A stretch of DNA of 64,000 nt, from assembly GCF_009789075.1 (NCBI RefSeq), contig NZ_WNXQ01000005.1:62001-126000 (forward strand). Reading direction: 5' to 3'. Positions 1 through 64,000 of this stretch are shown piece by piece (the stretch's first letter is position 1; each line of letters begins with the position of its first letter). The notes beneath the pieces were generated by a model. It was not told where the DNA came from, made no database searches, and worked only from the letters and a program-made list of their open reading frames with translations. This DNA comes from Pseudooceanicola pacificus. GTDB lineage: Bacteria > Pseudomonadota > Alphaproteobacteria > Rhodobacterales > Rhodobacteraceae. Made by a program: the position numbers and the translations under genes.

Positions 1-15
1 TGTAAGTGCATCAGC

Positions 16-70
16 GGAATTGTAACGGTCTGTCGCAGAGCGGTTGCCTGATACAAACCGCTACAATTCC
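16..70. promoter_or_regulatory. Inverted pair of candidate response-regulator sites
   Basis: Two copies of a motif close to ACAnACCGnTACAATTCC face each other, at 16-33 (minus strand) and 52-70 (plus strand), just upstream of the response regulator gene at 112. The plus copy contains TACAA-N6-TACAA, a direct repeat with an 11-bp step, which is typical of OmpR-family tandem sites. A third copy lies at 12414-12432 in the copper cluster. Autoregulation is inferred from position and recurrence only. Confidence 0.5.
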
Positions 71-111
71 ATTGATGAAACCCGGTCCTGTATTCCGGTA
101 AAATCAGGGGC

Positions 112-834
112 ATGGGCCAGCCTCCGCATATTCTTGTCGTGGACGATCACGCGCAGATCCGCGAGAGCGTGACGCGCTATCTCGCGAAGAACGGGATGCG
201 CGCGACCGCGGCGAAGGACGCCACCGACATGGATGCGAAGCTCGCGGCCGGTCATTTCGATCTCGTCGTTCTGGACGTGATGATGCCCGGCGAAGACGGG
301 CTCTCGGCTTGCCGCAGGCTTGCCGCCGAGGGCGCGGTGCCGGTCATCATGCTGACCGCTCTCGGAGAAGAGCCGGACCGTATCGCAGGGCTCGAGATCG
401 GGGCCGACGACTACCTCGCCAAGCCGTTCAACCCGCGCGAACTGCTGGCCCGGATCAGGTCGGTCCTGCGGCGGAGCAGCCGGGGTGAGCCCCTCGCCGG
501 CAAGCTGGCCGGGCGGAGGGTGCGGTTCGAGCATCTCGTGCTCGACACCGACCGGCAGATCCTCGTCGACGACGAACAGGGCGAGATCCCTCTCACCGAC
601 TCCGAGTTCCGGCTGCTGGTCGTCATGCTCGAGCGCGCGCGGATGGTGCTGAGCCGCGACCAGCTGCTCGACCTGACGGCCGGCCGCACGGCGGGACCGC
701 TCGACCGGACGATCGACAACCAGATCAGCCGCCTGCGCCGCAAGATCGAGCCCGATGTCCTGCGTCCGAGGATCATCAGGACGGTGCGCAACGGCGGCTA
801 TTGCCTGGCCACGGACGTGGAGGAGCAGGCGTGA
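112..834 (+). CDS. OmpR-family response regulator
   Basis: DNA-binding half of a two-component system, 240 aa. The receiver domain (about residues 5-118) has the acidic pair DD at 11-12, the phospho-acceptor Asp55 in VVLDVMMPG, the switch Thr in MLTAL and the conserved Lys in YLAKPF. A winged-helix effector domain fills about 135-235, with IRTVRNGGYCL at the C-terminal wing. It overlaps the kinase gene through GTGA, so the two are translated together. The copper cluster downstream and the repeated site at 12414 suggest a CopR/CusR-like role. That role is inference; the family assignment is firm. Confidence 0.93.
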   Translation: MGQPPHILVVDDHAQIRESVTRYLAKNGMRATAAKDATDMDAKLAAGHFDLVVLDVMMPGEDGLSACRRLAAEGAVPVIMLTALGEEPDRIAGLEIGADDYLAKPFNPRELLARIRSVLRRSSRGEPLAGKLAGRRVRFEHLVLDTDRQILVDDEQGEIPLTDSEFRLLVVMLERARMVLSRDQLLDLTAGRTAGPLDRTIDNQISRLRRKIEPDVLRPRIIRTVRNGGYCLATDVEEQA

Positions 835-2240
835 TCTCGCGACATATCAGTTCACTGCGGGTCCAGTTGATTCTGATCGTCGTCGCGGCACTTGTCGCGG
901 GCCAACTGGTCAGCCTGTTTCTCTTTGCCGATGAACGAAGCCTTGCGATCCGCGCCGCCCTGGGGTTCGAGGCGGCAGGCCGGGCGGCGAACGTGGCGCG
1001 GCTGATCGAGGAGGCGCCGCCCGACCTTCACCCTTCGATCGTCAGGGCCGCGAATTCGCCGCTCGTGCGCTTCGATCTGTCCGGAATCGCATCGGTTCAG
1101 CATTCGGATCATTCCGACGGCGGTCTTGTCGAGGCCCGGATCCGGACCCTGCTCGACGACAGCTACAGCCGCGATATCCGTGTCGAACTGCACGAGGTCG
1201 AAGGCCAACTGATGCCGCTGCCGAACCTGTCGCGCGAAATGACCGACATGCACATGGCGATGATGCGGGGCGAATTGACGGCGGTCGAGATGAACCTCTC
1301 CATCGCGATCCGGGGCGGGCAGTGGCTGAACGTCGGAACCCGGTTCGAGCGTCCGCCGATCCAGTGGCCGCTTTACTCGATGCTGACCTTCGCCATGTCG
1401 GCGGGGCTTCTGCTCGTCGTGGTGATCTGGTTCGTCATGACGCGCCTGACCGGCCCGTTGCGGCGGCTGGCCCGCGCGGCCGACAGCCTTGGCCGGGGCG
1501 AGGACGTGGCCGAGCTTCCCGTGGCGGGACCGACCGAAGTGCGCGACCTGACCGGGGCCTTCAACCGCATGCAGGACCGCCTGACGCGGTTCGTGGGCGA
1601 CCGGACGCGGATGCTGGCCGCGCTGGGGCACGACCTGCGCTCGCCGCTGACCGCCATGCGCGTGCAGGCCGAGATGGTCGACGACACCGAGACCCGCGAC
1701 AGCCTCGTCGCCTCGGTCGAGGAAATGCAGGGCATGGTCGATGCGACGCTGACCTTCGCGCGCGGGTTGACCGGGTCCGAGCCGCCCGAGACCGTCGATC
1801 TGCACGACTTCCTCCAGGCCCTGTGCGCGGACATGCCCGGCGGGTTCGCCATCGACGCCGGCCCCCGGATCGAAGCGCGCCTGCGGCCGAATGCCATGCG
1901 GCGGGCGCTGCGCAACCTGATCGAGAACGCCATCCGCTACGGGGGCGGCGCCACAGTCGGTTGGCATCGCCAGGGCGATACCCTCGTGGTGACGGTCGAG
2001 GACGATGGTCCCGGCATTCCCCGGGACAAGCTCGAGAAGGTCTTCGACCCCTTCTACCGGATCGAGGAGTCGCGCTCGCTCGAAACCGGGGGGCACGGCC
2101 TGGGCCTGTCGATCGCGCGGACAATCGTCCAGGCGCATGGCGGTGACATCACGCTCGAAAACCGGGAAACCGGCGGGCTGCGCGCGGCGATCTCGATCCC
2201 GCTCGCCCCGAAACCACCTGAAGAAAGGAGAGAACGATGA
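831..2240 (+). CDS. Sensor histidine kinase, probably metal-responsive
   Basis: Membrane-bound partner of the upstream regulator. The start is taken as the GTG at 831 because it overlaps the regulator stop; the product is 469 aa. It has a membrane segment at about 11-32, a periplasmic domain, a second membrane segment near 183-204, HAMP, then HisKA with His267 in LGHDLRSP. The ATPase boxes NLIENAIRYGG, DDGPGIP and GHGLGLSIA follow. The periplasmic part carries HSDHSDGG and a Met/His-rich stretch MTDMHMAMM, which could bind Cu(I), Ag(I) or another soft metal. The ligand is inferred, not shown. Confidence 0.93.
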   Translation: MISRHISSLRVQLILIVVAALVAGQLVSLFLFADERSLAIRAALGFEAAGRAANVARLIEEAPPDLHPSIVRAANSPLVRFDLSGIASVQHSDHSDGGLVEARIRTLLDDSYSRDIRVELHEVEGQLMPLPNLSREMTDMHMAMMRGELTAVEMNLSIAIRGGQWLNVGTRFERPPIQWPLYSMLTFAMSAGLLLVVVIWFVMTRLTGPLRRLARAADSLGRGEDVAELPVAGPTEVRDLTGAFNRMQDRLTRFVGDRTRMLAALGHDLRSPLTAMRVQAEMVDDTETRDSLVASVEEMQGMVDATLTFARGLTGSEPPETVDLHDFLQALCADMPGGFAIDAGPRIEARLRPNAMRRALRNLIENAIRYGGGATVGWHRQGDTLVVTVEDDGPGIPRDKLEKVFDPFYRIEESRSLETGGHGLGLSIARTIVQAHGGDITLENRETGGLRAAISIPLAPKPPEERRER

Positions 2241-2548
2241 CCTTCAAACTCTGGAGCATGACCGCCCTTGCGAGCCTTGCCGCCTCGCCGGCCCTGGCCG
2301 ATCCCGACGGTTCATGGGACGGGCACATGATGTGGGGCGGCGGCTACGGCGTCTTCGGCGGCCTGATGATGCTGGTCTTCTGGGGCGTGATCATCGCCCT
2401 GATCGTGCTGGCGGTTCACTGGCTGCGCGACAACAGCGGCACCGGCGGCAAGTCCTCGGACGCGCTCGAAACCCTGCGTCAGCGGCTGGCGAAAGGTGAA
2501 ATCGACGAAGAGGAGTTCCGGCGGCGGAAGGCCGCGCTCGAGGAGTGA
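2237..2548 (+). CDS. Small SHOCT-domain membrane protein
   Basis: Protein of 103 aa with an N-terminal signal-like segment, a Gly/Met-rich patch (HMMWGGGYG), one membrane helix (about 46-66) and a C-terminal SHOCT motif (LRQRLAKGEIDEEEFRRRK). SHOCT motifs are short oligomerisation modules; no enzyme activity is expected. The ATG overlaps the stop of the kinase gene and a clear AAGGAGAG precedes it, so it belongs to the two-component operon. Small proteins of this kind are common beside copper-resistance operons. The exact role is unknown. Confidence 0.8.
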   Translation: MTFKLWSMTALASLAASPALADPDGSWDGHMMWGGGYGVFGGLMMLVFWGVIIALIVLAVHWLRDNSGTGGKSSDALETLRQRLAKGEIDEEEFRRRKAALEE

Positions 2549-2603
2549 GGCGCGAGGCGTGACGCATCAGGACCAGTGAAAGACAGACAGAGGGACAGAC
2601 ATC

Positions 2604-4604
2604 ATGATACCTGAAATCGGGCATTTCGCCCTCGCGTTGGCCTTGTCCCTCGCTGTGGTCCAGAGCGTCATGCCAATCCTCGGGGCCTCACGCGGCAACG
2701 TGCGGTGGATGCAGTCTGCCCGGTCTTCCGCGATCGGGCAGGTGTTTTTCGTTGGAGTGGCCTTCGCGGCGCTGATGCGGTCATTCGTGGTCAGCGACTT
2801 CACCGTCAGGAACGTGGCGGAGAACTCGCATTCCCTGAAGCCACTGCTGTTCAAGATCGCGGGGACCTGGGGCAGTCACGAAGGCTCGTTACTTCTTTGG
2901 GTGCTGATCCTGACGGTATTCGGTGCCGGCGTGGCCGTGCTGGGATCGAACATCCCGGCAGCCACGAAGGCGCGCACGCTGTCCGTGCAGGCCTGGATCA
3001 GCGTCGGGTTCCTGTCTTTCCTGCTGTTCACCTCCAATCCGTTCGACCGCGTATTCCCGCCTCCCGCGGACGGCAGCGACCTCAATCCCCTGCTGCAGGA
3101 CGTGGGGCTCGCGATGCATCCGCCCTTGCTCTATTTCGGCTATGTCGGGTTCTCGATCGTGTTTTCCTTCGCCGTCGCGGCCCTGATCGAGGGACGCATC
3201 GATGCCGCCTGGGCGCGATGGGTCCGGCCCTGGACCCTGGCCGCATGGATGAGCCTGACCGCGGGGATCGCCCTTGGGTCGTGGTGGGCCTATTACGAGC
3301 TGGGCTGGGGCGGCTGGTGGTTCTGGGATCCGGTCGAGAACGTCAGCTTTATGCCCTGGTTGCTCGGCACGGCACTCCTGCATTCGGCCATCGTGACCGA
3401 GAAACGCGATGCATTCAAAAGCTGGACCATTCTCCTGGCCATCCTGACGTTCTCGCTGTCGCTTCTGGGCACCTTCATCGTGCGCTCGGGGCTGCTAACC
3501 TCGGTCCATGCCTTCGCCGTGGATCCGGAGCGGGGGATCTACATCCTCGGGCTCCTGGCCCTTTCCATCGGCGGCTCGCTGACGCTCTACGCTTGGCGCG
3601 CGCCGGTCATGGAGGGCGGCGGATTGTTCCGTCCAATCAGCCGCGAGGCCGGGCTTTTGGTCAATAATCTGATCCTGGCGGCCGCAACCGGAACCGTCCT
3701 GTTCGGAACCTTGTATCCCTTGCTCCTCGAGGCCCTCACGGGCGACAAGATCTCCGTCGGACCGCCCTTCTTCAACGCGGCGTTCGTGCCCATGATGCTC
3801 GTGCTCGGCCTTTTCATGGGTGCCGGCCCCTTCCTGTCATGGAAGCGCGCGGATCTTGCCGGCGTTCTTCAACGGGTCCGGTTCGTCGCCGGGCTGGCGG
3901 TTCTTGTCACTCTCGCCGTCTGGTACCTGATCAGCGGCGGTCCTTTCCTGGCCTATGTTTCCATTCTGATCGCGGTATGGCTGCTTCTGGCGACTCTCCG
4001 GGAATGGGCGTTGCGGATCAAATTCATGGAAGCTCCTCTGAGCGAGACGCTGCGCCGGGCGCGCAATCTGCCGCGTGCATCGCACGGCATGACGCTGGCG
4101 CACGTCGGCCTCGCCGTGGCAATGATCGGCATGATCGGATCAAGCGCTTGGAAGAGCGAAGAGATCGTCTTCGTCACGCCGGGGACCGACGTAACGATCG
4201 CCGGATTCGACGTGACCTTTACCGGTGCCGAGCGTCTGCGCGGCCCGAATTACATCGCGGATCGCGGCAGGCTCGAGGTCCGGCGAGACGGCGAGCCGGT
4301 GACAACGCTCTACCCGGAGCGGCGGAGCTATCCCGTGGCGCAAAGCACGACCACGGAATCCGCGATCCGGTCGACACTTGCGGGCGACCTTTATGCTTCG
4401 ATCAGTGAGCCCGCCTCGGAAGAGGCGGCCAGCGGCGAAGCCTGGACGCTGCGCATTCTCTACGAACCGCTGGTCAATTTCATCTGGCTCGGTGCCTTGA
4501 TGCTGGTGGCAGGCGGCGCGCTCTCGCTATCGGATCGGAGGCTGCGCGTGGGGGTGCCGCGTCGAACCCGCCCCCATGGCGACCTGCGCCTGCCTGCAGA
4601 ATAG
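2604..4604 (+). CDS. ccmF: Cytochrome c-type biogenesis protein CcmF
   Basis: Heme lyase subunit of system I cytochrome c maturation, an inner-membrane protein of 666 aa, the usual length. It has many membrane helices and the tryptophan-rich WWD segment (GWGGWWFWDPVENVSFMPW, about residues 232-250) that presents heme on the periplasmic face. It starts a ccmF-ccmG-ccmH-ccmI run. No ccmABCDE genes are present in the window, so heme delivery would rely on genes elsewhere. Several c-type cytochromes sit 6-11 kb downstream and are plausible clients. Confidence 0.95.
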   Translation: MIPEIGHFALALALSLAVVQSVMPILGASRGNVRWMQSARSSAIGQVFFVGVAFAALMRSFVVSDFTVRNVAENSHSLKPLLFKIAGTWGSHEGSLLLWVLILTVFGAGVAVLGSNIPAATKARTLSVQAWISVGFLSFLLFTSNPFDRVFPPPADGSDLNPLLQDVGLAMHPPLLYFGYVGFSIVFSFAVAALIEGRIDAAWARWVRPWTLAAWMSLTAGIALGSWWAYYELGWGGWWFWDPVENVSFMPWLLGTALLHSAIVTEKRDAFKSWTILLAILTFSLSLLGTFIVRSGLLTSVHAFAVDPERGIYILGLLALSIGGSLTLYAWRAPVMEGGGLFRPISREAGLLVNNLILAAATGTVLFGTLYPLLLEALTGDKISVGPPFFNAAFVPMMLVLGLFMGAGPFLSWKRADLAGVLQRVRFVAGLAVLVTLAVWYLISGGPFLAYVSILIAVWLLLATLREWALRIKFMEAPLSETLRRARNLPRASHGMTLAHVGLAVAMIGMIGSSAWKSEEIVFVTPGTDVTIAGFDVTFTGAERLRGPNYIADRGRLEVRRDGEPVTTLYPERRSYPVAQSTTTESAIRSTLAGDLYASISEPASEEAASGEAWTLRILYEPLVNFIWLGALMLVAGGALSLSDRRLRVGVPRRTRPHGDLRLPAE

Positions 4605-4612
4605 GAGACCCC

Positions 4613-5179
4613 ATGAAACGCCTGTTTGCAGTGGTGCCGTTGGCTGTCGCCGTAGTGCTCGGAGGATTTTTCCTCTGGGGGCTAAACCCCGAACGCGACC
4701 CGAGCGAAATTCCGTCGGTCCTGATTTCGCAGCCCGCACCGGAATTCGATCTGCCTTCCGTTCCCGGTGTCGATGTGCCGGGCCTGGGGCGCGCAGACCT
4801 GACGGACAACCCGGGCCCCGTGGTCATCAACGTCTTCGCCTCGTGGTGCGTCCCGTGCAAAGCCGAGCATGCCGTGCTGACGCGGTTCGTCGAGCGTTAC
4901 GGCCTGCGTCTCTTCGGGATCAATTACAAGGACGAACCCAAGGACGCCGCGACCTGGCTCTCGGATCTGGGCAACCCCTACGCGCGGATCGGCTCGGATC
5001 GTTCAGGACGCGCGGGCATCGAATGGGGCATATCCGGCGTCCCCGAAACCTTCATCGTCGGCCGCGATGGGACGGTGCTCTACCGCTATGTCGGCCCCAT
5101 CGTGGGGGAGGAGGCTGTCGCGAAGTTCACCACCGCACTGACCCAGGCCGGGGCCCTTGACCGGGAGTTGGGCTCATGA
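4613..5179 (+). CDS. ccmG: Thiol:disulfide interchange protein DsbE/CcmG
   Basis: Membrane-anchored periplasmic thioredoxin of 188 aa that reduces apocytochrome c or CcmH disulfides during heme attachment. An N-terminal membrane anchor (about 5-24) is followed by a thioredoxin fold with the redox motif WCVPC (Cys79, Cys82). The GISGVPETF segment gives the cis-Pro loop. It lies 8 bp after ccmF and overlaps ccmH by ATGA. The family assignment is firm. Confidence 0.94.
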   Translation: MKRLFAVVPLAVAVVLGGFFLWGLNPERDPSEIPSVLISQPAPEFDLPSVPGVDVPGLGRADLTDNPGPVVINVFASWCVPCKAEHAVLTRFVERYGLRLFGINYKDEPKDAATWLSDLGNPYARIGSDRSGRAGIEWGISGVPETFIVGRDGTVLYRYVGPIVGEEAVAKFTTALTQAGALDRELGS

Positions 5180-5649
5180 TCCGGGCCCTGTTTCTGATCA
5201 TCATGCTGGGGTTGCCTGGGCTGGCGAATGCCGTGGAGCCGGACGAGATGCTGGCTGACCCGAACCTCGAAGCGCGGGCCCGCGAGATATCGAGGGAGCT
5301 GCGCTGCGTCGTCTGTCAGAACCAGGATATAGACAGTTCGAATGCAGGCGTGGCGCGCGACCTTCGCCTTCTGGTGCGCGAGCGGTTGACGGCGGGCGAC
5401 AGCGACACGGAGGTCATCGACTTCGTCCGCGCCCGCTATGGCGATTTCGTCCTGTTCAAACCTCCGTTCAAACCGCAGACCTACGCGCTCTGGATCGCGC
5501 CGTTCGCTCTGCCCGCTGCCGCATTCGTGATTGGCGGAATACTCCTCTGGAGAGCACGGCGACGCGCTTCGGTCGAGGACCTCAGCGATGAGGAAGAGGC
5601 GCTCGTCGCCGAGGTCCTCGCAAGACATGGTAGGAGAGACGAAAAATGA
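5176..5649 (+). CDS. ccmH: Cytochrome c maturation protein CcmH
   Basis: Periplasmic thiol-redox protein of 157 aa from the CcmH/CycL family. It has a signal sequence (about 1-20), the conserved LRCVVCQNQ motif with Cys44 and Cys47 that handles apocytochrome CXXCH thiols, and a C-terminal membrane helix (about 105-125). It overlaps ccmG at its start and ccmI at its end by ATGA. This is the short alphaproteobacterial form; the TPR part is the separate ccmI gene next to it. Confidence 0.95.
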   Translation: MIRALFLIIMLGLPGLANAVEPDEMLADPNLEARAREISRELRCVVCQNQDIDSSNAGVARDLRLLVRERLTAGDSDTEVIDFVRARYGDFVLFKPPFKPQTYALWIAPFALPAAAFVIGGILLWRARRRASVEDLSDEEEALVAEVLARHGRRDEK

Positions 5650-6803
5650 TCTGGGTTGCTTTCCTTGTGATGGCTCTTGTCGCGACAGCTTTCGCGCTCT
5701 TTCCGATCTTCAGGACGGATACGGCGGCCGTCGTTCGCTCCGACGCGGTCCCGGCGGTGCTCGCCGATCAGCTGGAAGAAGTCCGGCGTGATCTGGACCG
5801 TGGTCTTATTTCCGCCGCCGAAGCCAAGGCTGCGGAGCTGGAGATCAAGAAACGCATTCTGTCTGTCGTTCGCAGAACAACGAGTGAAGAACATGGTCCC
5901 GGCGCAGGCGGCGGACGGGCCGGCGCGATCCTTGCCGCGCTTTTCGTCCCGCTCATGGCCTTTGGATACTACACCGTGAACGGGGCTCCTGACGTCCCGG
6001 CCCTGGCATTCGGGGAGAGGGCCCCCGAGCGCGCGGAGGAGGCCCGGATCGTGGACTTGGCGCAGCAACTCCATGATCGCTTGCAGAACGATCCGAATGG
6101 CGGCGCGAGCGAAGGCTGGATGCTTCTCGGTCAGACCTACATGCGGATGCAGCGCTTCGAGGACGCCGTGAGGGCCTTCGAGACGGTCGCGGATCGCTCG
6201 GATGCAACCTCGGCGACCTGGTCGATGCTGGCAGAAGCCTTGATCGGGGCCAACGCCGGGACGGTGGTTCCGCGCGCCGAGGCGGCAATCGAACGTGCCC
6301 TGGAGATCGACGCAATGAACCCGGCGGCCACATTCTACGCCGCGCTGGCCGAAAGTCAGGGAGGCGACGACGCCAAGGCCTACGATCTGCTCACGACCCG
6401 CCTGACGGAAGCAAACGGATATGCGGCCTGGATGGATAGCTACGTGGCCCGGATCAATCGGCTCGCACAGGCGACAGGCAAGCCGCGCGTCGCGGTTTCG
6501 GACTACGCGTCCGAAGCTCCGCGCGGTCCCAGTGCCGCAGACGTTGCGGCGGCGCGCGACATGTCCGAGGACGACAGAGCCGACTTTATCAGGTCTATGG
6601 TCGATCGTCTTGCATCCCGGCTGGAAGCGGAACCGGACGACCTGGACGGGTGGATGAGGCTTGGCAATGCCTACAAGGTCCTGAACGAGCGCAAGAACGC
6701 CATCGAGGCCTACAGCCGTGCGCAGGAACTGCTGGAAGCCGCGGCTCAAGACGACCCTCGAAGACAGATCGTCGAGAAAGCTCTCCGGGATCTCCAGGGG
6801 TGA
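5646..6803 (+). CDS. ccmI: Cytochrome c biogenesis protein CcmI (TPR)
   Basis: Apocytochrome c chaperone of 385 aa. The N-terminal part has two membrane helices flanking a cytoplasmic leucine-zipper-like loop. The periplasmic C-terminal domain holds TPR repeats (for example GWMLLGQTYMRMQRFEDAVRAF and a second pair near the C-terminus). In Rhodobacter such proteins bind apocytochrome C-termini and feed CcmF-CcmH. It ends the ccmFGHI operon. The family assignment is firm. Confidence 0.92.
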   Translation: MIWVAFLVMALVATAFALFPIFRTDTAAVVRSDAVPAVLADQLEEVRRDLDRGLISAAEAKAAELEIKKRILSVVRRTTSEEHGPGAGGGRAGAILAALFVPLMAFGYYTVNGAPDVPALAFGERAPERAEEARIVDLAQQLHDRLQNDPNGGASEGWMLLGQTYMRMQRFEDAVRAFETVADRSDATSATWSMLAEALIGANAGTVVPRAEAAIERALEIDAMNPAATFYAALAESQGGDDAKAYDLLTTRLTEANGYAAWMDSYVARINRLAQATGKPRVAVSDYASEAPRGPSAADVAAARDMSEDDRADFIRSMVDRLASRLEAEPDDLDGWMRLGNAYKVLNERKNAIEAYSRAQELLEAAAQDDPRRQIVEKALRDLQG

Positions 6804-6918
6804 CGTAGTGCCGAAGGGGCCTGAGATGGCCTTTTCAAGGATCTGCCGCGGTCATCTGCCGGACAAGGCGGCCGCCCGCTGGATCGATGGTGAAGGACAC
6901 GGCAAGGAGGAGAGAGCG

Positions 6919-7857
6919 ATGAGTTCGCATGGCAACCCGCACGCCGGCCACATGCCTTCGGGCGGTCGGGGCATGGCAATTTCGGCCTGGCTGACGGGCG
7001 TGTATTTCGTGATCGAGATGGGCATCGGCTTATGGACCGGGTCGATCGCGGTGATCTCGGACGCGTTCCATACCTTTTCGGCTGTCGGCGGCGTGCTGGT
7101 CGCAATTGCCGCGGCTCGGCTTGCCAAGCGCCCGGCAGACGAATCCTTCAGTTTCGGCTGGTATCGCTCGGAGATCATCGGTGCGCTGGTCAACGGTGGC
7201 TTTCTGCTCGGCATGGCACTGGTCGTCATCTACATGGCTGCGATGCGCCTCGGGTCGCCGATAGACCTGCCGACCGGGCCGATGCTGATCGCGGCTGCGG
7301 GCGGGCTCTTCACCGAGGTGATCTCGCTCTGGCTGATCTGGCAGCAGAGCAAGACCGACCTCAACGTGCGTGGCGCTCTCTGGCACATCATCCAGACCTT
7401 CGTCGGGAGCCTTCTGATCATCGTAACGGCACTGGTCATCAAGTTTACTGGATTCCTACTGATCGACCCGATCCTCGGCATGGCATTCGGGGTCGTGCTG
7501 CTGTGGGCGAGCTGGGGCATCCTGCGCGACGCGGCGCGGCTGCTGATGGAGGGCACGCCCGACGAGGTGGATTTGCGAGGGGTGATCGAGGCGCTGGAGG
7601 CAATGGACGGAGTGCAGGATGCCCATCATGTCCACGCCTGGACTCTGACCAGCGGGCGCAACGTGTTTTCCGGACATCTGAGGGTTTCTCAAGACGCCGA
7701 TACGCAGGCACTGCTGAAAGATGCGAATACGATGTTGAAATCGGATTTCGGTTTCTTCTTCGTCACTCTTCAGATCGAAACCCGGTGCCTGGACGAGAGC
7801 GGCGCCAAGAAGATCGACGTGACCCGTGGTGCTGCCGAGACGGGAGGTGAACCATGA
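6919..7857 (+). CDS. Cation diffusion facilitator-like transporter, atypical metal site
   Basis: Membrane protein of 312 aa with the CDF fold: six membrane helices and a C-terminal cytoplasmic ferredoxin-like domain (DGVQDAHHVHAWTL). The ATG at 6919 has a strong AAGGAGGAG before it. The N-terminus is His-rich. In CzcD/ZitB-type transporters the site helices carry HxxxD. Here TM2 reads HTFSA and TM5 reads HIIQT, so the Asp is Ala in one and Thr in the other. It may have changed metal specificity, moved to a non-transport role, or lost activity. Fold confidence is high, function uncertain. Confidence 0.85.
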   Translation: MSSHGNPHAGHMPSGGRGMAISAWLTGVYFVIEMGIGLWTGSIAVISDAFHTFSAVGGVLVAIAAARLAKRPADESFSFGWYRSEIIGALVNGGFLLGMALVVIYMAAMRLGSPIDLPTGPMLIAAAGGLFTEVISLWLIWQQSKTDLNVRGALWHIIQTFVGSLLIIVTALVIKFTGFLLIDPILGMAFGVVLLWASWGILRDAARLLMEGTPDEVDLRGVIEALEAMDGVQDAHHVHAWTLTSGRNVFSGHLRVSQDADTQALLKDANTMLKSDFGFFFVTLQIETRCLDESGAKKIDVTRGAAETGGEP

Positions 7858-8606
7858 CCGCAAGGGGCCGAGGATCGGAGCCGTCACCTCGGCTTCGTGT
7901 CGCGCGACAGGTCGTCCGTCAGACTGTCAGACGTGCAGTGCGCAGCGGCATTGCCAACCGGCAGTTGACGGACACGCAGGGCCGCCCGATCCGCTGGCTC
8001 GGTCCTGAGATCCATTCCTATCTGGCCGCAATGGATGCGGAAGCGGTTGCTCGTCGCCCGCACGCGCGGTTCGACGAACTTGACCGCTTCGGGAACCGCC
8101 TGATGGTCGAGATGGCGATCTGGACCGTCGCGGCCGACCGTGCATTGAGGAAATCGGGCATTTCGCCTGAGAGCGCGCGACAGGTGGTGGCCGACCTCGG
8201 CTGGGAAATCTACCGCAGGATGCTGAGCCTCACCTCTCTGCCCGTGCGGCTCGTGACGAGGGATCCCGGACGGCGCCTTAGGTGGACCATCCGAATACTG
8301 CTGGTCTTTCCCTTCAGCGCCCCCGGAGCGCCCGGATACGAGGTGCAAGCGCGGCGTGAGGGCGATGACATCCTGACCCATTTCACCTGCTGCCCGCCCC
8401 AGAGTTTCGTTCGCCGGGTGGCCGAGACGGAGGGCGATCCCGACGCGCTGGAGACCTTCCGCCGCAGCTGGTGCACCTACGATTGGCCGGGCGCCGACCT
8501 GATTGCAAGCGATGCTTCGCGGGGCCATTACCGTCGTCCGCACACGCTGTCGCACGGCGACTCCGTCTGCGACATGTGCTGGGCAGCGCGGGCACGGTCT
8601 GCTTAG
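7854..8606 (+). CDS. ATC hydrolase-like protein
   Basis: Protein of 250 aa with no signal peptide that overlaps the CDF gene by ATGA. The C-terminal pattern (RPHTLSHGDSVCDMCW) resembles the Cys-containing tail of the L-2-amino-thiazoline-4-carboxylic acid hydrolase-like family, whose members use a conserved Cys. A CC pair (FTCCPPQSF) lies near residue 180. Cys-rich and translationally coupled to a metal-transporter-like gene, it could act on thiols or bind metal. The family match is made from motif shape only. Confidence 0.6.
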   Translation: MTARGRGSEPSPRLRVARQVVRQTVRRAVRSGIANRQLTDTQGRPIRWLGPEIHSYLAAMDAEAVARRPHARFDELDRFGNRLMVEMAIWTVAADRALRKSGISPESARQVVADLGWEIYRRMLSLTSLPVRLVTRDPGRRLRWTIRILLVFPFSAPGAPGYEVQARREGDDILTHFTCCPPQSFVRRVAETEGDPDALETFRRSWCTYDWPGADLIASDASRGHYRRPHTLSHGDSVCDMCWAARARSA

Positions 8607-8618
8607 GCTGGAGGTTTC

Positions 8619-9542
8619 ATGCGCACGCTACTGCTGCTGGCCCTGATCACCGTCTCCGAGGCGACGATCGGCATATTCGTCAAGCTCACCGGCGGACTGA
8701 TTCCCATCCACACCTTGAACTTCTACGCGTTGCTGACGGCGACATTGTTCCTCATGCTGACGATGCCCGTCCTGAATGGTGAGCCTTTGCGGCTGCCTCG
8801 GGGAAACATGACCGACACCGTGATCATCGGCGTGCTCATTGCGACGCAGATCAGCGTCTTCAACCTGGCGATGACGCTTGTTCCCATCGCGAACGCCGTG
8901 ATTTTCTGGAGCGTTGCACCGTTCTTTACCTTCATCTTGTCGGCCATTTTCCTGAAAGAAAGAGCGACCCTCGGGAATGTCCTGACCTTCGGGATCGCGA
9001 TCGTCGGCATCGTTCTTGCCAAGCCGCTGTCCGGCGGACACATGCTCGGCAATCTCGTGGCGCTGGTTGATGGAGCCGTCTATGCCGCGATGGTCACCTA
9101 CATGCGGCACGAGGGAAAATCCGAGACCGGAAACGACATTGCCTGGTCGATGCTGGTGGCCGCGCTGATCCTTGCCCCTTCGGTGCTGATCTTTGGGCCC
9201 GGACAGGTCTTTTCACCAACGCCAGGCATGGGGGAGGGCGGGGTCCCGGTCGGCATCTGGGCTCTGGCGCTGGGACTCGTCTCAACGGGCTTCGCCTATT
9301 TCGGGATCTCCCTGGTCCTCAAGAGGCTGAACGCCAATGTCTATTCGCTGATCGACATTATCGTCTCGCCGGTCGTGGCGACCCTGCTTGGTTTCCTGAT
9401 CCTGGCGGAAATCCCGGCGGCGAGCACCGTTTATGGTGGTGCGCTCCTGCTGTTCGCCGGGTTCCTGCTCACCTGGCAGACCACGCGGGACACCCCGAAT
9501 ATCGCGGTTCACCCGTGCCAATGCCAGGCAGCGTCCGCGTAG
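8619..9542 (+). CDS. EamA/DMT-family exporter
   Basis: Inner-membrane protein of 307 aa with about ten hydrophobic helices in two EamA repeats, typical of drug/metabolite transporters. It follows the ATC hydrolase-like gene by 12 bp on the same strand, with GGAGGTTTC before the ATG. The C-terminal tail (HPCQCQ) has two Cys and one His. The substrate cannot be read from sequence. It is convergent with the scsB-like gene. Confidence 0.85.
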   Translation: MRTLLLLALITVSEATIGIFVKLTGGLIPIHTLNFYALLTATLFLMLTMPVLNGEPLRLPRGNMTDTVIIGVLIATQISVFNLAMTLVPIANAVIFWSVAPFFTFILSAIFLKERATLGNVLTFGIAIVGIVLAKPLSGGHMLGNLVALVDGAVYAAMVTYMRHEGKSETGNDIAWSMLVAALILAPSVLIFGPGQVFSPTPGMGEGGVPVGIWALALGLVSTGFAYFGISLVLKRLNANVYSLIDIIVSPVVATLLGFLILAEIPAASTVYGGALLLFAGFLLTWQTTRDTPNIAVHPCQCQAASA

Positions 9543-9551
9543 CGTCGGGGG

Positions 9552-11684
9552 TCACCAGTCCTGATCAAGAAGGCCAGACGTGGTCGCCCGGTCGCCCGAG
9601 GCGGAGCGCAGCGCGTTGATCACCGCCTCACCCGACAGGATTTCCGACAGCACGATACCGTCAGGGACGCCCGGGCCGTAGACGGCGTTGAACGGGATGC
9701 CGTAGCGATCAAAACTTTCGAGATAGCGAGAAATGGTCTCGTCCGGTCGCGTCCAGTCGGCCTGCATCGGGACGGTGCCCTCGGCGCGCAGCGCGGTCAG
9801 CACGGGATCGCGCTCGATGACCAGTGCCTTGTTGGCCTTGCAGGTGAGGCACCAGTCGGCCGTAACATCGACGAAGACGACCTCTCCGCGCGACACGCGC
9901 CGCGCGATTTCCGCCCGGTCGAAGGGCATCCAGCCGAGCGAAGAGACCGCGACTTCGGTCGCTTCTGTTTTGGTCAACTGGGGAACTGCGATCAGGGACA
10001 GCCCGGCGCATGCGGCGACGATCGGCCAGCGGGCGGCCGAGGGCAGACGTGGGACGGAGAGAGCGACCGCCAGCGCCAGCGCCAGCCCGCCTACGGCGGC
10101 TGCCGCGGCTGTCCCAGCCACCCCTGCCATCACCCAGAGAAGCCAGGCCACCGTGGCCATGAGCAGGCCCCCGAGGAGAAACCTCAACGCCACCATCCAG
10201 CGCCCGGGCTTCGGCAGGAGCGAAATGGCGCCCGGCACGGCTGCGACCAGGAGGTACGGCACGGCCAGCCCGATCCCGAGGCTGGTGAAGACGATGAAGA
10301 TATCGATACCTCGCCCGGCCAGTGCGAAGGCGATGGCCGTCCCGAGGAACGGGGCCGAACATGGCGTCGCCATGACAGCGCCGAACATGCCGGTCAGGAA
10401 ATCCGCGGCATGCCCGTGTCCGCGTCCGGAATTCGCCAGCCGCGTCTGCAGGCCGGAGGGCAGGCTGAACTCGAAACCGCCCAGCATGTTGGCAGAGAAA
10501 ACCGACAGCAGCAGCACCATCGCCGCAAGGAACAGCGGGTTCTGGAATTGCAGCCCCCAGCCGACCACGACACCGGCCCGCTGCAACAGGAAGAGGATCA
10601 GCGCCAGCCCCCACATGAATGTCAGGGCGCCCCCGGCGGCGGCGAGGAAGCCCGCGCGCACCGTGCGCCTATCCTGCTCGCCGTGTTTCATGACCGTCGA
10701 GAGCTTTATCGAGAGGACCGGCAGCACGCAGGGCATGACGTTCAGGATCAGTCCCCCGAGGAAAGCGACCAGTGCGATCCAGATCAGGGTTTCGATGCCG
10801 GGGGCGGCGGTCGCGATGCTGAAAGGTGGGGCAGGGGCTTCGGCAGCACGGTCCGGCGTGACGGTGAAGGCTCGGTCCGGGCCGTCTGTCACCGTGAGGA
10901 CCGGATCGTGAAGCGTCGCGTCGTCGGTCGAAAGGACCGGCAGCGTGGCCCACAGTCTGCGCCCGCCGTCGCCAAGCCGGACATCGGGTTTGCCGAGAGC
11001 GTTGTCTGCGCCGAGTTCCGGGAAGACGTCCGGGTCCTTGAACGGTGTGGCGCTGCGAAGCGAGATGGTGAGCGCGGTCGTCTGGTTGTCGAGATGGAAA
11101 AGCGCCTGATCGACGCCGATGCCGTCCCCCTCAGCTGGAACGCGCGCCAGAAAGCCGGCGATACGGTCGGCGACCGGCTGATCGATTCCGTTACTGGCCG
11201 GCAGATCGAGGCTCAGGTGGAAATCCCGCGGCACGCAGACGTCTGAACAGACGAGCAGCGAGACTTGCGCCTCAAGCTTTGCCGGCTCTCCCGGTCGTGC
11301 GAGTTCGATCCGGAGCGGGAAGACGACTTCGCCGTGGTAGCCGAAGTTCTCGATACCGAAGGCCGTGAAGCGCTCAGGGGCGGGCCAGAGGAATTCCACC
11401 TCCGCGATGTTCTCCGATCCCGCCCAATCCACCGATGGTGAGATGCCGACTTCACCTGGTGACCGCCAGTAGGTCTTCCAACCGTCGCCAAGGTCCAGGT
11501 CCAGCCCCCCTGATAGGGTTCGGCCGCTGTCGGGCACTCCGTCCTGGGCAGAGATCAACCGCGCCGTGACGGCGGGGGACTCATATGGCTGCGAGGACGC
11601 GGCATGGACGGCTGGGGTAGTGCCGAGCGCCGCGGCCGCAATGACCATGACGAAACGATATGTCGTCAGCATGTTATGGAGCAT
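9552..11684 (-). CDS. ScsB/DsbD-family thiol:disulfide reductase
   Basis: Protein of 710 aa that carries electrons from the cytoplasm to periplasmic thioredoxin-like proteins. It has a signal peptide (about 1-27), a long periplasmic domain with a Cys pair (LLVCSDVCVP), a DsbD-like membrane core (about eight helices, with NVMPCVLPVL and ATPCSAPFLG as paired Cys motifs) and a C-terminal thioredoxin domain with CLTCK. The long N-terminal domain points to ScsB (suppressor of copper sensitivity) rather than classic DsbD. The start was set at the ATG that opens the signal peptide. Likely partner: the DsbA-like protein at 17421. Confidence 0.9.
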   Translation of the reverse strand: MLHNMLTTYRFVMVIAAAALGTTPAVHAASSQPYESPAVTARLISAQDGVPDSGRTLSGGLDLDLGDGWKTYWRSPGEVGISPSVDWAGSENIAEVEFLWPAPERFTAFGIENFGYHGEVVFPLRIELARPGEPAKLEAQVSLLVCSDVCVPRDFHLSLDLPASNGIDQPVADRIAGFLARVPAEGDGIGVDQALFHLDNQTTALTISLRSATPFKDPDVFPELGADNALGKPDVRLGDGGRRLWATLPVLSTDDATLHDPVLTVTDGPDRAFTVTPDRAAEAPAPPFSIATAAPGIETLIWIALVAFLGGLILNVMPCVLPVLSIKLSTVMKHGEQDRRTVRAGFLAAAGGALTFMWGLALILFLLQRAGVVVGWGLQFQNPLFLAAMVLLLSVFSANMLGGFEFSLPSGLQTRLANSGRGHGHAADFLTGMFGAVMATPCSAPFLGTAIAFALAGRGIDIFIVFTSLGIGLAVPYLLVAAVPGAISLLPKPGRWMVALRFLLGGLLMATVAWLLWVMAGVAGTAAAAAVGGLALALAVALSVPRLPSAARWPIVAACAGLSLIAVPQLTKTEATEVAVSSLGWMPFDRAEIARRVSRGEVVFVDVTADWCLTCKANKALVIERDPVLTALRAEGTVPMQADWTRPDETISRYLESFDRYGIPFNAVYGPGVPDGIVLSEILSGEAVINALRSASGDRATTSGLLDQDW

Positions 11685-11820
11685 CTTTCGGGATTCCGTA
11701 AGTGGCGGGCAACGATCGGCGATCTCCCAGACAAGCGGACATGCCGTGAAGCTCGTTGCAACGCCACCGGCAGAACAGGACCCGTGGTCGCGTGATCGCT
11801 GTCGTCTTCGACAGGGGGGA

Positions 11821-12039
11821 TCATGACCCAAACACGAAGCCCTGGCGGCCGTCATCGCATTCGAGCCTTCGCAAGTCCGTGCCCGTTCTGTCCGTCACGC
11901 GACACCCCCGGGGAAGAGCGACACCCTCTTCCCGGGTCGACAGCGCGCCGGTATCGCGAAAGCACTCGGCAAGAGAGGCCGAGCATCCGCCGAGCGCAAG
12001 CAGCAATGCGCTAACCTTCAAGACTTGTGGCGTGGACAC
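11821..12039 (-). CDS. Small Cys-containing lipoprotein
   Basis: Predicted 72-aa lipoprotein. The GTG at 12039 opens a hydrophobic signal ending in LALGGC, a plausible lipobox with Cys19 as lipid anchor. The mature part has three more Cys (ECFRDTG, RGCRV, LECDD). It lies downstream of the DUF2933 gene on the same strand, overlapping its end slightly, as in an operon. Function unknown. The small size and GTG start lower confidence. Confidence 0.55.
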   Translation of the reverse strand: MSTPQVLKVSALLLALGGCSASLAECFRDTGALSTREEGVALPRGCRVTDRTGTDLRRLECDDGRQGFVFGS

Positions 12040-12349
12040 CCGGGCTCCCCGTCCGACTTTCGTTCCCTGGCCGATCGTCGGCAACCGGTATGGGCTCAGC
12101 GATGAGCTTGGGAGCTGTTTCACCGTCCCCATGGCAGGACTTGCCCATCATCCTGTGCATGACAACATGGCCCCCGGCGCACAGGATCAACGGGGCGAAA
12201 ATCCCGGCATTGGCCCAGAGACCTGAAACGCTACCTCCCGTAACGAAGAATGCGCCGACGGGGATCAGCATGACCGCGCAGCAGGCCATCATGCCGTATC
12301 GCATGAGCTTGTTGCCTTGGGGGTTGCCAGGTCGATTTGCGTGTATCAT
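12011..12349 (-). CDS. DUF2933-like small membrane protein
   Basis: Predicted 112 aa. An in-frame ATG exists at 12382, but the CueR-type promoter at 12380-12410 would start transcription downstream of it, so the ATG at 12349 is preferred; it has AAGGATGAGG before it. Two hydrophobic helices (MMACCAVMLIPVGAFF and IFAPLILCAGGHVVM) are followed by HRMMGKSCHGD, a Met/His/Cys cluster typical of DUF2933-like proteins in metal-resistance operons. A role in copper or silver tolerance is inferred from promoter type and residues. Confidence 0.75.
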   Translation of the reverse strand: MIHANRPGNPQGNKLMRYGMMACCAVMLIPVGAFFVTGGSVSGLWANAGIFAPLILCAGGHVVMHRMMGKSCHGDGETAPKLIAEPIPVADDRPGNESRTGSPGVHATSLEG

Positions 12350-12379
12350 GGTCGCCTCATCCTTCAGAAATTGTTGCTT

Positions 12380-12410
12380 CATTTGCCGCCCTCCCGGAGT
12401 GGAAGGTCAA
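12380..12410 (-). promoter_or_regulatory. CueR/MerR-type promoter of the DUF2933 gene
   Basis: On the minus strand TTGACC (12405-12410) is followed by a 19-bp spacer holding the imperfect dyad CCTTCC-N5-GGGAGG, then CAAATG as -10. Overlong spacers with a dyad between -35 and -10 are the hallmark of MerR-family activation. The layout matches the copA promoter at 18493-18523. The likely regulator is the CueR at 21077. Confidence 0.65.
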
Positions 12411-12413
12411 GGA

Positions 12414-12432
12414 TACAAACCGATACATTTCT
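12414..12432 (+). promoter_or_regulatory. Third candidate response-regulator site
   Basis: TACAAACCGATACATTTCT matches the site at 52-70 at 16 of 19 positions. It lies in the divergent gap between the DUF2933 gene and the L,D-transpeptidase-like gene, next to the CueR-type promoter. This suggests the two-component system at 112-2240 acts on the copper cluster. Confidence 0.5.
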
Positions 12433-12512
12433 CGCAGGCTTGTCAGGTTGTCGCACGCACCTTCTCGGGTATTCATCTTCTTGGAACAGGCAAGGAAGAA
12501 GGACACAGGCAG

Positions 12513-13079
12513 ATGAAGGCAGATCGTTCGATCAACTTGAACCGGCGCGGACTGATCGGCGGTGCTCTCGCCCTGATAGCCACGCCGGGTATCGTTCACG
12601 CCGCCGCCGATAAGGCGCGGCGCAACATTTCGTCGTTCCGCACGCACGACTGGCGCGATCACTTCGACCGGATCGGAAACGGCATCATCATCGCCGACAC
12701 CACGTCGAGGATGCTCCAGCACTGGACGGGAGACGGCGAGATGCGCATCTACCCGACCTCCGTCCCGCTGACCGAGGACCTCACCCGCCGCGGCTACACC
12801 GAGGTTGTCGAAAAACGCGAGAACCCGGGCTGGGGCCCCACGGCGTCGATGCGGGAGCGCGATCCGACCTTGCCCGCTTACGTCGAAGGCGGCGACCCGC
12901 GCAATCCGCTCGGCACGCGCGCGCTTTATCTCTCGTGGCAGTACTACCGGATCCACGGCACGCAGGACACGCGCAAGATCGGGCGCCGCTCCTCGAGCGG
13001 TTGTATCGGCCTCTACAACCGGCAGATCGAGGAGGTCTATGAAAGGGCGCCCGTAGGAACCCAGGTCAAGCTCATCTGA
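12513..13079 (+). CDS. L,D-transpeptidase (YkuD) family protein
   Basis: Exported protein of 188 aa. A Tat-like signal (NRRGLIGGALALIATPG) precedes a YkuD catalytic domain with RIHGTQD and the nucleophile Cys in SSGCIGLYN. The usual form is SHGCIRL, so the His and Arg around the Cys are changed to Ser and Gly. Such proteins cross-link peptidoglycan or attach proteins to it. It begins the + strand copper/cytochrome run. YkuD enzymes are copper-sensitive in other bacteria, which may explain its presence here (inference). Confidence 0.85.
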   Translation: MKADRSINLNRRGLIGGALALIATPGIVHAAADKARRNISSFRTHDWRDHFDRIGNGIIIADTTSRMLQHWTGDGEMRIYPTSVPLTEDLTRRGYTEVVEKRENPGWGPTASMRERDPTLPAYVEGGDPRNPLGTRALYLSWQYYRIHGTQDTRKIGRRSSSGCIGLYNRQIEEVYERAPVGTQVKLI

Positions 13080-13108
13080 GTTTCGGAAAGAGAAAGAAAG
13101 ACAGGTAC

Positions 13109-13567
13109 ATGGACAAGCTGACCGTGATGGTGGCCGTCGTTCTGGCCGGGGGGCTCGGAATTGCGGGCTGGCAGTTCCTGCAGCCCGCGGCCGCGCCGAC
13201 GGGGCATTCGATGACACCGCCTGACATCAGTGAGGTTGCCGAAGGCGCTCCGATTGCGGAGGTCAGCCTGCCGGAAGAGCTTTCCGGCAACGCCCAACTG
13301 GGGAAGAAGATCTTCGAGGCCAAGTGTTCCAGTTGCCACGGTCAGAGCGCAGCCGGACAGAATGGAGTCGCGCCGCCACTGGTTCATAAGATCTACGAGC
13401 CGAGCCATCATTCCGACATGGCGTTTGTCGCGGCGGCTCAGAACGGGGTGCGGTCGCATCATTGGGATTTCGGCAACATGCCCCCGGTCGAAGGCGTGAC
13501 GCCGGGCGACGTCAAGATGGTCGTGGCCTATGTCCGCGAACTGCAGCGGGCAAACGGGATCGAGTGA
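13109..13567 (+). CDS. Monoheme cytochrome c
   Basis: Predicted 152-aa membrane-anchored or exported cytochrome. The N-terminal hydrophobic segment (about 5-22) is followed by a class I heme domain with CSSCH (73-77) and later Met residues (MPPVEG) suited to the axial position. It lies 29 bp after the transpeptidase gene and overlaps the next ORF. Probably part of a periplasmic electron-transfer set with the other cytochromes and the multicopper oxidase. Confidence 0.88.
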   Translation: MDKLTVMVAVVLAGGLGIAGWQFLQPAAAPTGHSMTPPDISEVAEGAPIAEVSLPEELSGNAQLGKKIFEAKCSSCHGQSAAGQNGVAPPLVHKIYEPSHHSDMAFVAAAQNGVRSHHWDFGNMPPVEGVTPGDVKMVVAYVRELQRANGIE

Positions 13568-13911
13568 TGATCCTGCGGCGTGCGAACGGATTGCTGAACG
13601 CCCTGGTTCTGCTTGCCGTGATGTTCGTGGCGGGCGTGCCCGATACCGCGTCGGCTCACGCGGACGATCACGCGCCGTCCCGCTCGGCGGCCCTGCATGA
13701 GGCACATGACTCACCGGTCCACCAGTCGGACGAGGAGGGCGCGGGGCATTGCCATCCCGGGCTCGACTGCTTCACGGCCGCCGTTTTCATCCTGGCGGTG
13801 GACATCACGCCGCCTGAATTCGTCACCACGACGGCATACCTCACGCCGTTCCACATGGTTGACGACGTTCGCCCCGACATGGACCTCCCGCCGCCGCGCC
13901 GGCATTCCTGA
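13567..13911 (+). CDS. His-rich secreted protein of unknown function
   Basis: Predicted 114 aa, ATG overlapping the stop of the cytochrome gene. It has a signal peptide (to about residue 30, DTASA), then a His/Asp-rich stretch (HADDHAPS, HEAHDSPVHQ, GHCHPGLDC) and a hydrophobic patch (CFTAAVFILAV). The spacing of His and Cys suggests metal binding in the periplasm. No named family is recognised. Confidence 0.7.
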   Translation: MILRRANGLLNALVLLAVMFVAGVPDTASAHADDHAPSRSAALHEAHDSPVHQSDEEGAGHCHPGLDCFTAAVFILAVDITPPEFVTTTAYLTPFHMVDDVRPDMDLPPPRRHS

Positions 13912-13954
13912 ACAACCCATGAACCGGAATTCAGGACGACGGAGTAACGATACG

Positions 13955-14563
13955 ATGAAGAGAACGACCATTCTGGCAGCAATCGCCGTGACTGGAACGG
14001 CGGCGGCCGCCCTCGCACACAGCGGCGCGACGGGCATCGTCAAGGAACGCATGGAAGCAATGAAGGCCATGGGCGACGCCGTGAAGACGGTCACCCCGAT
14101 GATGCAGGGCGAGGCCGAGTATGACGCCGATGTCATGCGCGACGCCGCGCGCACCTTCCAGGAGCATTCGGGCGAGGCCCTGACCGAGCTGTTCCCGGAA
14201 GGCTCCGACGGGGCACCCTCCGAAGCCAAGGACGTGATCTGGTCGGACTGGGAGCGGTTCGAGGAGCTTGCGAGGTTGCTCGACGTCTACGGCGAGGGCC
14301 TGGAAGGCGCCGCCGGCAACGGCATGGCGGGTGGCGGCAACATGGGCGCAGGATCCATGATGGGCGGCAGCTCCGGCATGGGGTCCGGCTCCATGATGGG
14401 AAGCGGGTCCATGATGGGCTCTGGCTCGGGCATGATGGGCGATGACGCGTCCGACATGATGAGCGCGGAGGACATCGCCGAAATGCCGGCCGATGCGGCG
14501 TTCAACATGACGACGCAGGTCTGCTCGGCCTGCCATTCGCGGTTCCGGGCGGAAGACGACTGA
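13955..14563 (+). CDS. Cytochrome c' with Met-rich insertion
   Basis: Class II cytochrome, 202 aa, with a signal peptide (1-21) and four-helix-bundle segments. The C-terminal heme motif CSACHSRFR (Cys190, Cys193, His194) is typical of cytochrome c'. Between the third and fourth helices lies a low-complexity insert (about 121-165) of Gly/Ser with repeated MM pairs (GSMMGSGSMMGSG). Met-rich linkers of this type bind Cu(I) in CopA/CueO-like proteins. Cytochromes c' bind NO or CO. The insert suggests joint copper binding, which is inference. Confidence 0.9.
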   Translation: MKRTTILAAIAVTGTAAAALAHSGATGIVKERMEAMKAMGDAVKTVTPMMQGEAEYDADVMRDAARTFQEHSGEALTELFPEGSDGAPSEAKDVIWSDWERFEELARLLDVYGEGLEGAAGNGMAGGGNMGAGSMMGGSSGMGSGSMMGSGSMMGSGSGMMGDDASDMMSAEDIAEMPADAAFNMTTQVCSACHSRFRAEDD

Positions 14564-14565
14564 CC

Positions 14566-15519
14566 ATGCGTCGGATAATCTATTGGTCGGTCGGGGCGGC
14601 GGCGCTTGGCGGCGCCGCCCTGGCCGCGGTGATCGCATGGCCGGTCGGCAGCGCACCCGCGCCGATCGAGCTGGAGGGTAACGTCGACAGGGGGGCCTAC
14701 CTGGCGCGCGCCAGCGGCTGCATCGCCTGTCATTCGAATTTCGAGGTAGGAGGCGCTCCCCTGGCGGGCGGCGCTCCGCTCGAGACGGATTTCGGCACCT
14801 TCTACCCGTCGAACCTGACCCCGGACCCGGAGCACGGGATCGGAGACTGGACGGCAGAGAGCTTTGCCAAGGCGGTTCGCCAGGGCATAGGCCCGGACGG
14901 CGAGCCTTATTTCCCGGCTTTCCCCTATCCGTTCTATGCCGAGTTCTCGGACCAGAACATTGCCGATCTCTGGGCCGCGTTCCAGACCGTCACGCCGGTG
15001 GCCGAACCCGCGCCAGAACACGACGTCAGCTTCCCCTTCGATCAGCGGTGGGGGCTGAAGCTCTGGCGCGCCGCGTTCTTCTACGAGCCCAACACGGAAC
15101 CGCTGCCCGACCGCAGCGACGCCTGGAACCGGGGCCGTGAACTGGTGCGTGGTGCCGCGCATTGCGGGGCCTGCCACACGCCGCGGAACCTGGCGGGTGG
15201 CCGTGACCTTGGCGCCGTCTTTGCCGGCAATGCCGAGCTTCCGGGCGGTAGCAAGGCGCCGTCCATCCGGGCCGAAGACCTCGAACAGAACGGATGGACG
15301 GTCTCGTCGCTGGCCTATGCGCTGCAATCGGGCGTCACGCCCTCGGGCGACGCATTCGGCGGCAGCATGGCCGAGGTTGTTCGCGAAGGCACGCGGTTCC
15401 TGTCTTCACAGGATCGCGAGGCGATGGCGATCTACCTGTTCGACGCGGAGGTAGGCGGGGCCGACGACATCGTGAAGGAAGAAGGGGAGTCCGCAGAGCG
15501 GAAGACCCGGATCGACTGA
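14566..15519 (+). CDS. Diheme cytochrome c
   Basis: Predicted 317 aa with an N-terminal membrane segment (about 5-25). Two class I heme domains carry CIACH (52-56) and CGACH (200-204). The arrangement resembles the diheme electron-transfer subunits that pair with periplasmic oxidases or dehydrogenases. It starts 2 bp after the cytochrome c' stop. Likely passes electrons within the copper module; partner unknown. Confidence 0.9.
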   Translation: MRRIIYWSVGAAALGGAALAAVIAWPVGSAPAPIELEGNVDRGAYLARASGCIACHSNFEVGGAPLAGGAPLETDFGTFYPSNLTPDPEHGIGDWTAESFAKAVRQGIGPDGEPYFPAFPYPFYAEFSDQNIADLWAAFQTVTPVAEPAPEHDVSFPFDQRWGLKLWRAAFFYEPNTEPLPDRSDAWNRGRELVRGAAHCGACHTPRNLAGGRDLGAVFAGNAELPGGSKAPSIRAEDLEQNGWTVSSLAYALQSGVTPSGDAFGGSMAEVVREGTRFLSSQDREAMAIYLFDAEVGGADDIVKEEGESAERKTRID

Positions 15520-15526
15520 GAGAACG

Positions 15527-15545
15527 GCGGGGCCATCGGCCCCGC
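15527..15545 (+). other. Intercistronic hairpin
   Basis: A perfect 8-bp stem GCGGGGCC/GGCCCCGC with an ATC loop sits between the diheme cytochrome and the multicopper oxidase genes. No T run follows, so it is more likely an mRNA processing or stability element than a strong terminator. Confidence 0.5.
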
Positions 15546-15563
15546 TCTGAAAGGAATGAACCG

Positions 15564-16955
15564 ATGATAGCCACAAGGCGTGATGCCCTGAAACTGGCCG
15601 GACTTGCTGGGCTTGGCGCGGGCCTTCCGCGGGGGCTCTTCGCCGCCGAGGAGAAGCCCGAACTCGCGGCGCAGGTCGCTCGGCTTCAATTGCTGCCCGA
15701 AAGTTACCCGCAGACCGAGGTCTGGGGCTATGGCGGCACCATCCCGGGACGCGAGATCCGGGTGGGGCAGGGCCAGCGCCTGCGCCGGCGCTTTGTCAAC
15801 GACCTGCCGCAGGCCAGTTCGATCCACTGGCACGGGATCCGCATCGACAATGCGATGGACGGGGTGTCAGGCCTGACGCAGGACGCCGTCGCGCCAGGCG
15901 GCACCTTCGACTACGATTTCGTGACGCCGGATGCCGGGACCTACTGGTATCACGCGCACAACAGGTCCTGGGAACAGGTGGCACGCGGACTGCATGGCCC
16001 GCTGATCGTCGACGAAGCCGAGGCGCCGGATGTCGATCGCGAAGAGGTGCTCGTTCTCGACGACTGGTTGCTGAATCCCGAGACCGGCCAGATCGACGAC
16101 AGTTTCGGTCATCCGATGATGATGAGCCACGGCGGACGCACAGGGAATTACGTCACCACCAACGGGCGCTACAACCTGTCGCTGCCCGTGCGACGGCACG
16201 AGCGGCTGCGTCTTCGGCTGATCAACGCATCGAACGCCCGGATTTTCCCGCTGAAGCTGTCGGGGCTGGAGGGCTGGATCGTGGCCCTGGACGGGATGCC
16301 GCTCGCCACGCCAGCCCCGGTGGAGCATGTCCTTGTCCTTGGCCCGGCACAGCGGACGGACCTGATCGTCGACGTTTTGGCAGAAGAAGGGGAAACGGCA
16401 GACCTGGTCCATGTCGGCGATGCCGAGAATTTTTCGCAGGTCGTTTTCACTGTGTCGGGCACGGCCAGCCAGACGCGGCGCGCGGCGCCCGTGGCCCTGC
16501 CGCCGAACCCGAAGATGGATCTGCCGGACCTGGCCGGGGCGACTCCGCTGCGGCTCGTCATGTCGGGCGGCGCGATGGGGCGCATGGACTCCGCCATCCT
16601 GAACGGCGAACGCATGGCTTTCCGCGAATTGGCGGCCGCGGGTCGGTTCTGGGCATTCAACGGCGTGGCAGAGATGACAGATACGCCGCTGGCCGACTTG
16701 GGGCTGGGCGAGACCGTGCTGCTGGAGATCGTCAACGACACCGTTTTTCCCCACGCCATGCACCTGCACGGCATGCATTTCCGAGAGGTGTCCGAGGACG
16801 GCGCGTTGGGACCGCTTCGGGACACGATCCTTGTTGGCGGCAGGGAGACGCGCGAGATCGCCTTCACCGTCGACAATCCCGGCGACTGGCTGTTCCACTG
16901 CCACATGCTCGGTCACGCGGCCTCGGGCATGACGACATGGGTGCGGGTCACATGA
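15564..16955 (+). CDS. Multicopper oxidase
   Basis: Periplasmic oxidase of 463 aa, probably a CueO-like Cu(I) or metal oxidase. It has a Tat signal (TRRDALKLAGLAGLGAG) and the four copper-ligand blocks HWHG (88-91), HAH (130-132), HLHGMHF and HCHMLGHAASGM, the last with the axial Met of the type 1 site. SD is AAAGGAATG. It overlaps the next cytochrome by ATGA. No long Met-rich insert is seen in it; that role may fall to the Met-rich cytochrome c' nearby (inference). Confidence 0.93.
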   Translation: MIATRRDALKLAGLAGLGAGLPRGLFAAEEKPELAAQVARLQLLPESYPQTEVWGYGGTIPGREIRVGQGQRLRRRFVNDLPQASSIHWHGIRIDNAMDGVSGLTQDAVAPGGTFDYDFVTPDAGTYWYHAHNRSWEQVARGLHGPLIVDEAEAPDVDREEVLVLDDWLLNPETGQIDDSFGHPMMMSHGGRTGNYVTTNGRYNLSLPVRRHERLRLRLINASNARIFPLKLSGLEGWIVALDGMPLATPAPVEHVLVLGPAQRTDLIVDVLAEEGETADLVHVGDAENFSQVVFTVSGTASQTRRAAPVALPPNPKMDLPDLAGATPLRLVMSGGAMGRMDSAILNGERMAFRELAAAGRFWAFNGVAEMTDTPLADLGLGETVLLEIVNDTVFPHAMHLHGMHFREVSEDGALGPLRDTILVGGRETREIAFTVDNPGDWLFHCHMLGHAASGMTTWVRVT

Positions 16956-17419
16956 GGGGCGTTGTCATCGGGACAGTCTTCGCGGTTCTTGCGGCTGCGG
17001 GCTTCTGGTTCGTCCTCGGGCAGGGGACGACCGAGAATGCCTCTGCGGCGCCGGTGGACATCGCCGAAGGCAAGGCGCTCTACGCCGAGAACTGCGCCTC
17101 CTGCCACGGAGCCGAGCTTGAGGGCCAGCCCGACTGGCGCTCACCCGGCCCCGATGGGCGTCTGCCGGCGCCGCCGCATAACGAGACGGGTCATACCTGG
17201 CATCACCCGGACAGCGTCCTGTTCGACTATACCAAGCTGGGCGGAGAGGCCCTGATGGCGCAACGTGGCATGGAATTCGGCAGTGGCATGCCGGGTTTCG
17301 GTGACAGCCTGACGGATCAACAGATCCGAAACATTCTGGGTTACATCCGCTCGACCTGGCCCGAAGACGTGAAACAAGCCCAGGCAGAACGAACGAAAGC
17401 GGACAATGGAGCGAACTGA
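16952..17419 (+). CDS. Monoheme cytochrome c, membrane-anchored
   Basis: Predicted 155 aa, starting at the ATG that overlaps the oxidase stop. It has an N-terminal hydrophobic anchor (about 4-24), heme motif CASCH (48-52), and a C-terminal MEFGSGMPGFG region for the axial Met. The tight coupling to the multicopper oxidase suggests it is its electron donor or acceptor. Confidence 0.88.
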   Translation: MRGVVIGTVFAVLAAAGFWFVLGQGTTENASAAPVDIAEGKALYAENCASCHGAELEGQPDWRSPGPDGRLPAPPHNETGHTWHHPDSVLFDYTKLGGEALMAQRGMEFGSGMPGFGDSLTDQQIRNILGYIRSTWPEDVKQAQAERTKADNGAN

Positions 17420-17420
17420 A

Positions 17421-18152
17421 ATGACGCTGAAGAAACCGATCCTTGCGCTGGCGATGGCAGCCCTGCTGCCGATGCCTGCGCTCTCCCAGGAGCTTGACGA
17501 GGCGCGGGTCAAGGAACTGGTCCTCGAGGCGATACGCGAGAACCCCGAGATCATCATGGAGGCGGTCGCGCTGCTCGAACAGCGGCAGGCGGATGCCCAG
17601 GCCCAGAACCAGTCGGACGTGCTGCGCAACCAGCGTGACCTGATCGAGCATGATCCGAACGCGCCCGTGCTCGGCAACCCGGACGGCGATGTGACCGTGG
17701 TGGAGTTCTTCGACTACAACTGCCCCTATTGCCGCCGCGCAAAACCGGAGATCCGGGCCCTGATCGAGGAAGACCCGAACGTCCGGCTCGTCTACCGCGA
17801 ATGGCCCATCCTCGGCGAAGGATCCGTCTTTGCCGCCAAGGCGGCGCTCGCGGCCCGTGCGCAAGGCAAATACGAAGACTTTCACTGGGCGATGATGGCG
17901 ATTGATGGCCGCGCGAACGAAGCCTCAGTCATGCGTGTCGCCGAAGACGTCGGGCTGGACCTGGATCAACTGAGACAGGACATGGAGGCCCAGGAAGTTG
18001 CCGAGCACATTGAAACCTCGATGCGCCTGACGCAGGCGCTCGGGTTCAATGGGACGCCGTCCTTCGTCATCGGCGACGCGCTCGTGCCCGGCTTCGTCGA
18101 GAAAGAGCGTCTCTCCGATCTGGTGAGCGAGGCACGCGATTCTTCGCAGTGA
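17421..18152 (+). CDS. DsbA-family thiol oxidoreductase (ScsC/Com1-like)
   Basis: Periplasmic protein of 243 aa with a signal peptide (1-22), an N-terminal helical region (about 23-80) that may drive oligomerisation, and a DsbA fold with NCPYCRR (Cys101, Cys104) and the GTPSFVIGD cis-Pro loop. The ATG at 17421 is preferred over 17406 because GGAG precedes it. With the ScsB-like gene at 9552-11684 it forms a likely ScsB-ScsC redox pair protecting thiols under copper stress. Confidence 0.88.
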   Translation: MTLKKPILALAMAALLPMPALSQELDEARVKELVLEAIRENPEIIMEAVALLEQRQADAQAQNQSDVLRNQRDLIEHDPNAPVLGNPDGDVTVVEFFDYNCPYCRRAKPEIRALIEEDPNVRLVYREWPILGEGSVFAAKAALAARAQGKYEDFHWAMMAIDGRANEASVMRVAEDVGLDLDQLRQDMEAQEVAEHIETSMRLTQALGFNGTPSFVIGDALVPGFVEKERLSDLVSEARDSSQ

Positions 18153-18192
18153 CGGTAAGCTCTGCGCCAGCGATGACCGGCGCGGGCCATGG

Positions 18193-18393
18193 TCAGGCGC
18201 TGACCTGCTGTGCGTCGTAGCCCGCGTCCTTGATCGCCGCGCTCACCTGCTCCGGCGCGAGGACGCTGTTGATGCTGACCCGGTGCGTGTCCAGGTCGCA
18301 GGCGACATCGGCGCCGGGGTCGGCGGCCTTGACCGATTTCTCGATGGCAGCCGTGCAGTGGCCGCAGCTCATGTCGGGCACATTGAATTGCAT
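18193..18393 (-). CDS. copZ: Copper chaperone (HMA domain)
   Basis: Cytoplasmic Cu(I) chaperone of 66 aa, the usual length, with the metal motif MSCGHC (Cys10, Cys13). The start at 18393 has AAGGAG eight bases before it. It is divergent from copA and has its own CueR-type promoter at 18426-18455. It likely hands copper to CopA and CueR. Gene name by family and context. Confidence 0.9.
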   Translation of the reverse strand: MQFNVPDMSCGHCTAAIEKSVKAADPGADVACDLDTHRVSINSVLAPEQVSAAIKDAGYDAQQVSA

Positions 18394-18425
18394 TGCGACG
18401 TCTCCTTGCGTTTGCTTCGCCGCAG

Positions 18426-18455
18426 ATATGAGGATTCCAGCGGGTGGAAGGTCAA
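18426..18455 (-). promoter_or_regulatory. CueR-type promoter of copper chaperone
   Basis: On the minus strand TTGACC (18450-18455), an 18-bp spacer with the dyad CCTTCCACCCGCTGGAA, then TCATAT as -10 (18426-18431). This is the classic stretched-spacer MerR-family promoter. Confidence 0.75.
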
Positions 18456-18492
18456 GAGGGCCGGTCACCGCGAAGAAAATTCATCCGCACGC

Positions 18493-18523
18493 TTGACCTT
18501 CCAGTGACTGGAGGCCCCACATG
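18493..18523 (+). promoter_or_regulatory. CueR-type promoter of copA
   Basis: TTGACC (18493-18498), a 19-bp spacer containing the dyad CCTTCCAGTGACTGGAGG, and a weak -10 (CACATG). It stands back to back with the chaperone promoter 38 bp away, so one CueR can open both. Confidence 0.75.
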
Positions 18524-18555
18524 AGGGGCAGCCAAGAGGAATCAAGGAGGCCGTC

Positions 18556-21063
18556 ATGCCCGAACCAAAGCCCGTCACTCTCTCCGTCGAGGGCATGTCC
18601 TGCGCCTCCTGCGTGGGGCGCGTGGATCGCGGTCTGGCGGCGCTGGAGGGGGTCCATGACGTCTCGGTCAACCTCGCCTCGGAAACCGCCCGCATGACCG
18701 TCGACGATCCCGCGCGTGTCGGCGCGGCGGTCGAGGCGCTCGACGACTTGGGCTACCCGGCGCGCCGGGCGACGGTGACGCTGAACATCGAGTCGATGTC
18801 CTGCGCATCCTGCGTGGGTCGCGTCGACAAGGCGCTCGAGGCCGTGCCGGGCGTGCTCGAGGTGAACGTGAACCTCGCCTCGGAAACCGCGAAGGTCACC
18901 TACGCCGAGGGCGCGGTCACGCCCTCTGACCTGACCGCCGCCAGCGCCGAGATGGGCTACCCCGCCACGGTGGCCGAGGCCTCCGGCGGCGAGGATCGTG
19001 GTGCCCGCAAGGAAGAGGAGGCGCGCGGCCTGCTGCGCCAGACGGCGCTGGCCGCCGCGCTCGCGCTCCCGGTCTTCCTGGTCGAGATGGGCGGCCACGT
19101 CTTTCCCGCCGTGCACCACTGGATCGACGCCACCATCGGCCAGCAGACCAGCTGGGTGCTGCAGTTCGTGCTGACCACGCTGGTGCTCGCCGGCCCCGGG
19201 CGCATGTTCTACCGCAAGGGCATCCCCGCGCTGCTCAAGGGCGCGCCCGACATGAACAGCCTCGTCGCCGTGGGCACCGGGGCGGCCTACTTCTACTCGG
19301 TCGTGGCGACATTCCTTCCGGCGCTGCTCCCCGAGGCGGTGCGCGCCGTCTATTTCGAGGCGGCCGCCGTCATCGTCGTGCTGATCCTGCTCGGCCGCTT
19401 CCTCGAGGCGCGCGCCAAGGGCCGCACCGGCGCGGCGATCCGCAAGCTGCTGGGCCTGCAGGTCCGCACCGCCCGCGTCATGCGCGACGGCGAAAGCGTC
19501 GAGGTCTCGGTCGACGATCTTTCCGCCGGCGACATGGTCCTCGTGCGGCCGGGCGAGCGTATTGCCGTGGACGGCGAGGTCACCGAGGGCTCCAGCCACG
19601 TCGACGAAAGCATGCTCACCGGCGAGCCGGTCCCGGCCGAGAAGGGCCCTGGCGACGCCATCACCGGCGGCACCGTGAACGGCGCGGGCAGCCTGACCTT
19701 CCGCGCCACCCGCGTCGGCGCCGACACTACGCTGTCGCAGATCATCCGCATGGTCGAGGAGGCGCAGGGCGCCAAGCTGCCAATCCAGGGGCTGGTCGAC
19801 CGCATCACCCTGTGGTTCGTGCCCGCCGTCATGTCGGCGGCGCTGCTGACCGTGCTGGTCTGGCTGGTCTTCGGCCCGTCGCCCGCGGTGACGCTGGCGC
19901 TGGTGGCCGGGGTCTCGGTCCTCATCATCGCATGCCCCTGCGCCATGGGCCTCGCGACGCCGACCTCGATCATGGTCGGCACCGGCCGCGCCGCCGAGAT
20001 GGGCGTCCTCTTCCGCAAGGGCGACGCGCTGCAGCAGCTCGCCTCCGTGGGCGTCGTGGCGCTCGACAAGACCGGCACCGTGACCGAGGGGCGGCCCGAG
20101 ATGACCGACCTCGTGCTGGCCGAGGGGGGCGAGCGCGCCGACGTCCTGTCCAAGATCGCGGCGGTCGAGTCGCGCTCCGAGCACCCCATCGCCGAGGCCG
20201 TCGTCCGCGCCGCCCGGGCAGAGGGCGCCCCGCGCGCCGAGGCCACGGATTTCACCTCCGTCACCGGCCACGGCGTCCGCGCCACGGTGGACGGCGCCGA
20301 GGTCCTGGTCGGCGCCGACCGCCTGATGGCCCGCGAGGGCATCGAGACCGGCGCGCTCGCGGCGCGCGAGACCGAGCTTGCCAGCCGCGGCCGCACCGCT
20401 CTCTTTGCCGCCATCGACGGCCGCATCTCCGCGGTCATCGGCGTGGCCGACCCCGTGAAGCCTGCCAGCCGCGAGGCCATCGCCGCGCTGCACGACAAGG
20501 GCCTGACCGTCGCGATGATCACCGGCGACAAGCGCGAGACGGCAGAGGCCATCGCGCGCGAGACCGGCATCGACCATGTCATCGCGGGCGTCCTGCCCGA
20601 CGGCAAGGTCGCCGCGCTGGACGAGCTGCGCGAGGGGCACCGCCAGGTCGCCTTCGTCGGCGACGGCATCAATGACGCGCCCGCGCTGGCCCATGCCGAC
20701 GTCGGCATCGCCATCGGCACCGGCACGGACGTCGCCATCGAGTCCGCCGACGTGGTGCTCATGTCCGGCGACCTGCGCGGTGTGGTCAACGCCTTCGAGG
20801 TCTCGACCCGCACCATGCGCAACATCCGCGAGAACCTGTTCTGGGCCTTCGGCTACAACACCGCGCTGATCCCGGTCGCGGCGGGCGTGCTCTACCCGGC
20901 CTTCGGCCTGCTGCTCTCGCCAATGCTGGCCGCCGGGGCCATGGCGCTCTCGTCGGTCTTCGTGCTGACCAACGCGCTGCGCCTGCGCCGCATCGCGCCC
21001 GCCATGGACGAGGGCGCCGCCGCGCGCCCGGCCGCCCACGCGGCGCACGCGCCCGCAGAGTGA
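18556..21063 (+). CDS. copA: Copper-exporting P1B-type ATPase
   Basis: Inner-membrane Cu(I) efflux pump of 835 aa. Two HMA domains at the N-terminus carry MSCASC (Cys16/19 and Cys83/86). The transport motif is CPC at about 460-462, the phosphorylation site DKTGT near 504, and the C-terminal helices have [10 protein letters not shown] and [17 protein letters not shown] as in Cu(I) pumps. SD is AAGGAGG. The gene is visibly richer in GC than its neighbours, as is cueR after it. Confidence 0.96.
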
Positions 21064-21076
21064 AAGGAGGACTGCC

Positions 21077-21502
21077 ATGAACATCGGAGACGTCGCCCAA
21101 CGCTCGGGCCTGCCCGCCAAGACGATCCGCTACTACGAGGAGATCGGCCTGATCCGCCCGCAGCGCGGCGAGAACGGCTATCGCCGGTTCCGCGAACAGG
21201 ACCTGCACAAGCTGGCCTTCCTCGGCCGCGCCCGCGCGCTGGGCTTCACCATCGAGGACTGCCGCACCCTGATCGCCCTCTACGAGGACGAGAGCCGCGA
21301 GAGCGGGCAGGTCAAGCGCGTCGCCGAAGAGCACCTGCACCAGATCGACGACAAGATCGCGCAGCTTCAGTCGATGCGCGCGACGCTGGCCGAACTGGTG
21401 AGCTGCTGCGCCGGGGACGACCGCCCCGACTGCCCGATCCTGGAGGACCTGGCGCAGGATGTTCCGGAAGAGGCGGTCGGCGCATCAGAGGGAGTCCGAT
21501 GA
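21077..21502 (+). CDS. cueR: Copper-responsive MerR-family regulator CueR
   Basis: Activator of 141 aa. The N-terminal helix-turn-helix (IGDVAQRSGLPAKTIRYYEE) is followed by a dimerisation helix and the metal loop CCAGDDRPDC, giving the CueR spacing C-x7-C (Cys111, Cys119). It lies 13 bp after copA with AAGGAGG before the ATG. Targets are likely the three promoters at 12380, 18426 and 18493. Confidence 0.93.
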   Translation: MNIGDVAQRSGLPAKTIRYYEEIGLIRPQRGENGYRRFREQDLHKLAFLGRARALGFTIEDCRTLIALYEDESRESGQVKRVAEEHLHQIDDKIAQLQSMRATLAELVSCCAGDDRPDCPILEDLAQDVPEEAVGASEGVR

Positions 21503-22119
21503 CGGGAACCGGGGACAGAGCGCACTGGGATGAGGTCTACGAGTCGCGCGACGAAGGGGCCGTCTCCTGGTTCCAGTCGGAGCCGCAGCCAAGCCTTGAG
21601 CTGATAGAGCGCCACGGCGGCGGCAAGGCGGCATCGGTTATCGACATCGGCGGCGGGGCTTCGCGCCTTGCGGAAGCGCTCCTGGCCTCGGGTTATCGCG
21701 ACCTGTCGATCCTGGATATCTCCGAAGCGGCGCTCGCGCGGACGAGAAAGCGCCTCGCCTCCTTGGCGGATCGGGTCGGTTTCATCGTGGCCGATGTCAC
21801 CACTTGGAAGCCGGCCCGTCACTGGGATGTCTGGCATGATCGGGCGGTGATGCACTTCCTCGTGTCGGAGTCCGGCCAGGCGGCCTATCGCCGGGCGATG
21901 CTGGCGGCCACCGTGCCCGGGTCCGTGGCGATCATCGGCACCTTCGCGCCAGACGGCCCCGAGCGGTGCAGCGGCCTGCCGGTGAGGCGCTGGTCCGCGG
22001 ACGATCTGTTGGACTTCTTCGCACCTGAGTTCTCGCTCCTGGACACGCGAAGGCACAGGCACGAGACGCCGGGAGGGGGAACCCAGAGCTTCGAGTTCGC
22101 TGTGCTCCGACGGGTTTGA
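21499..22119 (+). CDS. Class I SAM-dependent methyltransferase
   Basis: Cytoplasmic protein of 206 aa. The SAM-binding glycine loop is VIDIGGGASRLAE (about 50-62), followed by LDISEAAL and the VWHDRAVMHFL region. It overlaps cueR by ATGA, so it is expressed with the copper genes. Related methyltransferases are often placed near tellurite or metal-resistance genes; the substrate is unknown. Confidence 0.85.
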   Translation: MTGTGDRAHWDEVYESRDEGAVSWFQSEPQPSLELIERHGGGKAASVIDIGGGASRLAEALLASGYRDLSILDISEAALARTRKRLASLADRVGFIVADVTTWKPARHWDVWHDRAVMHFLVSESGQAAYRRAMLAATVPGSVAIIGTFAPDGPERCSGLPVRRWSADDLLDFFAPEFSLLDTRRHRHETPGGGTQSFEFAVLRRV

Positions 22120-22216
22120 GCCGTCGGCCCCAGACCCGGCCCGAGGTTGGCCAAGGGGAACCCTCCAGCGCGGGAGTGTTGTTTCACACTCAATTTACGG
22201 CAATTGAGGAGGCGAC

Positions 22217-23059
22217 ATGTCCTATATTCGGTTCGGTCTGATGATCGCGACTTCGACGATCATCATGTTCATCCTGATGTATCTGAACACCTACGCGTGG
22301 GAGCATCTCTTCTTCTCCGAGACGCGCGCCTACATGGCCATCCTGATGGGGGCAACGATGGCCATCGTGATGCTGTCCTTCATGGTGGCCATGTATTCGA
22401 GCAAAGCGCTGAACATCGCCATTTTTCTTGGCGCGGCGGTCGTCTTCGCCGGATCTCTCTGGCTGGTTCGCAGCCAGGTCACCGTCAGCGGGCCCAGCTA
22501 CATGCGCGCGATGATCCCGCACCATTCCATCGCGGTCATGACGTCGGAGCGGGCCGGGATCGAGGACGCGCGCGTGCGCAAGCTCGCCGACGAGATCATC
22601 GCCGCGCAGCGCAAGGAGATCGCGCAGATGAGCCATCTGATCGCGGATGTCTCCGGCGGCAACGTGGTCAACGACATCTACGAAGACCCCGCCGCCGAAC
22701 CGGGCAGCGTAGAGGACGCCCTGAACAACACCCTGATTTCCAAGCTCGACCTTTCGCCGCTCCCCGAGGAGGAGGCGAACCGGGTCGTCGACGCGCCGGG
22801 CGCATGCCGCTTCAACCGCAGTCCCGAGGCCGACCCGATCCTTTGGACCGGACCGGACGGTGAAGCCGTGACCAAGCTCAACGGTGTTCTTGTCGGTCTG
22901 CAATCTTCCGGTGGCGAGCCCAGCTTCACCTCGGATGGCATGGAGGTCAGCGTTCGACCGCTCGGAGATGAGGCGGACTGGCGGGGTGATGCGGAACTGA
23001 CCTTCGCCCTCGATGCGGGGCTGACTGCAGGCTACCGGGGTTTCTGGTCGTGCGGCTGA
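22217..23059 (+). CDS. DUF305 membrane protein
   Basis: Predicted 280 aa with three N-terminal membrane helices (about 5-25, 40-60, 68-88) and a DUF305 domain with the motif YMRAMIPHHSIAVMTS. Such HH/Met motifs are typical of ferritin-like proteins near copper and heavy-metal genes. After the DUF305 part comes an extra C-terminal domain (about 190-280, RFNRSPEADPILW) that I do not recognise. SD is GAGGAGGCGAC. It is the last gene of the copper block before the recombinase region. Confidence 0.85.
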   Translation: MSYIRFGLMIATSTIIMFILMYLNTYAWEHLFFSETRAYMAILMGATMAIVMLSFMVAMYSSKALNIAIFLGAAVVFAGSLWLVRSQVTVSGPSYMRAMIPHHSIAVMTSERAGIEDARVRKLADEIIAAQRKEIAQMSHLIADVSGGNVVNDIYEDPAAEPGSVEDALNNTLISKLDLSPLPEEEANRVVDAPGACRFNRSPEADPILWTGPDGEAVTKLNGVLVGLQSSGGEPSFTSDGMEVSVRPLGDEADWRGDAELTFALDAGLTAGYRGFWSCG

Positions 23060-23111
23060 CGTCGAGCGCGACGGCACCCAGACTGCCTCGTCTAAAATCT
23101 GCGCTGCGGTA

Positions 23112-24509
23112 TCACGCGGAGGCTCCACGTGATCCATTGTACTCGTCGAAGATGTCGTCGATCTCTTTCCCGGCTGCCGCGAGCGCGGCCAGTTTTGCCC
23201 TGTCACCAGTATATTTCTTTCGGGCCTGCTGCGAGGTGTGGTCATTCATCAACATGCCGGCCAGCGTCGCATCCTCGCTGATCGCGAACACGACATCGTA
23301 GACGATGGATCGACAGATATGAGCACCGGTCCCAAACTCGGTTGACCAGACCTGCGACACGTAGTTCTCGGCAACGCGCGTGCTGTCAGGATGGACAAAA
23401 AGAGGCCATTCTTCTTCCTTGGCCGCGTCGCGCAGGGCGTCGAGATATTTCGGGTCATCATCCTGAAGCAGGCGGGCATCGACGAAATGCTGCACATTCG
23501 GATGAACCGAACCGGGGTAGTCCTCCCGACCGGGACGATGCCGTGTCTTGCGCAACTTGTAGTCCCGCAGGCGGTAACGGCCCTCGGTCCAGACGAGGTC
23601 GCGGCCGAACCTGAGATCATGCCATTCTCGTCGAAGGGGAGTTAGCGGGGGCACCGCGATCGCCATGGCCCGATTGCGCTTGATGACCCGCGTTGCCGGG
23701 TTGGTTTGCTTGGCCACGTCTGCGAGGATGGATTCGGCGCGCGGATGAATGGTCGTGATGTCGATCGCGGCAAGGGCGGCAAATTTCTGCGCCGTCTCGA
23801 CGCTGGCCCGGTCCCGCAGCTTCTGGAGAAGCTTGTCGATTTGCTTGACCAGGGGCTTCGGGTAGGCCTTCGAGAAGCGGAGGAAATCCCTGAGATCGGC
23901 GAATGTCGCGATGATGGTTGAGGTGCTCAGTGGCGCGCCCCGGGCGGAAATTCTGGTCGTCTCAAAAGTATAGTATTTCCGGAGGGAGGTTATTTCGAAG
24001 TCCAGCGCCAGCTGGCTTTCCCGGAGATACCAGCCGTATTGACACAGTTTCCGGGTCATGCGGTCGTAGAGATCCGGTGCCAGCTTGATCTCGCCACCTT
24101 CCCTCCGGTCCCGGATGCCCGCAAGGTGTTGTTGCCACTCCATGGGAAGCTCTTCGAGATAAAGCGAGATATTGCGCTTGTAGTCGCGGCGCGGCTCACG
24201 CGAGATGCCGGCAAAGCGCGCGCAGGCGGTCAGAGACTGTTCTGCAGCACGCAGAGACGCGAGCGGCGGGGCCTCGGGACCGTCGGTCTTGATCATTGCC
24301 GCGACAGCATTGCCGATGGCGGCGGCGCCGTCATTGAGGCGAGCCCAGACCCGGCAGTCGGACGGCGTGAGTTCCGCGCAGCCATGTTCGATCATGAACT
24401 CGACCAGGCTGTCGAGTGCCTGCAACTCCGCGAGCGGCATGCCCAGCAGGATGGGGGAAGCCGCGTTGGGTTGCCAGTGCGGTTTTGCGAGGATGACATG
24501 ACGGGTCAT
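23112..24509 (-). CDS. Tyrosine recombinase, distal member of operon
   Basis: Predicted 465 aa. The C-terminal half has a plausible catalytic set: Arg in LTPLRREWHDL, Lys in YKLRKTR, H-x-x-R in HICRSIVYD, then NDHTSQQARKKY with the last His and the nucleophile Tyr. The N-terminal half is a helical core-binding region. The ATG at 24509 overlaps the stop of the 611-aa recombinase by ATGA. The catalytic boxes are divergent from phage integrases, so the assignment rests on pattern order. It probably acts with the upstream recombinase. Confidence 0.75.
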   Translation of the reverse strand: MTRHVILAKPHWQPNAASPILLGMPLAELQALDSLVEFMIEHGCAELTPSDCRVWARLNDGAAAIGNAVAAMIKTDGPEAPPLASLRAAEQSLTACARFAGISREPRRDYKRNISLYLEELPMEWQQHLAGIRDRREGGEIKLAPDLYDRMTRKLCQYGWYLRESQLALDFEITSLRKYYTFETTRISARGAPLSTSTIIATFADLRDFLRFSKAYPKPLVKQIDKLLQKLRDRASVETAQKFAALAAIDITTIHPRAESILADVAKQTNPATRVIKRNRAMAIAVPPLTPLRREWHDLRFGRDLVWTEGRYRLRDYKLRKTRHRPGREDYPGSVHPNVQHFVDARLLQDDDPKYLDALRDAAKEEEWPLFVHPDSTRVAENYVSQVWSTEFGTGAHICRSIVYDVVFAISEDATLAGMLMNDHTSQQARKKYTGDRAKLAALAAAGKEIDDIFDEYNGSRGASA

Positions 24510-26341
24510 TTTCCGGCCAAAGCCTCCGCCAGGAGATCCTGCACTTCCTCGAGCTTCTGCCGCTTGTCGATCCACCCGTAATAGGTGTCGAGCACGCCGA
24601 CCGAGCAGCCGAGATACGCGGCTGCCCGCCCTCGGTTGCTCCAGGACCGCGCGAGCAGCAGCGTTGCGAAGCCATGCCGGAAATTGTGCGGGAACATCGG
24701 CAAGCCGATCTCTGCGCTACTGCGGGTCAGCCACTTGTAGAGCATCTTCCCTCCGAGAGGGTTTGCCGATCGCTCGGAGACGAACAGGTGTGTGGCCAGG
24801 GCGCACTTCTTCTCTTCGCAGTAGTCCGGGTTGGCGAAGTCGAAAAGCGGCCGCCCAGTCGTCAGGTACCAGTCGAGCACATCGTAGCCGCAATACTTGT
24901 CATCCCGGATGTGGATAGGGGGCAGCTCAACATACTCGCCTTTCATGTCTTTCTGCGCGACCCGTAGCTCGAAGAACTTCCTTTCACCTGTCGTCTTGCG
25001 GAACAGATTCTGCCCGGTGCCGCTACACTCTGCAGCCAGCGCACTGCCTTTCCGTAGGCCGGCGCCACGGATTGCCAGCGCGGAGAAGGCGGCGCAGGTC
25101 GATAGACGCCGCGCGGCACGCAGCTGCGATGTGGTGAGAGCCTTGTCTGTCGCGAGAACGTCCTTCGCACGCTCCTGGTAAAGCACGTGTTGCCTGAGAA
25201 ACGTTCGAACGTCTGCGGGATTGTGAATGAGGTTCTCGCAGAAGGTCCGGTTCTTGGCGGACATCTTTTCACCCGCCGCGTGGCCTTCCTGAAGGTGCGG
25301 GTTCTTCTTCAAATTCTTCAGCCACTTCTTGGTCTTGAGACCGTTGGCCTTGCCGATCTGGGCGACGATGCGGACGTAATCCGCGGCGGTCCGAAGACTG
25401 AACCCGGCATCCGTTTGAGACTGTTCGATCCAGTGACGGATGGCGGCGATGCGAACCGGTGTCTCGAACAGCGAGTCGAGACAGTTCAACGACGCCACGT
25501 CCGCAGCGCCGGTTTCCTGTGCGGCCCGGGCCAGCGCGACCAAAGCTGCGCGGTAGGTCTCGGCCGTTTGCGCCTTGTAACTCTCTGTGCAACTCTCGGA
25601 GACATCATCGTAGGTGCTTTGGTCGTAGCGTGCCGTCTCGACCATGTCGGCGATCATCTTGCGCACGGAGTCGGGCAGGGGGATGCGGGCCGTCGGAACG
25701 AGATAGGTTGGGTCGAAGTCTGGTGGCAGATGTGCTGCGATCTGCGGGAAGACGCGATGGCGGGCAAGTGCCCTGAGGGCTGTCGCCGACGCGTCTCGCT
25801 CGTGGACGGGCATTTGATCCAGGAAGGGCGGAACGAGGTCGGGGGTCAGGTCCATCGGATCGATACCGGCCGCTCTTGCGCGGTCCGAGAAGGTTCGGAT
25901 CGCGCCGAGTGTCCCCGAATGCACCGGACCGTGGTCTTTTGATAGGTCCGCCAGGACGGCCAGGAACGGGGTCCAGCCGTCGATGCGCTCCCGCAATGCT
26001 TTCTTCGCGGCGACAAGACCAAGGGTGGTCCGGATCCTGCGGCGGACGACCTCGCGCCACTTTGCATAGCTGGTCTTGGACTGCCAGAAACTCCGACCTG
26101 AGCCGGGCAGCGGACCGGCGCCGATCTGCTTGAGTGCCGGGAAATTTGTGTCAAACCACGCGAGGAGGTCGACCTCGCCCCCATCGAGAGTAGAGAGCGG
26201 TGCGTTGAAATACTCGGCCAACCGAGCAATGCGGGTGCGTTCGGTTTCGTTGACGGTCTCGTCGCATACTGTCTGCATGGTTTTCGAGGCTGGCACGACG
26301 TCGGACATGGCCGCCTGAGAGGCATTGGCGAAAAAACCCAT
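24506..26341 (-). CDS. Tyrosine recombinase, 611 aa
   Basis: Start at 26341, with AAGGA before the ATG. An N-terminal domain (about 35-115, containing LLAWFDTNFP and YAKWREVVRRRIR) is shared with the 157-aa ORF upstream. The catalytic domain has Arg in GAGLRKGSALAAE, Lys near VAQKDMKG, HNFRHGFATLL as H-x-x-R, then YLGCSVGVLDTYY where the usual LGH His is Cys and Tyr is the nucleophile. It moves or integrates DNA by strand exchange. Coupled to the 465-aa recombinase. Confidence 0.85.
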   Translation of the reverse strand: MGFFANASQAAMSDVVPASKTMQTVCDETVNETERTRIARLAEYFNAPLSTLDGGEVDLLAWFDTNFPALKQIGAGPLPGSGRSFWQSKTSYAKWREVVRRRIRTTLGLVAAKKALRERIDGWTPFLAVLADLSKDHGPVHSGTLGAIRTFSDRARAAGIDPMDLTPDLVPPFLDQMPVHERDASATALRALARHRVFPQIAAHLPPDFDPTYLVPTARIPLPDSVRKMIADMVETARYDQSTYDDVSESCTESYKAQTAETYRAALVALARAAQETGAADVASLNCLDSLFETPVRIAAIRHWIEQSQTDAGFSLRTAADYVRIVAQIGKANGLKTKKWLKNLKKNPHLQEGHAAGEKMSAKNRTFCENLIHNPADVRTFLRQHVLYQERAKDVLATDKALTTSQLRAARRLSTCAAFSALAIRGAGLRKGSALAAECSGTGQNLFRKTTGERKFFELRVAQKDMKGEYVELPPIHIRDDKYCGYDVLDWYLTTGRPLFDFANPDYCEEKKCALATHLFVSERSANPLGGKMLYKWLTRSSAEIGLPMFPHNFRHGFATLLLARSWSNRGRAAAYLGCSVGVLDTYYGWIDKRQKLEEVQDLLAEALAGK

Positions 26342-26405
26342 TCGGTATTCCTTGTCGGGTTGTAGGGAGGCGGTCGACGTTCCGGACGGCCGCGCGATTT
26401 CGGAG

Positions 26406-26879
26406 TCAATCGGACTTAGGGTCCGATGCGGCCTCACGGAAATTTGCGTAATGGGCCCTGGTGCGCTTGACACCAGTGTGCCCGAGAAGCTGGGCTGCCG
26501 GGATCGGGGAGTGGGGGGGCGCATTCGTCCGGGAGAGGAGGCTCGCCTGGACGTGACGGATCCGCATGACGGACGTGCCGAGCGCGAAGACGTACCGCCG
26601 GATGGCGCGGCGGACGGCGTGGCGCCAAGCTTGGTAGGCTTGGGCACTGGTCCAGGGCGCCTTGGCATTGTCGAAGCCGCCGCTCGGAAAGTGCGCATCG
26701 AACCAGTCGATGTCCGCGGGAATCTTCTCGGGGGGCCTGTCGAGGAGGGTCTCGAGCCGGCGCAGGGCGGACTGTAGGCGCCGATCGGGTTCGTGCTCGA
26801 GCACCTCCCGAAGCGTGAATGGCGCCTGGGCGAGCGGGTTCGCAACGATGCGGCTTTGGTATTTCGTTTTGGGACCCAT
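26406..26879 (-). CDS. Internally deleted tyrosine recombinase fragment
   Basis: Predicted 157 aa, ATG at 26879 with AAAGGAAA before it. The N-terminal 105 residues look like the core-binding region of the 611-aa recombinase (IDWFDAHFP, AYQAWRHAVRRAIRRYV). The C-terminal 45 residues look like the end of a recombinase catalytic domain (IRHVQASLL, AAQLLGHTGVKRTRAHYANF). The section with Arg I and the catalytic Lys is missing. Either a degraded gene or a small accessory protein that still binds DNA. Confidence 0.65.
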   Translation of the reverse strand: MGPKTKYQSRIVANPLAQAPFTLREVLEHEPDRRLQSALRRLETLLDRPPEKIPADIDWFDAHFPSGGFDNAKAPWTSAQAYQAWRHAVRRAIRRYVFALGTSVMRIRHVQASLLSRTNAPPHSPIPAAQLLGHTGVKRTRAHYANFREAASDPKSD

Positions 26880-26982
26880 GGAATTTCCTTTCATCTGGTT
26901 CATTGAGGAGATTGGTCGCTTGGCGTGCAGACGAAGCGAAAATGTGCACTCGAGTCGGAATATCCGGGAACTAAGCGACGCC

Positions 26983-27777
26983 TTATGTTCCCGACAGTTT
27001 CGCCTCTTCCGGCGCCCCGTGCAGGCCATCGCCTCGGCGTGCATTTGCGCCGGATCCTGTGCAGGAGAGCTGCGTTTCAGACTGGGCGGCCGCACGTGCC
27101 GTGGTGTCTGCGAACAGGCCGCGAGACGTGCCGCCCGTGGAGGAGGGCGCGGCCTTCGGGGTGGCGATATTTGTCTCTTCGGCCCGGAGAGCGTCCTCCG
27201 AAGCGGGTTTCTCTTCTGAGGATGCGAGCCTGTGCACCACGTCCGAAACGATGTAGCGGATGCGCCCATGGCTGATGATCCGGGCCGGCAGGTCGCCCTC
27301 GTCCGCGAGGATCGCGTCGATCCGGGCTTGCGGGACCTTGAGATGCCGCGCCAGGCGCGTCGCGGGCAGGGCATGCCCGGGGATCGGCGCCAAGTCATGA
27401 AAGGTGTTTCTGGGGCTCGCCAGCAGCTGCTCGACCTGAGCCTTCAGCATGCGGTTCCGCTTCGGTCCAAACGCGTAGAGTGGCGGGTAGGGGTTGTCGG
27501 GCGCGCGCAGCTGGTTAAGGAGATTCTCCCCGGAGACACCGAACCACTCCGCGACGTCCGCGACACGTACCAGGCCGCTGCCGAGCATGTCGTTTTCGAG
27601 GGGGCCCGATGGCGATAGGCCGAGCAGGTGCTCATAAACTCTCGGCATCGGGTACTTGCGACCAAGCGGTTCAATTTCGAACCGGGCAAGAAAACGGCGA
27701 ACTTCGTTGCGCGACAGCTTCGACCAGACACTCAAATCGATGAGTGTCGCGGCGTGAAGTCTTGCGAAGGGCGGCAT
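26983..27777 (-). CDS. Recombinase-operon protein, DNA-binding-like
   Basis: Predicted 264 aa; start at 27777 preferred, with AGGAG six bases before it. The first 190 residues hold two helix-rich modules with helix-turn-helix-like segments (LSRNEVRRFLARFEIEPLG; VRVADVAEWFGVSGENLLNQ; ATRLARHLKVPQARIDAIL). The last 70 residues are polar and low-complexity. No named family is recognised. Repeated HTH-like units in a recombinase operon suggest an excisionase-like or architectural factor. Confidence 0.65.
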   Translation of the reverse strand: MPPFARLHAATLIDLSVWSKLSRNEVRRFLARFEIEPLGRKYPMPRVYEHLLGLSPSGPLENDMLGSGLVRVADVAEWFGVSGENLLNQLRAPDNPYPPLYAFGPKRNRMLKAQVEQLLASPRNTFHDLAPIPGHALPATRLARHLKVPQARIDAILADEGDLPARIISHGRIRYIVSDVVHRLASSEEKPASEDALRAEETNIATPKAAPSSTGGTSRGLFADTTARAAAQSETQLSCTGSGANARRGDGLHGAPEEAKLSGT

Positions 27778-27858
27778 GGGCATCTCCTGTTTTGCAGGAG
27801 ATGGTTCCAGGCACAGAGTGACGGAAAGAATTTCTTCGCCGACGTGGTTGACGCTGAT

Positions 27859-30156
27859 CTAAACCAGGCCTGGGCGGCTTTCGCGCCAATCGCGGATCCG
27901 CGCGACGTGGAGGCGGGCCGACGCGGGCGTCATAAAGGGTTGCTCGCGCATGATCCGCTCGAGGTTCTCCTCCGACACCAACTCGCCGGTCAAAGGATCG
28001 TCCCCGCACGAATGGACCCCGAACTTTCGCAAGCAGCGCCAGACGAAATGCGCGGCCTCGAGAACCTGCACGGTCTCGCCCTCGAGCGCGGTCTCGAACC
28101 TGCGCGGAAGGGGGAAATGCGCATTCTTCAGCCGGGTGCCGATCCGGGGCATCGGCCCGAGTTTCTCGGCCGGCAGAAGACTGTCCCCGGCGATTTCTGG
28201 AACGGACCACAAGGCATCGAAGTTTTCTATGGCGCGGACCCACTTTCTGCGCAGGTCTGGACGCAGGGATCTCTCATGGATCCATGCCCATTCGCGATCG
28301 AGCTGCCAGGGTTCACGCGCTTCGTGGGCCGCCACGTCCATCAACGTGTCGACAGGATTTCCGGCTCGCGGAAGACCAGCCTCCACGATCCTGGACTGGA
28401 GCTTTTGCCAACCGGGTGTCCACGCGCGGCCGACGCGATCAGCCAGACGCTGCAGTGGCGCGCGGTAATGGAGCATTTCCCGTGGATGGCTCGCGGCCGC
28501 CGCCGCGATCAGGTCTCGCCATGGAATGACGTCGATCTGAGCTTGGAAGACCTTTTTGTCGGACGTCAGCTCAAACAGGCGCCGCGCCGCAGTGATCAGC
28601 TCCTTCACCCCAAAGGCGCCGTATCCCGCCGCTTCGGCGATAGACCGCAAGGAGTTCTCCAAGGCTGTGGGCATGTCACCGCGGTGATGGCGAAGCCAGT
28701 CGCGCTGGTCGCCGATCGCGGGCCCCGGCAAGAGCTCGGGAAATACAGAACGCAAGACGTCGAGGGCTGCCAGTCCCGTCAGGCACTTCGGAACATCTCG
28801 CAGTCCTTGAGCCTTCAAAAGGAATTCCCGCGCGACATCCATGTCGATCTTTTCGGGAGGTATCGGCGGCTCGGAGCATTCGGCATATTTCCTGACCAAC
28901 AGCAGGCCCTGCATGTCGGTGCCGCTCGCGATCGTGCCCTTGGCGCGGGAGATCATACCCTCCCAAGAAGAAAGCCTGTGCGTGTGCGCCAGAAACGTGC
29001 GGAGGGCGGTCCGGTAGTCGCGCCGAGTGAGGTCCGCACGTTCCTCGACCCTGGTCTCGAAAAAGACCACGGCGTCCTGCAAAAAGGTGGGACTGTCGAT
29101 GTCGAAGCCTGCGTCCAGAAGGTCTCGCAGCAGCCGGCGTAAGTCCTTCACGTGCCGTCGGCTGGTCGAGCGGTCTTTCGCAAAGGCCGCAACCTCTGCC
29201 TCGATCGCGGTCGGTAACATGACCGGTTTTCTGTTTGTCTTTCGTTTCCGAGGTTCGGCGAGCCTGTCATGGCGTTCAGGTCGACGCACCCGGTCCGCAG
29301 TAACATCTTCGGACACAGCCGCAGGCTCGGTGCATCGAAGTAACGAGAGCAGCGTCCGGAGATAGAGAGCCGCGGTGTTCGCGGAGATCTGCTGCCCTAC
29401 CGCTGCATGATATCTCGTCGCATCCTCGAGGCTCAGCGACCAGCCTGGCTTCGGCCCGTCTTCTGAAAGTAAACCAAAATCCACGGCAAGTTCGAATGCG
29501 CGCCGAGCGTGAAGGGCGTGGCCGACGGGAAGTCGTCCTCGAACTGCCGCGAGCGCGGCCGGCAATTCGATGCGGTGTTTGTCGCCATCGCGATAAGCCG
29601 GGAAGGGGCCGATTTTCTCAGGGCGAAGGATCCCGGCCACGACAACGCGCGGATCGTCTCTGAGCTTGTCAATTGTCGTAGCGGAATTCCGGAACGCATT
29701 CCTCTGCTTATCACGGAGATCGCGGTCGGCTGCGATGGCCAACTTACGCGTCACATCCCGCAAGATCGTTCCAGGGAACATCTCTTCCATCAGTTTCCGG
29801 TTCACGCCAGGCAGACGGCGTTCCCGCGCAAGCTGGTTAAGCAGCGTGTAGGGATCAGTGTCGGGCCATGCCCCTGCCAGCCGTGCGTGCCGCAGGAGGC
29901 TCTCCCGGCACCGGCCGTAAAGGCCAGCGTCCCCGAATGCAGCGGCAAGATTGTCGTCTGGAACCTGGGGAAACGTGGCCGCGAATGATGCTTCCGAAGC
30001 GAGCACCCCAGGGTCGTGGAACGTCTCTGTTCCTATCGCGCAGCAGGCAAGGTCGAGGAACGCCAGGATAGAGATTCTGCCCGGTGATTGCACGGCGCCG
30101 CTTTCGATCCGCATCCGCAGATCGGCCAGGCACAGGGAAGGTTGCGAATGGGTCAT
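27859..30156 (-). CDS. Large unrecognised protein of recombinase operon
   Basis: Predicted 765 aa, soluble, mostly alpha-helical, rich in Arg and Leu. I see no complete Arg...HxxR...Tyr set, although segments such as SRRHVKDLRRLLRDLLDAGFD and RRDYRTALRTFLAHTH resemble the helical core-binding domains of tyrosine recombinases. It lies on the same strand as the two recombinases, with small gaps. It could be a recombinase relative without catalysis, or an element-specific partner. Function unknown. Confidence 0.75.
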   Translation of the reverse strand: MTHSQPSLCLADLRMRIESGAVQSPGRISILAFLDLACCAIGTETFHDPGVLASEASFAATFPQVPDDNLAAAFGDAGLYGRCRESLLRHARLAGAWPDTDPYTLLNQLARERRLPGVNRKLMEEMFPGTILRDVTRKLAIAADRDLRDKQRNAFRNSATTIDKLRDDPRVVVAGILRPEKIGPFPAYRDGDKHRIELPAALAAVRGRLPVGHALHARRAFELAVDFGLLSEDGPKPGWSLSLEDATRYHAAVGQQISANTAALYLRTLLSLLRCTEPAAVSEDVTADRVRRPERHDRLAEPRKRKTNRKPVMLPTAIEAEVAAFAKDRSTSRRHVKDLRRLLRDLLDAGFDIDSPTFLQDAVVFFETRVEERADLTRRDYRTALRTFLAHTHRLSSWEGMISRAKGTIASGTDMQGLLLVRKYAECSEPPIPPEKIDMDVAREFLLKAQGLRDVPKCLTGLAALDVLRSVFPELLPGPAIGDQRDWLRHHRGDMPTALENSLRSIAEAAGYGAFGVKELITAARRLFELTSDKKVFQAQIDVIPWRDLIAAAAASHPREMLHYRAPLQRLADRVGRAWTPGWQKLQSRIVEAGLPRAGNPVDTLMDVAAHEAREPWQLDREWAWIHERSLRPDLRRKWVRAIENFDALWSVPEIAGDSLLPAEKLGPMPRIGTRLKNAHFPLPRRFETALEGETVQVLEAAHFVWRCLRKFGVHSCGDDPLTGELVSEENLERIMREQPFMTPASARLHVARIRDWRESRPGLV

Positions 30157-30231
30157 GTGGAGCAGATGGGATCATTCGGGAAATCGAAAAATCGCCCTTG
30201 GCGACCAAGCTGGCCGCCAAGGGAAAACCCG

Positions 30232-30702
30232 TCATTTGGCCAGACCCCTCTCGAATGCTCTGATCGCGTCGGAGAGCAGGTCGGCAATCACGTGCAGGAC
30301 GGCACCACGCCCTGTGATCCTCCACTCCGCACCGTAGGGATCGGCCGGCCGCTCCACTGCGAATTCCGCTTGCGCTGCCAGCTCCTCGACCGCCAGCTGA
30401 CGATGGACGCAGATGAGCATCGTCCGGCAGCTCGCCAGGCGCTCGGCGTCCGCCGATGCTGCGCCGAGAAGCACATGGTAGTGGGACACGCTTTCCGAGA
30501 ATGCTGGGGCGGCGGCATGCGACCGGAACCGGATCAGGACGAGCCATTGTGCCGCGCGGCATGAAAGCGCCTGTGCTCGCAGAAGGCGGCCTGACATGTC
30601 CTCTTCGATTGCGAAGCTCGCCGCCGCGCTGGCTCGGCCGACGCTGCTATCCTCCGTGTGATCGGTGGCGATGACGGACACGCGATTAGTATCGTGATGC
30701 AT
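30232..30702 (-). CDS. Hypothetical protein, operon leader gene
   Basis: Predicted 156 aa, first gene of the minus-strand operon, with GAGGAAAGGGA before the ATG. Soluble, with a C-terminal helical region (VLHVIADLLSDAIRAFERGL). Three Cys residues are spread without motif. I do not recognise it. Confidence 0.5.
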   Translation of the reverse strand: MHHDTNRVSVIATDHTEDSSVGRASAAASFAIEEDMSGRLLRAQALSCRAAQWLVLIRFRSHAAAPAFSESVSHYHVLLGAASADAERLASCRTMLICVHRQLAVEELAAQAEFAVERPADPYGAEWRITGRGAVLHVIADLLSDAIRAFERGLAK

Positions 30703-31701
30703 GGTTTCCCTTTCCTCGAGTGAGAGATTGCGGCGATCTGCCGCTTCAAGGGCTCGGCCCGGGCTACTGACCGTCTCGTGGTGGTTCTTTCATCCGCCGG
30801 CGACCATGAGATTGGCCAGAGCTTGGTCAGACGAAGAACTTTTCTGCAACGTTTGAGCATGGGAAGAAAAAAGCAGCCATCATCACCCGGCCATGACAGT
30901 AGAGTTGAAAGGCCCCACAACGCCTGGTCACCGGCTGACGATCCCGTCCAGGATTGCGTGGCGAGGACGGAGATCGACTCCAGCTATTTCGCGCGGGAAA
31001 ATGTCGTCAGCTCGCGGGTTTTTTGCGTCAAGGCGCGGGGAAATATCGTCATCTCGCGGGGTTCCTGCGTCATTTTGCGGGGAAATTGCGACAGAGAAGG
31101 CTCTAAGCTGCTGATTTTTCGAAACGAAACAACCTCTGAATCAAGAGAATCCTGAATCCCCCTGAAAGAGCCGCAGAGCGGCGGATTTTGGGGGCCTTTG
31201 GAGGCACCAGACGCCCGCTTGAAGAAAAACCGATCGGATGCTTTTCTCTCCGGCGAACGTTCCAATCTACTCTTCGTGTCGGGTGCACCTCGACAGGGAC
31301 TGAAACAGACGAGGCTCTGCGGCGCGCAGTAGGGTCTATGGCTGGAGCAGGACTTGGCGAGATCGGTCCGGCGCTGGCTCGCAGACGTGCGAGCAAAGGC
31401 TCTCGCCCTTATTGCGCGGGAGTTGAGAAGGTTGCTGTCTCGGGAGGGTCGAGATGTGAAGCCTGTTGCGGCGCGCAGCAGTAGGCTCTGCTGATCGACA
31501 GTTTCCGGGGCAGTGACCACCTTCATTCGGTGCTATCTGTTCGATCGGACGCAGGGTTTTGAAACTCCGACGATCTTCACCAATGGCCGGTGGCGGGGCG
31601 ATCTTCGCTCACCTCGGAGCGGCACGCCATGCGGAAGACCAATTTGCAGACCAATGTGGCAAAGGGGCAGATACGCGAGGACTCAGGTCGAGGATGCGCG
31701 A
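30703..31701. other. Long gene-poor region beside the recombinase operon
   Basis: About 1 kb without a convincing gene. It holds the 21-bp repeat array and, further right, a short direct repeat TGCGGCGCGCAG near 31320 and 31466. Open frames here lack ribosome binding sites and domain signals. It probably includes the promoter of the minus-strand operon and possibly one end of the element. Confidence 0.5.
30992..31096. repeat. Five 21-bp tandem repeats (iteron-like)
   Basis: Units start at 30992, 31013, 31034, 31055 and 31076, exactly 21 bp apart. Each follows CGCGGG(G)(A/T)-rich block then GTCA; for example unit 3 is CGCGGGGAAATATCGTCA plus three bases. They lie upstream of the recombinase operon in a region without a convincing gene. 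Read on the minus strand the array encodes a seven-residue repeat (PR-x-MT) in a weak ORF, but phase conservation of the DNA core fits protein-binding sites as well. Candidate recombinase arm sites, operator array or replication iterons. Confidence 0.8.
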
Positions 31702-32448
31702 ATGCTTTCCATCATCATATTGGTCGTGGTGGGCCTGCTCGCCGGGATGGTCAACGCCATTGCCGGTGGCGGGACACTCATTAGCTTTCCTGCCCTGGTC
31801 TGGCTGGGAGTGCCGCCGATCATGGCCAACGCCACGGCGACGCTGACTGCCTTGCCAGGTTATATTGGCAGTGCATGGGCCTACAGGCACGATATATCCG
31901 CAGAGGGAAGCCACGGGCTAAGGAGCATCATCGTGATCGCCGCGCTTGGCGGCCTGGCGGGGGCGGGGCTGCTATTGCTTACGCCGGGCGATGCTTTTGT
32001 CGGAATCGTGCCTTGGCTCTTGCTCTCCGCCACGCTGCTCTTTGCAATCGGTCCGCGTCTCGTAGCTCTGGTTCGCGCGAAGGGACTGACGATCGGACCG
32101 AGTCTCTCGGCTTTCGCGATCTTCCTCGTTGCTGGCTACGGCGGCTATTTCAATGGAGGTCTTGGCATCATGTTGCTGGCGGTGTTCAGCCTGATTGGCT
32201 TCCAGAACCTGCACGGGATGAATGGTCTGAAGAACCTGCTTTCAGCCGTGCTTTCCCTGGTATCTGTCACGACGTATGTGACCGCTGGCCTGATCGCCTG
32301 GGAGTCCGCTACGATCCTGGCGATCTCGACAACGATTGGAGGATACATCGGCGCCCAACAGGCGCGGCGGATTCAACACACCGAGTATCTGCGGGCTTTG
32401 ATCGTCGGTGTTGGTGCATCGATGACGCTGGTATTCTTCGCAATCTGA
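31702..32448 (+). CDS. TSUP (TauE/SafE) family permease
   Basis: Inner-membrane protein of 248 aa with about eight helices and the TSUP signature near the start (GLLAGMVNAIAGGGTLISFPAL) repeated in the second half (GGYFNGGLGIMLLAV). The family exports or imports sulfite, sulfonates or other organosulfur anions. The ATG at 31702 is used because the domain starts there. The substrate cannot be read. Confidence 0.88.
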   Translation: MLSIIILVVVGLLAGMVNAIAGGGTLISFPALVWLGVPPIMANATATLTALPGYIGSAWAYRHDISAEGSHGLRSIIVIAALGGLAGAGLLLLTPGDAFVGIVPWLLLSATLLFAIGPRLVALVRAKGLTIGPSLSAFAIFLVAGYGGYFNGGLGIMLLAVFSLIGFQNLHGMNGLKNLLSAVLSLVSVTTYVTAGLIAWESATILAISTTIGGYIGAQQARRIQHTEYLRALIVGVGASMTLVFFAI

Positions 32449-32775
32449 CTGTCGAGACTCAGCGTGGAACTAACGTTCCAGGTGCGCTCCGTCGGAGAGA
32501 AAAACCTCCGTCATCGGGACGCGCCAGGGCATGAAGTCGATGGGCGCCAAGAGGCCAACTGTAGGATCCCGCACCGATGATCCGTGACCCCGACAACTGC
32601 CGCTGTCGCCTTCGCGCGCTCTTCCGACGACGCAGCGCTCGCCGCGAGGAGTGGGGCCCGCTCTGCGCGCTGGACCGGCCGACGGCCCGTGCCGTCTTAG
32701 GGTCGACCGGATGCCCGTCGGCAAGAAAGTGAGCTAATCAGGGAGCGGCGCCTCTGCCGGCCTCATCGTCCCTTG
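32449..32775. other. Intergenic region without recognised feature
   Basis: Between the convergent TSUP and PACE genes. No gene, hairpin with T run or repeat stands out. Confidence 0.4.
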
Positions 32776-33204
32776 TCACGCTGTCCGTGCGGTCCGTTGA
32801 GGCGGGAAAAGGGTATCGTAACCCCAAGTGAAGACAAAGGCGTAGCCCATATAGAAAACCGCAAAGGAGATCTCCATTACCAGTGAGGCGATCAGTGGGA
32901 CACCGAGCCACCAGGCGAAGAGTGGCAACAGGAGGACCAGAAGCGTCGCCTCGAAGAGCACGGCATGAACAATCCGAAGCGGCATCGTCTTGCGGACATC
33001 GCGTCGCCGCCAATTCAGAACGTGGTCGAATACCAGGTTGAAGATGTAGTTCCACATCGTCGCGGCGGTGGCACCAAGCACGACCAGTGCTCCCATGTCG
33101 CCTATGGGGTGATCGAAGACCCAGGCGAAGAGCGGCGTGACGATAACAATGCCGATGAACTCGAAACTGAGAGCTTGGCGAATTCGGTCTGCGGTGCTGC
33201 GCAT
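32776..33204 (-). CDS. PACE-family efflux transporter
   Basis: Inner-membrane protein of 142 aa with four helices in two bacterial transmembrane pair (BTP) repeats: FEFIGIVIVTPLFAWVFD and VLFEATLLVLLLPLFAWWLG. PACE proteins (AceI type) export chlorhexidine, acriflavine or short diamines by proton antiport. ATG at 33204 with CGGAG before it. Context gives no further clue. Confidence 0.88.
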   Translation of the reverse strand: MRSTADRIRQALSFEFIGIVIVTPLFAWVFDHPIGDMGALVVLGATAATMWNYIFNLVFDHVLNWRRRDVRKTMPLRIVHAVLFEATLLVLLLPLFAWWLGVPLIASLVMEISFAVFYMGYAFVFTWGYDTLFPPQRTARTA

Positions 33205-33290
33205 GATGGCTCCGATTGTTGTTCGGGCCGTCCCGCGTGTTGACCATCTGGCTGGGCGAGGCCGTCCTCGCTTATCGATGCAAGCGGCCT

Positions 33291-34391
33291 TCATGCCGCA
33301 GGACGTTCCTCTGCCCCAGCAAGCAGTAGTCGCATGATATCAGATCGGGTCAGGATCCCGACCAGTCGCTGCTCCCGGGTCACCGGAACAACCTCGCTTC
33401 CCTGCGCCGCCAGCCTGTTGAGGAGCACGCCAACGGGCATATCGTCCGGCACCGCACGGTCGGCGGGTCGCATCACGTCTGATATGGTGCGACGCGGAGA
33501 TCTCTGCCGCCAGGCCGCCGGGCGGTCCTGCGCCGCGACGACGTGCAGAAGATCGGCCTGGAGCACGAGGCCGCGCAGTATCATATCTTCGTCTACGACC
33601 GGGAGGCTCTTGATAGAATGGCTGCGGAAAAGCCGTGCCGCATCCGAGAGCGGCGTGGCGGGTCGGACCGTGATCAGACCGGTGGTCATGACGTCAGCAC
33701 AGGTTGTTCCGTCAAAACGGTGCTGGGCCGCCTCTGCTTCGGCAGCGGCCAGCAACCGGCCGAGGTCTGCCACACCAAGGTTGGTCGACTGGTTGAACCG
33801 GTGGAGAAGCTCACCGAGTTGCTCGGTCGTCAAACCCAGGCGCAGCGCGGGATTTCCCGTCTCGTCCGTCTCAGGCTGGCGGAACGGATATACCCGGCCC
33901 GTTGCCCTGTTGTAGACGATGGCGGCAAGGACCAGTACGGCGGTGGTCAGCCCGACCGGCATCAAGGCGAAAAGCAGTCCCGCTTCCCGGGCCACGCCCG
34001 GATCGAGGGCGGTGAGCAATGCCACTGCCCCTCCCGGCGGGTGGAGCGCCCGAACGAACATCATGGCGGTGATCGCTGCGCCGACGGCGACGCCAACAGA
34101 CCAGGGAGCGGGCACGATCCGGAGAACCAGGAGAGTGACGAGTGCTGCCGTCACATTGCCGACGATGGCCGACCACGGTTGGGCGAGGGGCGAGTTCGGA
34201 ACGCAGAATACGAGCACTGCCGTCGCTCCAAGCGGAGCCATCAAAAAGAATGTCGATTCCCCCAGCCTGGCGGCCAAGCTCACTACGAGAGCGCACAGGC
34301 TGATCCCGAGAACTGCGCCGAGCCCGGCGCGCAACTGCTCGCGGCCGTGAAATGCCGGCAGCGCCGGGTAGAGATGATACCATGCCCGCAT
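33291..34391 (-). CDS. HPP-family membrane protein with CBS pair
   Basis: Predicted 366 aa. The N-terminal HPP domain (about 20-165, four or five helices, with ALHPPGGAVALL) is followed by two CBS domains (about 225-355; DVMTTGLITVRPATPLSDAARLF and DVMRPADRAVPDD). HPP proteins have been linked to nitrite transport in chloroplasts and cyanobacteria; CBS pairs sense adenosine nucleotides. AAGGAGG lies before the ATG. Bacterial substrate unproven. Confidence 0.88.
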   Translation of the reverse strand: MRAWYHLYPALPAFHGREQLRAGLGAVLGISLCALVVSLAARLGESTFFLMAPLGATAVLVFCVPNSPLAQPWSAIVGNVTAALVTLLVLRIVPAPWSVGVAVGAAITAMMFVRALHPPGGAVALLTALDPGVAREAGLLFALMPVGLTTAVLVLAAIVYNRATGRVYPFRQPETDETGNPALRLGLTTEQLGELLHRFNQSTNLGVADLGRLLAAAEAEAAQHRFDGTTCADVMTTGLITVRPATPLSDAARLFRSHSIKSLPVVDEDMILRGLVLQADLLHVVAAQDRPAAWRQRSPRRTISDVMRPADRAVPDDMPVGVLLNRLAAQGSEVVPVTREQRLVGILTRSDIMRLLLAGAEERPAA

Positions 34392-34624
34392 ACGAAGGCC
34401 TCCTTCGCTGCCCGAAAAGAGAGCAACTTCCGCCTCCTATGCCTTAGATGATGGCAGAATGTGAACAGATGCATCCGACGAAAAGGACATTGGTCCTATC
34501 TCCAATTGAATGGGGGGATCGTGGTCCCGCGTAGACGTCAGGATCGAAACGACCGATCGCACGCAGGCTCCCGCTTGTTTTCAGCGGTAAATGGTCTGAA
34601 TATTGGCCTGAATGGGGGAATGGC

Positions 34625-35323
34625 ATGCGAACAGGCAAGGATGCGGCACGGGCGCGACTCTGGCAGGTTCTCGAGGAACGTGCGCCGGCCTCGGGAGATC
34701 GTTTACCGCCAGAGAGGGTGCTGAAGGATCTCGTCGGATGCAGTCGTGAGACGCTTCGTGGGGCGCTCGCCACCCTCGAGGCGCGCGGCGAGATCTGGCG
34801 CCATGTCGGTCAGGGGACCTTTCGCGGCCGAGCGCCCCTGGGCCGTCCGGTGAAGGATACGCTCCTGCTCGAGGCGACAACACCCGCGGACCTGATGGAC
34901 GCACGCCGCCTACTTGAACCGCAGGTCGCAACGGCTGCCGCGTTGCGGCGTGTAACGGAGGACATTTCCCTGCTGCGACAGCGCGTCGCCAACGGACGTG
35001 CCGCTCGAAATCGCGCGGAATGCGAGCGGGCTGATGACGCCTTCCACCAGTCGATCGCGCAAGTCGCGCGCAACCCTCTCTTGATTGCCCTCCTGCGTCA
35101 TTTCTCGAGCGCCCGATGCCGCGCGGTTTGGCAGAGGGAATGGGATCGCACCTATCGCCGAGTCGGCGTGGAAGAGTTCACCCGGGTGCATGGCGATCAT
35201 CACGAACAGGTCGTCGACGCAATTGCCGCCGGCGACGGGCCGGCCGCGCATCGTGCCATGGCCCATCATCTCGAGGCTGTCAGCATCGATATGGGCGTCC
35301 TCAACCCAGTGCCGTCATGCTGA
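34625..35323 (+). CDS. GntR/FadR-family regulator
   Basis: DNA-binding regulator of 232 aa with an N-terminal winged helix (LPPERVLKDLVGCSRETLRGALATLEARGEIWRHVGQGTF is split over about 26-68) and a C-terminal FCD ligand domain with DAFHQSIAQ and HHEQVVDAI metal-site His residues. Binds a carboxylate effector in characterised relatives. It is convergent with the EamA gene 35335-36297; target unknown. Confidence 0.9.
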   Translation: MRTGKDAARARLWQVLEERAPASGDRLPPERVLKDLVGCSRETLRGALATLEARGEIWRHVGQGTFRGRAPLGRPVKDTLLLEATTPADLMDARRLLEPQVATAAALRRVTEDISLLRQRVANGRAARNRAECERADDAFHQSIAQVARNPLLIALLRHFSSARCRAVWQREWDRTYRRVGVEEFTRVHGDHHEQVVDAIAAGDGPAAHRAMAHHLEAVSIDMGVLNPVPSC

Positions 35324-35334
35324 TGATGCCTCTG

Positions 35335-36297
35335 TCAGCGAGGTCGGATCCTCCGGCTCTTGTGAGCGGTCGGCAGCATGGAGGCCGGCGCGCGTGATCT
35401 CTCCCGATAGACGACGTAAAGGCCCGAGGTGAGGATGACTGCGATCCCCAGCCAGGTCATCCGATCGGGAAAGTCTCCGAAGACCACGAACCCGGCGGCG
35501 GTGGCGCCTATAATCTCGAGATACTGGAATGGTGCCAGGAGACCGGCTTCAGCGTGGCGAAAGGCTTCGGCGATCAGGACATAACTTGCAGCGGCGAGGA
35601 GGCCGCTTCCCAGGATGAGGACCGTGGCCCAAGTCGAAAGGGCGCTCGGGTCCGGAGTCACAATTCCCGCTGCGTGAAGACCGGAAGAAAGCGCTACCAT
35701 GCCGAGGCAGGCATAGGTTGTGGCGCCGCACTGAATGGTCAGCCCGGAGCGGGTGCGCGAGGCACGGCGGAGGACAATCATGTTGAGCGCATAGGAGACG
35801 GCCGCGAGGAGCGGCAGCAGCGCAGCGACCTCGAACTCGGGCCCCGGCCGGATTACGATAAGCGCGCCCGCGAGCCCTGCGCCAACTGCTGCGAGGCGTC
35901 GCGGTCCGACTGTCTCGCCGAGGAGTGGACCTGCCAGCACAGTCAGGATCAAAGGCTCAACGAAAAAGATGGCGATCGCGGTGGCAATCGGCATGACCGC
36001 GAAGGCGCCTATCAGGCAGATGAGGGTGATCATCACCAGCAGACCGGACAGCGCGACAACCGGCGAGAACATGGCGCCCCTGAGACGTTTCCGCAGCACC
36101 ACCGCCGCCGGCAGGAGGAAGGCCCCCTGGGCGAGAACGCGCGCGGTCGCGACGTCGATCGGATTCAGTTTCTCTGTCAGAAGCTTCGACAACGTGTCGC
36201 CCAGTGGTAGCAGGAGCATTGCCGCGGCCATGCAGGTCATTCCTGCGAAAGATCCAGTCCACATGGTCTGCGACCTGTCGAGCAAGGCAAGAGTCAT
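35335..36297 (-). CDS. EamA/DMT-family transporter
   Basis: Inner-membrane protein of 320 aa with ten helices in two EamA repeats. The start at 36297 is chosen because ATGAGGTG gives a ribosome site at six bases; an earlier ATG at 36309 is possible. Not closely similar to the EamA protein at 8619. Substrate unknown. Confidence 0.85.
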   Translation of the reverse strand: MTLALLDRSQTMWTGSFAGMTCMAAAMLLLPLGDTLSKLLTEKLNPIDVATARVLAQGAFLLPAAVVLRKRLRGAMFSPVVALSGLLVMITLICLIGAFAVMPIATAIAIFFVEPLILTVLAGPLLGETVGPRRLAAVGAGLAGALIVIRPGPEFEVAALLPLLAAVSYALNMIVLRRASRTRSGLTIQCGATTYACLGMVALSSGLHAAGIVTPDPSALSTWATVLILGSGLLAAASYVLIAEAFRHAEAGLLAPFQYLEIIGATAAGFVVFGDFPDRMTWLGIAVILTSGLYVVYRERSRAPASMLPTAHKSRRIRPR

Positions 36298-36520
36298 AGG
36301 ACACCTCATAACTTCAGGCTCCGCACGATATGTGCGGAAGCAAGTCCGGGCGTTCAGGACATCGGTTGAAAGTATCGGGGCGGGGCAGCGGACGCGCGAC
36401 GCCATCGCATGCTGCCTTGCAACGCGGATATAGGGGTCTTCAAAGGACTTGTCCAATCCGGAGAGCAGGTAGCTCTCTGGCTTATTGCTCGGCAAGGCCA
36501 GTGACGTCAGGCAAGAGCGC

Positions 36521-37063
36521 TCAGAATGAAACCGGCTCGCGCTTCGACTTTGAGCCTTGGCAGAATGACGGATCATATCCGAGCCAATCGAAAGCCTCGA
36601 TCAGCCGATGATGCTCGGCGATGCCGTCCTTCAGATCTTGCTGGCGTTCACTGTCCCTGTGGTGGATCTCTGGCCAAGGTGGAGTTAGAAACACCTGGTG
36701 ATGGAAGCGGGCGTGTCCCGAGAGGGTGACGGACGCCGCCAATCCGCTTGCATGTTCCAGCGCGATGGCCGCATCCAGCAGCCCGCGATCGAAGAACACC
36801 CAACCCTGCGAAGACGCGACGCGGTTGCGGTCCCCGGTCGCTATGTCGATGGCGCGCCTTGCGAAGGCTTCGAGATCGACCCAGGGAAGTGCCACACCTG
36901 CGCCGTTCAACTCCTCCTGCACGATCTTCCTGCCGGGCTCCTCGACAGTTTCGAAGCCTCGGGAAGCGAGTTCGGCCAGCAACGTCGACTTCCTGCCTCC
37001 CGAGCAGCCGGAAAGGACCACGTGCTGGCCTCCATGGCCGTTTGTCATCGGATGTCTCTCCAT
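36521..37063 (-). CDS. AAA-type nucleotide-binding protein, altered Walker A
   Basis: Cytoplasmic P-loop protein of 180 aa, AAA_28-like. The N-terminal Walker A reads GCSGGRKST where the family has GCSGGGKST: the sixth residue is Arg instead of Gly. The rest of the fold is intact (VFFDRGLLDAA as Walker B-like, C-terminal RLIEAFDWLGYD). The ATG may start at either Met1 or Met6. The change may weaken nucleotide binding. Function unknown; relatives are small kinase-like proteins. Confidence 0.8.
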   Translation of the reverse strand: MERHPMTNGHGGQHVVLSGCSGGRKSTLLAELASRGFETVEEPGRKIVQEELNGAGVALPWVDLEAFARRAIDIATGDRNRVASSQGWVFFDRGLLDAAIALEHASGLAASVTLSGHARFHHQVFLTPPWPEIHHRDSERQQDLKDGIAEHHRLIEAFDWLGYDPSFCQGSKSKREPVSF

Positions 37064-37078
37064 GTTGTCAGCCGCTCC

Positions 37079-38035
37079 TCACGCCCCGATGCGCTCCGTC
37101 TTGGGCGGCGCAGCGAATATCCGTGCGACCTCCGTTTCATGATCGACGGGGAGCATGGTTTCCCCGCGGGGCCTATTCAGCTCGATCTGCATGCGTGGGG
37201 TCGGGACTTTCGCCTGCCGCATCGCGCGGTCGATCAGAGACAGCAGCTCGTCGCGGCAGTCAACGTCCCGTTCGAAGCGCGACAGCCAGAACCGGACCGC
37301 ATAGGAATTGCCTTCGCTTCCCAGCTCCTGCACGCGGACATCCGGTGCCGGCTCGCTCTGGATCAGGCGCGCCTCGCCCACGGCCTTCAGGATTATTTCC
37401 TTGGCGGCGTCCACGGAAACCTCACGCGATAGCTTCAGAGACAGCTGCGCGCGATACTGTGGTTTCGGTGCCGAGTAGTTGATGATGCGTCGGCGCGCGA
37501 TCTGGCTGTTCGGCAGGATCAAGTAGGTCGAGTCCAACGTCAGCACCCGTGTCGTGCGCCAGCCGATCTCGATGACCTTGCCTCGTGCGACCTGCTCGAT
37601 ATCGACCCAGTCCCCGATCCGGTAGGGTGCCTCGACGCCCAGTGCGATGCCGGACAACGTGTCCGCTACGACGTTCCGGATCGCGAAACCCAGCACCGCG
37701 AGTATCAAGCTCGATCCCGCAAGCGCGCCAAGGAGACCTTGTTCCAGCAGGAGCGAGGCAGAGGCAACGATGGCGGCGAAGAACAGTAGAACCGCCACGA
37801 GATCCCGAAACAGACGCGGGTATGGGCGCTTGTCGCGTCTCCGGCGATCCGCGAACAGGCCGAACAGCCGGCTACCGAGCCAGGCCGCAGCAAGGCAACC
37901 GACAACGCGGCCAAGCATGCGGAGAGGTAATCCAGTCCGCCGCTCGACATCCTGGTCGAAGATTACCAGGCCGGCGGCGACAAGAAGCAGGACCGAAGGC
38001 CAGATCAGCCGACGGAGATGTGAGAGAAGTCTCAT
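37079..38035 (-). CDS. Small-conductance mechanosensitive channel (MscS family)
   Basis: Inner-membrane protein of 318 aa. Four hydrophobic helices precede the MscS pore helix and beta domain, with GFAIRNVVADTLSGIALGVE and YRIGDWVDIEQVARGKVIEIGWRTTRV typical of the family. Releases solutes under hypo-osmotic stress. Follows the zinc-ribbon gene by 1 bp on the same strand. Confidence 0.92.
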   Translation of the reverse strand: MRLLSHLRRLIWPSVLLLVAAGLVIFDQDVERRTGLPLRMLGRVVGCLAAAWLGSRLFGLFADRRRRDKRPYPRLFRDLVAVLLFFAAIVASASLLLEQGLLGALAGSSLILAVLGFAIRNVVADTLSGIALGVEAPYRIGDWVDIEQVARGKVIEIGWRTTRVLTLDSTYLILPNSQIARRRIINYSAPKPQYRAQLSLKLSREVSVDAAKEIILKAVGEARLIQSEPAPDVRVQELGSEGNSYAVRFWLSRFERDVDCRDELLSLIDRAMRQAKVPTPRMQIELNRPRGETMLPVDHETEVARIFAAPPKTERIGA

Positions 38036-38036
38036 G

Positions 38037-38264
38037 TCAGCAGCCCTGTTGCTGATGCCGCGATGGTCGGCGAGACCGGCACTGGAGGCAGGTCACGGCG
38101 GCGCCGGCATGTCGCTCGACGGCAGAGCCACAACGACGACAGGAAATTCGGATAATGGGGGTATTGCCCCCGAGAATGTGCCGACAGCTGGGACAGCGAT
38201 GAGCGGCCGCGCGGGGAAGCGATGTCTTGCAGGAGGGGCAGGCAAGCGGAAGGTGACGATTCAT
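38037..38264 (-). CDS. Small multi-zinc-ribbon protein
   Basis: Predicted 75 aa with four CxxC knuckles (CPSC, CPSC, CRRC, CLQC), enough for two zinc ribbons. ATG at 38264 preceded by AGAGGG. It sits 1 bp upstream of the MscS gene on the same strand. Zinc-ribbon mini-proteins of this type lack a known role. Confidence 0.65.
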   Translation of the reverse strand: MNRHLPLACPSCKTSLPRAAAHRCPSCRHILGGNTPIIRISCRRCGSAVERHAGAAVTCLQCRSRRPSRHQQQGC

Positions 38265-38405
38265 GGGACCCTCTTTCAACGGGAAGGGAAGACGCCGAAG
38301 CGGCGATTGCCGATATCCCGGAAGGAGCGTCGTGGCTTCGTCAGCGCATCGAGCGGCTCCTTCCGGGCAGAGCATGGGCTTCGGCAGGGTCCCGGGAATG
38401 TCGGT

Positions 38406-38849
38406 TCATTGTGCCTCCAGGCTTTCGGGGGCATCCTGGGACGCGACGTGGAGCACGGTCAGAACCCGCCGCTCTCCGTCCCTGGTGTCCCAGTGGAGCG
38501 ATGCGCCCTCTGCCAGTCCGATCAGGGCAACCCCGATCGGTGTCAGGATCGAGATCCGACCGCGTGCGATGTCGGCGTCCTCGGGATAGACGGGCGTTAC
38601 CGTCTTTTCCTGGCCGGTCGATTCATCCCGATAGGTGACCGCGCGACCGATGGCCACGACGTTCTGCGGGAGTTTCGCCGCCGGAACGATACGGGCCCGG
38701 CCGATTTCGCCGAGCAGCCGGTCGGCAAGGTCCGGGTTGCGCTGGATCGCGCCCTCCGCAAGTGCCTCGAGCCTTTCCAGGCAGTCCGCACCTATGACGA
38801 CCCTGGGCCGCCGGCCGGTGCCGCGTGACGTAGAGAGTTGTTTGTTCAT
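38406..38849 (-). CDS. rnk: Rnk-like regulator of nucleoside diphosphate kinase
   Basis: Cytoplasmic protein of 147 aa with a short N-terminal helix domain and a GreA/GreB C-terminal-type domain (VTYRDESTGQEKTVTPVYP, ISILTPIGVALIGL). Rnk binds RNA polymerase in the secondary channel region. ATG at 38849 with AAAGGAAA before it. This is the canonical member; four divergent relatives occur in the window (38933, 40934, 58381, 59229), and unlike them it has no structured leader upstream. Confidence 0.88.
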   Translation of the reverse strand: MNKQLSTSRGTGRRPRVVIGADCLERLEALAEGAIQRNPDLADRLLGEIGRARIVPAAKLPQNVVAIGRAVTYRDESTGQEKTVTPVYPEDADIARGRISILTPIGVALIGLAEGASLHWDTRDGERRVLTVLHVASQDAPESLEAQ

Positions 38850-38932
38850 CGTAGTTTCCTTTCCACCATCTGGTGGTGTGAGTGAATTATGGGTGGCCAT
38901 AATCCCTGACCCGCCACGAACGGATCAAAGCA

Positions 38933-39400
38933 TCAGGCCGCGGCGTGGTCCGGCGACGGATGCACGTCCAGTACCACGACGACTTCGATCTGACCGTCGT
39001 CCCGCAGGAGCGGAACCTTCTGCAGCTTTCGCATCCCGATCAGGGTCGCCCCAAGCAATGAAGCAACGAGAATATGTCCCGGGACCGGCGCGGGGTTCAT
39101 GGAGAGCACGCCGCTGCGAGCGCCCTCACCGCTGATCATGTAGGTGACGTGGCATCCGGCCACGACAAGATCTGGCGAGGCCGGCTCGGGAGTTCCGCGC
39201 GAGATCCGCAGCTTGTGGCGCAGCAGCCCGTTTAGTAGAGCGGGATTGGGCGAATTCCTGGTTCCGCGATAGCGAAGCAGGTGCTCGATGCCGAGCCGGT
39301 CGTCGACAGTGAGAAGAAAGCCGCTCCCGACAGCGGAGCGTTCGAAGAGCGATCGAAAGTCACTGCCGGCAGGCAGGTGGGGGATCCTGGTAATGGTCAT
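38933..39400 (-). CDS. Rnk/GreA C-domain-like protein, leader-bearing
   Basis: Predicted 155 aa. An N-terminal helical part (LTVDDRLGIEHLLRYRG) precedes a GreA/GreB-like C-terminal domain with VTYMISG and GHILVASLLGATLIGM. It lacks the acidic coiled-coil tip of GreA, so it would act as a competitor or adaptor at RNA polymerase, as Rnk does. A conserved structured leader (about 39440-39535) precedes it. Ribosome site GGGAGACAC. Confidence 0.82.
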   Translation of the reverse strand: MTITRIPHLPAGSDFRSLFERSAVGSGFLLTVDDRLGIEHLLRYRGTRNSPNPALLNGLLRHKLRISRGTPEPASPDLVVAGCHVTYMISGEGARSGVLSMNPAPVPGHILVASLLGATLIGMRKLQKVPLLRDDGQIEVVVVLDVHPSPDHAAA

Positions 39401-39439
39401 GATGTGTCTCCCGGAGCGGTGAAGCCCGCGTTCTCAGAT

Positions 39440-39535
39440 GCAAGGGTGTGAGAAAGCCCCGGGTGGTCGAAGACGCGCTTATGCGCAGACCGCCCGGGGA
39501 CCCGGGCGGTTTAGAAGCAGAAACCGGAAAAGGTT
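39440..39535 (-). ncRNA. Structured mRNA leader, copy A
   Basis: Upstream of the Rnk-like gene on the minus strand. Conserved TTCCGGTTTCTGCTTCT is followed by a perfect ACCGCCCGGG/CCCGGGCGGT hairpin (39489-39510), a GCGC-ATAA-GCGC hairpin, then ACCCGGGGCTTTCTC. Four other copies in the window keep the stem with different bases. Expected to be a cis-regulatory RNA. Confidence 0.65.
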
Positions 39536-39685
39536 CTCGTGCGTGACCATGATGAGACCTTAGTCTTTGGGCGCAACCTGTCAATCTTGGAGACCGGGCC
39601 AGTTCTGGAACGGTCAAGGATGCACAGATCTCGAGACGGCGAATTGATGACGAGGTCCACGAGGCGGACTTCGACGACGGGGGGG

Positions 39686-39901
39686 TCACCGACGGCGCAC
39701 CTCGAAGATTGAGTCACGTCGAGCTTCCTGGATCGGCCGGCGGTGTGGCAGCGGGATGATGTTTGCCGAAGTCGTGCGACCACCATCATCTTCCCAACGC
39801 GCCAGGCACTTGGCGCTCGGCTCAGCGACCGACCTCTCCATGTCACTCGGCCGGAAAAGTTCCGGAAACAGCTCGTCGAAATCTGCCTTGCAAAGCATCA
39901 T
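39686..39901 (-). CDS. Small hypothetical protein
   Basis: Predicted 71 aa; start at 39901 chosen because AAAGGAG lies eight bases before it. The N-terminus reads MMLCKADFDELFPELF; Pro/Arg-rich at the end. No family recognised. It sits between the DUF1127 gene and the leader of the Rnk-like gene, on the same strand. Confidence 0.6.
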   Translation of the reverse strand: MMLCKADFDELFPELFRPSDMERSVAEPSAKCLARWEDDGGRTTSANIIPLPHRRPIQEARRDSIFEVRRR

Positions 39902-40000
39902 TTTGTCACTCCTTTCCATCGCTCCATAGGGAGCCACTGCACGGCGAAGGCTGCGCACCACTGCAGTCCAGTGGTGCGGGTTCTCGAGAATGGGACCGGC

Positions 40001-40303
40001 TTATGCCGTTCGGCCGCCGCGCCACCGCGCATCGACCTGCACATCCGAAGAAACTGGACGCATGCTCAGTTCGCGATCCGTGAGACCATCGACGACGCGC
40101 GGGATATCACTGCGATCAATCCCGATGTCGCGCAGCAGGCGATCGTCCATGCCTCGAAGAGTTTCGATCATTTTCCCGCGTTGCCAGCGGTGGAATGCGG
40201 TCTGGAGCCAATGTCGAAACGCTCCGGGCTTGCGGTTGCGCGGACTGGCCGCTCGAGGGGGTGGGAAGTGATGGTTATTGGATTTGAAGACGTGGGGGTG
40301 CAT
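40001..40303 (-). CDS. DUF1127 protein
   Basis: Predicted 100 aa. The C-terminal half holds the DUF1127 motif (RWQRGKMIETLRGMDDRLLRDIGIDRSDIP, residues about 35-65). DUF1127 proteins are small Arg-rich RNA-binding or stress regulators; in Rhodobacter one controls RNA turnover and in Agrobacterium others affect phosphate and carbon use. ATG at 40303 preferred because GGAG precedes it; an ATG at 40315 is possible. A copy of the structured leader lies upstream (about 40425-40520). Confidence 0.82.
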   Translation of the reverse strand: MHPHVFKSNNHHFPPPRAASPRNRKPGAFRHWLQTAFHRWQRGKMIETLRGMDDRLLRDIGIDRSDIPRVVDGLTDRELSMRPVSSDVQVDARWRGGRTA

Positions 40304-40424
40304 GTCATGCTCCATGACGAAGAAACTGAACCGAGACGCACGCACCACGTCAGCTGGGCGACCCGCACAGGCGTGGTCTTCCGGCCAGATTGGCGCGTTT
40401 GTCACTTCGACTGATCTGTAAGAG

Positions 40425-40520
40425 ATCGAGAAGACCCCGAGGCGCGGACCGGCACGCGGCCTGATCCCGCCCGGGGCTACCGGCGGTTCAGTGTGTTTCC
40501 TGCGTTGAGCAGGAACCTCG
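40425..40520 (-). ncRNA. Structured mRNA leader, copy E
   Basis: Minus strand, upstream of the DUF1127 gene. It has TGAACCGCC then GGGCGG forming CCGCC/GGCGG (40468-40472 with 40483-40487), a second GC-rich hairpin (CGCG arms), and CTCGGGGTCTTCTC, matching the order in the copies before Rnk-like genes. It is the only copy not followed by a Rnk-like gene. Confidence 0.6.
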
Positions 40521-40798
40521 TATGAAGACTGAACATGGTCATGACTGAGATATCGGCATTCCGCGTGCGTATATCAAGAGCACGGCGTGGCCTGCGACCT
40601 TCTGGCACTGCCGCCATGAGAGGCGGACGAGGCTCATGGATGATGCTCCGCCAAAGGAAATCGCAGACCTCGGTTTTATTGTCGCGCAGCAGTGAGAACA
40701 AACTCTTATAGTGTTGTCACTTCGCCGCACCGCGGCCGTGACGGTTGACAGAATCCATTTGTTGCATAGCCTGTGTACATGGTTACGAACGAAAGCCT

Positions 40799-40885
40799 CT
40801 TCCGGTTTCTGCTTCTGAACCGCCTCCCTGCCCGGGGGGCGAGCGCGTAAACGCGTTCACGGCCACCCGGGGATTTCTCGAACAT
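40799..40885 (+). ncRNA. Structured mRNA leader, copy B
   Basis: Precedes the Rnk-like gene at 40934. TTCCGGTTTCTGCTTCTGAA, then an 8-bp stem CGCCTCCC/GGGGGGCG (40821-40828 with 40834-40841), then CGCG-TAAA-CGCG (40844-40855), then CACCCGGGGATTTCTC. The stem differs in sequence from copies A and D but pairs fully, with one G-U. Confidence 0.65.
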
Positions 40886-40933
40886 TTGGATAGAGACATC
40901 GGGTCTGCTGAGATCAGCCCCTGGGAGACGAAC

Positions 40934-41392
40934 ATGACCAACGCACAATATGCGCGGGTGCCGAATAGCTTTGCTTACGACACCACCCCAGAAAACCGCC
41001 TCAACGATGTAGAGTTTTTTCTTCGGCCTTCTGACCGCACCGACATCGACTGGCTGCTTTCCCGAGATGACCCCGCGGCACGGAATATGCCGCGTCTTGT
41101 AGAAGGGATCCTGCGCTACAAGATGCGAACGGCCGGGAAAGCGGCTGGCAAAGGCATCGACCAAATCGCATTGCCTTTGAAACGCATTACATATGCTGAA
41201 AACAATGGCCCTATACAGAAGGGCATTTTGACAATGAGCGTAGTAGAACGGCCGGGCCATATTCCCGTGGGATCTCTGCTGGGCGCAACTCTCTTGGGCA
41301 TGTCAAGATACCAGGAAGAGCCCCTGAAGAAAGAGGACGGTCGCACTGTCATTGTCGGCGTTTTGAAGATCGAAACGGTGGAACCGGTCTAA
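40934..41392 (+). CDS. Rnk/GreA C-domain-like protein, leader-bearing
   Basis: Predicted 152 aa with the same plan as the protein at 38933: N-terminal helical part (LRPSDRTDIDWLLSRDD) and C-terminal domain with ITYAENNG and GHIPVGSLLGATLLGM. ATG at 40934 with GGGAGACG before it. Structured leader copy B lies 50 bp upstream. Probably a stress-tuned RNA polymerase-binding factor; specificity unknown. Confidence 0.82.
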   Translation: MTNAQYARVPNSFAYDTTPENRLNDVEFFLRPSDRTDIDWLLSRDDPAARNMPRLVEGILRYKMRTAGKAAGKGIDQIALPLKRITYAENNGPIQKGILTMSVVERPGHIPVGSLLGATLLGMSRYQEEPLKKEDGRTVIVGVLKIETVEPV

Positions 41393-41482
41393 CGCGCCGA
41401 GTAGCAGACCGATCTGCGGCAAGGCATCGCGAGTGACTTGCTGCCTCGGTTAATCTGCGCCGGTAGCGCCACGATCGCCGTG

Positions 41483-41899
41483 TCAGGCGGGTTCTGGTGC
41501 GGGGAGGGCGACATCGGCAAGGGTCGAGCGGTTGAGGTTCTCGATAAAGGCCATTTCGGCCACCCGAAGCCGAGCCTTCAGGCGACAGCATCCGTCGATC
41601 GTGCAATCCCCACCATTCGGTTGGAAGCATTCGACAAGCGCTTGGCCCTCTTCCAGCACCCGAACCACGTCCCCCAACCGGATCTCCTTCGGGGCGCAGG
41701 CCAGGGTTGCACCGCCACCGCCTCCACGGCGTGTCTGCACCAACCCGGCCCGACCGAGTTTCTGCATGATCTTGATGAGATGGTTGCGGGAAAGCTGGAA
41801 TTCCTTGGCGAGATCAGCCGTGGAAAATGCTCGGTCCGGCGCGCTGGCAAGGCGCATCAGCATGCGGAGTCCGTAGTCGGTGAATGAGGTAAGGCGCAT
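41483..41899 (-). CDS. nsrR: Rrf2-family regulator, NsrR-like
   Basis: DNA-binding protein of 138 aa. The winged helix (LRMLMRLASAPDRAFSTADLAKEFQLSRNHLIKI, about 10-45) is followed by a [Fe-S] loop with three or four Cys: ECFQPNGGDCTIDGCCRLK. That spacing matches NsrR, the nitric oxide sensor. The dyad at 41922-41936 upstream resembles the one before the haemoglobin operon (57824-57838), suggesting self-control and control of NO defence genes. Gene name by motif and context. Confidence 0.85.
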   Translation of the reverse strand: MRLTSFTDYGLRMLMRLASAPDRAFSTADLAKEFQLSRNHLIKIMQKLGRAGLVQTRRGGGGGATLACAPKEIRLGDVVRVLEEGQALVECFQPNGGDCTIDGCCRLKARLRVAEMAFIENLNRSTLADVALPAPEPA

Positions 41900-41921
41900 C
41901 TGCCATCCATGAAGTGGAAGT

Positions 41922-41936
41922 GGTATTTACAGTGCC
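41922..41936. promoter_or_regulatory. NsrR-like operator before nsrR
   Basis: GGTATTTACAGTGCC; its complement GGCACTGTAAATACC shares 12 of 15 bases with the perfect dyad GGTATTGTAAATACC at 57824. Both are followed by CTATT(A/G)TGG. It lies in the divergent gap between the regulator gene and the 5-FTHF cyclo-ligase gene. Confidence 0.6.
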
Positions 41937-42030
41937 TATTATGGCGCTTATCCAGAAGAGTGAACAGTCCCGGCGCGGATAAATGGCTCTTACCGCGAGA
42001 AAGACTACACCTGCATTTCGGAGTTCGGCC

Positions 42031-42729
42031 ATGGGCAATGGGTCCAACAGCTTCAAGAGTGAGGGAGGCTTTGCCTCCCCGCCCTGCATGGCGGCAGAGG
42101 TCGATCCTGGGTATTTCGATCCCTTGGCCGTAGATCCCGAACAAGCGCGCGACGTGGCCCGGTGGCGCACGGCGGAACGCAAGCGGCTTCGTGAGGCGCG
42201 TCGGACGCTTTCCTCACCCCGGAGGAAAGCAACAGGTGAAGCGCTGATGACAGGACTGGAGAGACTGTTTGCAGCGAACTCTGCCGGGGCGGGCGACGGG
42301 ATCGTTGCCTTCTATTGGCCGATCAAGGACGAGCCGGACCTGCGATCTCTGATGACCGAGATGCAGGCGTCTGGCCGCCGCATTGCCCTGCCTCTCGTGG
42401 AGACGCGGGCGGCGCCATTGGTGTTCCGCCTGTGGACTCCGGAGACCCGGATGGAGCGCGGACACTGGAATATCCCTGTGCCGCCACGGGACGCGCCGGA
42501 GGTGATGCCGGATGTCGTTCTCGCGCCTCTCATGGGCTGGGACAGTGAGGGCTATCGCCTTGGCTATGGTGGAGGGTATTTCGATCGAACCCTGGCGGCG
42601 CTGTCGCCGCGACCCTTCAGCATCGGCGTGGGTCTCGCCGCGGCGCAGCTGCCCACGATCTATCCGCAATCCCACGATATTCCGATGGATGTCATACTCA
42701 CCGAGCGTGGGATCGAAGTCGGAGGCTAA
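42031..42729 (+). CDS. 5-formyltetrahydrofolate cyclo-ligase
   Basis: Folate enzyme of 232 aa that converts 5-formyl-THF to 5,10-methenyl-THF using ATP. The C-terminal signature is GYRLGYGGGYFDRTL. The ATG at 42031 has CGGAG before it and begins the segment GNGSNSFKSEGGFASPPC, an N-terminal extension of about 45 residues ahead of the enzyme domain. It is divergent from nsrR, so it may share the operator. Confidence 0.88.
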   Translation: MGNGSNSFKSEGGFASPPCMAAEVDPGYFDPLAVDPEQARDVARWRTAERKRLREARRTLSSPRRKATGEALMTGLERLFAANSAGAGDGIVAFYWPIKDEPDLRSLMTEMQASGRRIALPLVETRAAPLVFRLWTPETRMERGHWNIPVPPRDAPEVMPDVVLAPLMGWDSEGYRLGYGGGYFDRTLAALSPRPFSIGVGLAAAQLPTIYPQSHDIPMDVILTERGIEVGG

Positions 42730-42731
42730 CG

Positions 42732-43145
42732 ATGGACAGAAACCAGATGGCGCGAAAACTGTTCGAGGGCATGCCCGATGCGCTGGTGGTCGCGGACCGC
42801 GAAGGCATCATCCGCGTCTGGAACGGGGGTGCGGAGCGGATATTCGGCTTTGCAGAGGGGGAGGCGCTTGGCCAGTCATTGGACATCATCACGCCGGAGC
42901 GACTGCGTGAGCGACACTGGATCGGCTACGAGGCCACCATGCGGACCGGCCAAACCAAATATGGCGCAGGCGATCTTCTGTCAGTTCCAGCAATCCGTAA
43001 GGACGGAGCACAGATCTCGATCCAGTTTTCCATCGTTCCGTTGCGCGGCGAGGACGGCGACTTGCAGGCGGTCGCGGCGATCATGCGCGACGTCACCGAG
43101 GACTTTGAAGAGCGCAAGAGGTTGCGGCGCGCGATTGGCGGTTGA
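42732..43145 (+). CDS. PAS-domain protein
   Basis: Single PAS domain protein of 137 aa (ALVVADREGIIRVWNGGAERIFGFAEGEALGQSLDIITPE). No output domain follows. It lies 2 bp after the folate gene. Could bind heme, flavin or a small ligand; FixL-like His is not obvious. Function unknown. Confidence 0.85.
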   Translation: MDRNQMARKLFEGMPDALVVADREGIIRVWNGGAERIFGFAEGEALGQSLDIITPERLRERHWIGYEATMRTGQTKYGAGDLLSVPAIRKDGAQISIQFSIVPLRGEDGDLQAVAAIMRDVTEDFEERKRLRRAIGG

Positions 43146-43305
43146 GGGGAGTATCGAGGCGCTCTCACTGCATGTTCTGAGAGGGCGGATTACTACACTA
43201 CCCGCTTGATCTTCGGCGATCCGATCCTCGAAAAATGGCCCGCGGCTGTAGAAATAGCGGACCGCCTCCCCGCGCGGTCGCTCGTATCAGGATGCTGGTT
43301 GAACG

Positions 43306-43545
43306 GTGACCGGGACAGCCTACACCGAACCAAGCTTACCTTGGGAAAACGGATGCTGCGAGAGCTTCAATGCCCGGTTCCGCGACAAACTATTCAACGG
43401 AGAAATCTTCTGTAGCCCCAGCCAAGCGCTGGCTCCGATCGAGCGAAGTCGGAAACACCACAACACCAAGCGACCCCATGGCGCTCTGGGCGATCACCCT
43501 CCGGCTCCCGAAACTATCGCCCCGATGGACCGAAAGCTGACTGTT
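43306..43545 (+). pseudogene. IS3-family transposase remnant
   Basis: The encoded segment (LPWENGCCESFNARFRDKLFNGE, then HHNTKRPHGALGDHPPAPE, given here in parts) matches the C-terminal end of IS3-family OrfB integrases. The N-terminal and DDE parts are absent. The frame runs without stop into the pseudouridine synthase gene, so automatic annotation would fuse the two. Confidence 0.82.
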
Positions 43546-43644
43546 CTCCAGCATACAAACTGGACTTTCGGGGTAGGGCCGATCATTGCGATAGAGCCGC
43601 AAGTAGCCCGGCGTGGTGGATTTCGCTTACGAGGATCACCGGAC

Positions 43645-44379
43645 TTGTCCAGCAGTTCATTCACACGTGTAGACAGGCTCTTGTCCTCGATGGGATATGG
43701 TGCCCGCAAGGACATCGCGCGGCTGGCGCGGTCTGGTGGCATTGTCTTCGATCAGGCTGAGATCCTGGACGCCTCCGTCCGCATCCCTGTCAGCGCGGAC
43801 CTGCCCCGCCGCATGACGGTCGCGGGCAGTTCGCTTGATCCGCTTGCTGGCCTGGTCGTCATGATGAACAAACCCTCGGGCGTGACCTGTTCGCACAAGG
43901 AGGCAGGCGAGCTTGTCTATGACAGGCTGCCTGCTCGCTGGCGACGCCGCAAGCCCGCAATTTCAACCATTGGGCGTTTGGACAAACAGACCTCTGGCCT
44001 TTTGCTTCTGACCGACGACGGAGACCTTCTGCATCGTATCAGCAGCCCCAGAAGCCGGCTCAGAAAAACCTACCGTGTCACGCTTGCCCGTCCACTCGAT
44101 GGCACGGAAACCGCACTGTTTGCGTCTGGCAGACTCACGCTCAGAGGCGATGACAAACCCCTGGCGCCGGCAGTGCTGGACATAATCTCGGAAACCGAAG
44201 CCCTGATCACCGTCACCGAGGGCCGATACCACCAAGTTCGCCGCATGTTCGCCGCCACCGGCAATTTCGTCGAAGCTCTGCGACGTGAACGCCTGGGCGA
44301 TCTCTGCCTGCACGAGAACTTGGCTCCCGGTCGATGGAATCTGCTGAGCGAGGAAGAGACCGCCCTCGTCTTTCGATGA
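43645..44379 (+). CDS. RsuA/RluF-family pseudouridine synthase
   Basis: rRNA-modifying enzyme of about 244 aa. An N-terminal S4 RNA-binding domain (TRVDRLLSSMGYGARKDIARL) precedes the catalytic domain with IGRLDKQTSGLLLLTDD (catalytic Asp) and EGRYHQVRRMFAATGN. The start is uncertain: TTG at 43645 keeps the full S4 domain, ATG at 43690 would cut it. The original start may have been lost when the IS3 copy inserted. Likely makes pseudouridine 516 in 16S rRNA, by family. Confidence 0.85.
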   Translation: MSSSSFTRVDRLLSSMGYGARKDIARLARSGGIVFDQAEILDASVRIPVSADLPRRMTVAGSSLDPLAGLVVMMNKPSGVTCSHKEAGELVYDRLPARWRRRKPAISTIGRLDKQTSGLLLLTDDGDLLHRISSPRSRLRKTYRVTLARPLDGTETALFASGRLTLRGDDKPLAPAVLDIISETEALITVTEGRYHQVRRMFAATGNFVEALRRERLGDLCLHENLAPGRWNLLSEEETALVFR

Positions 44380-44393
44380 CCGAGGGGATCGGC

Positions 44394-46121
<1,728 letters not shown>

Positions 46122-46406
46122 TCACTCTCCACGTTTCGGGGGAATTGCGAGCACGTCGGTTTGCGCGGTTCTGAGCACCTGCTCGGTCACGCTGCCGATG
46201 AGCATTTTGGCAAGTCCGCTTCGACCATGCGTCGACATCACGATCAGGTCCGCCTCCTCTTCACTTACTGCTTTCAGGATTTCGTGTGGCACTGGCGAAG
46301 CTTCGTATCGCGTGATCGGTCGCTGGCAGCCCTTCTTTCGCGGTATTCCTCGCAGGCGGGTCTGAGTTGAATGGACGACTTCCCGTAACTGAGCGAAGGT
46401 GCACAC
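46122..46406 (-). pseudogene. Universal stress protein remnant
   Basis: The C-terminal half of a UspA-like domain (EADLIVMSTHGRSGLAKM, then GSVTEQVLRTAQTDVLAIP) is preserved. The N-terminal ATP-binding half is missing and replaced by unrelated residues. Full proteins are about 140 aa; only about 65 match here. Probably a decayed gene. Confidence 0.75.
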
Positions 46407-46430
46407 CTATCTCATTGCCTCGGTGACGAT

Positions 46431-47048
46431 ATGGACGTGCTACCTTTGGGTCTCTGGCTGGATTTTCTCGGAACCTTCGTGTTCGCCATCAGTGGCGCGC
46501 TGGTGGCGGTCCGCCGCGGCCTCGACATATTTGGGATTTTGGTCCTCTCGGTCGCAGCCGGCCTCGCGGGTGGCATGATCAGGGATATGCTTCTGGGTGC
46601 GACGCCGCCAACAGCGTTGGAGGATCCGCGTTACCTTCTCACGGCGCTCGCTGCGGGTGTCTGCGTGTTCTTCGGGCATCGGCTGCTGGAACGCTTGAAC
46701 AAGCCCGTGATGGTGCTGGACGCGCTCGGGCTCGGGGTCTTCGCGGTCAGCGGCTGCCAGAAATCACTCCTGTTCGGTCTCGATCCGTTGCCCGCGATCC
46801 TGCTCGGGGTTCTGACGGCTGTGGGCGGTGGCGCGACGCGGGATCTTCTTGTTGTCGAGATCCCGCGTGTCCTGCGCGAAGAAGTCTATGCGCTTGCCGC
46901 GACGGTCGGCGCAACAATCGTGGTGGCCGGGACTGCGCTCGGTCTCTCGGAGGTCTGGATCGCCGTCGCCGGTGTCGTGGCGGCCTTCGGGTTTCGGGTG
47001 ATCAGTGTCTGGCGGGGCTGGCGCGCCCCGCGCGCGCCAGGGTCTTGA
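46431..47048 (+). CDS. TRIC-family (UPF0126) cation channel
   Basis: Inner-membrane protein of 205 aa with seven helices and two repeats of the TRIC/UPF0126 signature (FVFAISGALVAVRRGLDIFG with GGMIRDMLLG, and FAVSGCQKSLLFG with GGGATRDLL). Bacterial relatives form potassium-permeable trimers. No operon partner. Confidence 0.88.
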   Translation: MDVLPLGLWLDFLGTFVFAISGALVAVRRGLDIFGILVLSVAAGLAGGMIRDMLLGATPPTALEDPRYLLTALAAGVCVFFGHRLLERLNKPVMVLDALGLGVFAVSGCQKSLLFGLDPLPAILLGVLTAVGGGATRDLLVVEIPRVLREEVYALAATVGATIVVAGTALGLSEVWIAVAGVVAAFGFRVISVWRGWRAPRAPGS

Positions 47049-47069
47049 TTCTGAGGGCCACCGGCACCG

Positions 47070-48008
47070 TCAGCCCAGGGAACATTCCGGCCCGAGAGGA
47101 ACGATGCCGGTGGGGTTCAGCGCCTTGATCGAGTAGTAACCGCGCTTGATGTGGTCGACGTTGACCGTATCGCGCACGCCGGGGATCGCCAGGATCCGTT
47201 CCTGGTAGCGGCTCAGGGCGGGGTAGTCCGCGATGCGGCGCAGGTTGCACTTGAAGAGGCCGTGATAGGCCACGTCGAAGCGCACCAGCGTCACGAACAG
47301 CCGCACATCGGCCTCGGTGAAGCGATCTCCCGAAAGGAAGTCTCGGCCGTCAGCGAGACGATCTTCAAGTTCATCAAGCATCGCGAAGACCTCGCGGAAT
47401 GCCTCCTCGTAGGCGACCTGCGTGGTGGCAAAGCCCGTGCGGTAGACGCCGTTGTTCAGGGCCGGATAAATGCGGTCGTTGAGCGCGTCGATCTCCTCAC
47501 GCAGGTCTGCCGGATAGAGATCGACGCAGTCGTCTGCCAACTCTCCGAAGCCGGAGTTCAGCATCCTTAGGATATCGGCGGACTCGTTGTTTACGATGGT
47601 CCCGCGAGCCTTGTCCCAGAGCACCGGCACCGTTGCCCGGCCGGAGATGCCGGGATCGGCCCGGGTGTAGATCTCGTGCATGTAGGAAGCGCCCTCGGCT
47701 TCGGTCGGATCGCCAAAGCGCCAGCCTTGGTCGGACAGTTCCGGCTCGACCACAGAAACAGAGATCACGTCCTCCAGTCCCTTCAGCTTGCGCCCGATAA
47801 GCGTGCGGGATGCCCATGGGCAGATCAACGCGACATAGAGGTGGTAGCGGCCCGGCTCGGCTTTGAAGCCGCCCTCGCCGGTCGGCCCTGGCGCGCCGTC
47901 AGGCGTGACCCAGTTGCGGAAGCTCGATGTCTGGCGGACGAAGCCGCCCTTGTCGTCCTTGGCCTGGACCGGCTGCCAGTCCGCAACCCATTCTCCGTCT
48001 CGAAGCAT
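47070..48008 (-). CDS. Glutathionyl-hydroquinone reductase (Xi-class GST)
   Basis: Cytoplasmic enzyme of 312 aa in the YqjG/ECM4/PcpF group. Active Cys lies in ICPWASRTLIGRKLKG, where ordinary GSTs use Ser or Tyr; the C-terminal helical GST domain follows. Reduces glutathionyl-hydroquinones to hydroquinones. Last gene of a LysR-controlled operon with VOC, DoxX and NADP-reductase genes, which together fit quinone or aromatic detoxification. Confidence 0.92.
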   Translation of the reverse strand: MLRDGEWVADWQPVQAKDDKGGFVRQTSSFRNWVTPDGAPGPTGEGGFKAEPGRYHLYVALICPWASRTLIGRKLKGLEDVISVSVVEPELSDQGWRFGDPTEAEGASYMHEIYTRADPGISGRATVPVLWDKARGTIVNNESADILRMLNSGFGELADDCVDLYPADLREEIDALNDRIYPALNNGVYRTGFATTQVAYEEAFREVFAMLDELEDRLADGRDFLSGDRFTEADVRLFVTLVRFDVAYHGLFKCNLRRIADYPALSRYQERILAIPGVRDTVNVDHIKRGYYSIKALNPTGIVPLGPECSLG

Positions 48009-48018
48009 GATCGTCTCC

Positions 48019-48882
48019 TTAGTTCCTGAGCGTGATGCCGGTGCCCCAGGGGTCGTTCAGGGTCAGTCCATCCGCGGTGCGGGTGCTGGCAATGTCGGCG
48101 CTTTCGGCGCGGGCGGCAATGCCCGTGATGTCCCCGGCGTTCTGGACAATAATCTCGACGGAATCGAGACCCGCCATTCCCTCGGGGCGTTTGCCGGCCC
48201 GGCGGCTGTTCCAAATATTGCCGGCAAGCTGGTGGTGGTAGCCGCCGCTGCCGTAGAAGCTGGCGCCGGGATAACTCGCGGAGATATCGAGGCCGAGCAC
48301 GTCGCGGTAGAAGCGGTCGGCCTCGCCCGTGTCGCCGACCTGCAGGTGGACATGGCCGATGCTGCCATCCTCGGGGAAGCCTGACCATTCAGTGCCTTCG
48401 GCGCTTTGCAGCAAGTCCTGCAGGTCCAGCGGATCGGTGCTCATCCGGATCTCGCCGTCGTCGCCGTGCCAAGCCGAGACCGGGCGGTCCGCATAGACCT
48501 CGATTCCGTTGCCCTCGGGATCGACGAGGTAGAGCGCCTCGCTGACGAGGTGATCCGACGCGCCCTGGAGCGGCACGCGCGCCTCGGCGGCATGCCCGAC
48601 CCAACGGGCCAGGTCGGACCGCGTCGGCATCAGGAAGGCGGTGTGAAAGAGCCCGGCCTGCCGCGGATCGAGCGGGGAAAGGTCCGGGTCACCCTGAAGC
48701 TCCAGAAGCGGCACGTCGCCGGTGCCGAAGGTGATGCGATCACCGTCGGTCGCAACCGGGACGAGCCCGAGCACTCTCTGGTAGAAGGCGGAGACCGCAT
48801 CGAGGTCACGCACCTTGAGCCGGACCGCGCCTATGCGCATCGGCGCGGTCGTCATGTCGAAGAAGTGGGTGGCGGTGGTCAT
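48019..48882 (-). CDS. Two-domain VOC protein (ring-cleaving dioxygenase or glyoxalase-like)
   Basis: Predicted 287 aa with two vicinal-oxygen-chelate domains. Metal-ligand candidates are His at GLFHTAFL, His at IGHVHLQVGD and Glu at NGIEVYAD and SVEIIVQN. Start at 48882 with AAGGAGAC before it. Proteins of this kind in LysR-DoxX-GST operons have been studied as quinone-responsive dioxygenases (CatE/YwbC group). Confidence 0.88.
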   Translation of the reverse strand: MTTATHFFDMTTAPMRIGAVRLKVRDLDAVSAFYQRVLGLVPVATDGDRITFGTGDVPLLELQGDPDLSPLDPRQAGLFHTAFLMPTRSDLARWVGHAAEARVPLQGASDHLVSEALYLVDPEGNGIEVYADRPVSAWHGDDGEIRMSTDPLDLQDLLQSAEGTEWSGFPEDGSIGHVHLQVGDTGEADRFYRDVLGLDISASYPGASFYGSGGYHHQLAGNIWNSRRAGKRPEGMAGLDSVEIIVQNAGDITGIAARAESADIASTRTADGLTLNDPWGTGITLRN

Positions 48883-48943
48883 GGCAAGGTCTCCTTGGGA
48901 TAGAGTGCGGCCGCGGGAGGATCCCGGCGGCCGACGGGGAAGG

Positions 48944-49366
48944 TCAGGCGAACTGGCCGAGACGGCGGTCGGGTTCCGGGATACGGAGGGCGAAAGCGCC
49001 GCGTCCCAGGACAGCAACGACGCCTTGCACCACCGTCCAGAAGAGCGGGTATTCCCAGCCGCCCCCTTCGTTCGAGAAGCTCCAGCCGAAGCCTGAATGG
49101 GCCCAGACAGAGCCGAGCAGAATCGCGACGAGCGGGATCGAAACGGCGCGCACACCGACGCCAAGGATCAGCGCGAGCCCGCCGCCGAGTTCTCCGAGAA
49201 TGGTCAGATAGGCAAAGAAGCCGGGCAGGCCGAGGCTTTCGAAGAAGGCCACGGTGCCGGGGATGGTGAAGAGGCTCACCTTCATCCAGCCATGGGCGAG
49301 AAAGGCCACGCCACTCGTAACGCGAAGGACGAAAGCAGCATAGTCTGCATTGGTTCGGGTCGTCAT
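48944..49366 (-). CDS. DoxX-family membrane protein
   Basis: Inner-membrane protein of 140 aa with four helices and the DoxX signature (LRVTSGVAFLAHGWMKVSLF, LGGGLALILGVG). DoxX proteins often accompany thiol or quinone detoxification genes. It stands between the NADP-reductase and VOC genes on the same strand. Confidence 0.9.
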   Translation of the reverse strand: MTTRTNADYAAFVLRVTSGVAFLAHGWMKVSLFTIPGTVAFFESLGLPGFFAYLTILGELGGGLALILGVGVRAVSIPLVAILLGSVWAHSGFGWSFSNEGGGWEYPLFWTVVQGVVAVLGRGAFALRIPEPDRRLGQFA

Positions 49367-49389
49367 GTCATTTGCTCCGCTCAGAAGGT

Positions 49390-49965
49390 TCAGGAAAACT
49401 GCCAGCGCGGCGCGATCCCGGTGCCGTGACCGAAAACGTAGCCGAACTGGATGTTGAGGAAACCGATGGGCTCCAGGTAGCGGGCGTTGGCGAGCGGGCC
49501 GGCATCGACCGGCTCGAGGCCGATCTCGGCGGCCAGGGCCTTGACCCTCTCGCGTGCGGCCTCGTCATCGGCTGCGACGAAGGTCTGGATAAGCCGGCCA
49601 TTCACCTTGAGGCCCGTGCCGTAGTGCTGGGCGAAGACCGTGTTGAACGCCTTCACCACCGTCGCGCCAGGCAGCCGGGAGGCGATCTCTTCGGCAGCCG
49701 AAGTCTTATGACCGACCTGGAGACCCGAAAAGTCCTCGGTCACCGGGTTCGAGACATCGATGACAGTCTTGCCGCTGAAGTTCGCCTTGCCGGCAAGATC
49801 CGCCACGGCCCCATAGGGCGTGGCCAGGACCACCAGTTCCGCCTGGGAGACGGCGGCAGAGAGATCGTCGTTGCGGCCGATGGTGGTTACCTCATGGCCG
49901 GCCTGGCTCAGCACCTTGGCGAGACCGGAGCCGACGTTTCCGTTTCCGATAACTGCGATACGCAT
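49390..49965 (-). CDS. NADPH-dependent F420 reductase-like protein
   Basis: Cytoplasmic Rossmann protein of 191 aa. The dinucleotide loop is MRIAVIGNGNVGSGLAKVL, followed by GRNDD for NADP binding and VVKAFNTV. In bacteria without F420 such proteins are NADP(H) oxidoreductases of unknown substrate. ATG at 49965 with AAGGAG before it. First gene of the detoxification operon. Confidence 0.88.
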   Translation of the reverse strand: MRIAVIGNGNVGSGLAKVLSQAGHEVTTIGRNDDLSAAVSQAELVVLATPYGAVADLAGKANFSGKTVIDVSNPVTEDFSGLQVGHKTSAAEEIASRLPGATVVKAFNTVFAQHYGTGLKVNGRLIQTFVAADDEAARERVKALAAEIGLEPVDAGPLANARYLEPIGFLNIQFGYVFGHGTGIAPRWQFS

Positions 49966-50096
49966 TGCATTCTCCTTCAGTTTCCCGCCCTCGGGCGGCC
50001 TGTTGTTCACTGAAGTCAAAGTAAGGCTTCCCCATCTTCCATAAAATGACGATGTTATTGAATGACTATCGCGATTTTGTTCTTAAAGGGGGCGAT

Positions 50097-51011
50097 ATGG
50101 ATATCGTGGACGAACTCAAGGCTTTCGTGGCCACCGCGCGGACCGGCTCCTTCACTGCCGGAGCCGAGCAACTGGGGGTCTCGAACCGCCTGACTTCGAA
50201 ATACGTGGCCGAACTGGAGGCGCGCCTCGGCACGCGGTTGCTCCAGCGGACGACCCGGAAGGTCGGGTTGACACCGGCCGGGGAGGATCTCCTTGCGCGG
50301 GCGCCGGCCGTCCTCGACGAGCTTGATGCTCTCCTGAGCAATGTCTCGGAAGGATCGCGCGGCCTGAGCGGGATCGTCCGGGTCTCGGCGCCCGTGACCT
50401 TCGGCGAAGTCTACGTGGCCGGCATGCTGGCCCGGTTCGCCGAAGCGCACTCGAATCTGACCTTCGACCTGAGGCTGGATGATCGCTACGTCGACCTGGC
50501 CGCCGACGGCATAGACCTGGCGTTCCGGATAGGCGTGTCAGAGACACTTTCGCTCAAGACCCGCAAGCTTGGTGTCTTCCATAGCTGCCTGGTGGTCCAT
50601 CCCGACTACGTGAAATCCCAAGGAGCTCCGCAATCACCTGACGAACTCGTGCATCACGCCTGCATCGTCGACATGAACCGTCGCCAACCGCATCGGTGGG
50701 TGTTCAAAAAGAACGACACCGAGATTGTCACCCAAGTGCGGGGCCGGTTTCATGTCAACTCGGCCAGGGCAGCAATCGAGCTGGCCGCGGCCGGCATGGG
50801 GATCGCCTTTCCGCCCCGGTTCGCCATTGCGGACATGCTTGAGACGGGCCGCCTCGTTCCCCTGCTGGAGGATTTCGACATGGACATGGGACCGGTCAGC
50901 GCCGTCTATCTCGAAGGTCGGACCCTGCCTCGAAAGATACGAGCCCTTATCGACTTCGCCGCCGAGGATATGCAGACCACTCACTTGCTTCAAAAAGCGA
51001 CGACAAGCTGA
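50097..51011 (+). CDS. LysR-family regulator
   Basis: Protein of 304 aa with an N-terminal winged helix (LKAFVATARTGSFTAGAEQLGVSNRLTSKYV) and a periplasmic-binding-like effector domain. ATG at 50097 with AAAGGGGG before it. Divergent from the reductase-DoxX-VOC-GST operon, which it most likely controls; an aromatic or quinone effector is expected by context. Confidence 0.92.
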   Translation: MDIVDELKAFVATARTGSFTAGAEQLGVSNRLTSKYVAELEARLGTRLLQRTTRKVGLTPAGEDLLARAPAVLDELDALLSNVSEGSRGLSGIVRVSAPVTFGEVYVAGMLARFAEAHSNLTFDLRLDDRYVDLAADGIDLAFRIGVSETLSLKTRKLGVFHSCLVVHPDYVKSQGAPQSPDELVHHACIVDMNRRQPHRWVFKKNDTEIVTQVRGRFHVNSARAAIELAAAGMGIAFPPRFAIADMLETGRLVPLLEDFDMDMGPVSAVYLEGRTLPRKIRALIDFAAEDMQTTHLLQKATTS

Positions 51012-51209
51012 TCAAGGCTGGCGGAGCTACACGTGGGCAACCTTCGAGATGTGCCGGTGAGCGTCTGCTTTTCTTCGAAGCCTTCGTTTCCGAGGTTGTG
51101 CAATATTGGGTCTTGTTCCGGATGTGTCCCGCCGATGACCCAGACATTTGCCTTGCCGCGACCAGACACACATCGGGTTGCAGGCTTCTGCAGCCCCGCC
51201 GTTTCCGGG

Positions 51210-52088
51210 TCAGGCCGGACGAATGAACATGCGGTCATCCTCATGCGCGGCAGCGTCGTCTGAGCGGATGGCGCGGTAGCAATGCCACGTCGCATGTCCC
51301 AGCAACGGGAACACCAGGATCAGCCCCAGTCCGGCCGTGAGTAGGCATAGGACAAACAGCACCACTACGATGGCACCCCAGGCGATCATCACCCCGAGGT
51401 TGTTCCAGACCATCGCCATGCTGATCCCGAGCGCGGAGAGCGCGTCGGTCCGTTCCGTCAGCAGCATCGGAAAGGCGAAGACGCTGATGGCGAAGGAGAA
51501 GGCGGCGAAGAGCGCACCGACGGCAGAGGCGACCAGCAGCAGGGCCCAGCCAGTGGGAGTCAGGAGAAGCATCGGCACGATCTCCTCGGTGCCGGGAAAG
51601 GCCACCATGCCGAAGAAGAGCGCATAGATCAGGACCGCCGCGCGCATCCACAGCAGGAAGAGCCCCAGCAGCATGACCCCCATGAAGACACCGGCACCGC
51701 CGGACCGAAGCCGGACGAACAGCATTGGCCCGAGGCCGACCGGCTCGCCTGCCTCCAGTCGCCGGCTCTTCTCGTAGAGCCCGCCGGCGATCAGCGGCCC
51801 GACCACCATGAAACCTGCGAGTGCCGGGAACAGCGCATAGTCAAAATTCAAGTGGAACAGAAACCAGACCACGGCGACCGAGACGAGGAAAACGCCGAGG
51901 CCGTAGATCAGGCTCGGAAGCGGGTGGGTCCAGAGATCGCGCCACCCGGCCCGCAGCCATGTGAAGGCGGTGCGCCACGGCAGGTCGCGGGCGTGCGAGC
52001 TCGGGCGCGCCAAGGGTGGGACCACCTTCGGAATGACGCCCCCGGCGTGCGGATTGTCGGGCGGCGGGGCATTGTTCTGGCTCAGCAT
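51210..52088 (-). CDS. DUF2189 membrane protein
   Basis: Predicted 292 aa with about six hydrophobic helices (for example LIYGLGVFLVSVAVVWFLF and FPALAGFMVVGPLIAGGLYE). DUF2189 proteins are often found near terminal oxidase genes; function unknown. It begins 7 bases inside the end of the 57-aa gene of the cbb3 operon, so it is the last operon gene. Confidence 0.85.
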   Translation of the reverse strand: MLSQNNAPPPDNPHAGGVIPKVVPPLARPSSHARDLPWRTAFTWLRAGWRDLWTHPLPSLIYGLGVFLVSVAVVWFLFHLNFDYALFPALAGFMVVGPLIAGGLYEKSRRLEAGEPVGLGPMLFVRLRSGGAGVFMGVMLLGLFLLWMRAAVLIYALFFGMVAFPGTEEIVPMLLLTPTGWALLLVASAVGALFAAFSFAISVFAFPMLLTERTDALSALGISMAMVWNNLGVMIAWGAIVVVLFVLCLLTAGLGLILVFPLLGHATWHCYRAIRSDDAAAHEDDRMFIRPA

Positions 52089-52255
52089 GACGGTTTCGCC
52101 GGGCGGTAGGTGCCGGCGCCTTCCTTGGCGATTTCAACGCAGTTCGGTTGCGACGACAGCGAGACCGAGACGAGATGGATATTGGCGGCTGCGAAGACGG
52201 CCACTACCAAGAATGCGGCGGAGATCGCCAGGACACGGGGCCGTTCAATGGTCAT
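52082..52255 (-). CDS. Small single-helix membrane protein in cco operon
   Basis: Predicted 57 aa: one membrane helix (VLAISAAFLVVAVFAAANIHLVS) and a tail with two Cys (QPNCVEIAKEG, AKPSC). ATG at 52255 overlaps the ccoP end by ATGA. Not a recognised subunit. It could be an assembly or accessory peptide of the oxidase. Confidence 0.7.
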   Translation of the reverse strand: MTIERPRVLAISAAFLVVAVFAAANIHLVSVSLSSQPNCVEIAKEGAGTYRPAKPSC

Positions 52256-53130
52256 TGCGGGCCTCCATCGGCCAGCGAGGTGATGTAGATGGCAAGCAAC
52301 TTGCGCTGCGCCCCGGTCAGCCGATTTTCCCATGCGGGCATCCAGCCCTGTCGGCCACCATAGATCGTCTCGAACAGCGCCTCATCGGAGCCGCCGTAGA
52401 TCCAGTAGTTGTCTGTGAGGTTCGGGGCACCAAGGTCCTGCATGCCCGCACCATCCTCGCCGTGGCAGCTTGAGCAATTGTCGGCGAAGAGTGCGGCGCC
52501 TTCCTCCAGCCGCTCGGGCGAGGCGCCGCTGTCGAGGCCCGCCAGCGACTGCACGTAGTCCGCCACGACGCGGATCTGGTCTCGGTCGAGCATGCCATCA
52601 CGGCCGAACGCCAACATCTCGGCATAGCGCGTGTCGGGATGAGGTGAATTGATACCGACACGCAGGGTTTCGAGGATCGTTTCATCGTCACCGCCCCAGA
52701 GCCAGGCGTCATCGACGAGGGAGGGATAACCGGGGCCGCCTTTGGCGCGGCTTCCGTGGCAGGCCGCACAATTGTCACCGAAGAGTGCGGGCGCTGTCCG
52801 TTCGACGTGGGCCATGAGCAGGGTATCGTCACGGATTTTGTCCAACGGGAGCGCGGCGATTTGATCCGCCCAGATGCCACGGGTGGCATCCGCGGCGGCC
52901 ACGCGCTCTTCCACCTGTTCTTGTTGGTCAATGCCCAGCAGCCCGCGAGTATAGGTGTTCACCAGTGGCCAGGCCGGCATGAGCACCCAGTAGACCAGCG
53001 CCCAGATATGGGTGACAATTATGAAGAACCACACCGCGCGCGGCACGCGAGTGTTCAGCTCGGTAATCCCGTTCCATTCGTGGCCCGTGGTCTGGTGCCC
53101 AGTGAGGGGATCTCGTTCCTTTACTGACAT
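52252..53130 (-). CDS. ccoP: cbb3 cytochrome oxidase subunit III (diheme)
   Basis: Membrane-anchored diheme cytochrome of 292 aa that feeds electrons to CcoN. One membrane helix (about 32-52) is followed by two cytochrome c domains with CAACH and CSSCH. Overlaps ccoQ by 10 bases. The ccmFGHI genes at 2.6-6.8 kb could help mature it. Confidence 0.94.
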   Translation of the reverse strand: MSVKERDPLTGHQTTGHEWNGITELNTRVPRAVWFFIIVTHIWALVYWVLMPAWPLVNTYTRGLLGIDQQEQVEERVAAADATRGIWADQIAALPLDKIRDDTLLMAHVERTAPALFGDNCAACHGSRAKGGPGYPSLVDDAWLWGGDDETILETLRVGINSPHPDTRYAEMLAFGRDGMLDRDQIRVVADYVQSLAGLDSGASPERLEEGAALFADNCSSCHGEDGAGMQDLGAPNLTDNYWIYGGSDEALFETIYGGRQGWMPAWENRLTGAQRKLLAIYITSLADGGPQ

Positions 53131-53291
53131 GGCCCGTCCTCGTCATCCAGGATGCTGTTGGCGGCCTTGTCGAAGCGTTTGCCCAGCGACGGCCAGTAGG
53201 CGTAGGCGGTGATGCCCACCGACAGGGCGATGAGGTAGAACAACCCGAAGGACTTCGCGATCACCGAGGTCAGGTCGTGGGTGAGATCCAT
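53121..53291 (-). CDS. ccoQ: cbb3 oxidase small subunit CcoQ
   Basis: Predicted 56 aa with one membrane helix (SFGLFYLIALSVGITAYAYW). Its place between ccoO and ccoP and its length fit CcoQ/FixQ, which stabilises CcoP in the complex. Stop overlaps the ccoP start. Confidence 0.88.
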   Translation of the reverse strand: MDLTHDLTSVIAKSFGLFYLIALSVGITAYAYWPSLGKRFDKAANSILDDEDGPCQ

Positions 53292-53295
53292 GCTG

Positions 53296-54072
53296 TCAGT
53301 CCTCCCCGAGTGGCTGATTTTCGAAGGCAGCGTCCGTGAGCCCGCCGAGGATCTGAAGGTAGGCCACCAACGCGTCCATCTCCGTGACGCGGTCGCGCTG
53401 TCCGTCGAATTGCCGGATGCCGGTCGTGTCTCCGTATCGTTCGCTGACCCCGTCGGCTGCGTCGGTGTCGGGCCGGGCCTGTCCGCGCGCGTCGACATCG
53501 GCATTGGCGATCTGTTCGTCGCTGTAGGGCACGCCCACCACCCGCAGGGCCGCAAGGCGATCCGGCAGGCTCTCTGTCTCGAGCGTGGTATCCAGCAAGA
53601 AAGCGTATTGCGGCATCACCGATTCCGGCACCACGGCGCGTGGATCGACGAGGTGACGCACGTGCCAGTCGTCGGAATACTTGTTGCCCAGCCGCGCGAG
53701 GTCCGGACCCGTTCGCTTGGACCCCCAGAGCATCGGGTGGTCGTATTGCGATTCCACGGCCAGCGAATAGGGGCCGTAGCGATCCACCTCGTCCTGTAGG
53801 GTCCGGATCATCTGGGAGTGGCAGGCATAGCAGCCCTCGCGGATGTAAATGTCGCGCCCGGCCTGCTCGAGCGGCGTGTAAAGCCGCATGTCCGGTGCGG
53901 CCTCGACTGTTTCGTCGATGGTGAAGAGCGGCGCGATTTCCACGAAACCGCCCACTCCAGCGGCGACGATGATGCCGAGGGTCAGCGCCATCGAGTGCCT
54001 CTCGGTGCGGTAGTGGGTACGGGCGTGAAACTCGAACAGGCGGGCGAAGGGGGAGAGGATTTTGCGAAACAT
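53296..54072 (-). CDS. ccoO: cbb3 cytochrome oxidase subunit II (monoheme)
   Basis: Predicted 258 aa. A membrane anchor (about 28-50) is followed by a c-type heme domain with REGCYACHSQMIR and the axial-Met region VMPQYAFL. Passes electrons from CcoP to CcoN. Follows ccoN by 4 bp. Confidence 0.94.
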   Translation of the reverse strand: MFRKILSPFARLFEFHARTHYRTERHSMALTLGIIVAAGVGGFVEIAPLFTIDETVEAAPDMRLYTPLEQAGRDIYIREGCYACHSQMIRTLQDEVDRYGPYSLAVESQYDHPMLWGSKRTGPDLARLGNKYSDDWHVRHLVDPRAVVPESVMPQYAFLLDTTLETESLPDRLAALRVVGVPYSDEQIANADVDARGQARPDTDAADGVSERYGDTTGIRQFDGQRDRVTEMDALVAYLQILGGLTDAAFENQPLGED

Positions 54073-54076
54073 CGTG

Positions 54077-55729
54077 TCACTCCGCTGCCGGGACGGGAGG
54101 TTCGGTGGCTTCGGACGAGGTAGGGTAATCGCGTTCCGGGCGTTTTTCAGGGGCGTGCCGGATCGTCATGTAGACATTGTAGGCCGCCAGGATCGCGCCG
54201 GTCAGGAACAGGGCACCACCGCAGGCCCGTGCGACGTAATAGGGATGCATGGCCACCAGCGTGTCCGTGAAAGAATAGGCCAGCGTGCCGCTCTCGGTGT
54301 AGGTGCGCCACATTAGCCCTTGGATGATGCCGCTGTTCCACATCGCGAAGACGTAGATCACCGTGCCGGCCAGCGCGAGCCAGAAGTGCCATTCCACCAG
54401 CTTCCAGGAATACATCGTCTCGCGCTTCCACAGCAGTGGGACGACGGAGTAGATCGAGCCAAAGGTGATCAACGCCACCCAGCCCATCGCGCCGGCATGG
54501 ACATGCCCTACCGTCCAGTCGGTGTAATGCGACAGCGAGTTCACCGCACGCACAGCCATGAACGAGCCTTCGAAGGTGGACAGCCCGTAGAACACCGCCG
54601 CCACCATCATGAAGCGCAGCGTGGCGTCGTCGCGCACCTTGTGCCAGGCGCCGTTCAGCGTCATCAGCGCGTTCCCCGCGCTGGCCCAGGAGGGCACCAG
54701 CAGCATGACCGAAAAGGTCATGCCCAGCGTCTGCACCCATTGCGGCAGGGCGGTGTAATGCAAATGATGCGAGCCGGCCCAGATGTAGAAGAACACGATG
54801 CCCCAGAACGACAGGATCGACAGGCGGTAGGAATAGATCGGCCGCTCCGCCCGCTTGGGCAGGAAGTAATAGAGCATGCCGAGGAACCCGGCGGTCAGGA
54901 AGAAGGCGACCGCGTTATGGCCATACCACCATTGCGTCATCGCGTCCTGCACGCCCGCGAATGCCGAGTAGCTCTTTGCTCCTGTCAGGCTGGCGGGGAC
55001 GGCGAGGTTGTTGACGATATGAAGGATCGCCACCACCAGGATGAACGCCATGTAATACCAGTTCGCCACGTAGATATGCGGCTCGTTCCGGCGCGCCAAC
55101 GTGCGGATGTAGAGCACGAAGTAGACCACCCAGACGATCACCAGCCAGATGTCGGCATACCATTCGGGCTCGGCGTATTCCTTGGATTGGGTGACGCCCA
55201 TCAGGTAGCCCGAGGCGGCGACGATGCAGAACAGGTTGAAGCCCAGCAGCACGAACCACGGTGAGACATGTCCCGCCAGCCGGGCCCGGCTGGTGCGTTG
55301 CATGACATGATAGGACGTCGCGATGAGGGCGTTGCCACCGAAGCCGAAGATCACCCCCGACGTATGAACGGGGCGAATGCGGCCAAAGCTCGACCACGCC
55401 GCATCGAAGCGCAGGTCCGGCCAGGCCAGTTGCGCCGCGACCCAGACGCCCATGCCCATACCGACGACGGCCCAGAATAGGGCAATTACCAGCCCGGCCT
55501 TGGTCGGGTCGTCATAGTAGTTGACCGTGCGATCCTCGGCCGGTTCGGGCTCGCCAATCGCACGCAGGACGAAGAAGGTCGTGATACCGGCTGCAATCAG
55601 CACGATCGCGCCGTGGCTCCCCATCGGATCGCCTCGACCCGCTGCGGCCATCACCAACCCGACAGTCGCCATGACGACACAAATCATCAATGCGATCTGG
55701 CGTTCGGCACCTGTCAACCGCTCCATCAT
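54077..55729 (-). CDS. ccoN: cbb3 cytochrome oxidase subunit I
   Basis: Catalytic subunit of 550 aa with about twelve or more helices; high-affinity oxygen reduction at a heme b3/CuB site. Metal-ligand His residues occur in WSSFGRIRPVHTSGVIFGFGG, WYGHNAVAFFLTAGFLG and GSHHLHYTALPQW. Start overlaps ccoS by ATGA. Confidence 0.95.
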   Translation of the reverse strand: MMERLTGAERQIALMICVVMATVGLVMAAAGRGDPMGSHGAIVLIAAGITTFFVLRAIGEPEPAEDRTVNYYDDPTKAGLVIALFWAVVGMGMGVWVAAQLAWPDLRFDAAWSSFGRIRPVHTSGVIFGFGGNALIATSYHVMQRTSRARLAGHVSPWFVLLGFNLFCIVAASGYLMGVTQSKEYAEPEWYADIWLVIVWVVYFVLYIRTLARRNEPHIYVANWYYMAFILVVAILHIVNNLAVPASLTGAKSYSAFAGVQDAMTQWWYGHNAVAFFLTAGFLGMLYYFLPKRAERPIYSYRLSILSFWGIVFFYIWAGSHHLHYTALPQWVQTLGMTFSVMLLVPSWASAGNALMTLNGAWHKVRDDATLRFMMVAAVFYGLSTFEGSFMAVRAVNSLSHYTDWTVGHVHAGAMGWVALITFGSIYSVVPLLWKRETMYSWKLVEWHFWLALAGTVIYVFAMWNSGIIQGLMWRTYTESGTLAYSFTDTLVAMHPYYVARACGGALFLTGAILAAYNVYMTIRHAPEKRPERDYPTSSEATEPPVPAAE

Positions 55730-55911
55730 CTGGCAACCTCCCGGTCAGTTCTATGTCTTGGTGGCAGCGGACGGTCCTCCGTCTGGAGTATCCGGCGGGC
55801 ATCGCCTTCCGGGTCGTCGAACTGGTCGGTCTTCATCGCCCAGAAAAATGCTCCGAGGCCGATTGCACCCATCATCAGCGTCACGGGTATCAGCAGTAGA
55901 AGGATGTTCAT
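55726..55911 (-). CDS. ccoS: cbb3 oxidase assembly protein CcoS
   Basis: Predicted 61 aa with one membrane helix and the typical WAMKTDQFDDPEGDARRIL segment. CcoS/FixS is needed to load cofactors, including CuB, into CcoN. Normally part of ccoGHIS; here it directly precedes ccoN. The ATG overlaps the stop of the nitronate monooxygenase gene. Confidence 0.9.
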   Translation of the reverse strand: MNILLLLIPVTLMMGAIGLGAFFWAMKTDQFDDPEGDARRILQTEDRPLPPRHRTDREVAR

Positions 55912-56939
55912 GTCCGCCCCACCGGCGTTTGCCGGCCTGATGCGAGGCGAGCTTGAGCCTCGGCACACAGGGTGTTCAGGCGCTGCGCCGCCGGGACAAT
56001 CTCGTCGATCTCACCCGCTCCGGTGCCGCAATAAAGCGGCATCTGTTCAAGATCTCCGGTCGTGGTGCGCAGGGGCGAGTCCGTGCTCTGGCGCAGCCGC
56101 GGGATGAGGCCGTCGCGGGCGATCACCTCATGTGCGATCCTCTCGGGGTCATGTCCCATCAGGGCCGGGCCAAAGGTCTCGGTGACGCTGTTGCGGAGGA
56201 CGCGCACGACCGATCCCTTGGGCCAGTTCAGCACGAAGCCGTCGGTCAGGACGGTATCCTCTCCCTGGGCGGTCACGACCCGTTGCTTGTGGTAGTCGTG
56301 GGCGAAGGATTCGGCCGTGGCCAGGAAGGCGGTGCCGCACTGGACGCCCTGCGCCCCGAACGAGAGCGCCCGGGCCAGCCCCTTGCCGTTGCTGATGCCG
56401 CCCGAGGCGACAACCGAGAGAGCCGTTGTTTCCAGCACGGCCCGAAGCAGGTCGAATGTCGGGGTGCGCCCGTGAACGTGGCCGCCAGCATCCTGCCCCT
56501 GTGCGATCAACACATCCGCCCCGGCGGCTTCGGCCTCCCGTGCCGCGCGCAGCGTGCCCACCTGGTGCAGCAGGAGAGCGCCTGCCGTCTTCACCCGGGC
56601 AACTGCCTCGGGCACCACGTCCCAGAAGAACGAGAACACCTCGACCTCCATCGCAAGGCAAGTTTCGATTTGCTGGTCCAGCAGGCCTGGGTCGGTGGCT
56701 GCGGGGATGAGGTTGACGGCAAAAGGGCGGTTTGACAGCCGACGATAGGCCCTGATCTCCGAGGCGATCAGTGAAGGCGCTTCGCGCACCATCCCCAGCG
56801 TCGGGAAACCGCCGGCATTGGCGACCGCGGCGGCCAGTTCGGCGCGCGCGACGCCTCCCATACCGGCCAGGATGATGGGATACTCACATCCCAGCAGATC
56901 GCAGAGGGGGGTGCGAAGGGACCCGGGTTCAAGCGTCAT
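55908..56939 (-). CDS. Nitronate monooxygenase
   Basis: FMN enzyme of 343 aa with a TIM barrel: LAGMGGVARAELAAAVANAGG at the N-terminus, GQDAGGHVHGR and SVVASGGISNGKGLA for FMN phosphate. Oxidises alkyl nitronates, releasing nitrite. Start at 56939 with GGGGAGC before it, overlapping the DUF488 stop. Its place between DUF488 and ccoS in an NsrR-marked operon suggests nitrosative stress use. Confidence 0.9.
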   Translation of the reverse strand: MTLEPGSLRTPLCDLLGCEYPIILAGMGGVARAELAAAVANAGGFPTLGMVREAPSLIASEIRAYRRLSNRPFAVNLIPAATDPGLLDQQIETCLAMEVEVFSFFWDVVPEAVARVKTAGALLLHQVGTLRAAREAEAAGADVLIAQGQDAGGHVHGRTPTFDLLRAVLETTALSVVASGGISNGKGLARALSFGAQGVQCGTAFLATAESFAHDYHKQRVVTAQGEDTVLTDGFVLNWPKGSVVRVLRNSVTETFGPALMGHDPERIAHEVIARDGLIPRLRQSTDSPLRTTTGDLEQMPLYCGTGAGEIDEIVPAAQRLNTLCAEAQARLASGRQTPVGRT

Positions 56940-57313
56940 GACTTGCTCCCCTTGAGTCGCTGCTTCAGGTAGTCCCGCAGGACCACAGCTTGGTTGTGGT
57001 CCCGGTCCTTCGCGGCGAAGAGCAGAGTAACGGGGCCAGCTCGGCACCATGCGAGGCAGTGCTCGACAGCGTCCGTGTTGTCAGCCAGTTCTTGCAGGTA
57101 GCGGTTGCGGAATTCTCCCCATTTGTCCGGGTCGTGGTCGAACCATTTCCTGAGCTCGGTGGTCGGCGCGATGTCCTTGATCCAGTCATCGTGCCCGAGA
57201 CAGGTCTTCGAAATACCTCGCGGCCAGATCCGATCCACGAGCAGCCTCGCGCGGTCCGTGCCGGACGTCTCGTCGTGAACGCGGGCAATATCGATATCGA
57301 ATTGCTTCGCCAT
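56936..57313 (-). CDS. DUF488 protein
   Basis: Predicted 125 aa with the DUF488 motif VDRIWPRGISK and FAAKDRDHNQAVVLRDYL. The family is found beside truncated haemoglobins and has unknown function, possibly iron- or NO-linked. Follows the haemoglobin gene by 7 bp. Confidence 0.88.
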   Translation of the reverse strand: MAKQFDIDIARVHDETSGTDRARLLVDRIWPRGISKTCLGHDDWIKDIAPTTELRKWFDHDPDKWGEFRNRYLQELADNTDAVEHCLAWCRAGPVTLLFAAKDRDHNQAVVLRDYLKQRLKGSKS

Positions 57314-57320
57314 GCGAGGG

Positions 57321-57773
57321 TCAAACCAGTTTCGGGATGCCGGTGCCTTTGGCATCCTCGACCGCGAAGTTGAGCGACCGGGCGATGCGTTCTGCCCGCT
57401 CGATGACATGGGAGGCGCCTGCGGGTGTGCAGATCTCCTTCGCGGTCTCGCGAAAGATGGTGAGCCACCGCTCGAAATGGCCCCAGTCAATCGGCAGACC
57501 GACGTGCTTGGGTACCGGGGCGCCATGATAGCGGCCTGTCATAAGGGCAACGGAGGACCAGAATGCAGTCATCCGCTCCAGATGCGGTGGCCAGTCATCG
57601 ATGCGCGCCGCGAAGATAGGGCCAAGAACAGGATCCTTGCGGACCTTGCCATAGAATGCATGGACCAGCTCGCGCAGCACCGCGTCATCGAGTCCGGTCC
57701 GTGCCTCGAGATCGGCGGTGATCTCCGGGCGCGCGGAGGGGCTGCGCGATGAATAAGGCTGGATGGAGGTCAT
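57321..57773 (-). CDS. Truncated haemoglobin (group 3-like)
   Basis: Predicted 150 aa globin. It has ELVHAFYGKVRKDPVLGPIF at the N-terminal helices, MTAFWSSVALMTGRYHG around the E-helix and a PID-W-HFERWL segment with the probable proximal His. Trp at WLTIF is typical of groups 2/3. Binds oxygen or NO; the dyad upstream points to NO control. First gene of the haemoglobin-cco operon. Confidence 0.9.
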   Translation of the reverse strand: MTSIQPYSSRSPSARPEITADLEARTGLDDAVLRELVHAFYGKVRKDPVLGPIFAARIDDWPPHLERMTAFWSSVALMTGRYHGAPVPKHVGLPIDWGHFERWLTIFRETAKEICTPAGASHVIERAERIARSLNFAVEDAKGTGIPKLV

Positions 57774-57823
57774 CGGTGTGGCACCTTGGTCGCAGTTGTA
57801 TTGACGGGGTACGTCTCCCAAGT

Positions 57824-57838
57824 GGTATTGTAAATACC
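57824..57838. promoter_or_regulatory. NsrR-like operator before haemoglobin gene
   Basis: Perfect 15-bp dyad GGTATTGTAAATACC, 50 bp upstream of the haemoglobin ATG and between it and the divergent DUF6522-like gene. A close relative lies before the nsrR-like gene at 41922. Confidence 0.7.
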
Positions 57839-57924
57839 TATTGTGGTCGAGCGCAATCGCGCGAAACCGCGCAGAGCTTGACTGGCGGAGATCGGCGCGG
57901 GATCAGGGCATGGGAGACGCTGGG

Positions 57925-58203
57925 ATGAGTGAAGTATCCAAAACCGACAGCGGGTTCGTTGTGGAAGCAGCCGCCATCGCGCGGGCCTTCAAGATCACGG
58001 AAGAGCAGGTCCGGGAAGAGATGCGGAACGGACTCATCAGCAGCCGCTCCGAGAGCGGGGCGGGCGAAGACGAAGGACGTTGGCGCATGACCTTCTACCG
58101 TGCAGACCGCGCGTTCCGTCTCGTTGTCGACGCAGAGGGAGAGGTGCTGTCGCGGGGAAGCTTTCCCGTCACTCCGCGATCGCGGTCAGTGCGCCGGGAT
58201 TGA
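57925..58203 (+). CDS. DUF6522-like small protein
   Basis: Predicted 92 aa; ATG at 57925 with GGGAGAC before it. The segment AAAIARAFKITEEQVREEMRNG followed by RMTFYRADRAFRLVVDAEG is of the type found in small regulatory proteins near denitrification or oxidase genes. Divergent from the haemoglobin operon, so possibly under the same operator. Function unknown. Confidence 0.65.
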   Translation: MSEVSKTDSGFVVEAAAIARAFKITEEQVREEMRNGLISSRSESGAGEDEGRWRMTFYRADRAFRLVVDAEGEVLSRGSFPVTPRSRSVRRD

Positions 58204-58254
58204 CACTCGACGGGCGGCAAGCAACGATCAATCCATGGTCAGGTATCAGATCAA

Positions 58255-58340
58255 GTTCCGGTTTCTTCTGCTGAACCGCCCTTAGCCCCGGGCGGTTCGC
58301 GGGCGTTCTATGCGCAGCGATCTCCCGGGGACATCTCGAG
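58255..58340 (+). ncRNA. Structured mRNA leader, copy C
   Basis: Before the Rnk-like gene at 58381. TTCCGGTTTCTTCTGCTG, then stem AACCGCCC/GGGCGGTT (58274-58281 with 58290-58297), a GCG...CGC hairpin, then CTCCCGGGGACATCTC. Confidence 0.65.
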
Positions 58341-58380
58341 AAAAGTTCAGAGATTGTCGGAGGCAACTCCAGGGGGAAAC

Positions 58381-58833
58381 ATGGCCATACCTGACGTTAC
58401 GGGATCAACGATACCGCGACACGGAAAGCCGGAAGCGGGTAGCGGGGATTGCAAGTGCCGCCTGACAAAAGCCGATCGGCTGGGAATCGAGAGATTTCTG
58501 AGCTTCGCCGGCAACAGCAGTGTCGCCTACTCCCAGCTCATGCTGGATCTTCTATACCAGAAACTGCAGGTCGCCGTTGCCATAGAGGGTGCGGCACCGT
58601 CCGATGTTGCCACATTTGGCAGCTACATTTCCTGCGTGGTGGATGGGAAAGATATCGAAAGTGGGGTTCTCAGTTTCGGCCTGGTGACGCGTGCCGGAGA
58701 AATCCCGATTCACTCTCTCCTGGGGGCCACGCTCATCGGAATGTCGACCGGGCAACGCACCAAGCTGCTGTCCGAAGACGGCACCACCCGGTCATTGGTG
58801 GTAACCCAGGTGGGGGCGCCTTTTACCGTGTAG
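58381..58833 (+). CDS. Rnk/GreA C-domain-like protein, leader-bearing
   Basis: Predicted 150 aa. N-terminal part with LTKADRLGIERFLSFAG and C-terminal domain with YISCVVDGKD and GEIPIHSLLGATLIGM. Closest in plan to the protein at 38933. ATG at 58381 with AGGGGGA before it. Structured leader copy C ends about 40 bp upstream. Confidence 0.82.
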   Translation: MAIPDVTGSTIPRHGKPEAGSGDCKCRLTKADRLGIERFLSFAGNSSVAYSQLMLDLLYQKLQVAVAIEGAAPSDVATFGSYISCVVDGKDIESGVLSFGLVTRAGEIPIHSLLGATLIGMSTGQRTKLLSEDGTTRSLVVTQVGAPFTV

Positions 58834-59090
58834 TGACGGGTTGCAACTAATGCGGGCGCTGGAGCATCCGAAGCGGGGACTATCGGCATCAACGGCTTGC
58901 CTGGAGGCGGGACGGCCTCACTGGTCTTCATTTTCCGACTCTCGGAAAGGTTTCCCGCCTCGGCCTGAAAGAGTCAGCGCGGCGGGTGGTGGTGGCATCT
59001 GCTGTTCCGAGGACCCGGCAAAGTTTGACTTGGCGCCGGAAACTTCATAGCGTGGCTCGATGTTTGTGTTCTCATGCAAAATCAGAGGCC

Positions 59091-59180
59091 GGTCGTTTCC
59101 GGGATCTCTGCTGAACCGCTCCCTGCCCCGAGCAGGGGGCCGCATGCGCTGACCTCCACGCTCGGGGATCTTCTTCACCA
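59091..59180 (+). ncRNA. Structured mRNA leader, copy D
   Basis: Before the Rnk-like gene at 59229. CTGCTGAACCG, then stem CTCCCTGC/GCAGGGGG (59119-59126 with 59132-59139) closing a CCCGA loop, then GCTCGGGGATCTTCTTC. The first short hairpin is weaker here than in other copies. Confidence 0.6.
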
Positions 59181-59228
59181 ACAACTTTGGATTCTTGAGG
59201 CTTGCGTCGAGCAGGCCGAGGAGAAGAT

Positions 59229-59723
59229 ATGCGAACATCAAATGAAATGGCGATTTTCGCTGGAAGATCAGGCAACGAGGCTGCCGCGATTGATAGCCGG
59301 GCGTTCGCAAGCGTCGAGACCATGCGACCGCTCCAATCGTTCCTTTCCAAGCGGGACTTCTGGCACCTGCAAGAACTGCGGAGGGAATGCGCAGCTATCG
59401 AAGGCGGTGTCTTTCCTCTGCTGTCCCACCTGATCCGGGCAAAGCTTCAGGATGCATATATTCTGAATCCCAAAGAAGAGGCCGGAAACGTCGCCACCCT
59501 GGGCTCACGTGTGACCTACTCTATCAGGGGGACGGCACCACAATCGAGGACACTCTTTGACCATGGTTTTGCACATGATCAGGGAGGTATCCCGATCAAG
59601 ACATTCCTCGGGGTCACCTTGCTCGGAATGAAAGTGGGACAGACAGTGCAGCTCCTTAACGCAAGTGGGACGACAGAGCCGCTCGAGCTTGTTGCGATAC
59701 CGTGGCAAGTCGAGGCGAAATAG
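59229..59723 (+). CDS. Rnk/GreA C-domain-like protein, leader-bearing
   Basis: Predicted 164 aa, the most divergent of the set. N-terminal part has LSKRDFWHLQELRRECAA; C-terminal domain has VTYSIRG and GGIPIKTFLGVTLLGM. ATG at 59229 with GAGGAGAAG before it. A terminator-like hairpin follows (59782-59808). Confidence 0.8.
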   Translation: MRTSNEMAIFAGRSGNEAAAIDSRAFASVETMRPLQSFLSKRDFWHLQELRRECAAIEGGVFPLLSHLIRAKLQDAYILNPKEEAGNVATLGSRVTYSIRGTAPQSRTLFDHGFAHDQGGIPIKTFLGVTLLGMKVGQTVQLLNASGTTEPLELVAIPWQVEAK

Positions 59724-59781
59724 CAGCGAGAACGTATCTGACTTGCGCAGGACGACGGATCGCGAAGACCTTTGCAACTTG

Positions 59782-59815
59782 CCCGCCGACTTAAACCAGG
59801 TCGGCGGGTCGATCC
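59782..59815 (+). terminator. Factor-independent terminator candidate
   Basis: A 9-bp stem CCCGCCGAC/GTCGGCGGG with a 9-base loop is followed by TCGATCCTTTTCC. It ends the Rnk-like gene and precedes the SH3-type gene. Confidence 0.6.
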
Positions 59816-59866
59816 TTTTCCATCGCAAAGGTGCAAGCACCGGAGCTGCGAAGTGCTGGAGGTATC

Positions 59867-60661
59867 ATGACAACGAATACGCGCAGAATGCTCGATGTGG
59901 TCTTGACCGCCATTGGCGTCTCCCTGCTGCCTGGCATCTTGAGTGCGGAGATTGATGGGCATGGCCCCGATGCATGGCGGGTGACCGGGGTTGCTGCAGA
60001 TGATGTTCTGAATGCTCGGATGGGGCCCGGCACCGGCTATCCGGTGATCGAGACCTTTGCCCATGATGCGCGGGGGGTGGAAGAGATCACCTGCGTGCCG
60101 TTCTTCACCATGGCGCATTACTCAACCATGACCGAGGCAGAGATCGAGGCTCTGCCGCCACGATGGTGCCTGGTGCGTTCGGCGGACATGAGCAAGGCCG
60201 GCTGGGTGGCACAACGCTACCTGATTGGCGAAGGCTACGAGCAGGTAGAGACGCCCGCCGCCGATACGGACGAGGCGCCGGGTGATGCAATGATCCGCGA
60301 GGCGCAGGAGCTTGTCCGCGCCCTATATGAGAGCGCGCGCCTGGCACGGATGGGCGGGCCGGACCCGCTCGATCCGGCGAATGCGGGCACTTTTTTCTCC
60401 GCTGATGTCGTGGCGGCCATGCAAGCGACACCGCTTCAGGCCGACCCGATCTATGGTGCGCAGGATTTCGATGGCACCGTAAGTGTCCCGCAACCCGATC
60501 CCGAACAGCCCATGGTCCGCGGCATGATCACCATCAATGTTCGGATTGAGAATTTCGGGCGGACGCACACCGCCGTCTTCCGGCTGCGCCCAGAAACGGG
60601 CCGGCCTGGCGCGCCGTTGCGTATCTTCCGCGTCGAACATGACGGCAGGACATTCCCGTAA
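59867..60661 (+). CDS. Secreted SH3-domain protein
   Basis: Predicted 264 aa with a signal peptide (about 1-27) and a bacterial SH3 domain (about 35-110, VLNARMGPGTGYPVIETF, CLVRSADMSKAGWVAQRYL). The C-terminal part (about 140-264) resembles DUF3828-type lipid or peptide-binding folds. GGAGG before the ATG. Periplasmic, function unknown. Confidence 0.8.
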   Translation: MTTNTRRMLDVVLTAIGVSLLPGILSAEIDGHGPDAWRVTGVAADDVLNARMGPGTGYPVIETFAHDARGVEEITCVPFFTMAHYSTMTEAEIEALPPRWCLVRSADMSKAGWVAQRYLIGEGYEQVETPAADTDEAPGDAMIREAQELVRALYESARLARMGGPDPLDPANAGTFFSADVVAAMQATPLQADPIYGAQDFDGTVSVPQPDPEQPMVRGMITINVRIENFGRTHTAVFRLRPETGRPGAPLRIFRVEHDGRTFP

Positions 60662-60687
60662 GTGGCGCAAGACCTATGGAGACTATT

Positions 60688-61227
60688 ATGAACACGAAAC
60701 TTCTTTCGGTCCTTGTGACCGGTCTGCTGATGATTTCCCAGACGGCGACGGCCCAGATCGAGACGGTCCCGGTCGGCGCGGTAACCGCCACCATCGGCGA
60801 GGCGGCCTACGAGGGTGAAACCCTCGACGTTCCTTCCGAAGGAACCTCTACCGCGGAATGGCGCACCTTCGGTCCGGTGTCCTCCCTGAGCATCCAGGCA
60901 CATGACCCGGACGCGGAGAGCATCATGCAGGGCATCTTGACGATCGAGATATCCCTTATGGGCACAGACGCCTCGGCCGCGATGATGGATGCCTCTGTGT
61001 CGTGGTGGCCAGAGGGCATGAATGCCCCCTTCTACATGAACGAGGAGATCGGGGGCGACCTGAGCATCTCGCTCGACACGCTCTCCCTCGAAGAAGAGGG
61101 GTCGACGATCACAGGCAGCTTTTCCGCGCAGTTGTGCCGCAAGGACAGCTTCTTTGCCGATGCTGACAAGGAGGACTGTCTTCCGGTCGAGGGGCATTTT
61201 GACACGGCCCTGAAGAAGGCGGAGTAA
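60688..61227 (+). CDS. Secreted protein of unknown function
   Basis: Predicted 179 aa, signal peptide to about residue 23 (ATAQ). Beta-rich mature part with two Cys near the C-terminus (QLCRKDSF, KEDCLPVEG) that may form a disulfide. The ATG at 60688 is preferred because GGAG precedes it. Same strand as the SH3 gene. Confidence 0.75.
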   Translation: MNTKLLSVLVTGLLMISQTATAQIETVPVGAVTATIGEAAYEGETLDVPSEGTSTAEWRTFGPVSSLSIQAHDPDAESIMQGILTIEISLMGTDASAAMMDASVSWWPEGMNAPFYMNEEIGGDLSISLDTLSLEEEGSTITGSFSAQLCRKDSFFADADKEDCLPVEGHFDTALKKAE

Positions 61228-61412
61228 GGGCGTCCCGGACTGGCCGGCTCACGCCATTCGGCGCGGTTTCAACCGTCGACGAACTGGCTCCCAGCCCCAA
61301 CCCCTGCGGGGGCCAACCAATCATCCGGCAGAGTGGAGGCTGAAGGCGGAGCTGTCTCCGCGGCGGGTGCGCTGGGTCTTGGCCGCCAACGGTGCCGATC
61401 GAGGCCCCATAG

Positions 61413-62636
61413 TCAGTTTTTGCGGACGATCTTCTGGCTCGCGGGGTCGTAGCGCAGCTCATGCAGGGTGCCGTTCCGGATCGCCGCCACGGCCTGGCTG
61501 ACGTGCTCGGGCAGGACATAGAACCACTCGCGTGGATAGATGCGCTTGCCGAACCGATCCCGGATCCAGAGATCCCGCGGCCGGGCCGTGTCGAAGAAGC
61601 GATGCAGCAGATCCTCGACCTTGCGCCTGGAGAGGTTCTTCAGCTCGTAGGTCGCCACGACGTCGACAGGGGCGAGCAGGAAGGTCGGGTCGTTCCGGGC
61701 GTCCGCAAGGCGCCTCTGCACATCCTGGGTGGTGACGCCGATCTTGAGGAGGATGTCACGCACCTCGGCGATGGCCGGCTCGGTGGAGCGGCTGCGCGCG
61801 ACGTAGATCGTGCCTGTGAGGTCGAGTTGGTCGGCTTCCCAGTCCGGATCGAGCGGGCCGATGCCGGGACGATGGATGACCCTTGCTGTCGGGTCCGCGG
61901 CGAGCGCCTTTCGGAACGAGGAGATCAGGGGGTCACTCTCGGTGCCGTTGGAGAAGATGACCCGGAGGCGGTGATCCCGCTTGCCGCCGCGCGCGGTCAT
62001 CTCTGCCTTCTCGGCGATGTAGGCGAGCAGGCCATTGCGGATGAAGTAGCCGCCCTCCTGCACGTCGATCACCTCTCGTGAGCCGACGGCCGTCGCCTCT
62101 CGCATACCGGTCTCGAGCTCACCCTGGAGCTCTTCGAAGGCGGGCTGGAAGACCTCGAAGTCGGGGCAGGGGAAGAACTCGGCACGATGGTCCGGCAGGT
62201 GGCGCTCGGCGACCGGCGTGACGTTCTGGATCCGGGTGAAGGCCTCGGAGACGTCCCCGTCGTCCTCGTCGAAGATGTCGTCCAGGCTGTCGGGGATCTC
62301 GTCCTCGAGCGGGTCGTCGCGCCAATCCCGGGCTGGAGGGGCCTCTTCCACAGGCGTCATGGCGAGGAGCCCGTTGCGGTCGACGTCCGCGAAGACGTCA
62401 GGGTCGGCGCGTCCTGCAAGGCCGCTCCAGATCGTTCCGAGCCGCATCTCGTCGTGGTCGGAGGCATTTTCGTTGGGCAGCCGAACGTGCCGGTCGTAGA
62501 AGTCGTTCACCTCGCGCACGAGCCCGGCATCCCGTTCGAGTTCCGGCGGCCGCGTGCCGCGCGGTTTCAGCCGGACATCGAGGAGGCCGAACTCGTCCGG
62601 CTCGTCGAAGATCTCGTCAAGCGTGGGCCGCGGCAT
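61413..62636 (-). CDS. GIY-YIG nuclease-domain protein (T5orf172 type)
   Basis: Predicted 407 aa. After an acidic N-terminal region (about 1-150), the C-terminal third (about 280-385) shows the GIY-YIG/T5orf172 pattern: GTIYVARS, LLKIGVTTQDVQRRLADAR, VEDLLHRFF and PREWFYV, with Tyr, Arg and His candidates in place. Cuts or nicks DNA in relatives. Lies 4 bp after the helicase gene; likely one functional unit, probably anti-phage. Confidence 0.8.
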   Translation of the reverse strand: MPRPTLDEIFDEPDEFGLLDVRLKPRGTRPPELERDAGLVREVNDFYDRHVRLPNENASDHDEMRLGTIWSGLAGRADPDVFADVDRNGLLAMTPVEEAPPARDWRDDPLEDEIPDSLDDIFDEDDGDVSEAFTRIQNVTPVAERHLPDHRAEFFPCPDFEVFQPAFEELQGELETGMREATAVGSREVIDVQEGGYFIRNGLLAYIAEKAEMTARGGKRDHRLRVIFSNGTESDPLISSFRKALAADPTARVIHRPGIGPLDPDWEADQLDLTGTIYVARSRSTEPAIAEVRDILLKIGVTTQDVQRRLADARNDPTFLLAPVDVVATYELKNLSRRKVEDLLHRFFDTARPRDLWIRDRFGKRIYPREWFYVLPEHVSQAVAAIRNGTLHELRYDPASQKIVRKN

Positions 62637-62640
62637 GCGT

Positions 62641-64000
62641 TCACTCCGCGGCGGCCGAGCGCAACCGCTCCGCCTTCTTGGACCTGATGTAGGCGAGGGC
62701 CTCGGCCATGCGCTTCTCCAGGGGATCCGCGGCGTGCGGGTTGGGCTCTCGCCCCTCTGCCTCGCGGAAGCGCTTGATGCGGGGCCAGAGCGTACGCGCC
62801 TCGTCCTCGGTCATCTGGATGCGCTGTGCGACCATGGCGCTCTGGATCTGCTTGAGCAGCGGCGTGTCGAGGGCCTTCGAGGCGACATCGAAGCCTTCGC
62901 GGAACGGATTGATCCCGTCGATCAGGTCGATGTCGAGCTCGCGGACGTTGATGAACTTCTTCACCATGTTGATCAGGTTCATGCCATCGGGCGCGCTCTC
63001 GATCTCGTCCTCCTCGGCGTCTCTGTTGCCGCCCTCAGCCTCTGCCTTTTCCTGGTCCCTCTCGGCTTCCCGCCGGGCGAGGTTGGCAATGTTCATGCGC
63101 GCGGCCAAGTCCTGGCGGATGGCCTCGGTCTCGTCGGCGGAGAGGTTCTCGTAGCTCTTCTCGATGATGTCGGTGAGGACCATCTGCGTCGCGACCTCGG
63201 GTGCGATGTCGTCGCCGACGGTTCTGCGGTCCATGGCCTGGCAGGCCTTCGCCATCAGGTCCTGCATGTCGTTCTCGCAGATCGCCTTCGATCGGTTCGT
63301 CGGCGGCTCCATCAGGCCCTTGATGCCGATATGGACGGTGCCGGTGTCGTCGACCTCGATCGGCTCACGGATGTCGCCGTCCTCGCGGCGGTAGAAGCGG
63401 AAGTTGGGCTGCAGGACCTGCTCCATCAGCAGGGCGCCAGAGATCGCCTTCAGCATGTCGTTGACCGCGTCGGCCACGACCGTCGTCTCGACGCCGGGCT
63501 CGGCGATCAGGTTCGTAAACTGCGCGTGCGCCTTGCCCGCGGCATCCCGGGTGGCGCGGCCGATGATCTGGACGATCTCGGTGAGCGAGGAGCGGTAGCC
63601 GATCGTCAGGGCGTGCTCACACCAGGGCCAGTCGAAGCCTTCCTTGGCCATGCCGAGCGCGATGATGATGTCGACCTTGTCGCGGTCGGCCGCGTCGTCG
63701 CGGCGGCCGTCGGGGCCGGTGATCTCGCGGGTCAGGGCAGATTTCACGCCGCCGCGCTCCTCGTTGTCATTCACCAGGTCCGCGACCTTGAGGATCTTCC
63801 CGTCCGACTTGCGGCGGACCAGATCGAAGCCGGTTTCCTCGTCGCGACCAACATGCTCGCCGATGGCGTCGATGATCCGACCAACTTCGTCGTTCTTCTC
63901 CCCATAGGCCTCGGCCGAGCCGCGGTGCGGGATGTGCACGATGGTCTTGAGGTCGGTGTCGAGAACGTCCGGGATCGCCGAGATGTATTTGCCCCGGTAG
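62641..64000 (-). CDS. Superfamily II helicase, partial
   Basis: The frame runs off the right end; the N-terminal part with Walker A is outside. The visible 450 residues have the second RecA-like domain: VDIIIALGMAKEGFDWPWCEHALTIGYRSS (motifs IV-V, in parts) and QIIGRATRD (motif VI). A coiled, charged region (REAERDQEKAEAEGGNRD) and a C-terminal helical domain follow. Together with the GIY-YIG gene it resembles a restriction-like defence pair. Confidence 0.85.
   Translation of the reverse strand, partial: YRGKYISAIPDVLDTDLKTIVHIPHRGSAEAYGEKNDEVGRIIDAIGEHVGRDEETGFDLVRRKSDGKILKVADLVNDNEERGGVKSALTREITGPDGRRDDAADRDKVDIIIALGMAKEGFDWPWCEHALTIGYRSSLTEIVQIIGRATRDAAGKAHAQFTNLIAEPGVETTVVADAVNDMLKAISGALLMEQVLQPNFRFYRREDGDIREPIEVDDTGTVHIGIKGLMEPPTNRSKAICENDMQDLMAKACQAMDRRTVGDDIAPEVATQMVLTDIIEKSYENLSADETEAIRQDLAARMNIANLARREAERDQEKAEAEGGNRDAEEDEIESAPDGMNLINMVKKFINVRELDIDLIDGINPFREGFDVASKALDTPLLKQIQSAMVAQRIQMTEDEARTLWPRIKRFREAEGREPNPHAADPLEKRMAEALAYIRSKKAERLRSAAAE

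Follow-up and report, generated by a model that had tools for sequence, protein, structure and literature searches.

Five copies of one peptide/RNA module precede diverse Rnk/Gre-like genes and a DUF1127 gene in a single genome, that of Pseudooceanicola pacificus, and are best read as a new family of ribosome-sensing attenuators. All five lie within the window, by which we mean the whole stretch of 64,000 nucleotides that was analyzed, and each overlaps a short leader ORF, with the core FRFLLLNR in most. The earlier note on this DNA had found the leaders and raised attenuation by structured RNA as a possibility. The attenuator reading is supported, but for a leader ORF that ribosomes would read, not for RNA structure alone; the note missed this ORF, the promoter set on its ATG, and the hairpins adjoining the main Shine-Dalgarno (SD) site. 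Control of exclusive helices by ribosomes appears highly probable, and we give about even chances to the fuller reading in which each copy is a ribosome-read attenuator with transcription termination as its output. The copies (A to E), their segments (numbered 1 to 4) and the genes behind them are as follows.

38406..38900, minus: canonical Rnk (Rnk_N + GreA_GreB), the next gene, on the same strand as the Rnk-like gene of copy A
38933..39400, minus: Rnk-like protein (Gre C-terminal fold family) behind copy A, Rnk match by family profile
39457..39463, minus: copy A segment 4, CCCGGGG, then tail CTTTCTC
39493..39510, minus: copy A segments 2 (39510-39504) and 3 (39499-39493), the 2:3 main stem
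39479..39550, minus: copy A leader ORF, MVTHENLFRFLLLNRPGPRAVCA then stop, predicted leaderless
39579..39584, minus: copy A -35-like TTGACA, 34 nt 5′ of the leader ATG (sequence, and consensus over 78 relatives)
40001..40303, minus: DUF1127 protein behind copy E
40435..40487, minus: copy E segments 2 (40487-40482), 3 (40476-40470) and 4 (40441-40435)
40477..40542, minus: copy E leader ORF, MTMFSLHTRFLLNAGNTLNRR then stop, the stop codon adjoining segment 3
40572..40577, minus: copy E -35-like TTGATA, 35 nt 5′ of the leader ATG
40745..40750, plus: copy B -35-like TTGACA, 34 nt 5′ of the leader ATG
40779..40850, plus: copy B leader ORF, MVTNESLFRFLLLNRLPARGASA then stop
40866..40872, plus: copy B segment 4, CCCGGGG, then tail ATTTCTC
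40934..41392, plus: Rnk-like protein behind copy B, Rnk match by family profile
58200..58205, plus: copy C -35-like TTGACA, 35 nt 5′ of the leader ATG
58235..58285, plus: copy C leader ORF, MVRYQIKFRFLLLNRP then stop, the stop adjoining segment 3
58286..58330, plus: copy C segment 3 (58286-58292) through segment 4 (58324-58330)
58381..58833, plus: Rnk-like protein behind copy C, predicted fold matching Rnk/GreA
59025..59030, plus: copy D -35-like TTGACT, 35 nt 5′ of the leader ATG
59060..59152, plus: copy D leader ORF, MFVFSCKIRGRSFPGSLLNRSLPRAGGRMR then stop, read by eye; divergent, with LLNR kept and FRF not
59126..59167, plus: copy D segment 3, CCCCGAGC (59126-59133), and segment 4, GCTCGGGG (59160-59167)
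59229..59723, plus: Rnk-like protein behind copy D, weak single-protein Rnk model match, below cut-off

The five copies sit at the positions and on the strands first described, and are more than chance would give. A covariance model of the kind the earlier note had called for (R3, built from relatives and with no D-type copy) recovers all of them, ranking A, C, E, B, and D at E = 5e-15 to 1e-5; no other match in the genome reaches E<=1e-5, and the next one lies at E = 0.36. Model R1, trained without D and E, places copy E at 1.4e-3 and copy D only at 0.69. The order of elements said to be shared holds in part: the copies are related, but copy E lacks TTCCGGTTTCTGCT and has an additional hairpin, copy D carries a shortened and frame-shifted version of TTCCGGTTTCTGCT, and the 3′ box reads CGGGG and then variable pyrimidines rather than ATTTCTC in every copy. 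The peptide of copy D also occurs in a relative (L142).

The gene partners are as proposed, with Rnk-like genes behind four copies and a DUF1127 gene behind one. Taken singly, the proteins behind copies A and B have no Pfam or NCBIfam match. A profile of 34 proteins matches 3BMB (E = 2.3e-7) and 2PN0 (E = 9.9e-4), and a predicted model of the copy C protein (pLDDT 82.9) matches 2PN0, 3BMB, Gfh1, and GreA; a sequence or fold match to Rnk/GreA thus assigns the downstream protein to the Rnk/Gre-factor C-terminal fold. Both the Rnk/Gre-like and the DUF1127 genes behind the leaders are poorly understood.

The leaders belong to Rhodobacterales and a few relatives. The Rnk-type model matches 22 of 295 family genomes and the DUF1127-type model 24 of 295, and leaders are also carried on Roseibium and Mesorhizobium plasmids. 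From 140 model matches listed, 119 distinct, two sets were drawn: 78 Rnk-type copies, which start at an ATG and agree with FRFLLLNR in six or more of eight residues, and 29-31 DUF1127-type copies. D-type, divergent, start-lost, truncated, or spurious copies belong to neither set, and the 78 are biased to the peptide, many having come from a peptide-derived DNA pattern. Several candidates were discarded: pattern matches in Ensifer/Rhizobium (6 of 80 loci) belong to long reading frames rather than to leaders, L043 (genome G136) has no leader ORF, and the matches in G408 (L182), G425, G589, G614, and G621 from class-wide searches did not reveal the module when inspected. At 16 of the 80 pattern loci no model match reached 49 bits. 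Across 385 genomes, R3 at E<=0.05 matched 27 genomes where about 19 chance matches are expected, and matches below 1e-4 were confined to the P. pacificus genome and G517; five of these R3 loci were inspected. A scan of viral contigs with the DUF1127-type pattern found nothing. Comparison with rnk leaders and cuckoo RNAs, which the earlier note had suggested, gave no match: at gathering score the window had none among 4227 Rfam families, these included, and scans at relaxed E returned only unrelated, chance-level matches.

The leader ORF is very probably translated, because third codon positions take 1081 of the 1576 pairwise differences in codons 8-15 (261, 234, and 1081 at positions 1, 2, and 3). 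The count comes from 31 of 32 distinct Rnk-type copies of a model-only family search (L146 was dropped, having no leader frame), a sample not drawn by peptide, although the model behind it was itself trained on FRFLLLNR copies; the copies are homologous and the counts not independent. In codons 2-7 of the same copies the differences are 1126, 1264, and 1485, and in a peptide-chosen 29-copy subset 191, 190, and 961. The literature searched did not contain FRFLLLNR. That a riboswitch-like or protein-binding RNA leader merely has one frame open by chance is very improbable, given this bias, a stop at codons 17-28 in 78 of 78 Rnk-type copies, a promoter spaced to the ATG in all types, and Arg9 kept in 15 of 78 as CGA, a codon that breaks a 1:2 pair. 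Such an incidental ORF would nonetheless fit the constraint that 2:3 pairing puts on the LNR codons, the RNA core that copy D keeps in a shifted frame without FRF, and the DUF1127-type copies, where proline replaces leucine and a stem is kept (pair 32-42 being UA in 22, CG in 3, and UG in 3; n = 28).

Transcription probably starts on the leader ATG, or within a nucleotide or two of it, since a TTGA -35-like box sits 34-36 nt before it in 77 of the 78 Rnk-type copies; T/A, A, and T are favored at -12, -11, and -7, and TTG occurs at 34-36 nt in 25 of 30 DUF1127-type copies. No copy's promoters pass a strict sigma-70 scan. Starts so placed leave no space for an SD sequence ahead of the leader ATG, and the geometry of these promoter-like boxes makes starts downstream of the motifs, the refutation that the earlier note had considered, unlikely.

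The covariation once thought visible by eye in the main stem did not hold up. Helix 2:3 is nearly invariant, without a single doubly changed pair among the 78 Rnk-type copies, and its score in the wider alignment (34 mixed-type copies) was reached by 50 of 500 shuffles, which is not significant. Helix 3:4 is paired in 99.2% of cells of those 34 copies, its score was reached by 1 of 500 shuffles and its number of doubly changed pairs by 28 of 500, amounting to modest covariation support. Support is likewise modest for the 1:2 plus 3:4 structure in the 78 copies (14 and 37 of 500 shuffles, respectively). Two exclusive folds, as proposed earlier, are supported as a prediction, but the second is 3:4, in which the loop CCCCGRG pairs with CYCGGGG, and not mainly the upstream GGTT/AACC helix. 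The latter (1:2) can be drawn, with 93.6% of cells paired, but is predicted to be almost unformed beside 2:3; this mean probability of 0.02 led us to reject it as a working protector hairpin.

Folds with a ribosome footprint masked place the predicted switch between 2:3 and 3:4 (and, in some types, a third exclusive helix, 4:SD) at codons 10-13, within the conserved peptide. Before segment 4 exists, 2:3 has a probability of 0.83-0.87 with codons 1-9 in the P site, 0.40 at codon 10, and 0 at codons 11 to 23. The probability of 3:4 is 0.85-0.97 at codons 10-13 and 0-0.01 at codons 15-23. Complete translation of the leader would thus block 3:4 until release, since segment 3 lies under a ribosome that has reached the leader stop codon. 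For the full-length leader at equilibrium, the folds favor 3:4 even without a ribosome (0.71, and 0.83-0.85 at P-site codons 1-4), and the barrier from 2:3 to 3:4 has a median of 16 kcal/mol on direct paths, which is an upper bound. The DUF1127 type has a weaker 2:3, at 0.52 without a ribosome before segment 4 and 0 at equilibrium.

These observations suggest the following sequence of events. Transcription would begin on or near the ATG of a leader ORF of 16-30 codons, and segment 2, which encodes LNR (CUGAACCGCC), would pair with segment 3 (CCCCGGGCGG) as it emerges, ahead of the synthesis of segment 4 (CYCGGGG). With no ribosome, or one halted no later than about codon 9, 2:3 would persist as an antiterminator and RNA polymerase would read on into the downstream gene, Rnk-like or DUF1127. 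On codons 10-13 (LLL of FRFLLLNR) a ribosome would cover segment 2, so that segment 3 is free to pair with segment 4, and the resulting 3:4 hairpin, followed by the pyrimidine-rich tail, would end transcription. The genes would accordingly be on when leader translation falters, as in starvation, ribosome shortage, or exposure to inhibitors. This sign rests on kinetic trapping of 2:3, because equilibrium favors 3:4 even without a ribosome.

The tails bear on the output. At least four U among eight tail nucleotides occur in 33 of 78 Rnk-type and 21 of 30 DUF1127-type copies, compared with 8.7% of 103 other intergenic GC hairpins from 64 of the loci. The U-tract is weak, and no copy passed a canonical terminator scan. 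Termination is favored over translational control of the erm type, while the tails miss the canonical threshold. A Rho-dependent attenuator, with the G-poor, C/U-rich tail and leader as a putative rut-like loading site that ribosomes hide or expose, seems improbable: the leaders are short and strongly structured, and Rho does not need the conserved GC hairpin found directly before the tail. The weak U-tract and the composition of the eight-nucleotide tails in the 78 copies (C 43%, U 39%, G 4%) would suit it, as would the experimentally tested DUF1127 precedent, S. meliloti duf1127_1, as described in PMC12218461.

Conserved pairings also link the tails to RNA further downstream, UUCUCA with UGAGAA and CUCCUC with the SD sequence GAGGAG, and these could account for the make-up of the tails without termination. 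Under an erm-type alternative, 2:3 and a segment 4:SD helix would form at rest, and arrest of FRFLLL on L11-L13 would cover segment 2, so that 3:4 forms and the SD is freed. We regard this as unlikely, though less so than Rho. The conserved FRFLLLNR amino acids fit it, and RNAalifold, run without an imposed structure, joins segment 4 to the SD region in type I leaders (19 of the 30 were used) and, in type II (15 of the 19 used), joins the tail CUCCUC to the SD sequence GAGGAG, enclosing a covarying hairpin; the segment 4:SD pairing has a covariation term of +0.07, that is, no covariation support. Pairing and SD tests covered the 66 of 78 copies with a close enough downstream ORF. Simulated stalls at codons 12-13 raised SD accessibility from 0.23 to 0.37-0.38 in type I (n = 33), from 0.02 to 0.43-0.47 in type I′ (n = 6), and from 0.07 to 0.58-0.66 in type III (n = 8), but had no effect in type II (n = 19; 0.11 to 0.09-0.11). 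Forcing 3:4 without a ribosome did not free the SD in simulation; a rougher run freed it in 9 of 66 leaders and changed it oppositely in 5 of 66. The switch test with that rough SD window gave no difference and was set aside, a finer window being used for the stall accessibilities. Further against the erm-type alternative, the main start of DUF1127-type leaders lies about 100 nt or more past segment 4 (20 leaders listed).

A broader role for the ribosome-read attenuators is conceivable, although we consider it less likely than not. The dispersed, partly plasmid-borne, leaderless FRFLLLNR leader peptides may constitute a translation-status regulon, in which nascent-peptide arrest at codons 10-13 and ribosome availability would act through three exclusive helices on several RNA-polymerase secondary-channel (Gre/Rnk-like) and DUF1127 proteins at once, and would thereby feed the translational state back to RNA polymerase. 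The best-known cases of leader-peptide attenuation concern amino-acid and resistance genes. The module offers a cheap, concrete handle on the signals that govern these RNA-polymerase-binding proteins, and a way to test whether leaderless ORFs serve alphaproteobacteria as general translation sensors.

Several known systems resemble the leaders in part. Cuckoo/CcsR RNAs of Rhodobacter, which lie 3′ of a DUF1127 gene and have anti-SD loops, are likewise tied to DUF1127 genes in Rhodobacterales; by that description they differ from the present elements, which are upstream leaders without an Rfam match. In trp, his, and ilv attenuators a short translated ORF overlaps exclusive hairpins, one of them terminator-like, and trpL of S. 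meliloti is reportedly a leaderless example. The present leaders share the ORF, overlapping predicted exclusive hairpins of which one is terminator-like, but lack a stretch of any single control amino acid linked to the downstream pathway, place the stop codon at or in segment 3, and target RNA-polymerase-binding or DUF1127 proteins. A stall within the short ORF of an erm-type attenuator changes which segments pair; in the present leaders the SD region is predicted among the partners in types I, I′, and III, whereas no SD switch is predicted in type II and the DUF1127-type start is far off. The rnk and greA leaders of Pseudomonas, Enterobacteria, Yersinia, and bacilli are attenuators with an antiterminator 5′ of a Gre/Rnk family gene, as proposed here, but as described they include no leader peptide and no alphaproteobacterial member (Naville and Gautheret, 2010, PMC2965389). 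The nearest experimentally tested precedent is the Sinorhizobium DUF1127 uORF attenuator (PMC12218461). According to that account, S. meliloti duf1127_1 is controlled by uORF-dependent attenuation, expressed when translation fails, and proposed to sense translation status; the uORF has an SD site and acts through C-rich codons 3-10, probably with Rho, a tested hairpin is not a terminator, and the RNA rather than the peptide matters. Unlike the SD-led uORF so described, the present leader ORFs would start at the putative +1, and they combine a conserved peptide and predicted 2:3/3:4 helices with targets that are mostly Rnk-like. Common to both are an alphaproteobacterial host, a short uORF, a proposed role as sensor of translation status with the gene expressed when translation fails, and, for copy E, a DUF1127 target.

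The five leaders lie in a 3.9 Mb draft Pseudooceanicola genome, and inspection of the sequence places them where the earlier note had put them. Each is overlapped by a short ORF that the first reading had missed.

Leader copies in the window and their leader peptides
Copy A, 39440-39535, minus strand, before an Rnk-like gene: MVTHENLFRFLLLNRPGPRAVCA
Copy B, 40799-40885, before an Rnk-like gene: MVTNESLFRFLLLNRLPARGASA
Copy C, 58255-58340, before an Rnk-like gene: MVRYQIKFRFLLLNRP
Copy D, 59091-59180, before an Rnk-like gene: MFVFSCKIRGRSFPGSLLNRSLPRAGGRMR
Copy E, 40425-40520, minus strand, before a DUF1127 gene: MTMFSLHTRFLLNAGNTLNRR

When a covariance model was built and run against genomes, as had been suggested, all five were recovered: R3, trained on 34 mixed relatives with D-type copies left out, finds them in their own genome at E-values of 5e-15 to 1e-5 and no others, the next match (0.36) being at chance level. 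The model R1, trained without D and E, matches copy E there at 1.4e-3, but reaches no better than 0.69 for copy D. A DNA pattern for the common peptide picked out 90 stretches in a species-level genome collection, 80 of which were taken as loci. At E<=0.05, R1 matched these loci 112 times; 78 of the matches, spread over 64 loci, had at least 49 bits, and the record titles were mostly Rhodobacterales. Besides that of copy D, four peptide types recur.

Recurring leader peptide types
Type I: HENxFRFLLLNRPxPRAVCA and variants
Type II: HADHFRFLLLNRPxPRAV
Type III: the peptide of copy C
DUF1127 type: HxRFLLxAGxxLNRR

Since the DNA pattern itself favours the peptide, codon conservation was examined in copies obtained solely by searching 295 genomes with the covariance model, where 31 of the 32 distinct ones were used. 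Pairwise differences at codon positions 1/2/3 numbered 261/234/1081 over codons 8-15 and 1126/1264/1485 over codons 2-7. At the sequence level, this is the mark of strong codon selection spanning exactly FRFLLLNR, with some residual bias because copies carrying FRFLLLNR had served to train the model. The leader ORF is probably translated. A natural start-codon mutant occurs at L095 6902-7004 (also L027), where ATA replaces ATG in an otherwise typical type I leader. FRFLLLNR was not found in the literature searched.

In 77 of the 78 Rnk-type leaders (those starting with ATG and matching FRFLLLNR at six or more of eight residues), TTGA lies 34-36 nt upstream of the ATG, and the preferred bases are T/A at -12, A at -11 and T at -7 (n = 78). 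As read from these motifs, the spacing is canonical for transcription starting on the ATG, and the ORF is probably leaderless. DUF1127-type leaders carry TTGAAA/TTGATA and CATAT- or GATAT-like boxes in the same place (TTG at 34-36 nt before the ATG in 25/30), which resemble heat-shock sigma-32 promoters. A strict sigma-70 scan of the window made no call at the leader promoters.

When the five leaders are folded individually, the same 3′ hairpin is predicted for each (loop CCCCGRG with CYCGGGG), and a pyrimidine tail comes after it. Their z-scores lie between -3.1 and -0.6, so that stability by itself is unremarkable for B, C and D. Of the four pairing segments, segment 3 is common to two mutually exclusive helices, 2:3 and 3:4. 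Among 34 mixed copies, 3:4 is paired in 99.2% of cells and includes two doubly changed pairs; its score was matched by 1/500 shuffles and its pair count by 28/500, the shuffles ignoring relatedness. The earlier note had seen covariation by eye in the main stem, 2:3. This did not hold up: 2:3 is paired in 87.8% of cells of the 34 copies with weak covariation (50/500 shuffles, relatedness again ignored), and none was detected in the 78 Rnk-type copies. In the latter, the combined 1:2 and 3:4 structure gave 14/500 for score and 37/500 for doubly changed pairs, by shuffles that likewise ignore relatedness. In one copy on a Mesorhizobium plasmid (93.7 bits), the G that most copies show in segment 3 is an A, with U opposite in both alternative partners, though a U in segment 4 is common among copies of that type. 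DUF1127-type leaders have an additional hairpin inside the ORF, where a U-A pair is exchanged for C-G in 3/28. Rnk-type relatives have further hairpins in the stretch from segment 4 to the main start codon, for example at L080 1043-1107 and L115 1519-1577. One is a tail hairpin, UUCUCA/UGAGAA, which reads UUCUUA/UAAGAA in L060; another, seen in type II relatives, is a covarying hairpin immediately 5′ of the main Shine-Dalgarno (SD) site.

The effect of a translating ribosome was computed by folding with its footprint masked; the footprint is assumed and all values are predictions. Before segment 4 exists, 2:3 would form at 0.83-0.87 for P-site codons 1-9 and fail from codon 11, while 3:4 would be the sole available helix for codons 10-13 (0.85-0.97), which places the switch point within the conserved peptide. 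With the ribosome past codon 13, neither helix would form while it stays. At full length and equilibrium without a ribosome, 3:4 is still favoured (0.71), and it is the stabler helix in 59/78; the proposed antitermination would require a trapped 2:3. On direct paths, the conversion of 2:3 into 3:4 would have to cross a median barrier of 16 kcal/mol (8-22), which is an upper bound. The 2:3 helix of DUF1127-type leaders is weaker, at 0.52 before segment 4 exists if no ribosome is present and 0 at equilibrium, and their stop codon adjoins segment 3 in 29/30.

In favour of termination, at least four U in the 8-nt tail occur in 33/78 Rnk-type and 21/30 DUF1127-type leaders, against 8.7% of 103 other intergenic hairpins of the same loci. 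Against it, the leader tails miss a threshold for canonical terminators; they also pair onward with downstream RNA, and this pairing is conserved. In type I, consensus folding joins segment 4 to the SD region; in type II it is the tail that pairs with the SD, enclosing the covarying hairpin. An erm-like translational component of the output is a live rival: stalls simulated at codons 12-13 opened the SD for types I, I′ and III. They had no such effect for type II, and the type I segment 4/SD pairing is without covariation support. Termination is favoured as the output because the element shared by all types is 3:4 with its pyrimidine tail.

After most Rnk-type leaders, a protein of ~150 aa begins ~40-70 nt beyond the model match. 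Searched singly against Pfam and NCBIfam, the proteins behind A and B matched no model and those behind C and D matched weakly. In the PDB, a profile of 34 downstream proteins matched Rnk (3BMB) at E=2.3e-7 and, at 9.9e-4, a GreA/GreB protein (2PN0); the predicted structure of the copy C protein (pLDDT 82.9) matches 2PN0, 3BMB, Gfh1 and GreA. DUF1127 or similar proteins follow copy E and its relatives. The gene assignments of the first reading, Rnk-like or DUF1127, are borne out. An apparent canonical Rnk, judged by eye, lies 100-280 nt downstream of five type II leaders. A type II leader and a DUF1127-type leader are often arranged divergently, their ATGs ~150-170 nt apart (L126 7194-7586, L124 5734-6104, L122 7213-7604, L090 3257-3626), so each gene of the divergent Rnk-like/DUF1127 pair would have its own switch.

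Copy A is followed on one strand by a row of three genes (37079-39400), the Rnk-like gene, canonical rnk and one for a mechanosensitive channel, an order that recurs on an Alloyangia plasmid (L180). The block flanked by copies (41483-58203) holds genes for cytochrome oxidase subunit I, nitronate monooxygenase, an Rrf2 regulator and DUF6522, and near the L180 leader are cbb3 genes, nirK, hmpA and truncated haemoglobin; both are perhaps a low-oxygen/nitrosative-stress island. At 43306-44379, an integrase core domain (rve_3) and a pseudouridine synthase domain share a single open frame, the former possibly an insertion-sequence remnant fused upstream.

In genome sets drawn evenly from larger groups, and thus no census, R1 matched 22/295 family genomes (one, G136, apparently spurious) and 1/385 class genomes, the own genome. 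R2, the DUF1127-type model, matched 24/295 (20 strongly, four solely via weak matches to Rnk-type copies) and 3/385. One of these three is the own genome, and of the other two G517 is convincing: by eye, its copy has LLNR and a 2:3 stem that differs yet still pairs, and the protein encoded downstream is DUF1127-like. Copies are plasmid-borne in Alloyangia, Roseibium and Mesorhizobium, which suggests horizontal spread. Leaders also occur in records that bear the names Enemella evansiae or Nocardioides marinus (L054, L100 and L092); these names may be wrong.

The earlier note had raised the question of a kinship to known rnk leaders; Rfam comparison of the leaders matched no family. In other bacteria, rnk/greA leaders are attenuators (PMC2965389), and the available part of that source describes no leader peptide. 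The nearest tested system is the uORF of S. meliloti duf1127_1 (PMC12218461), which shares the proposed logic but differs in anatomy.
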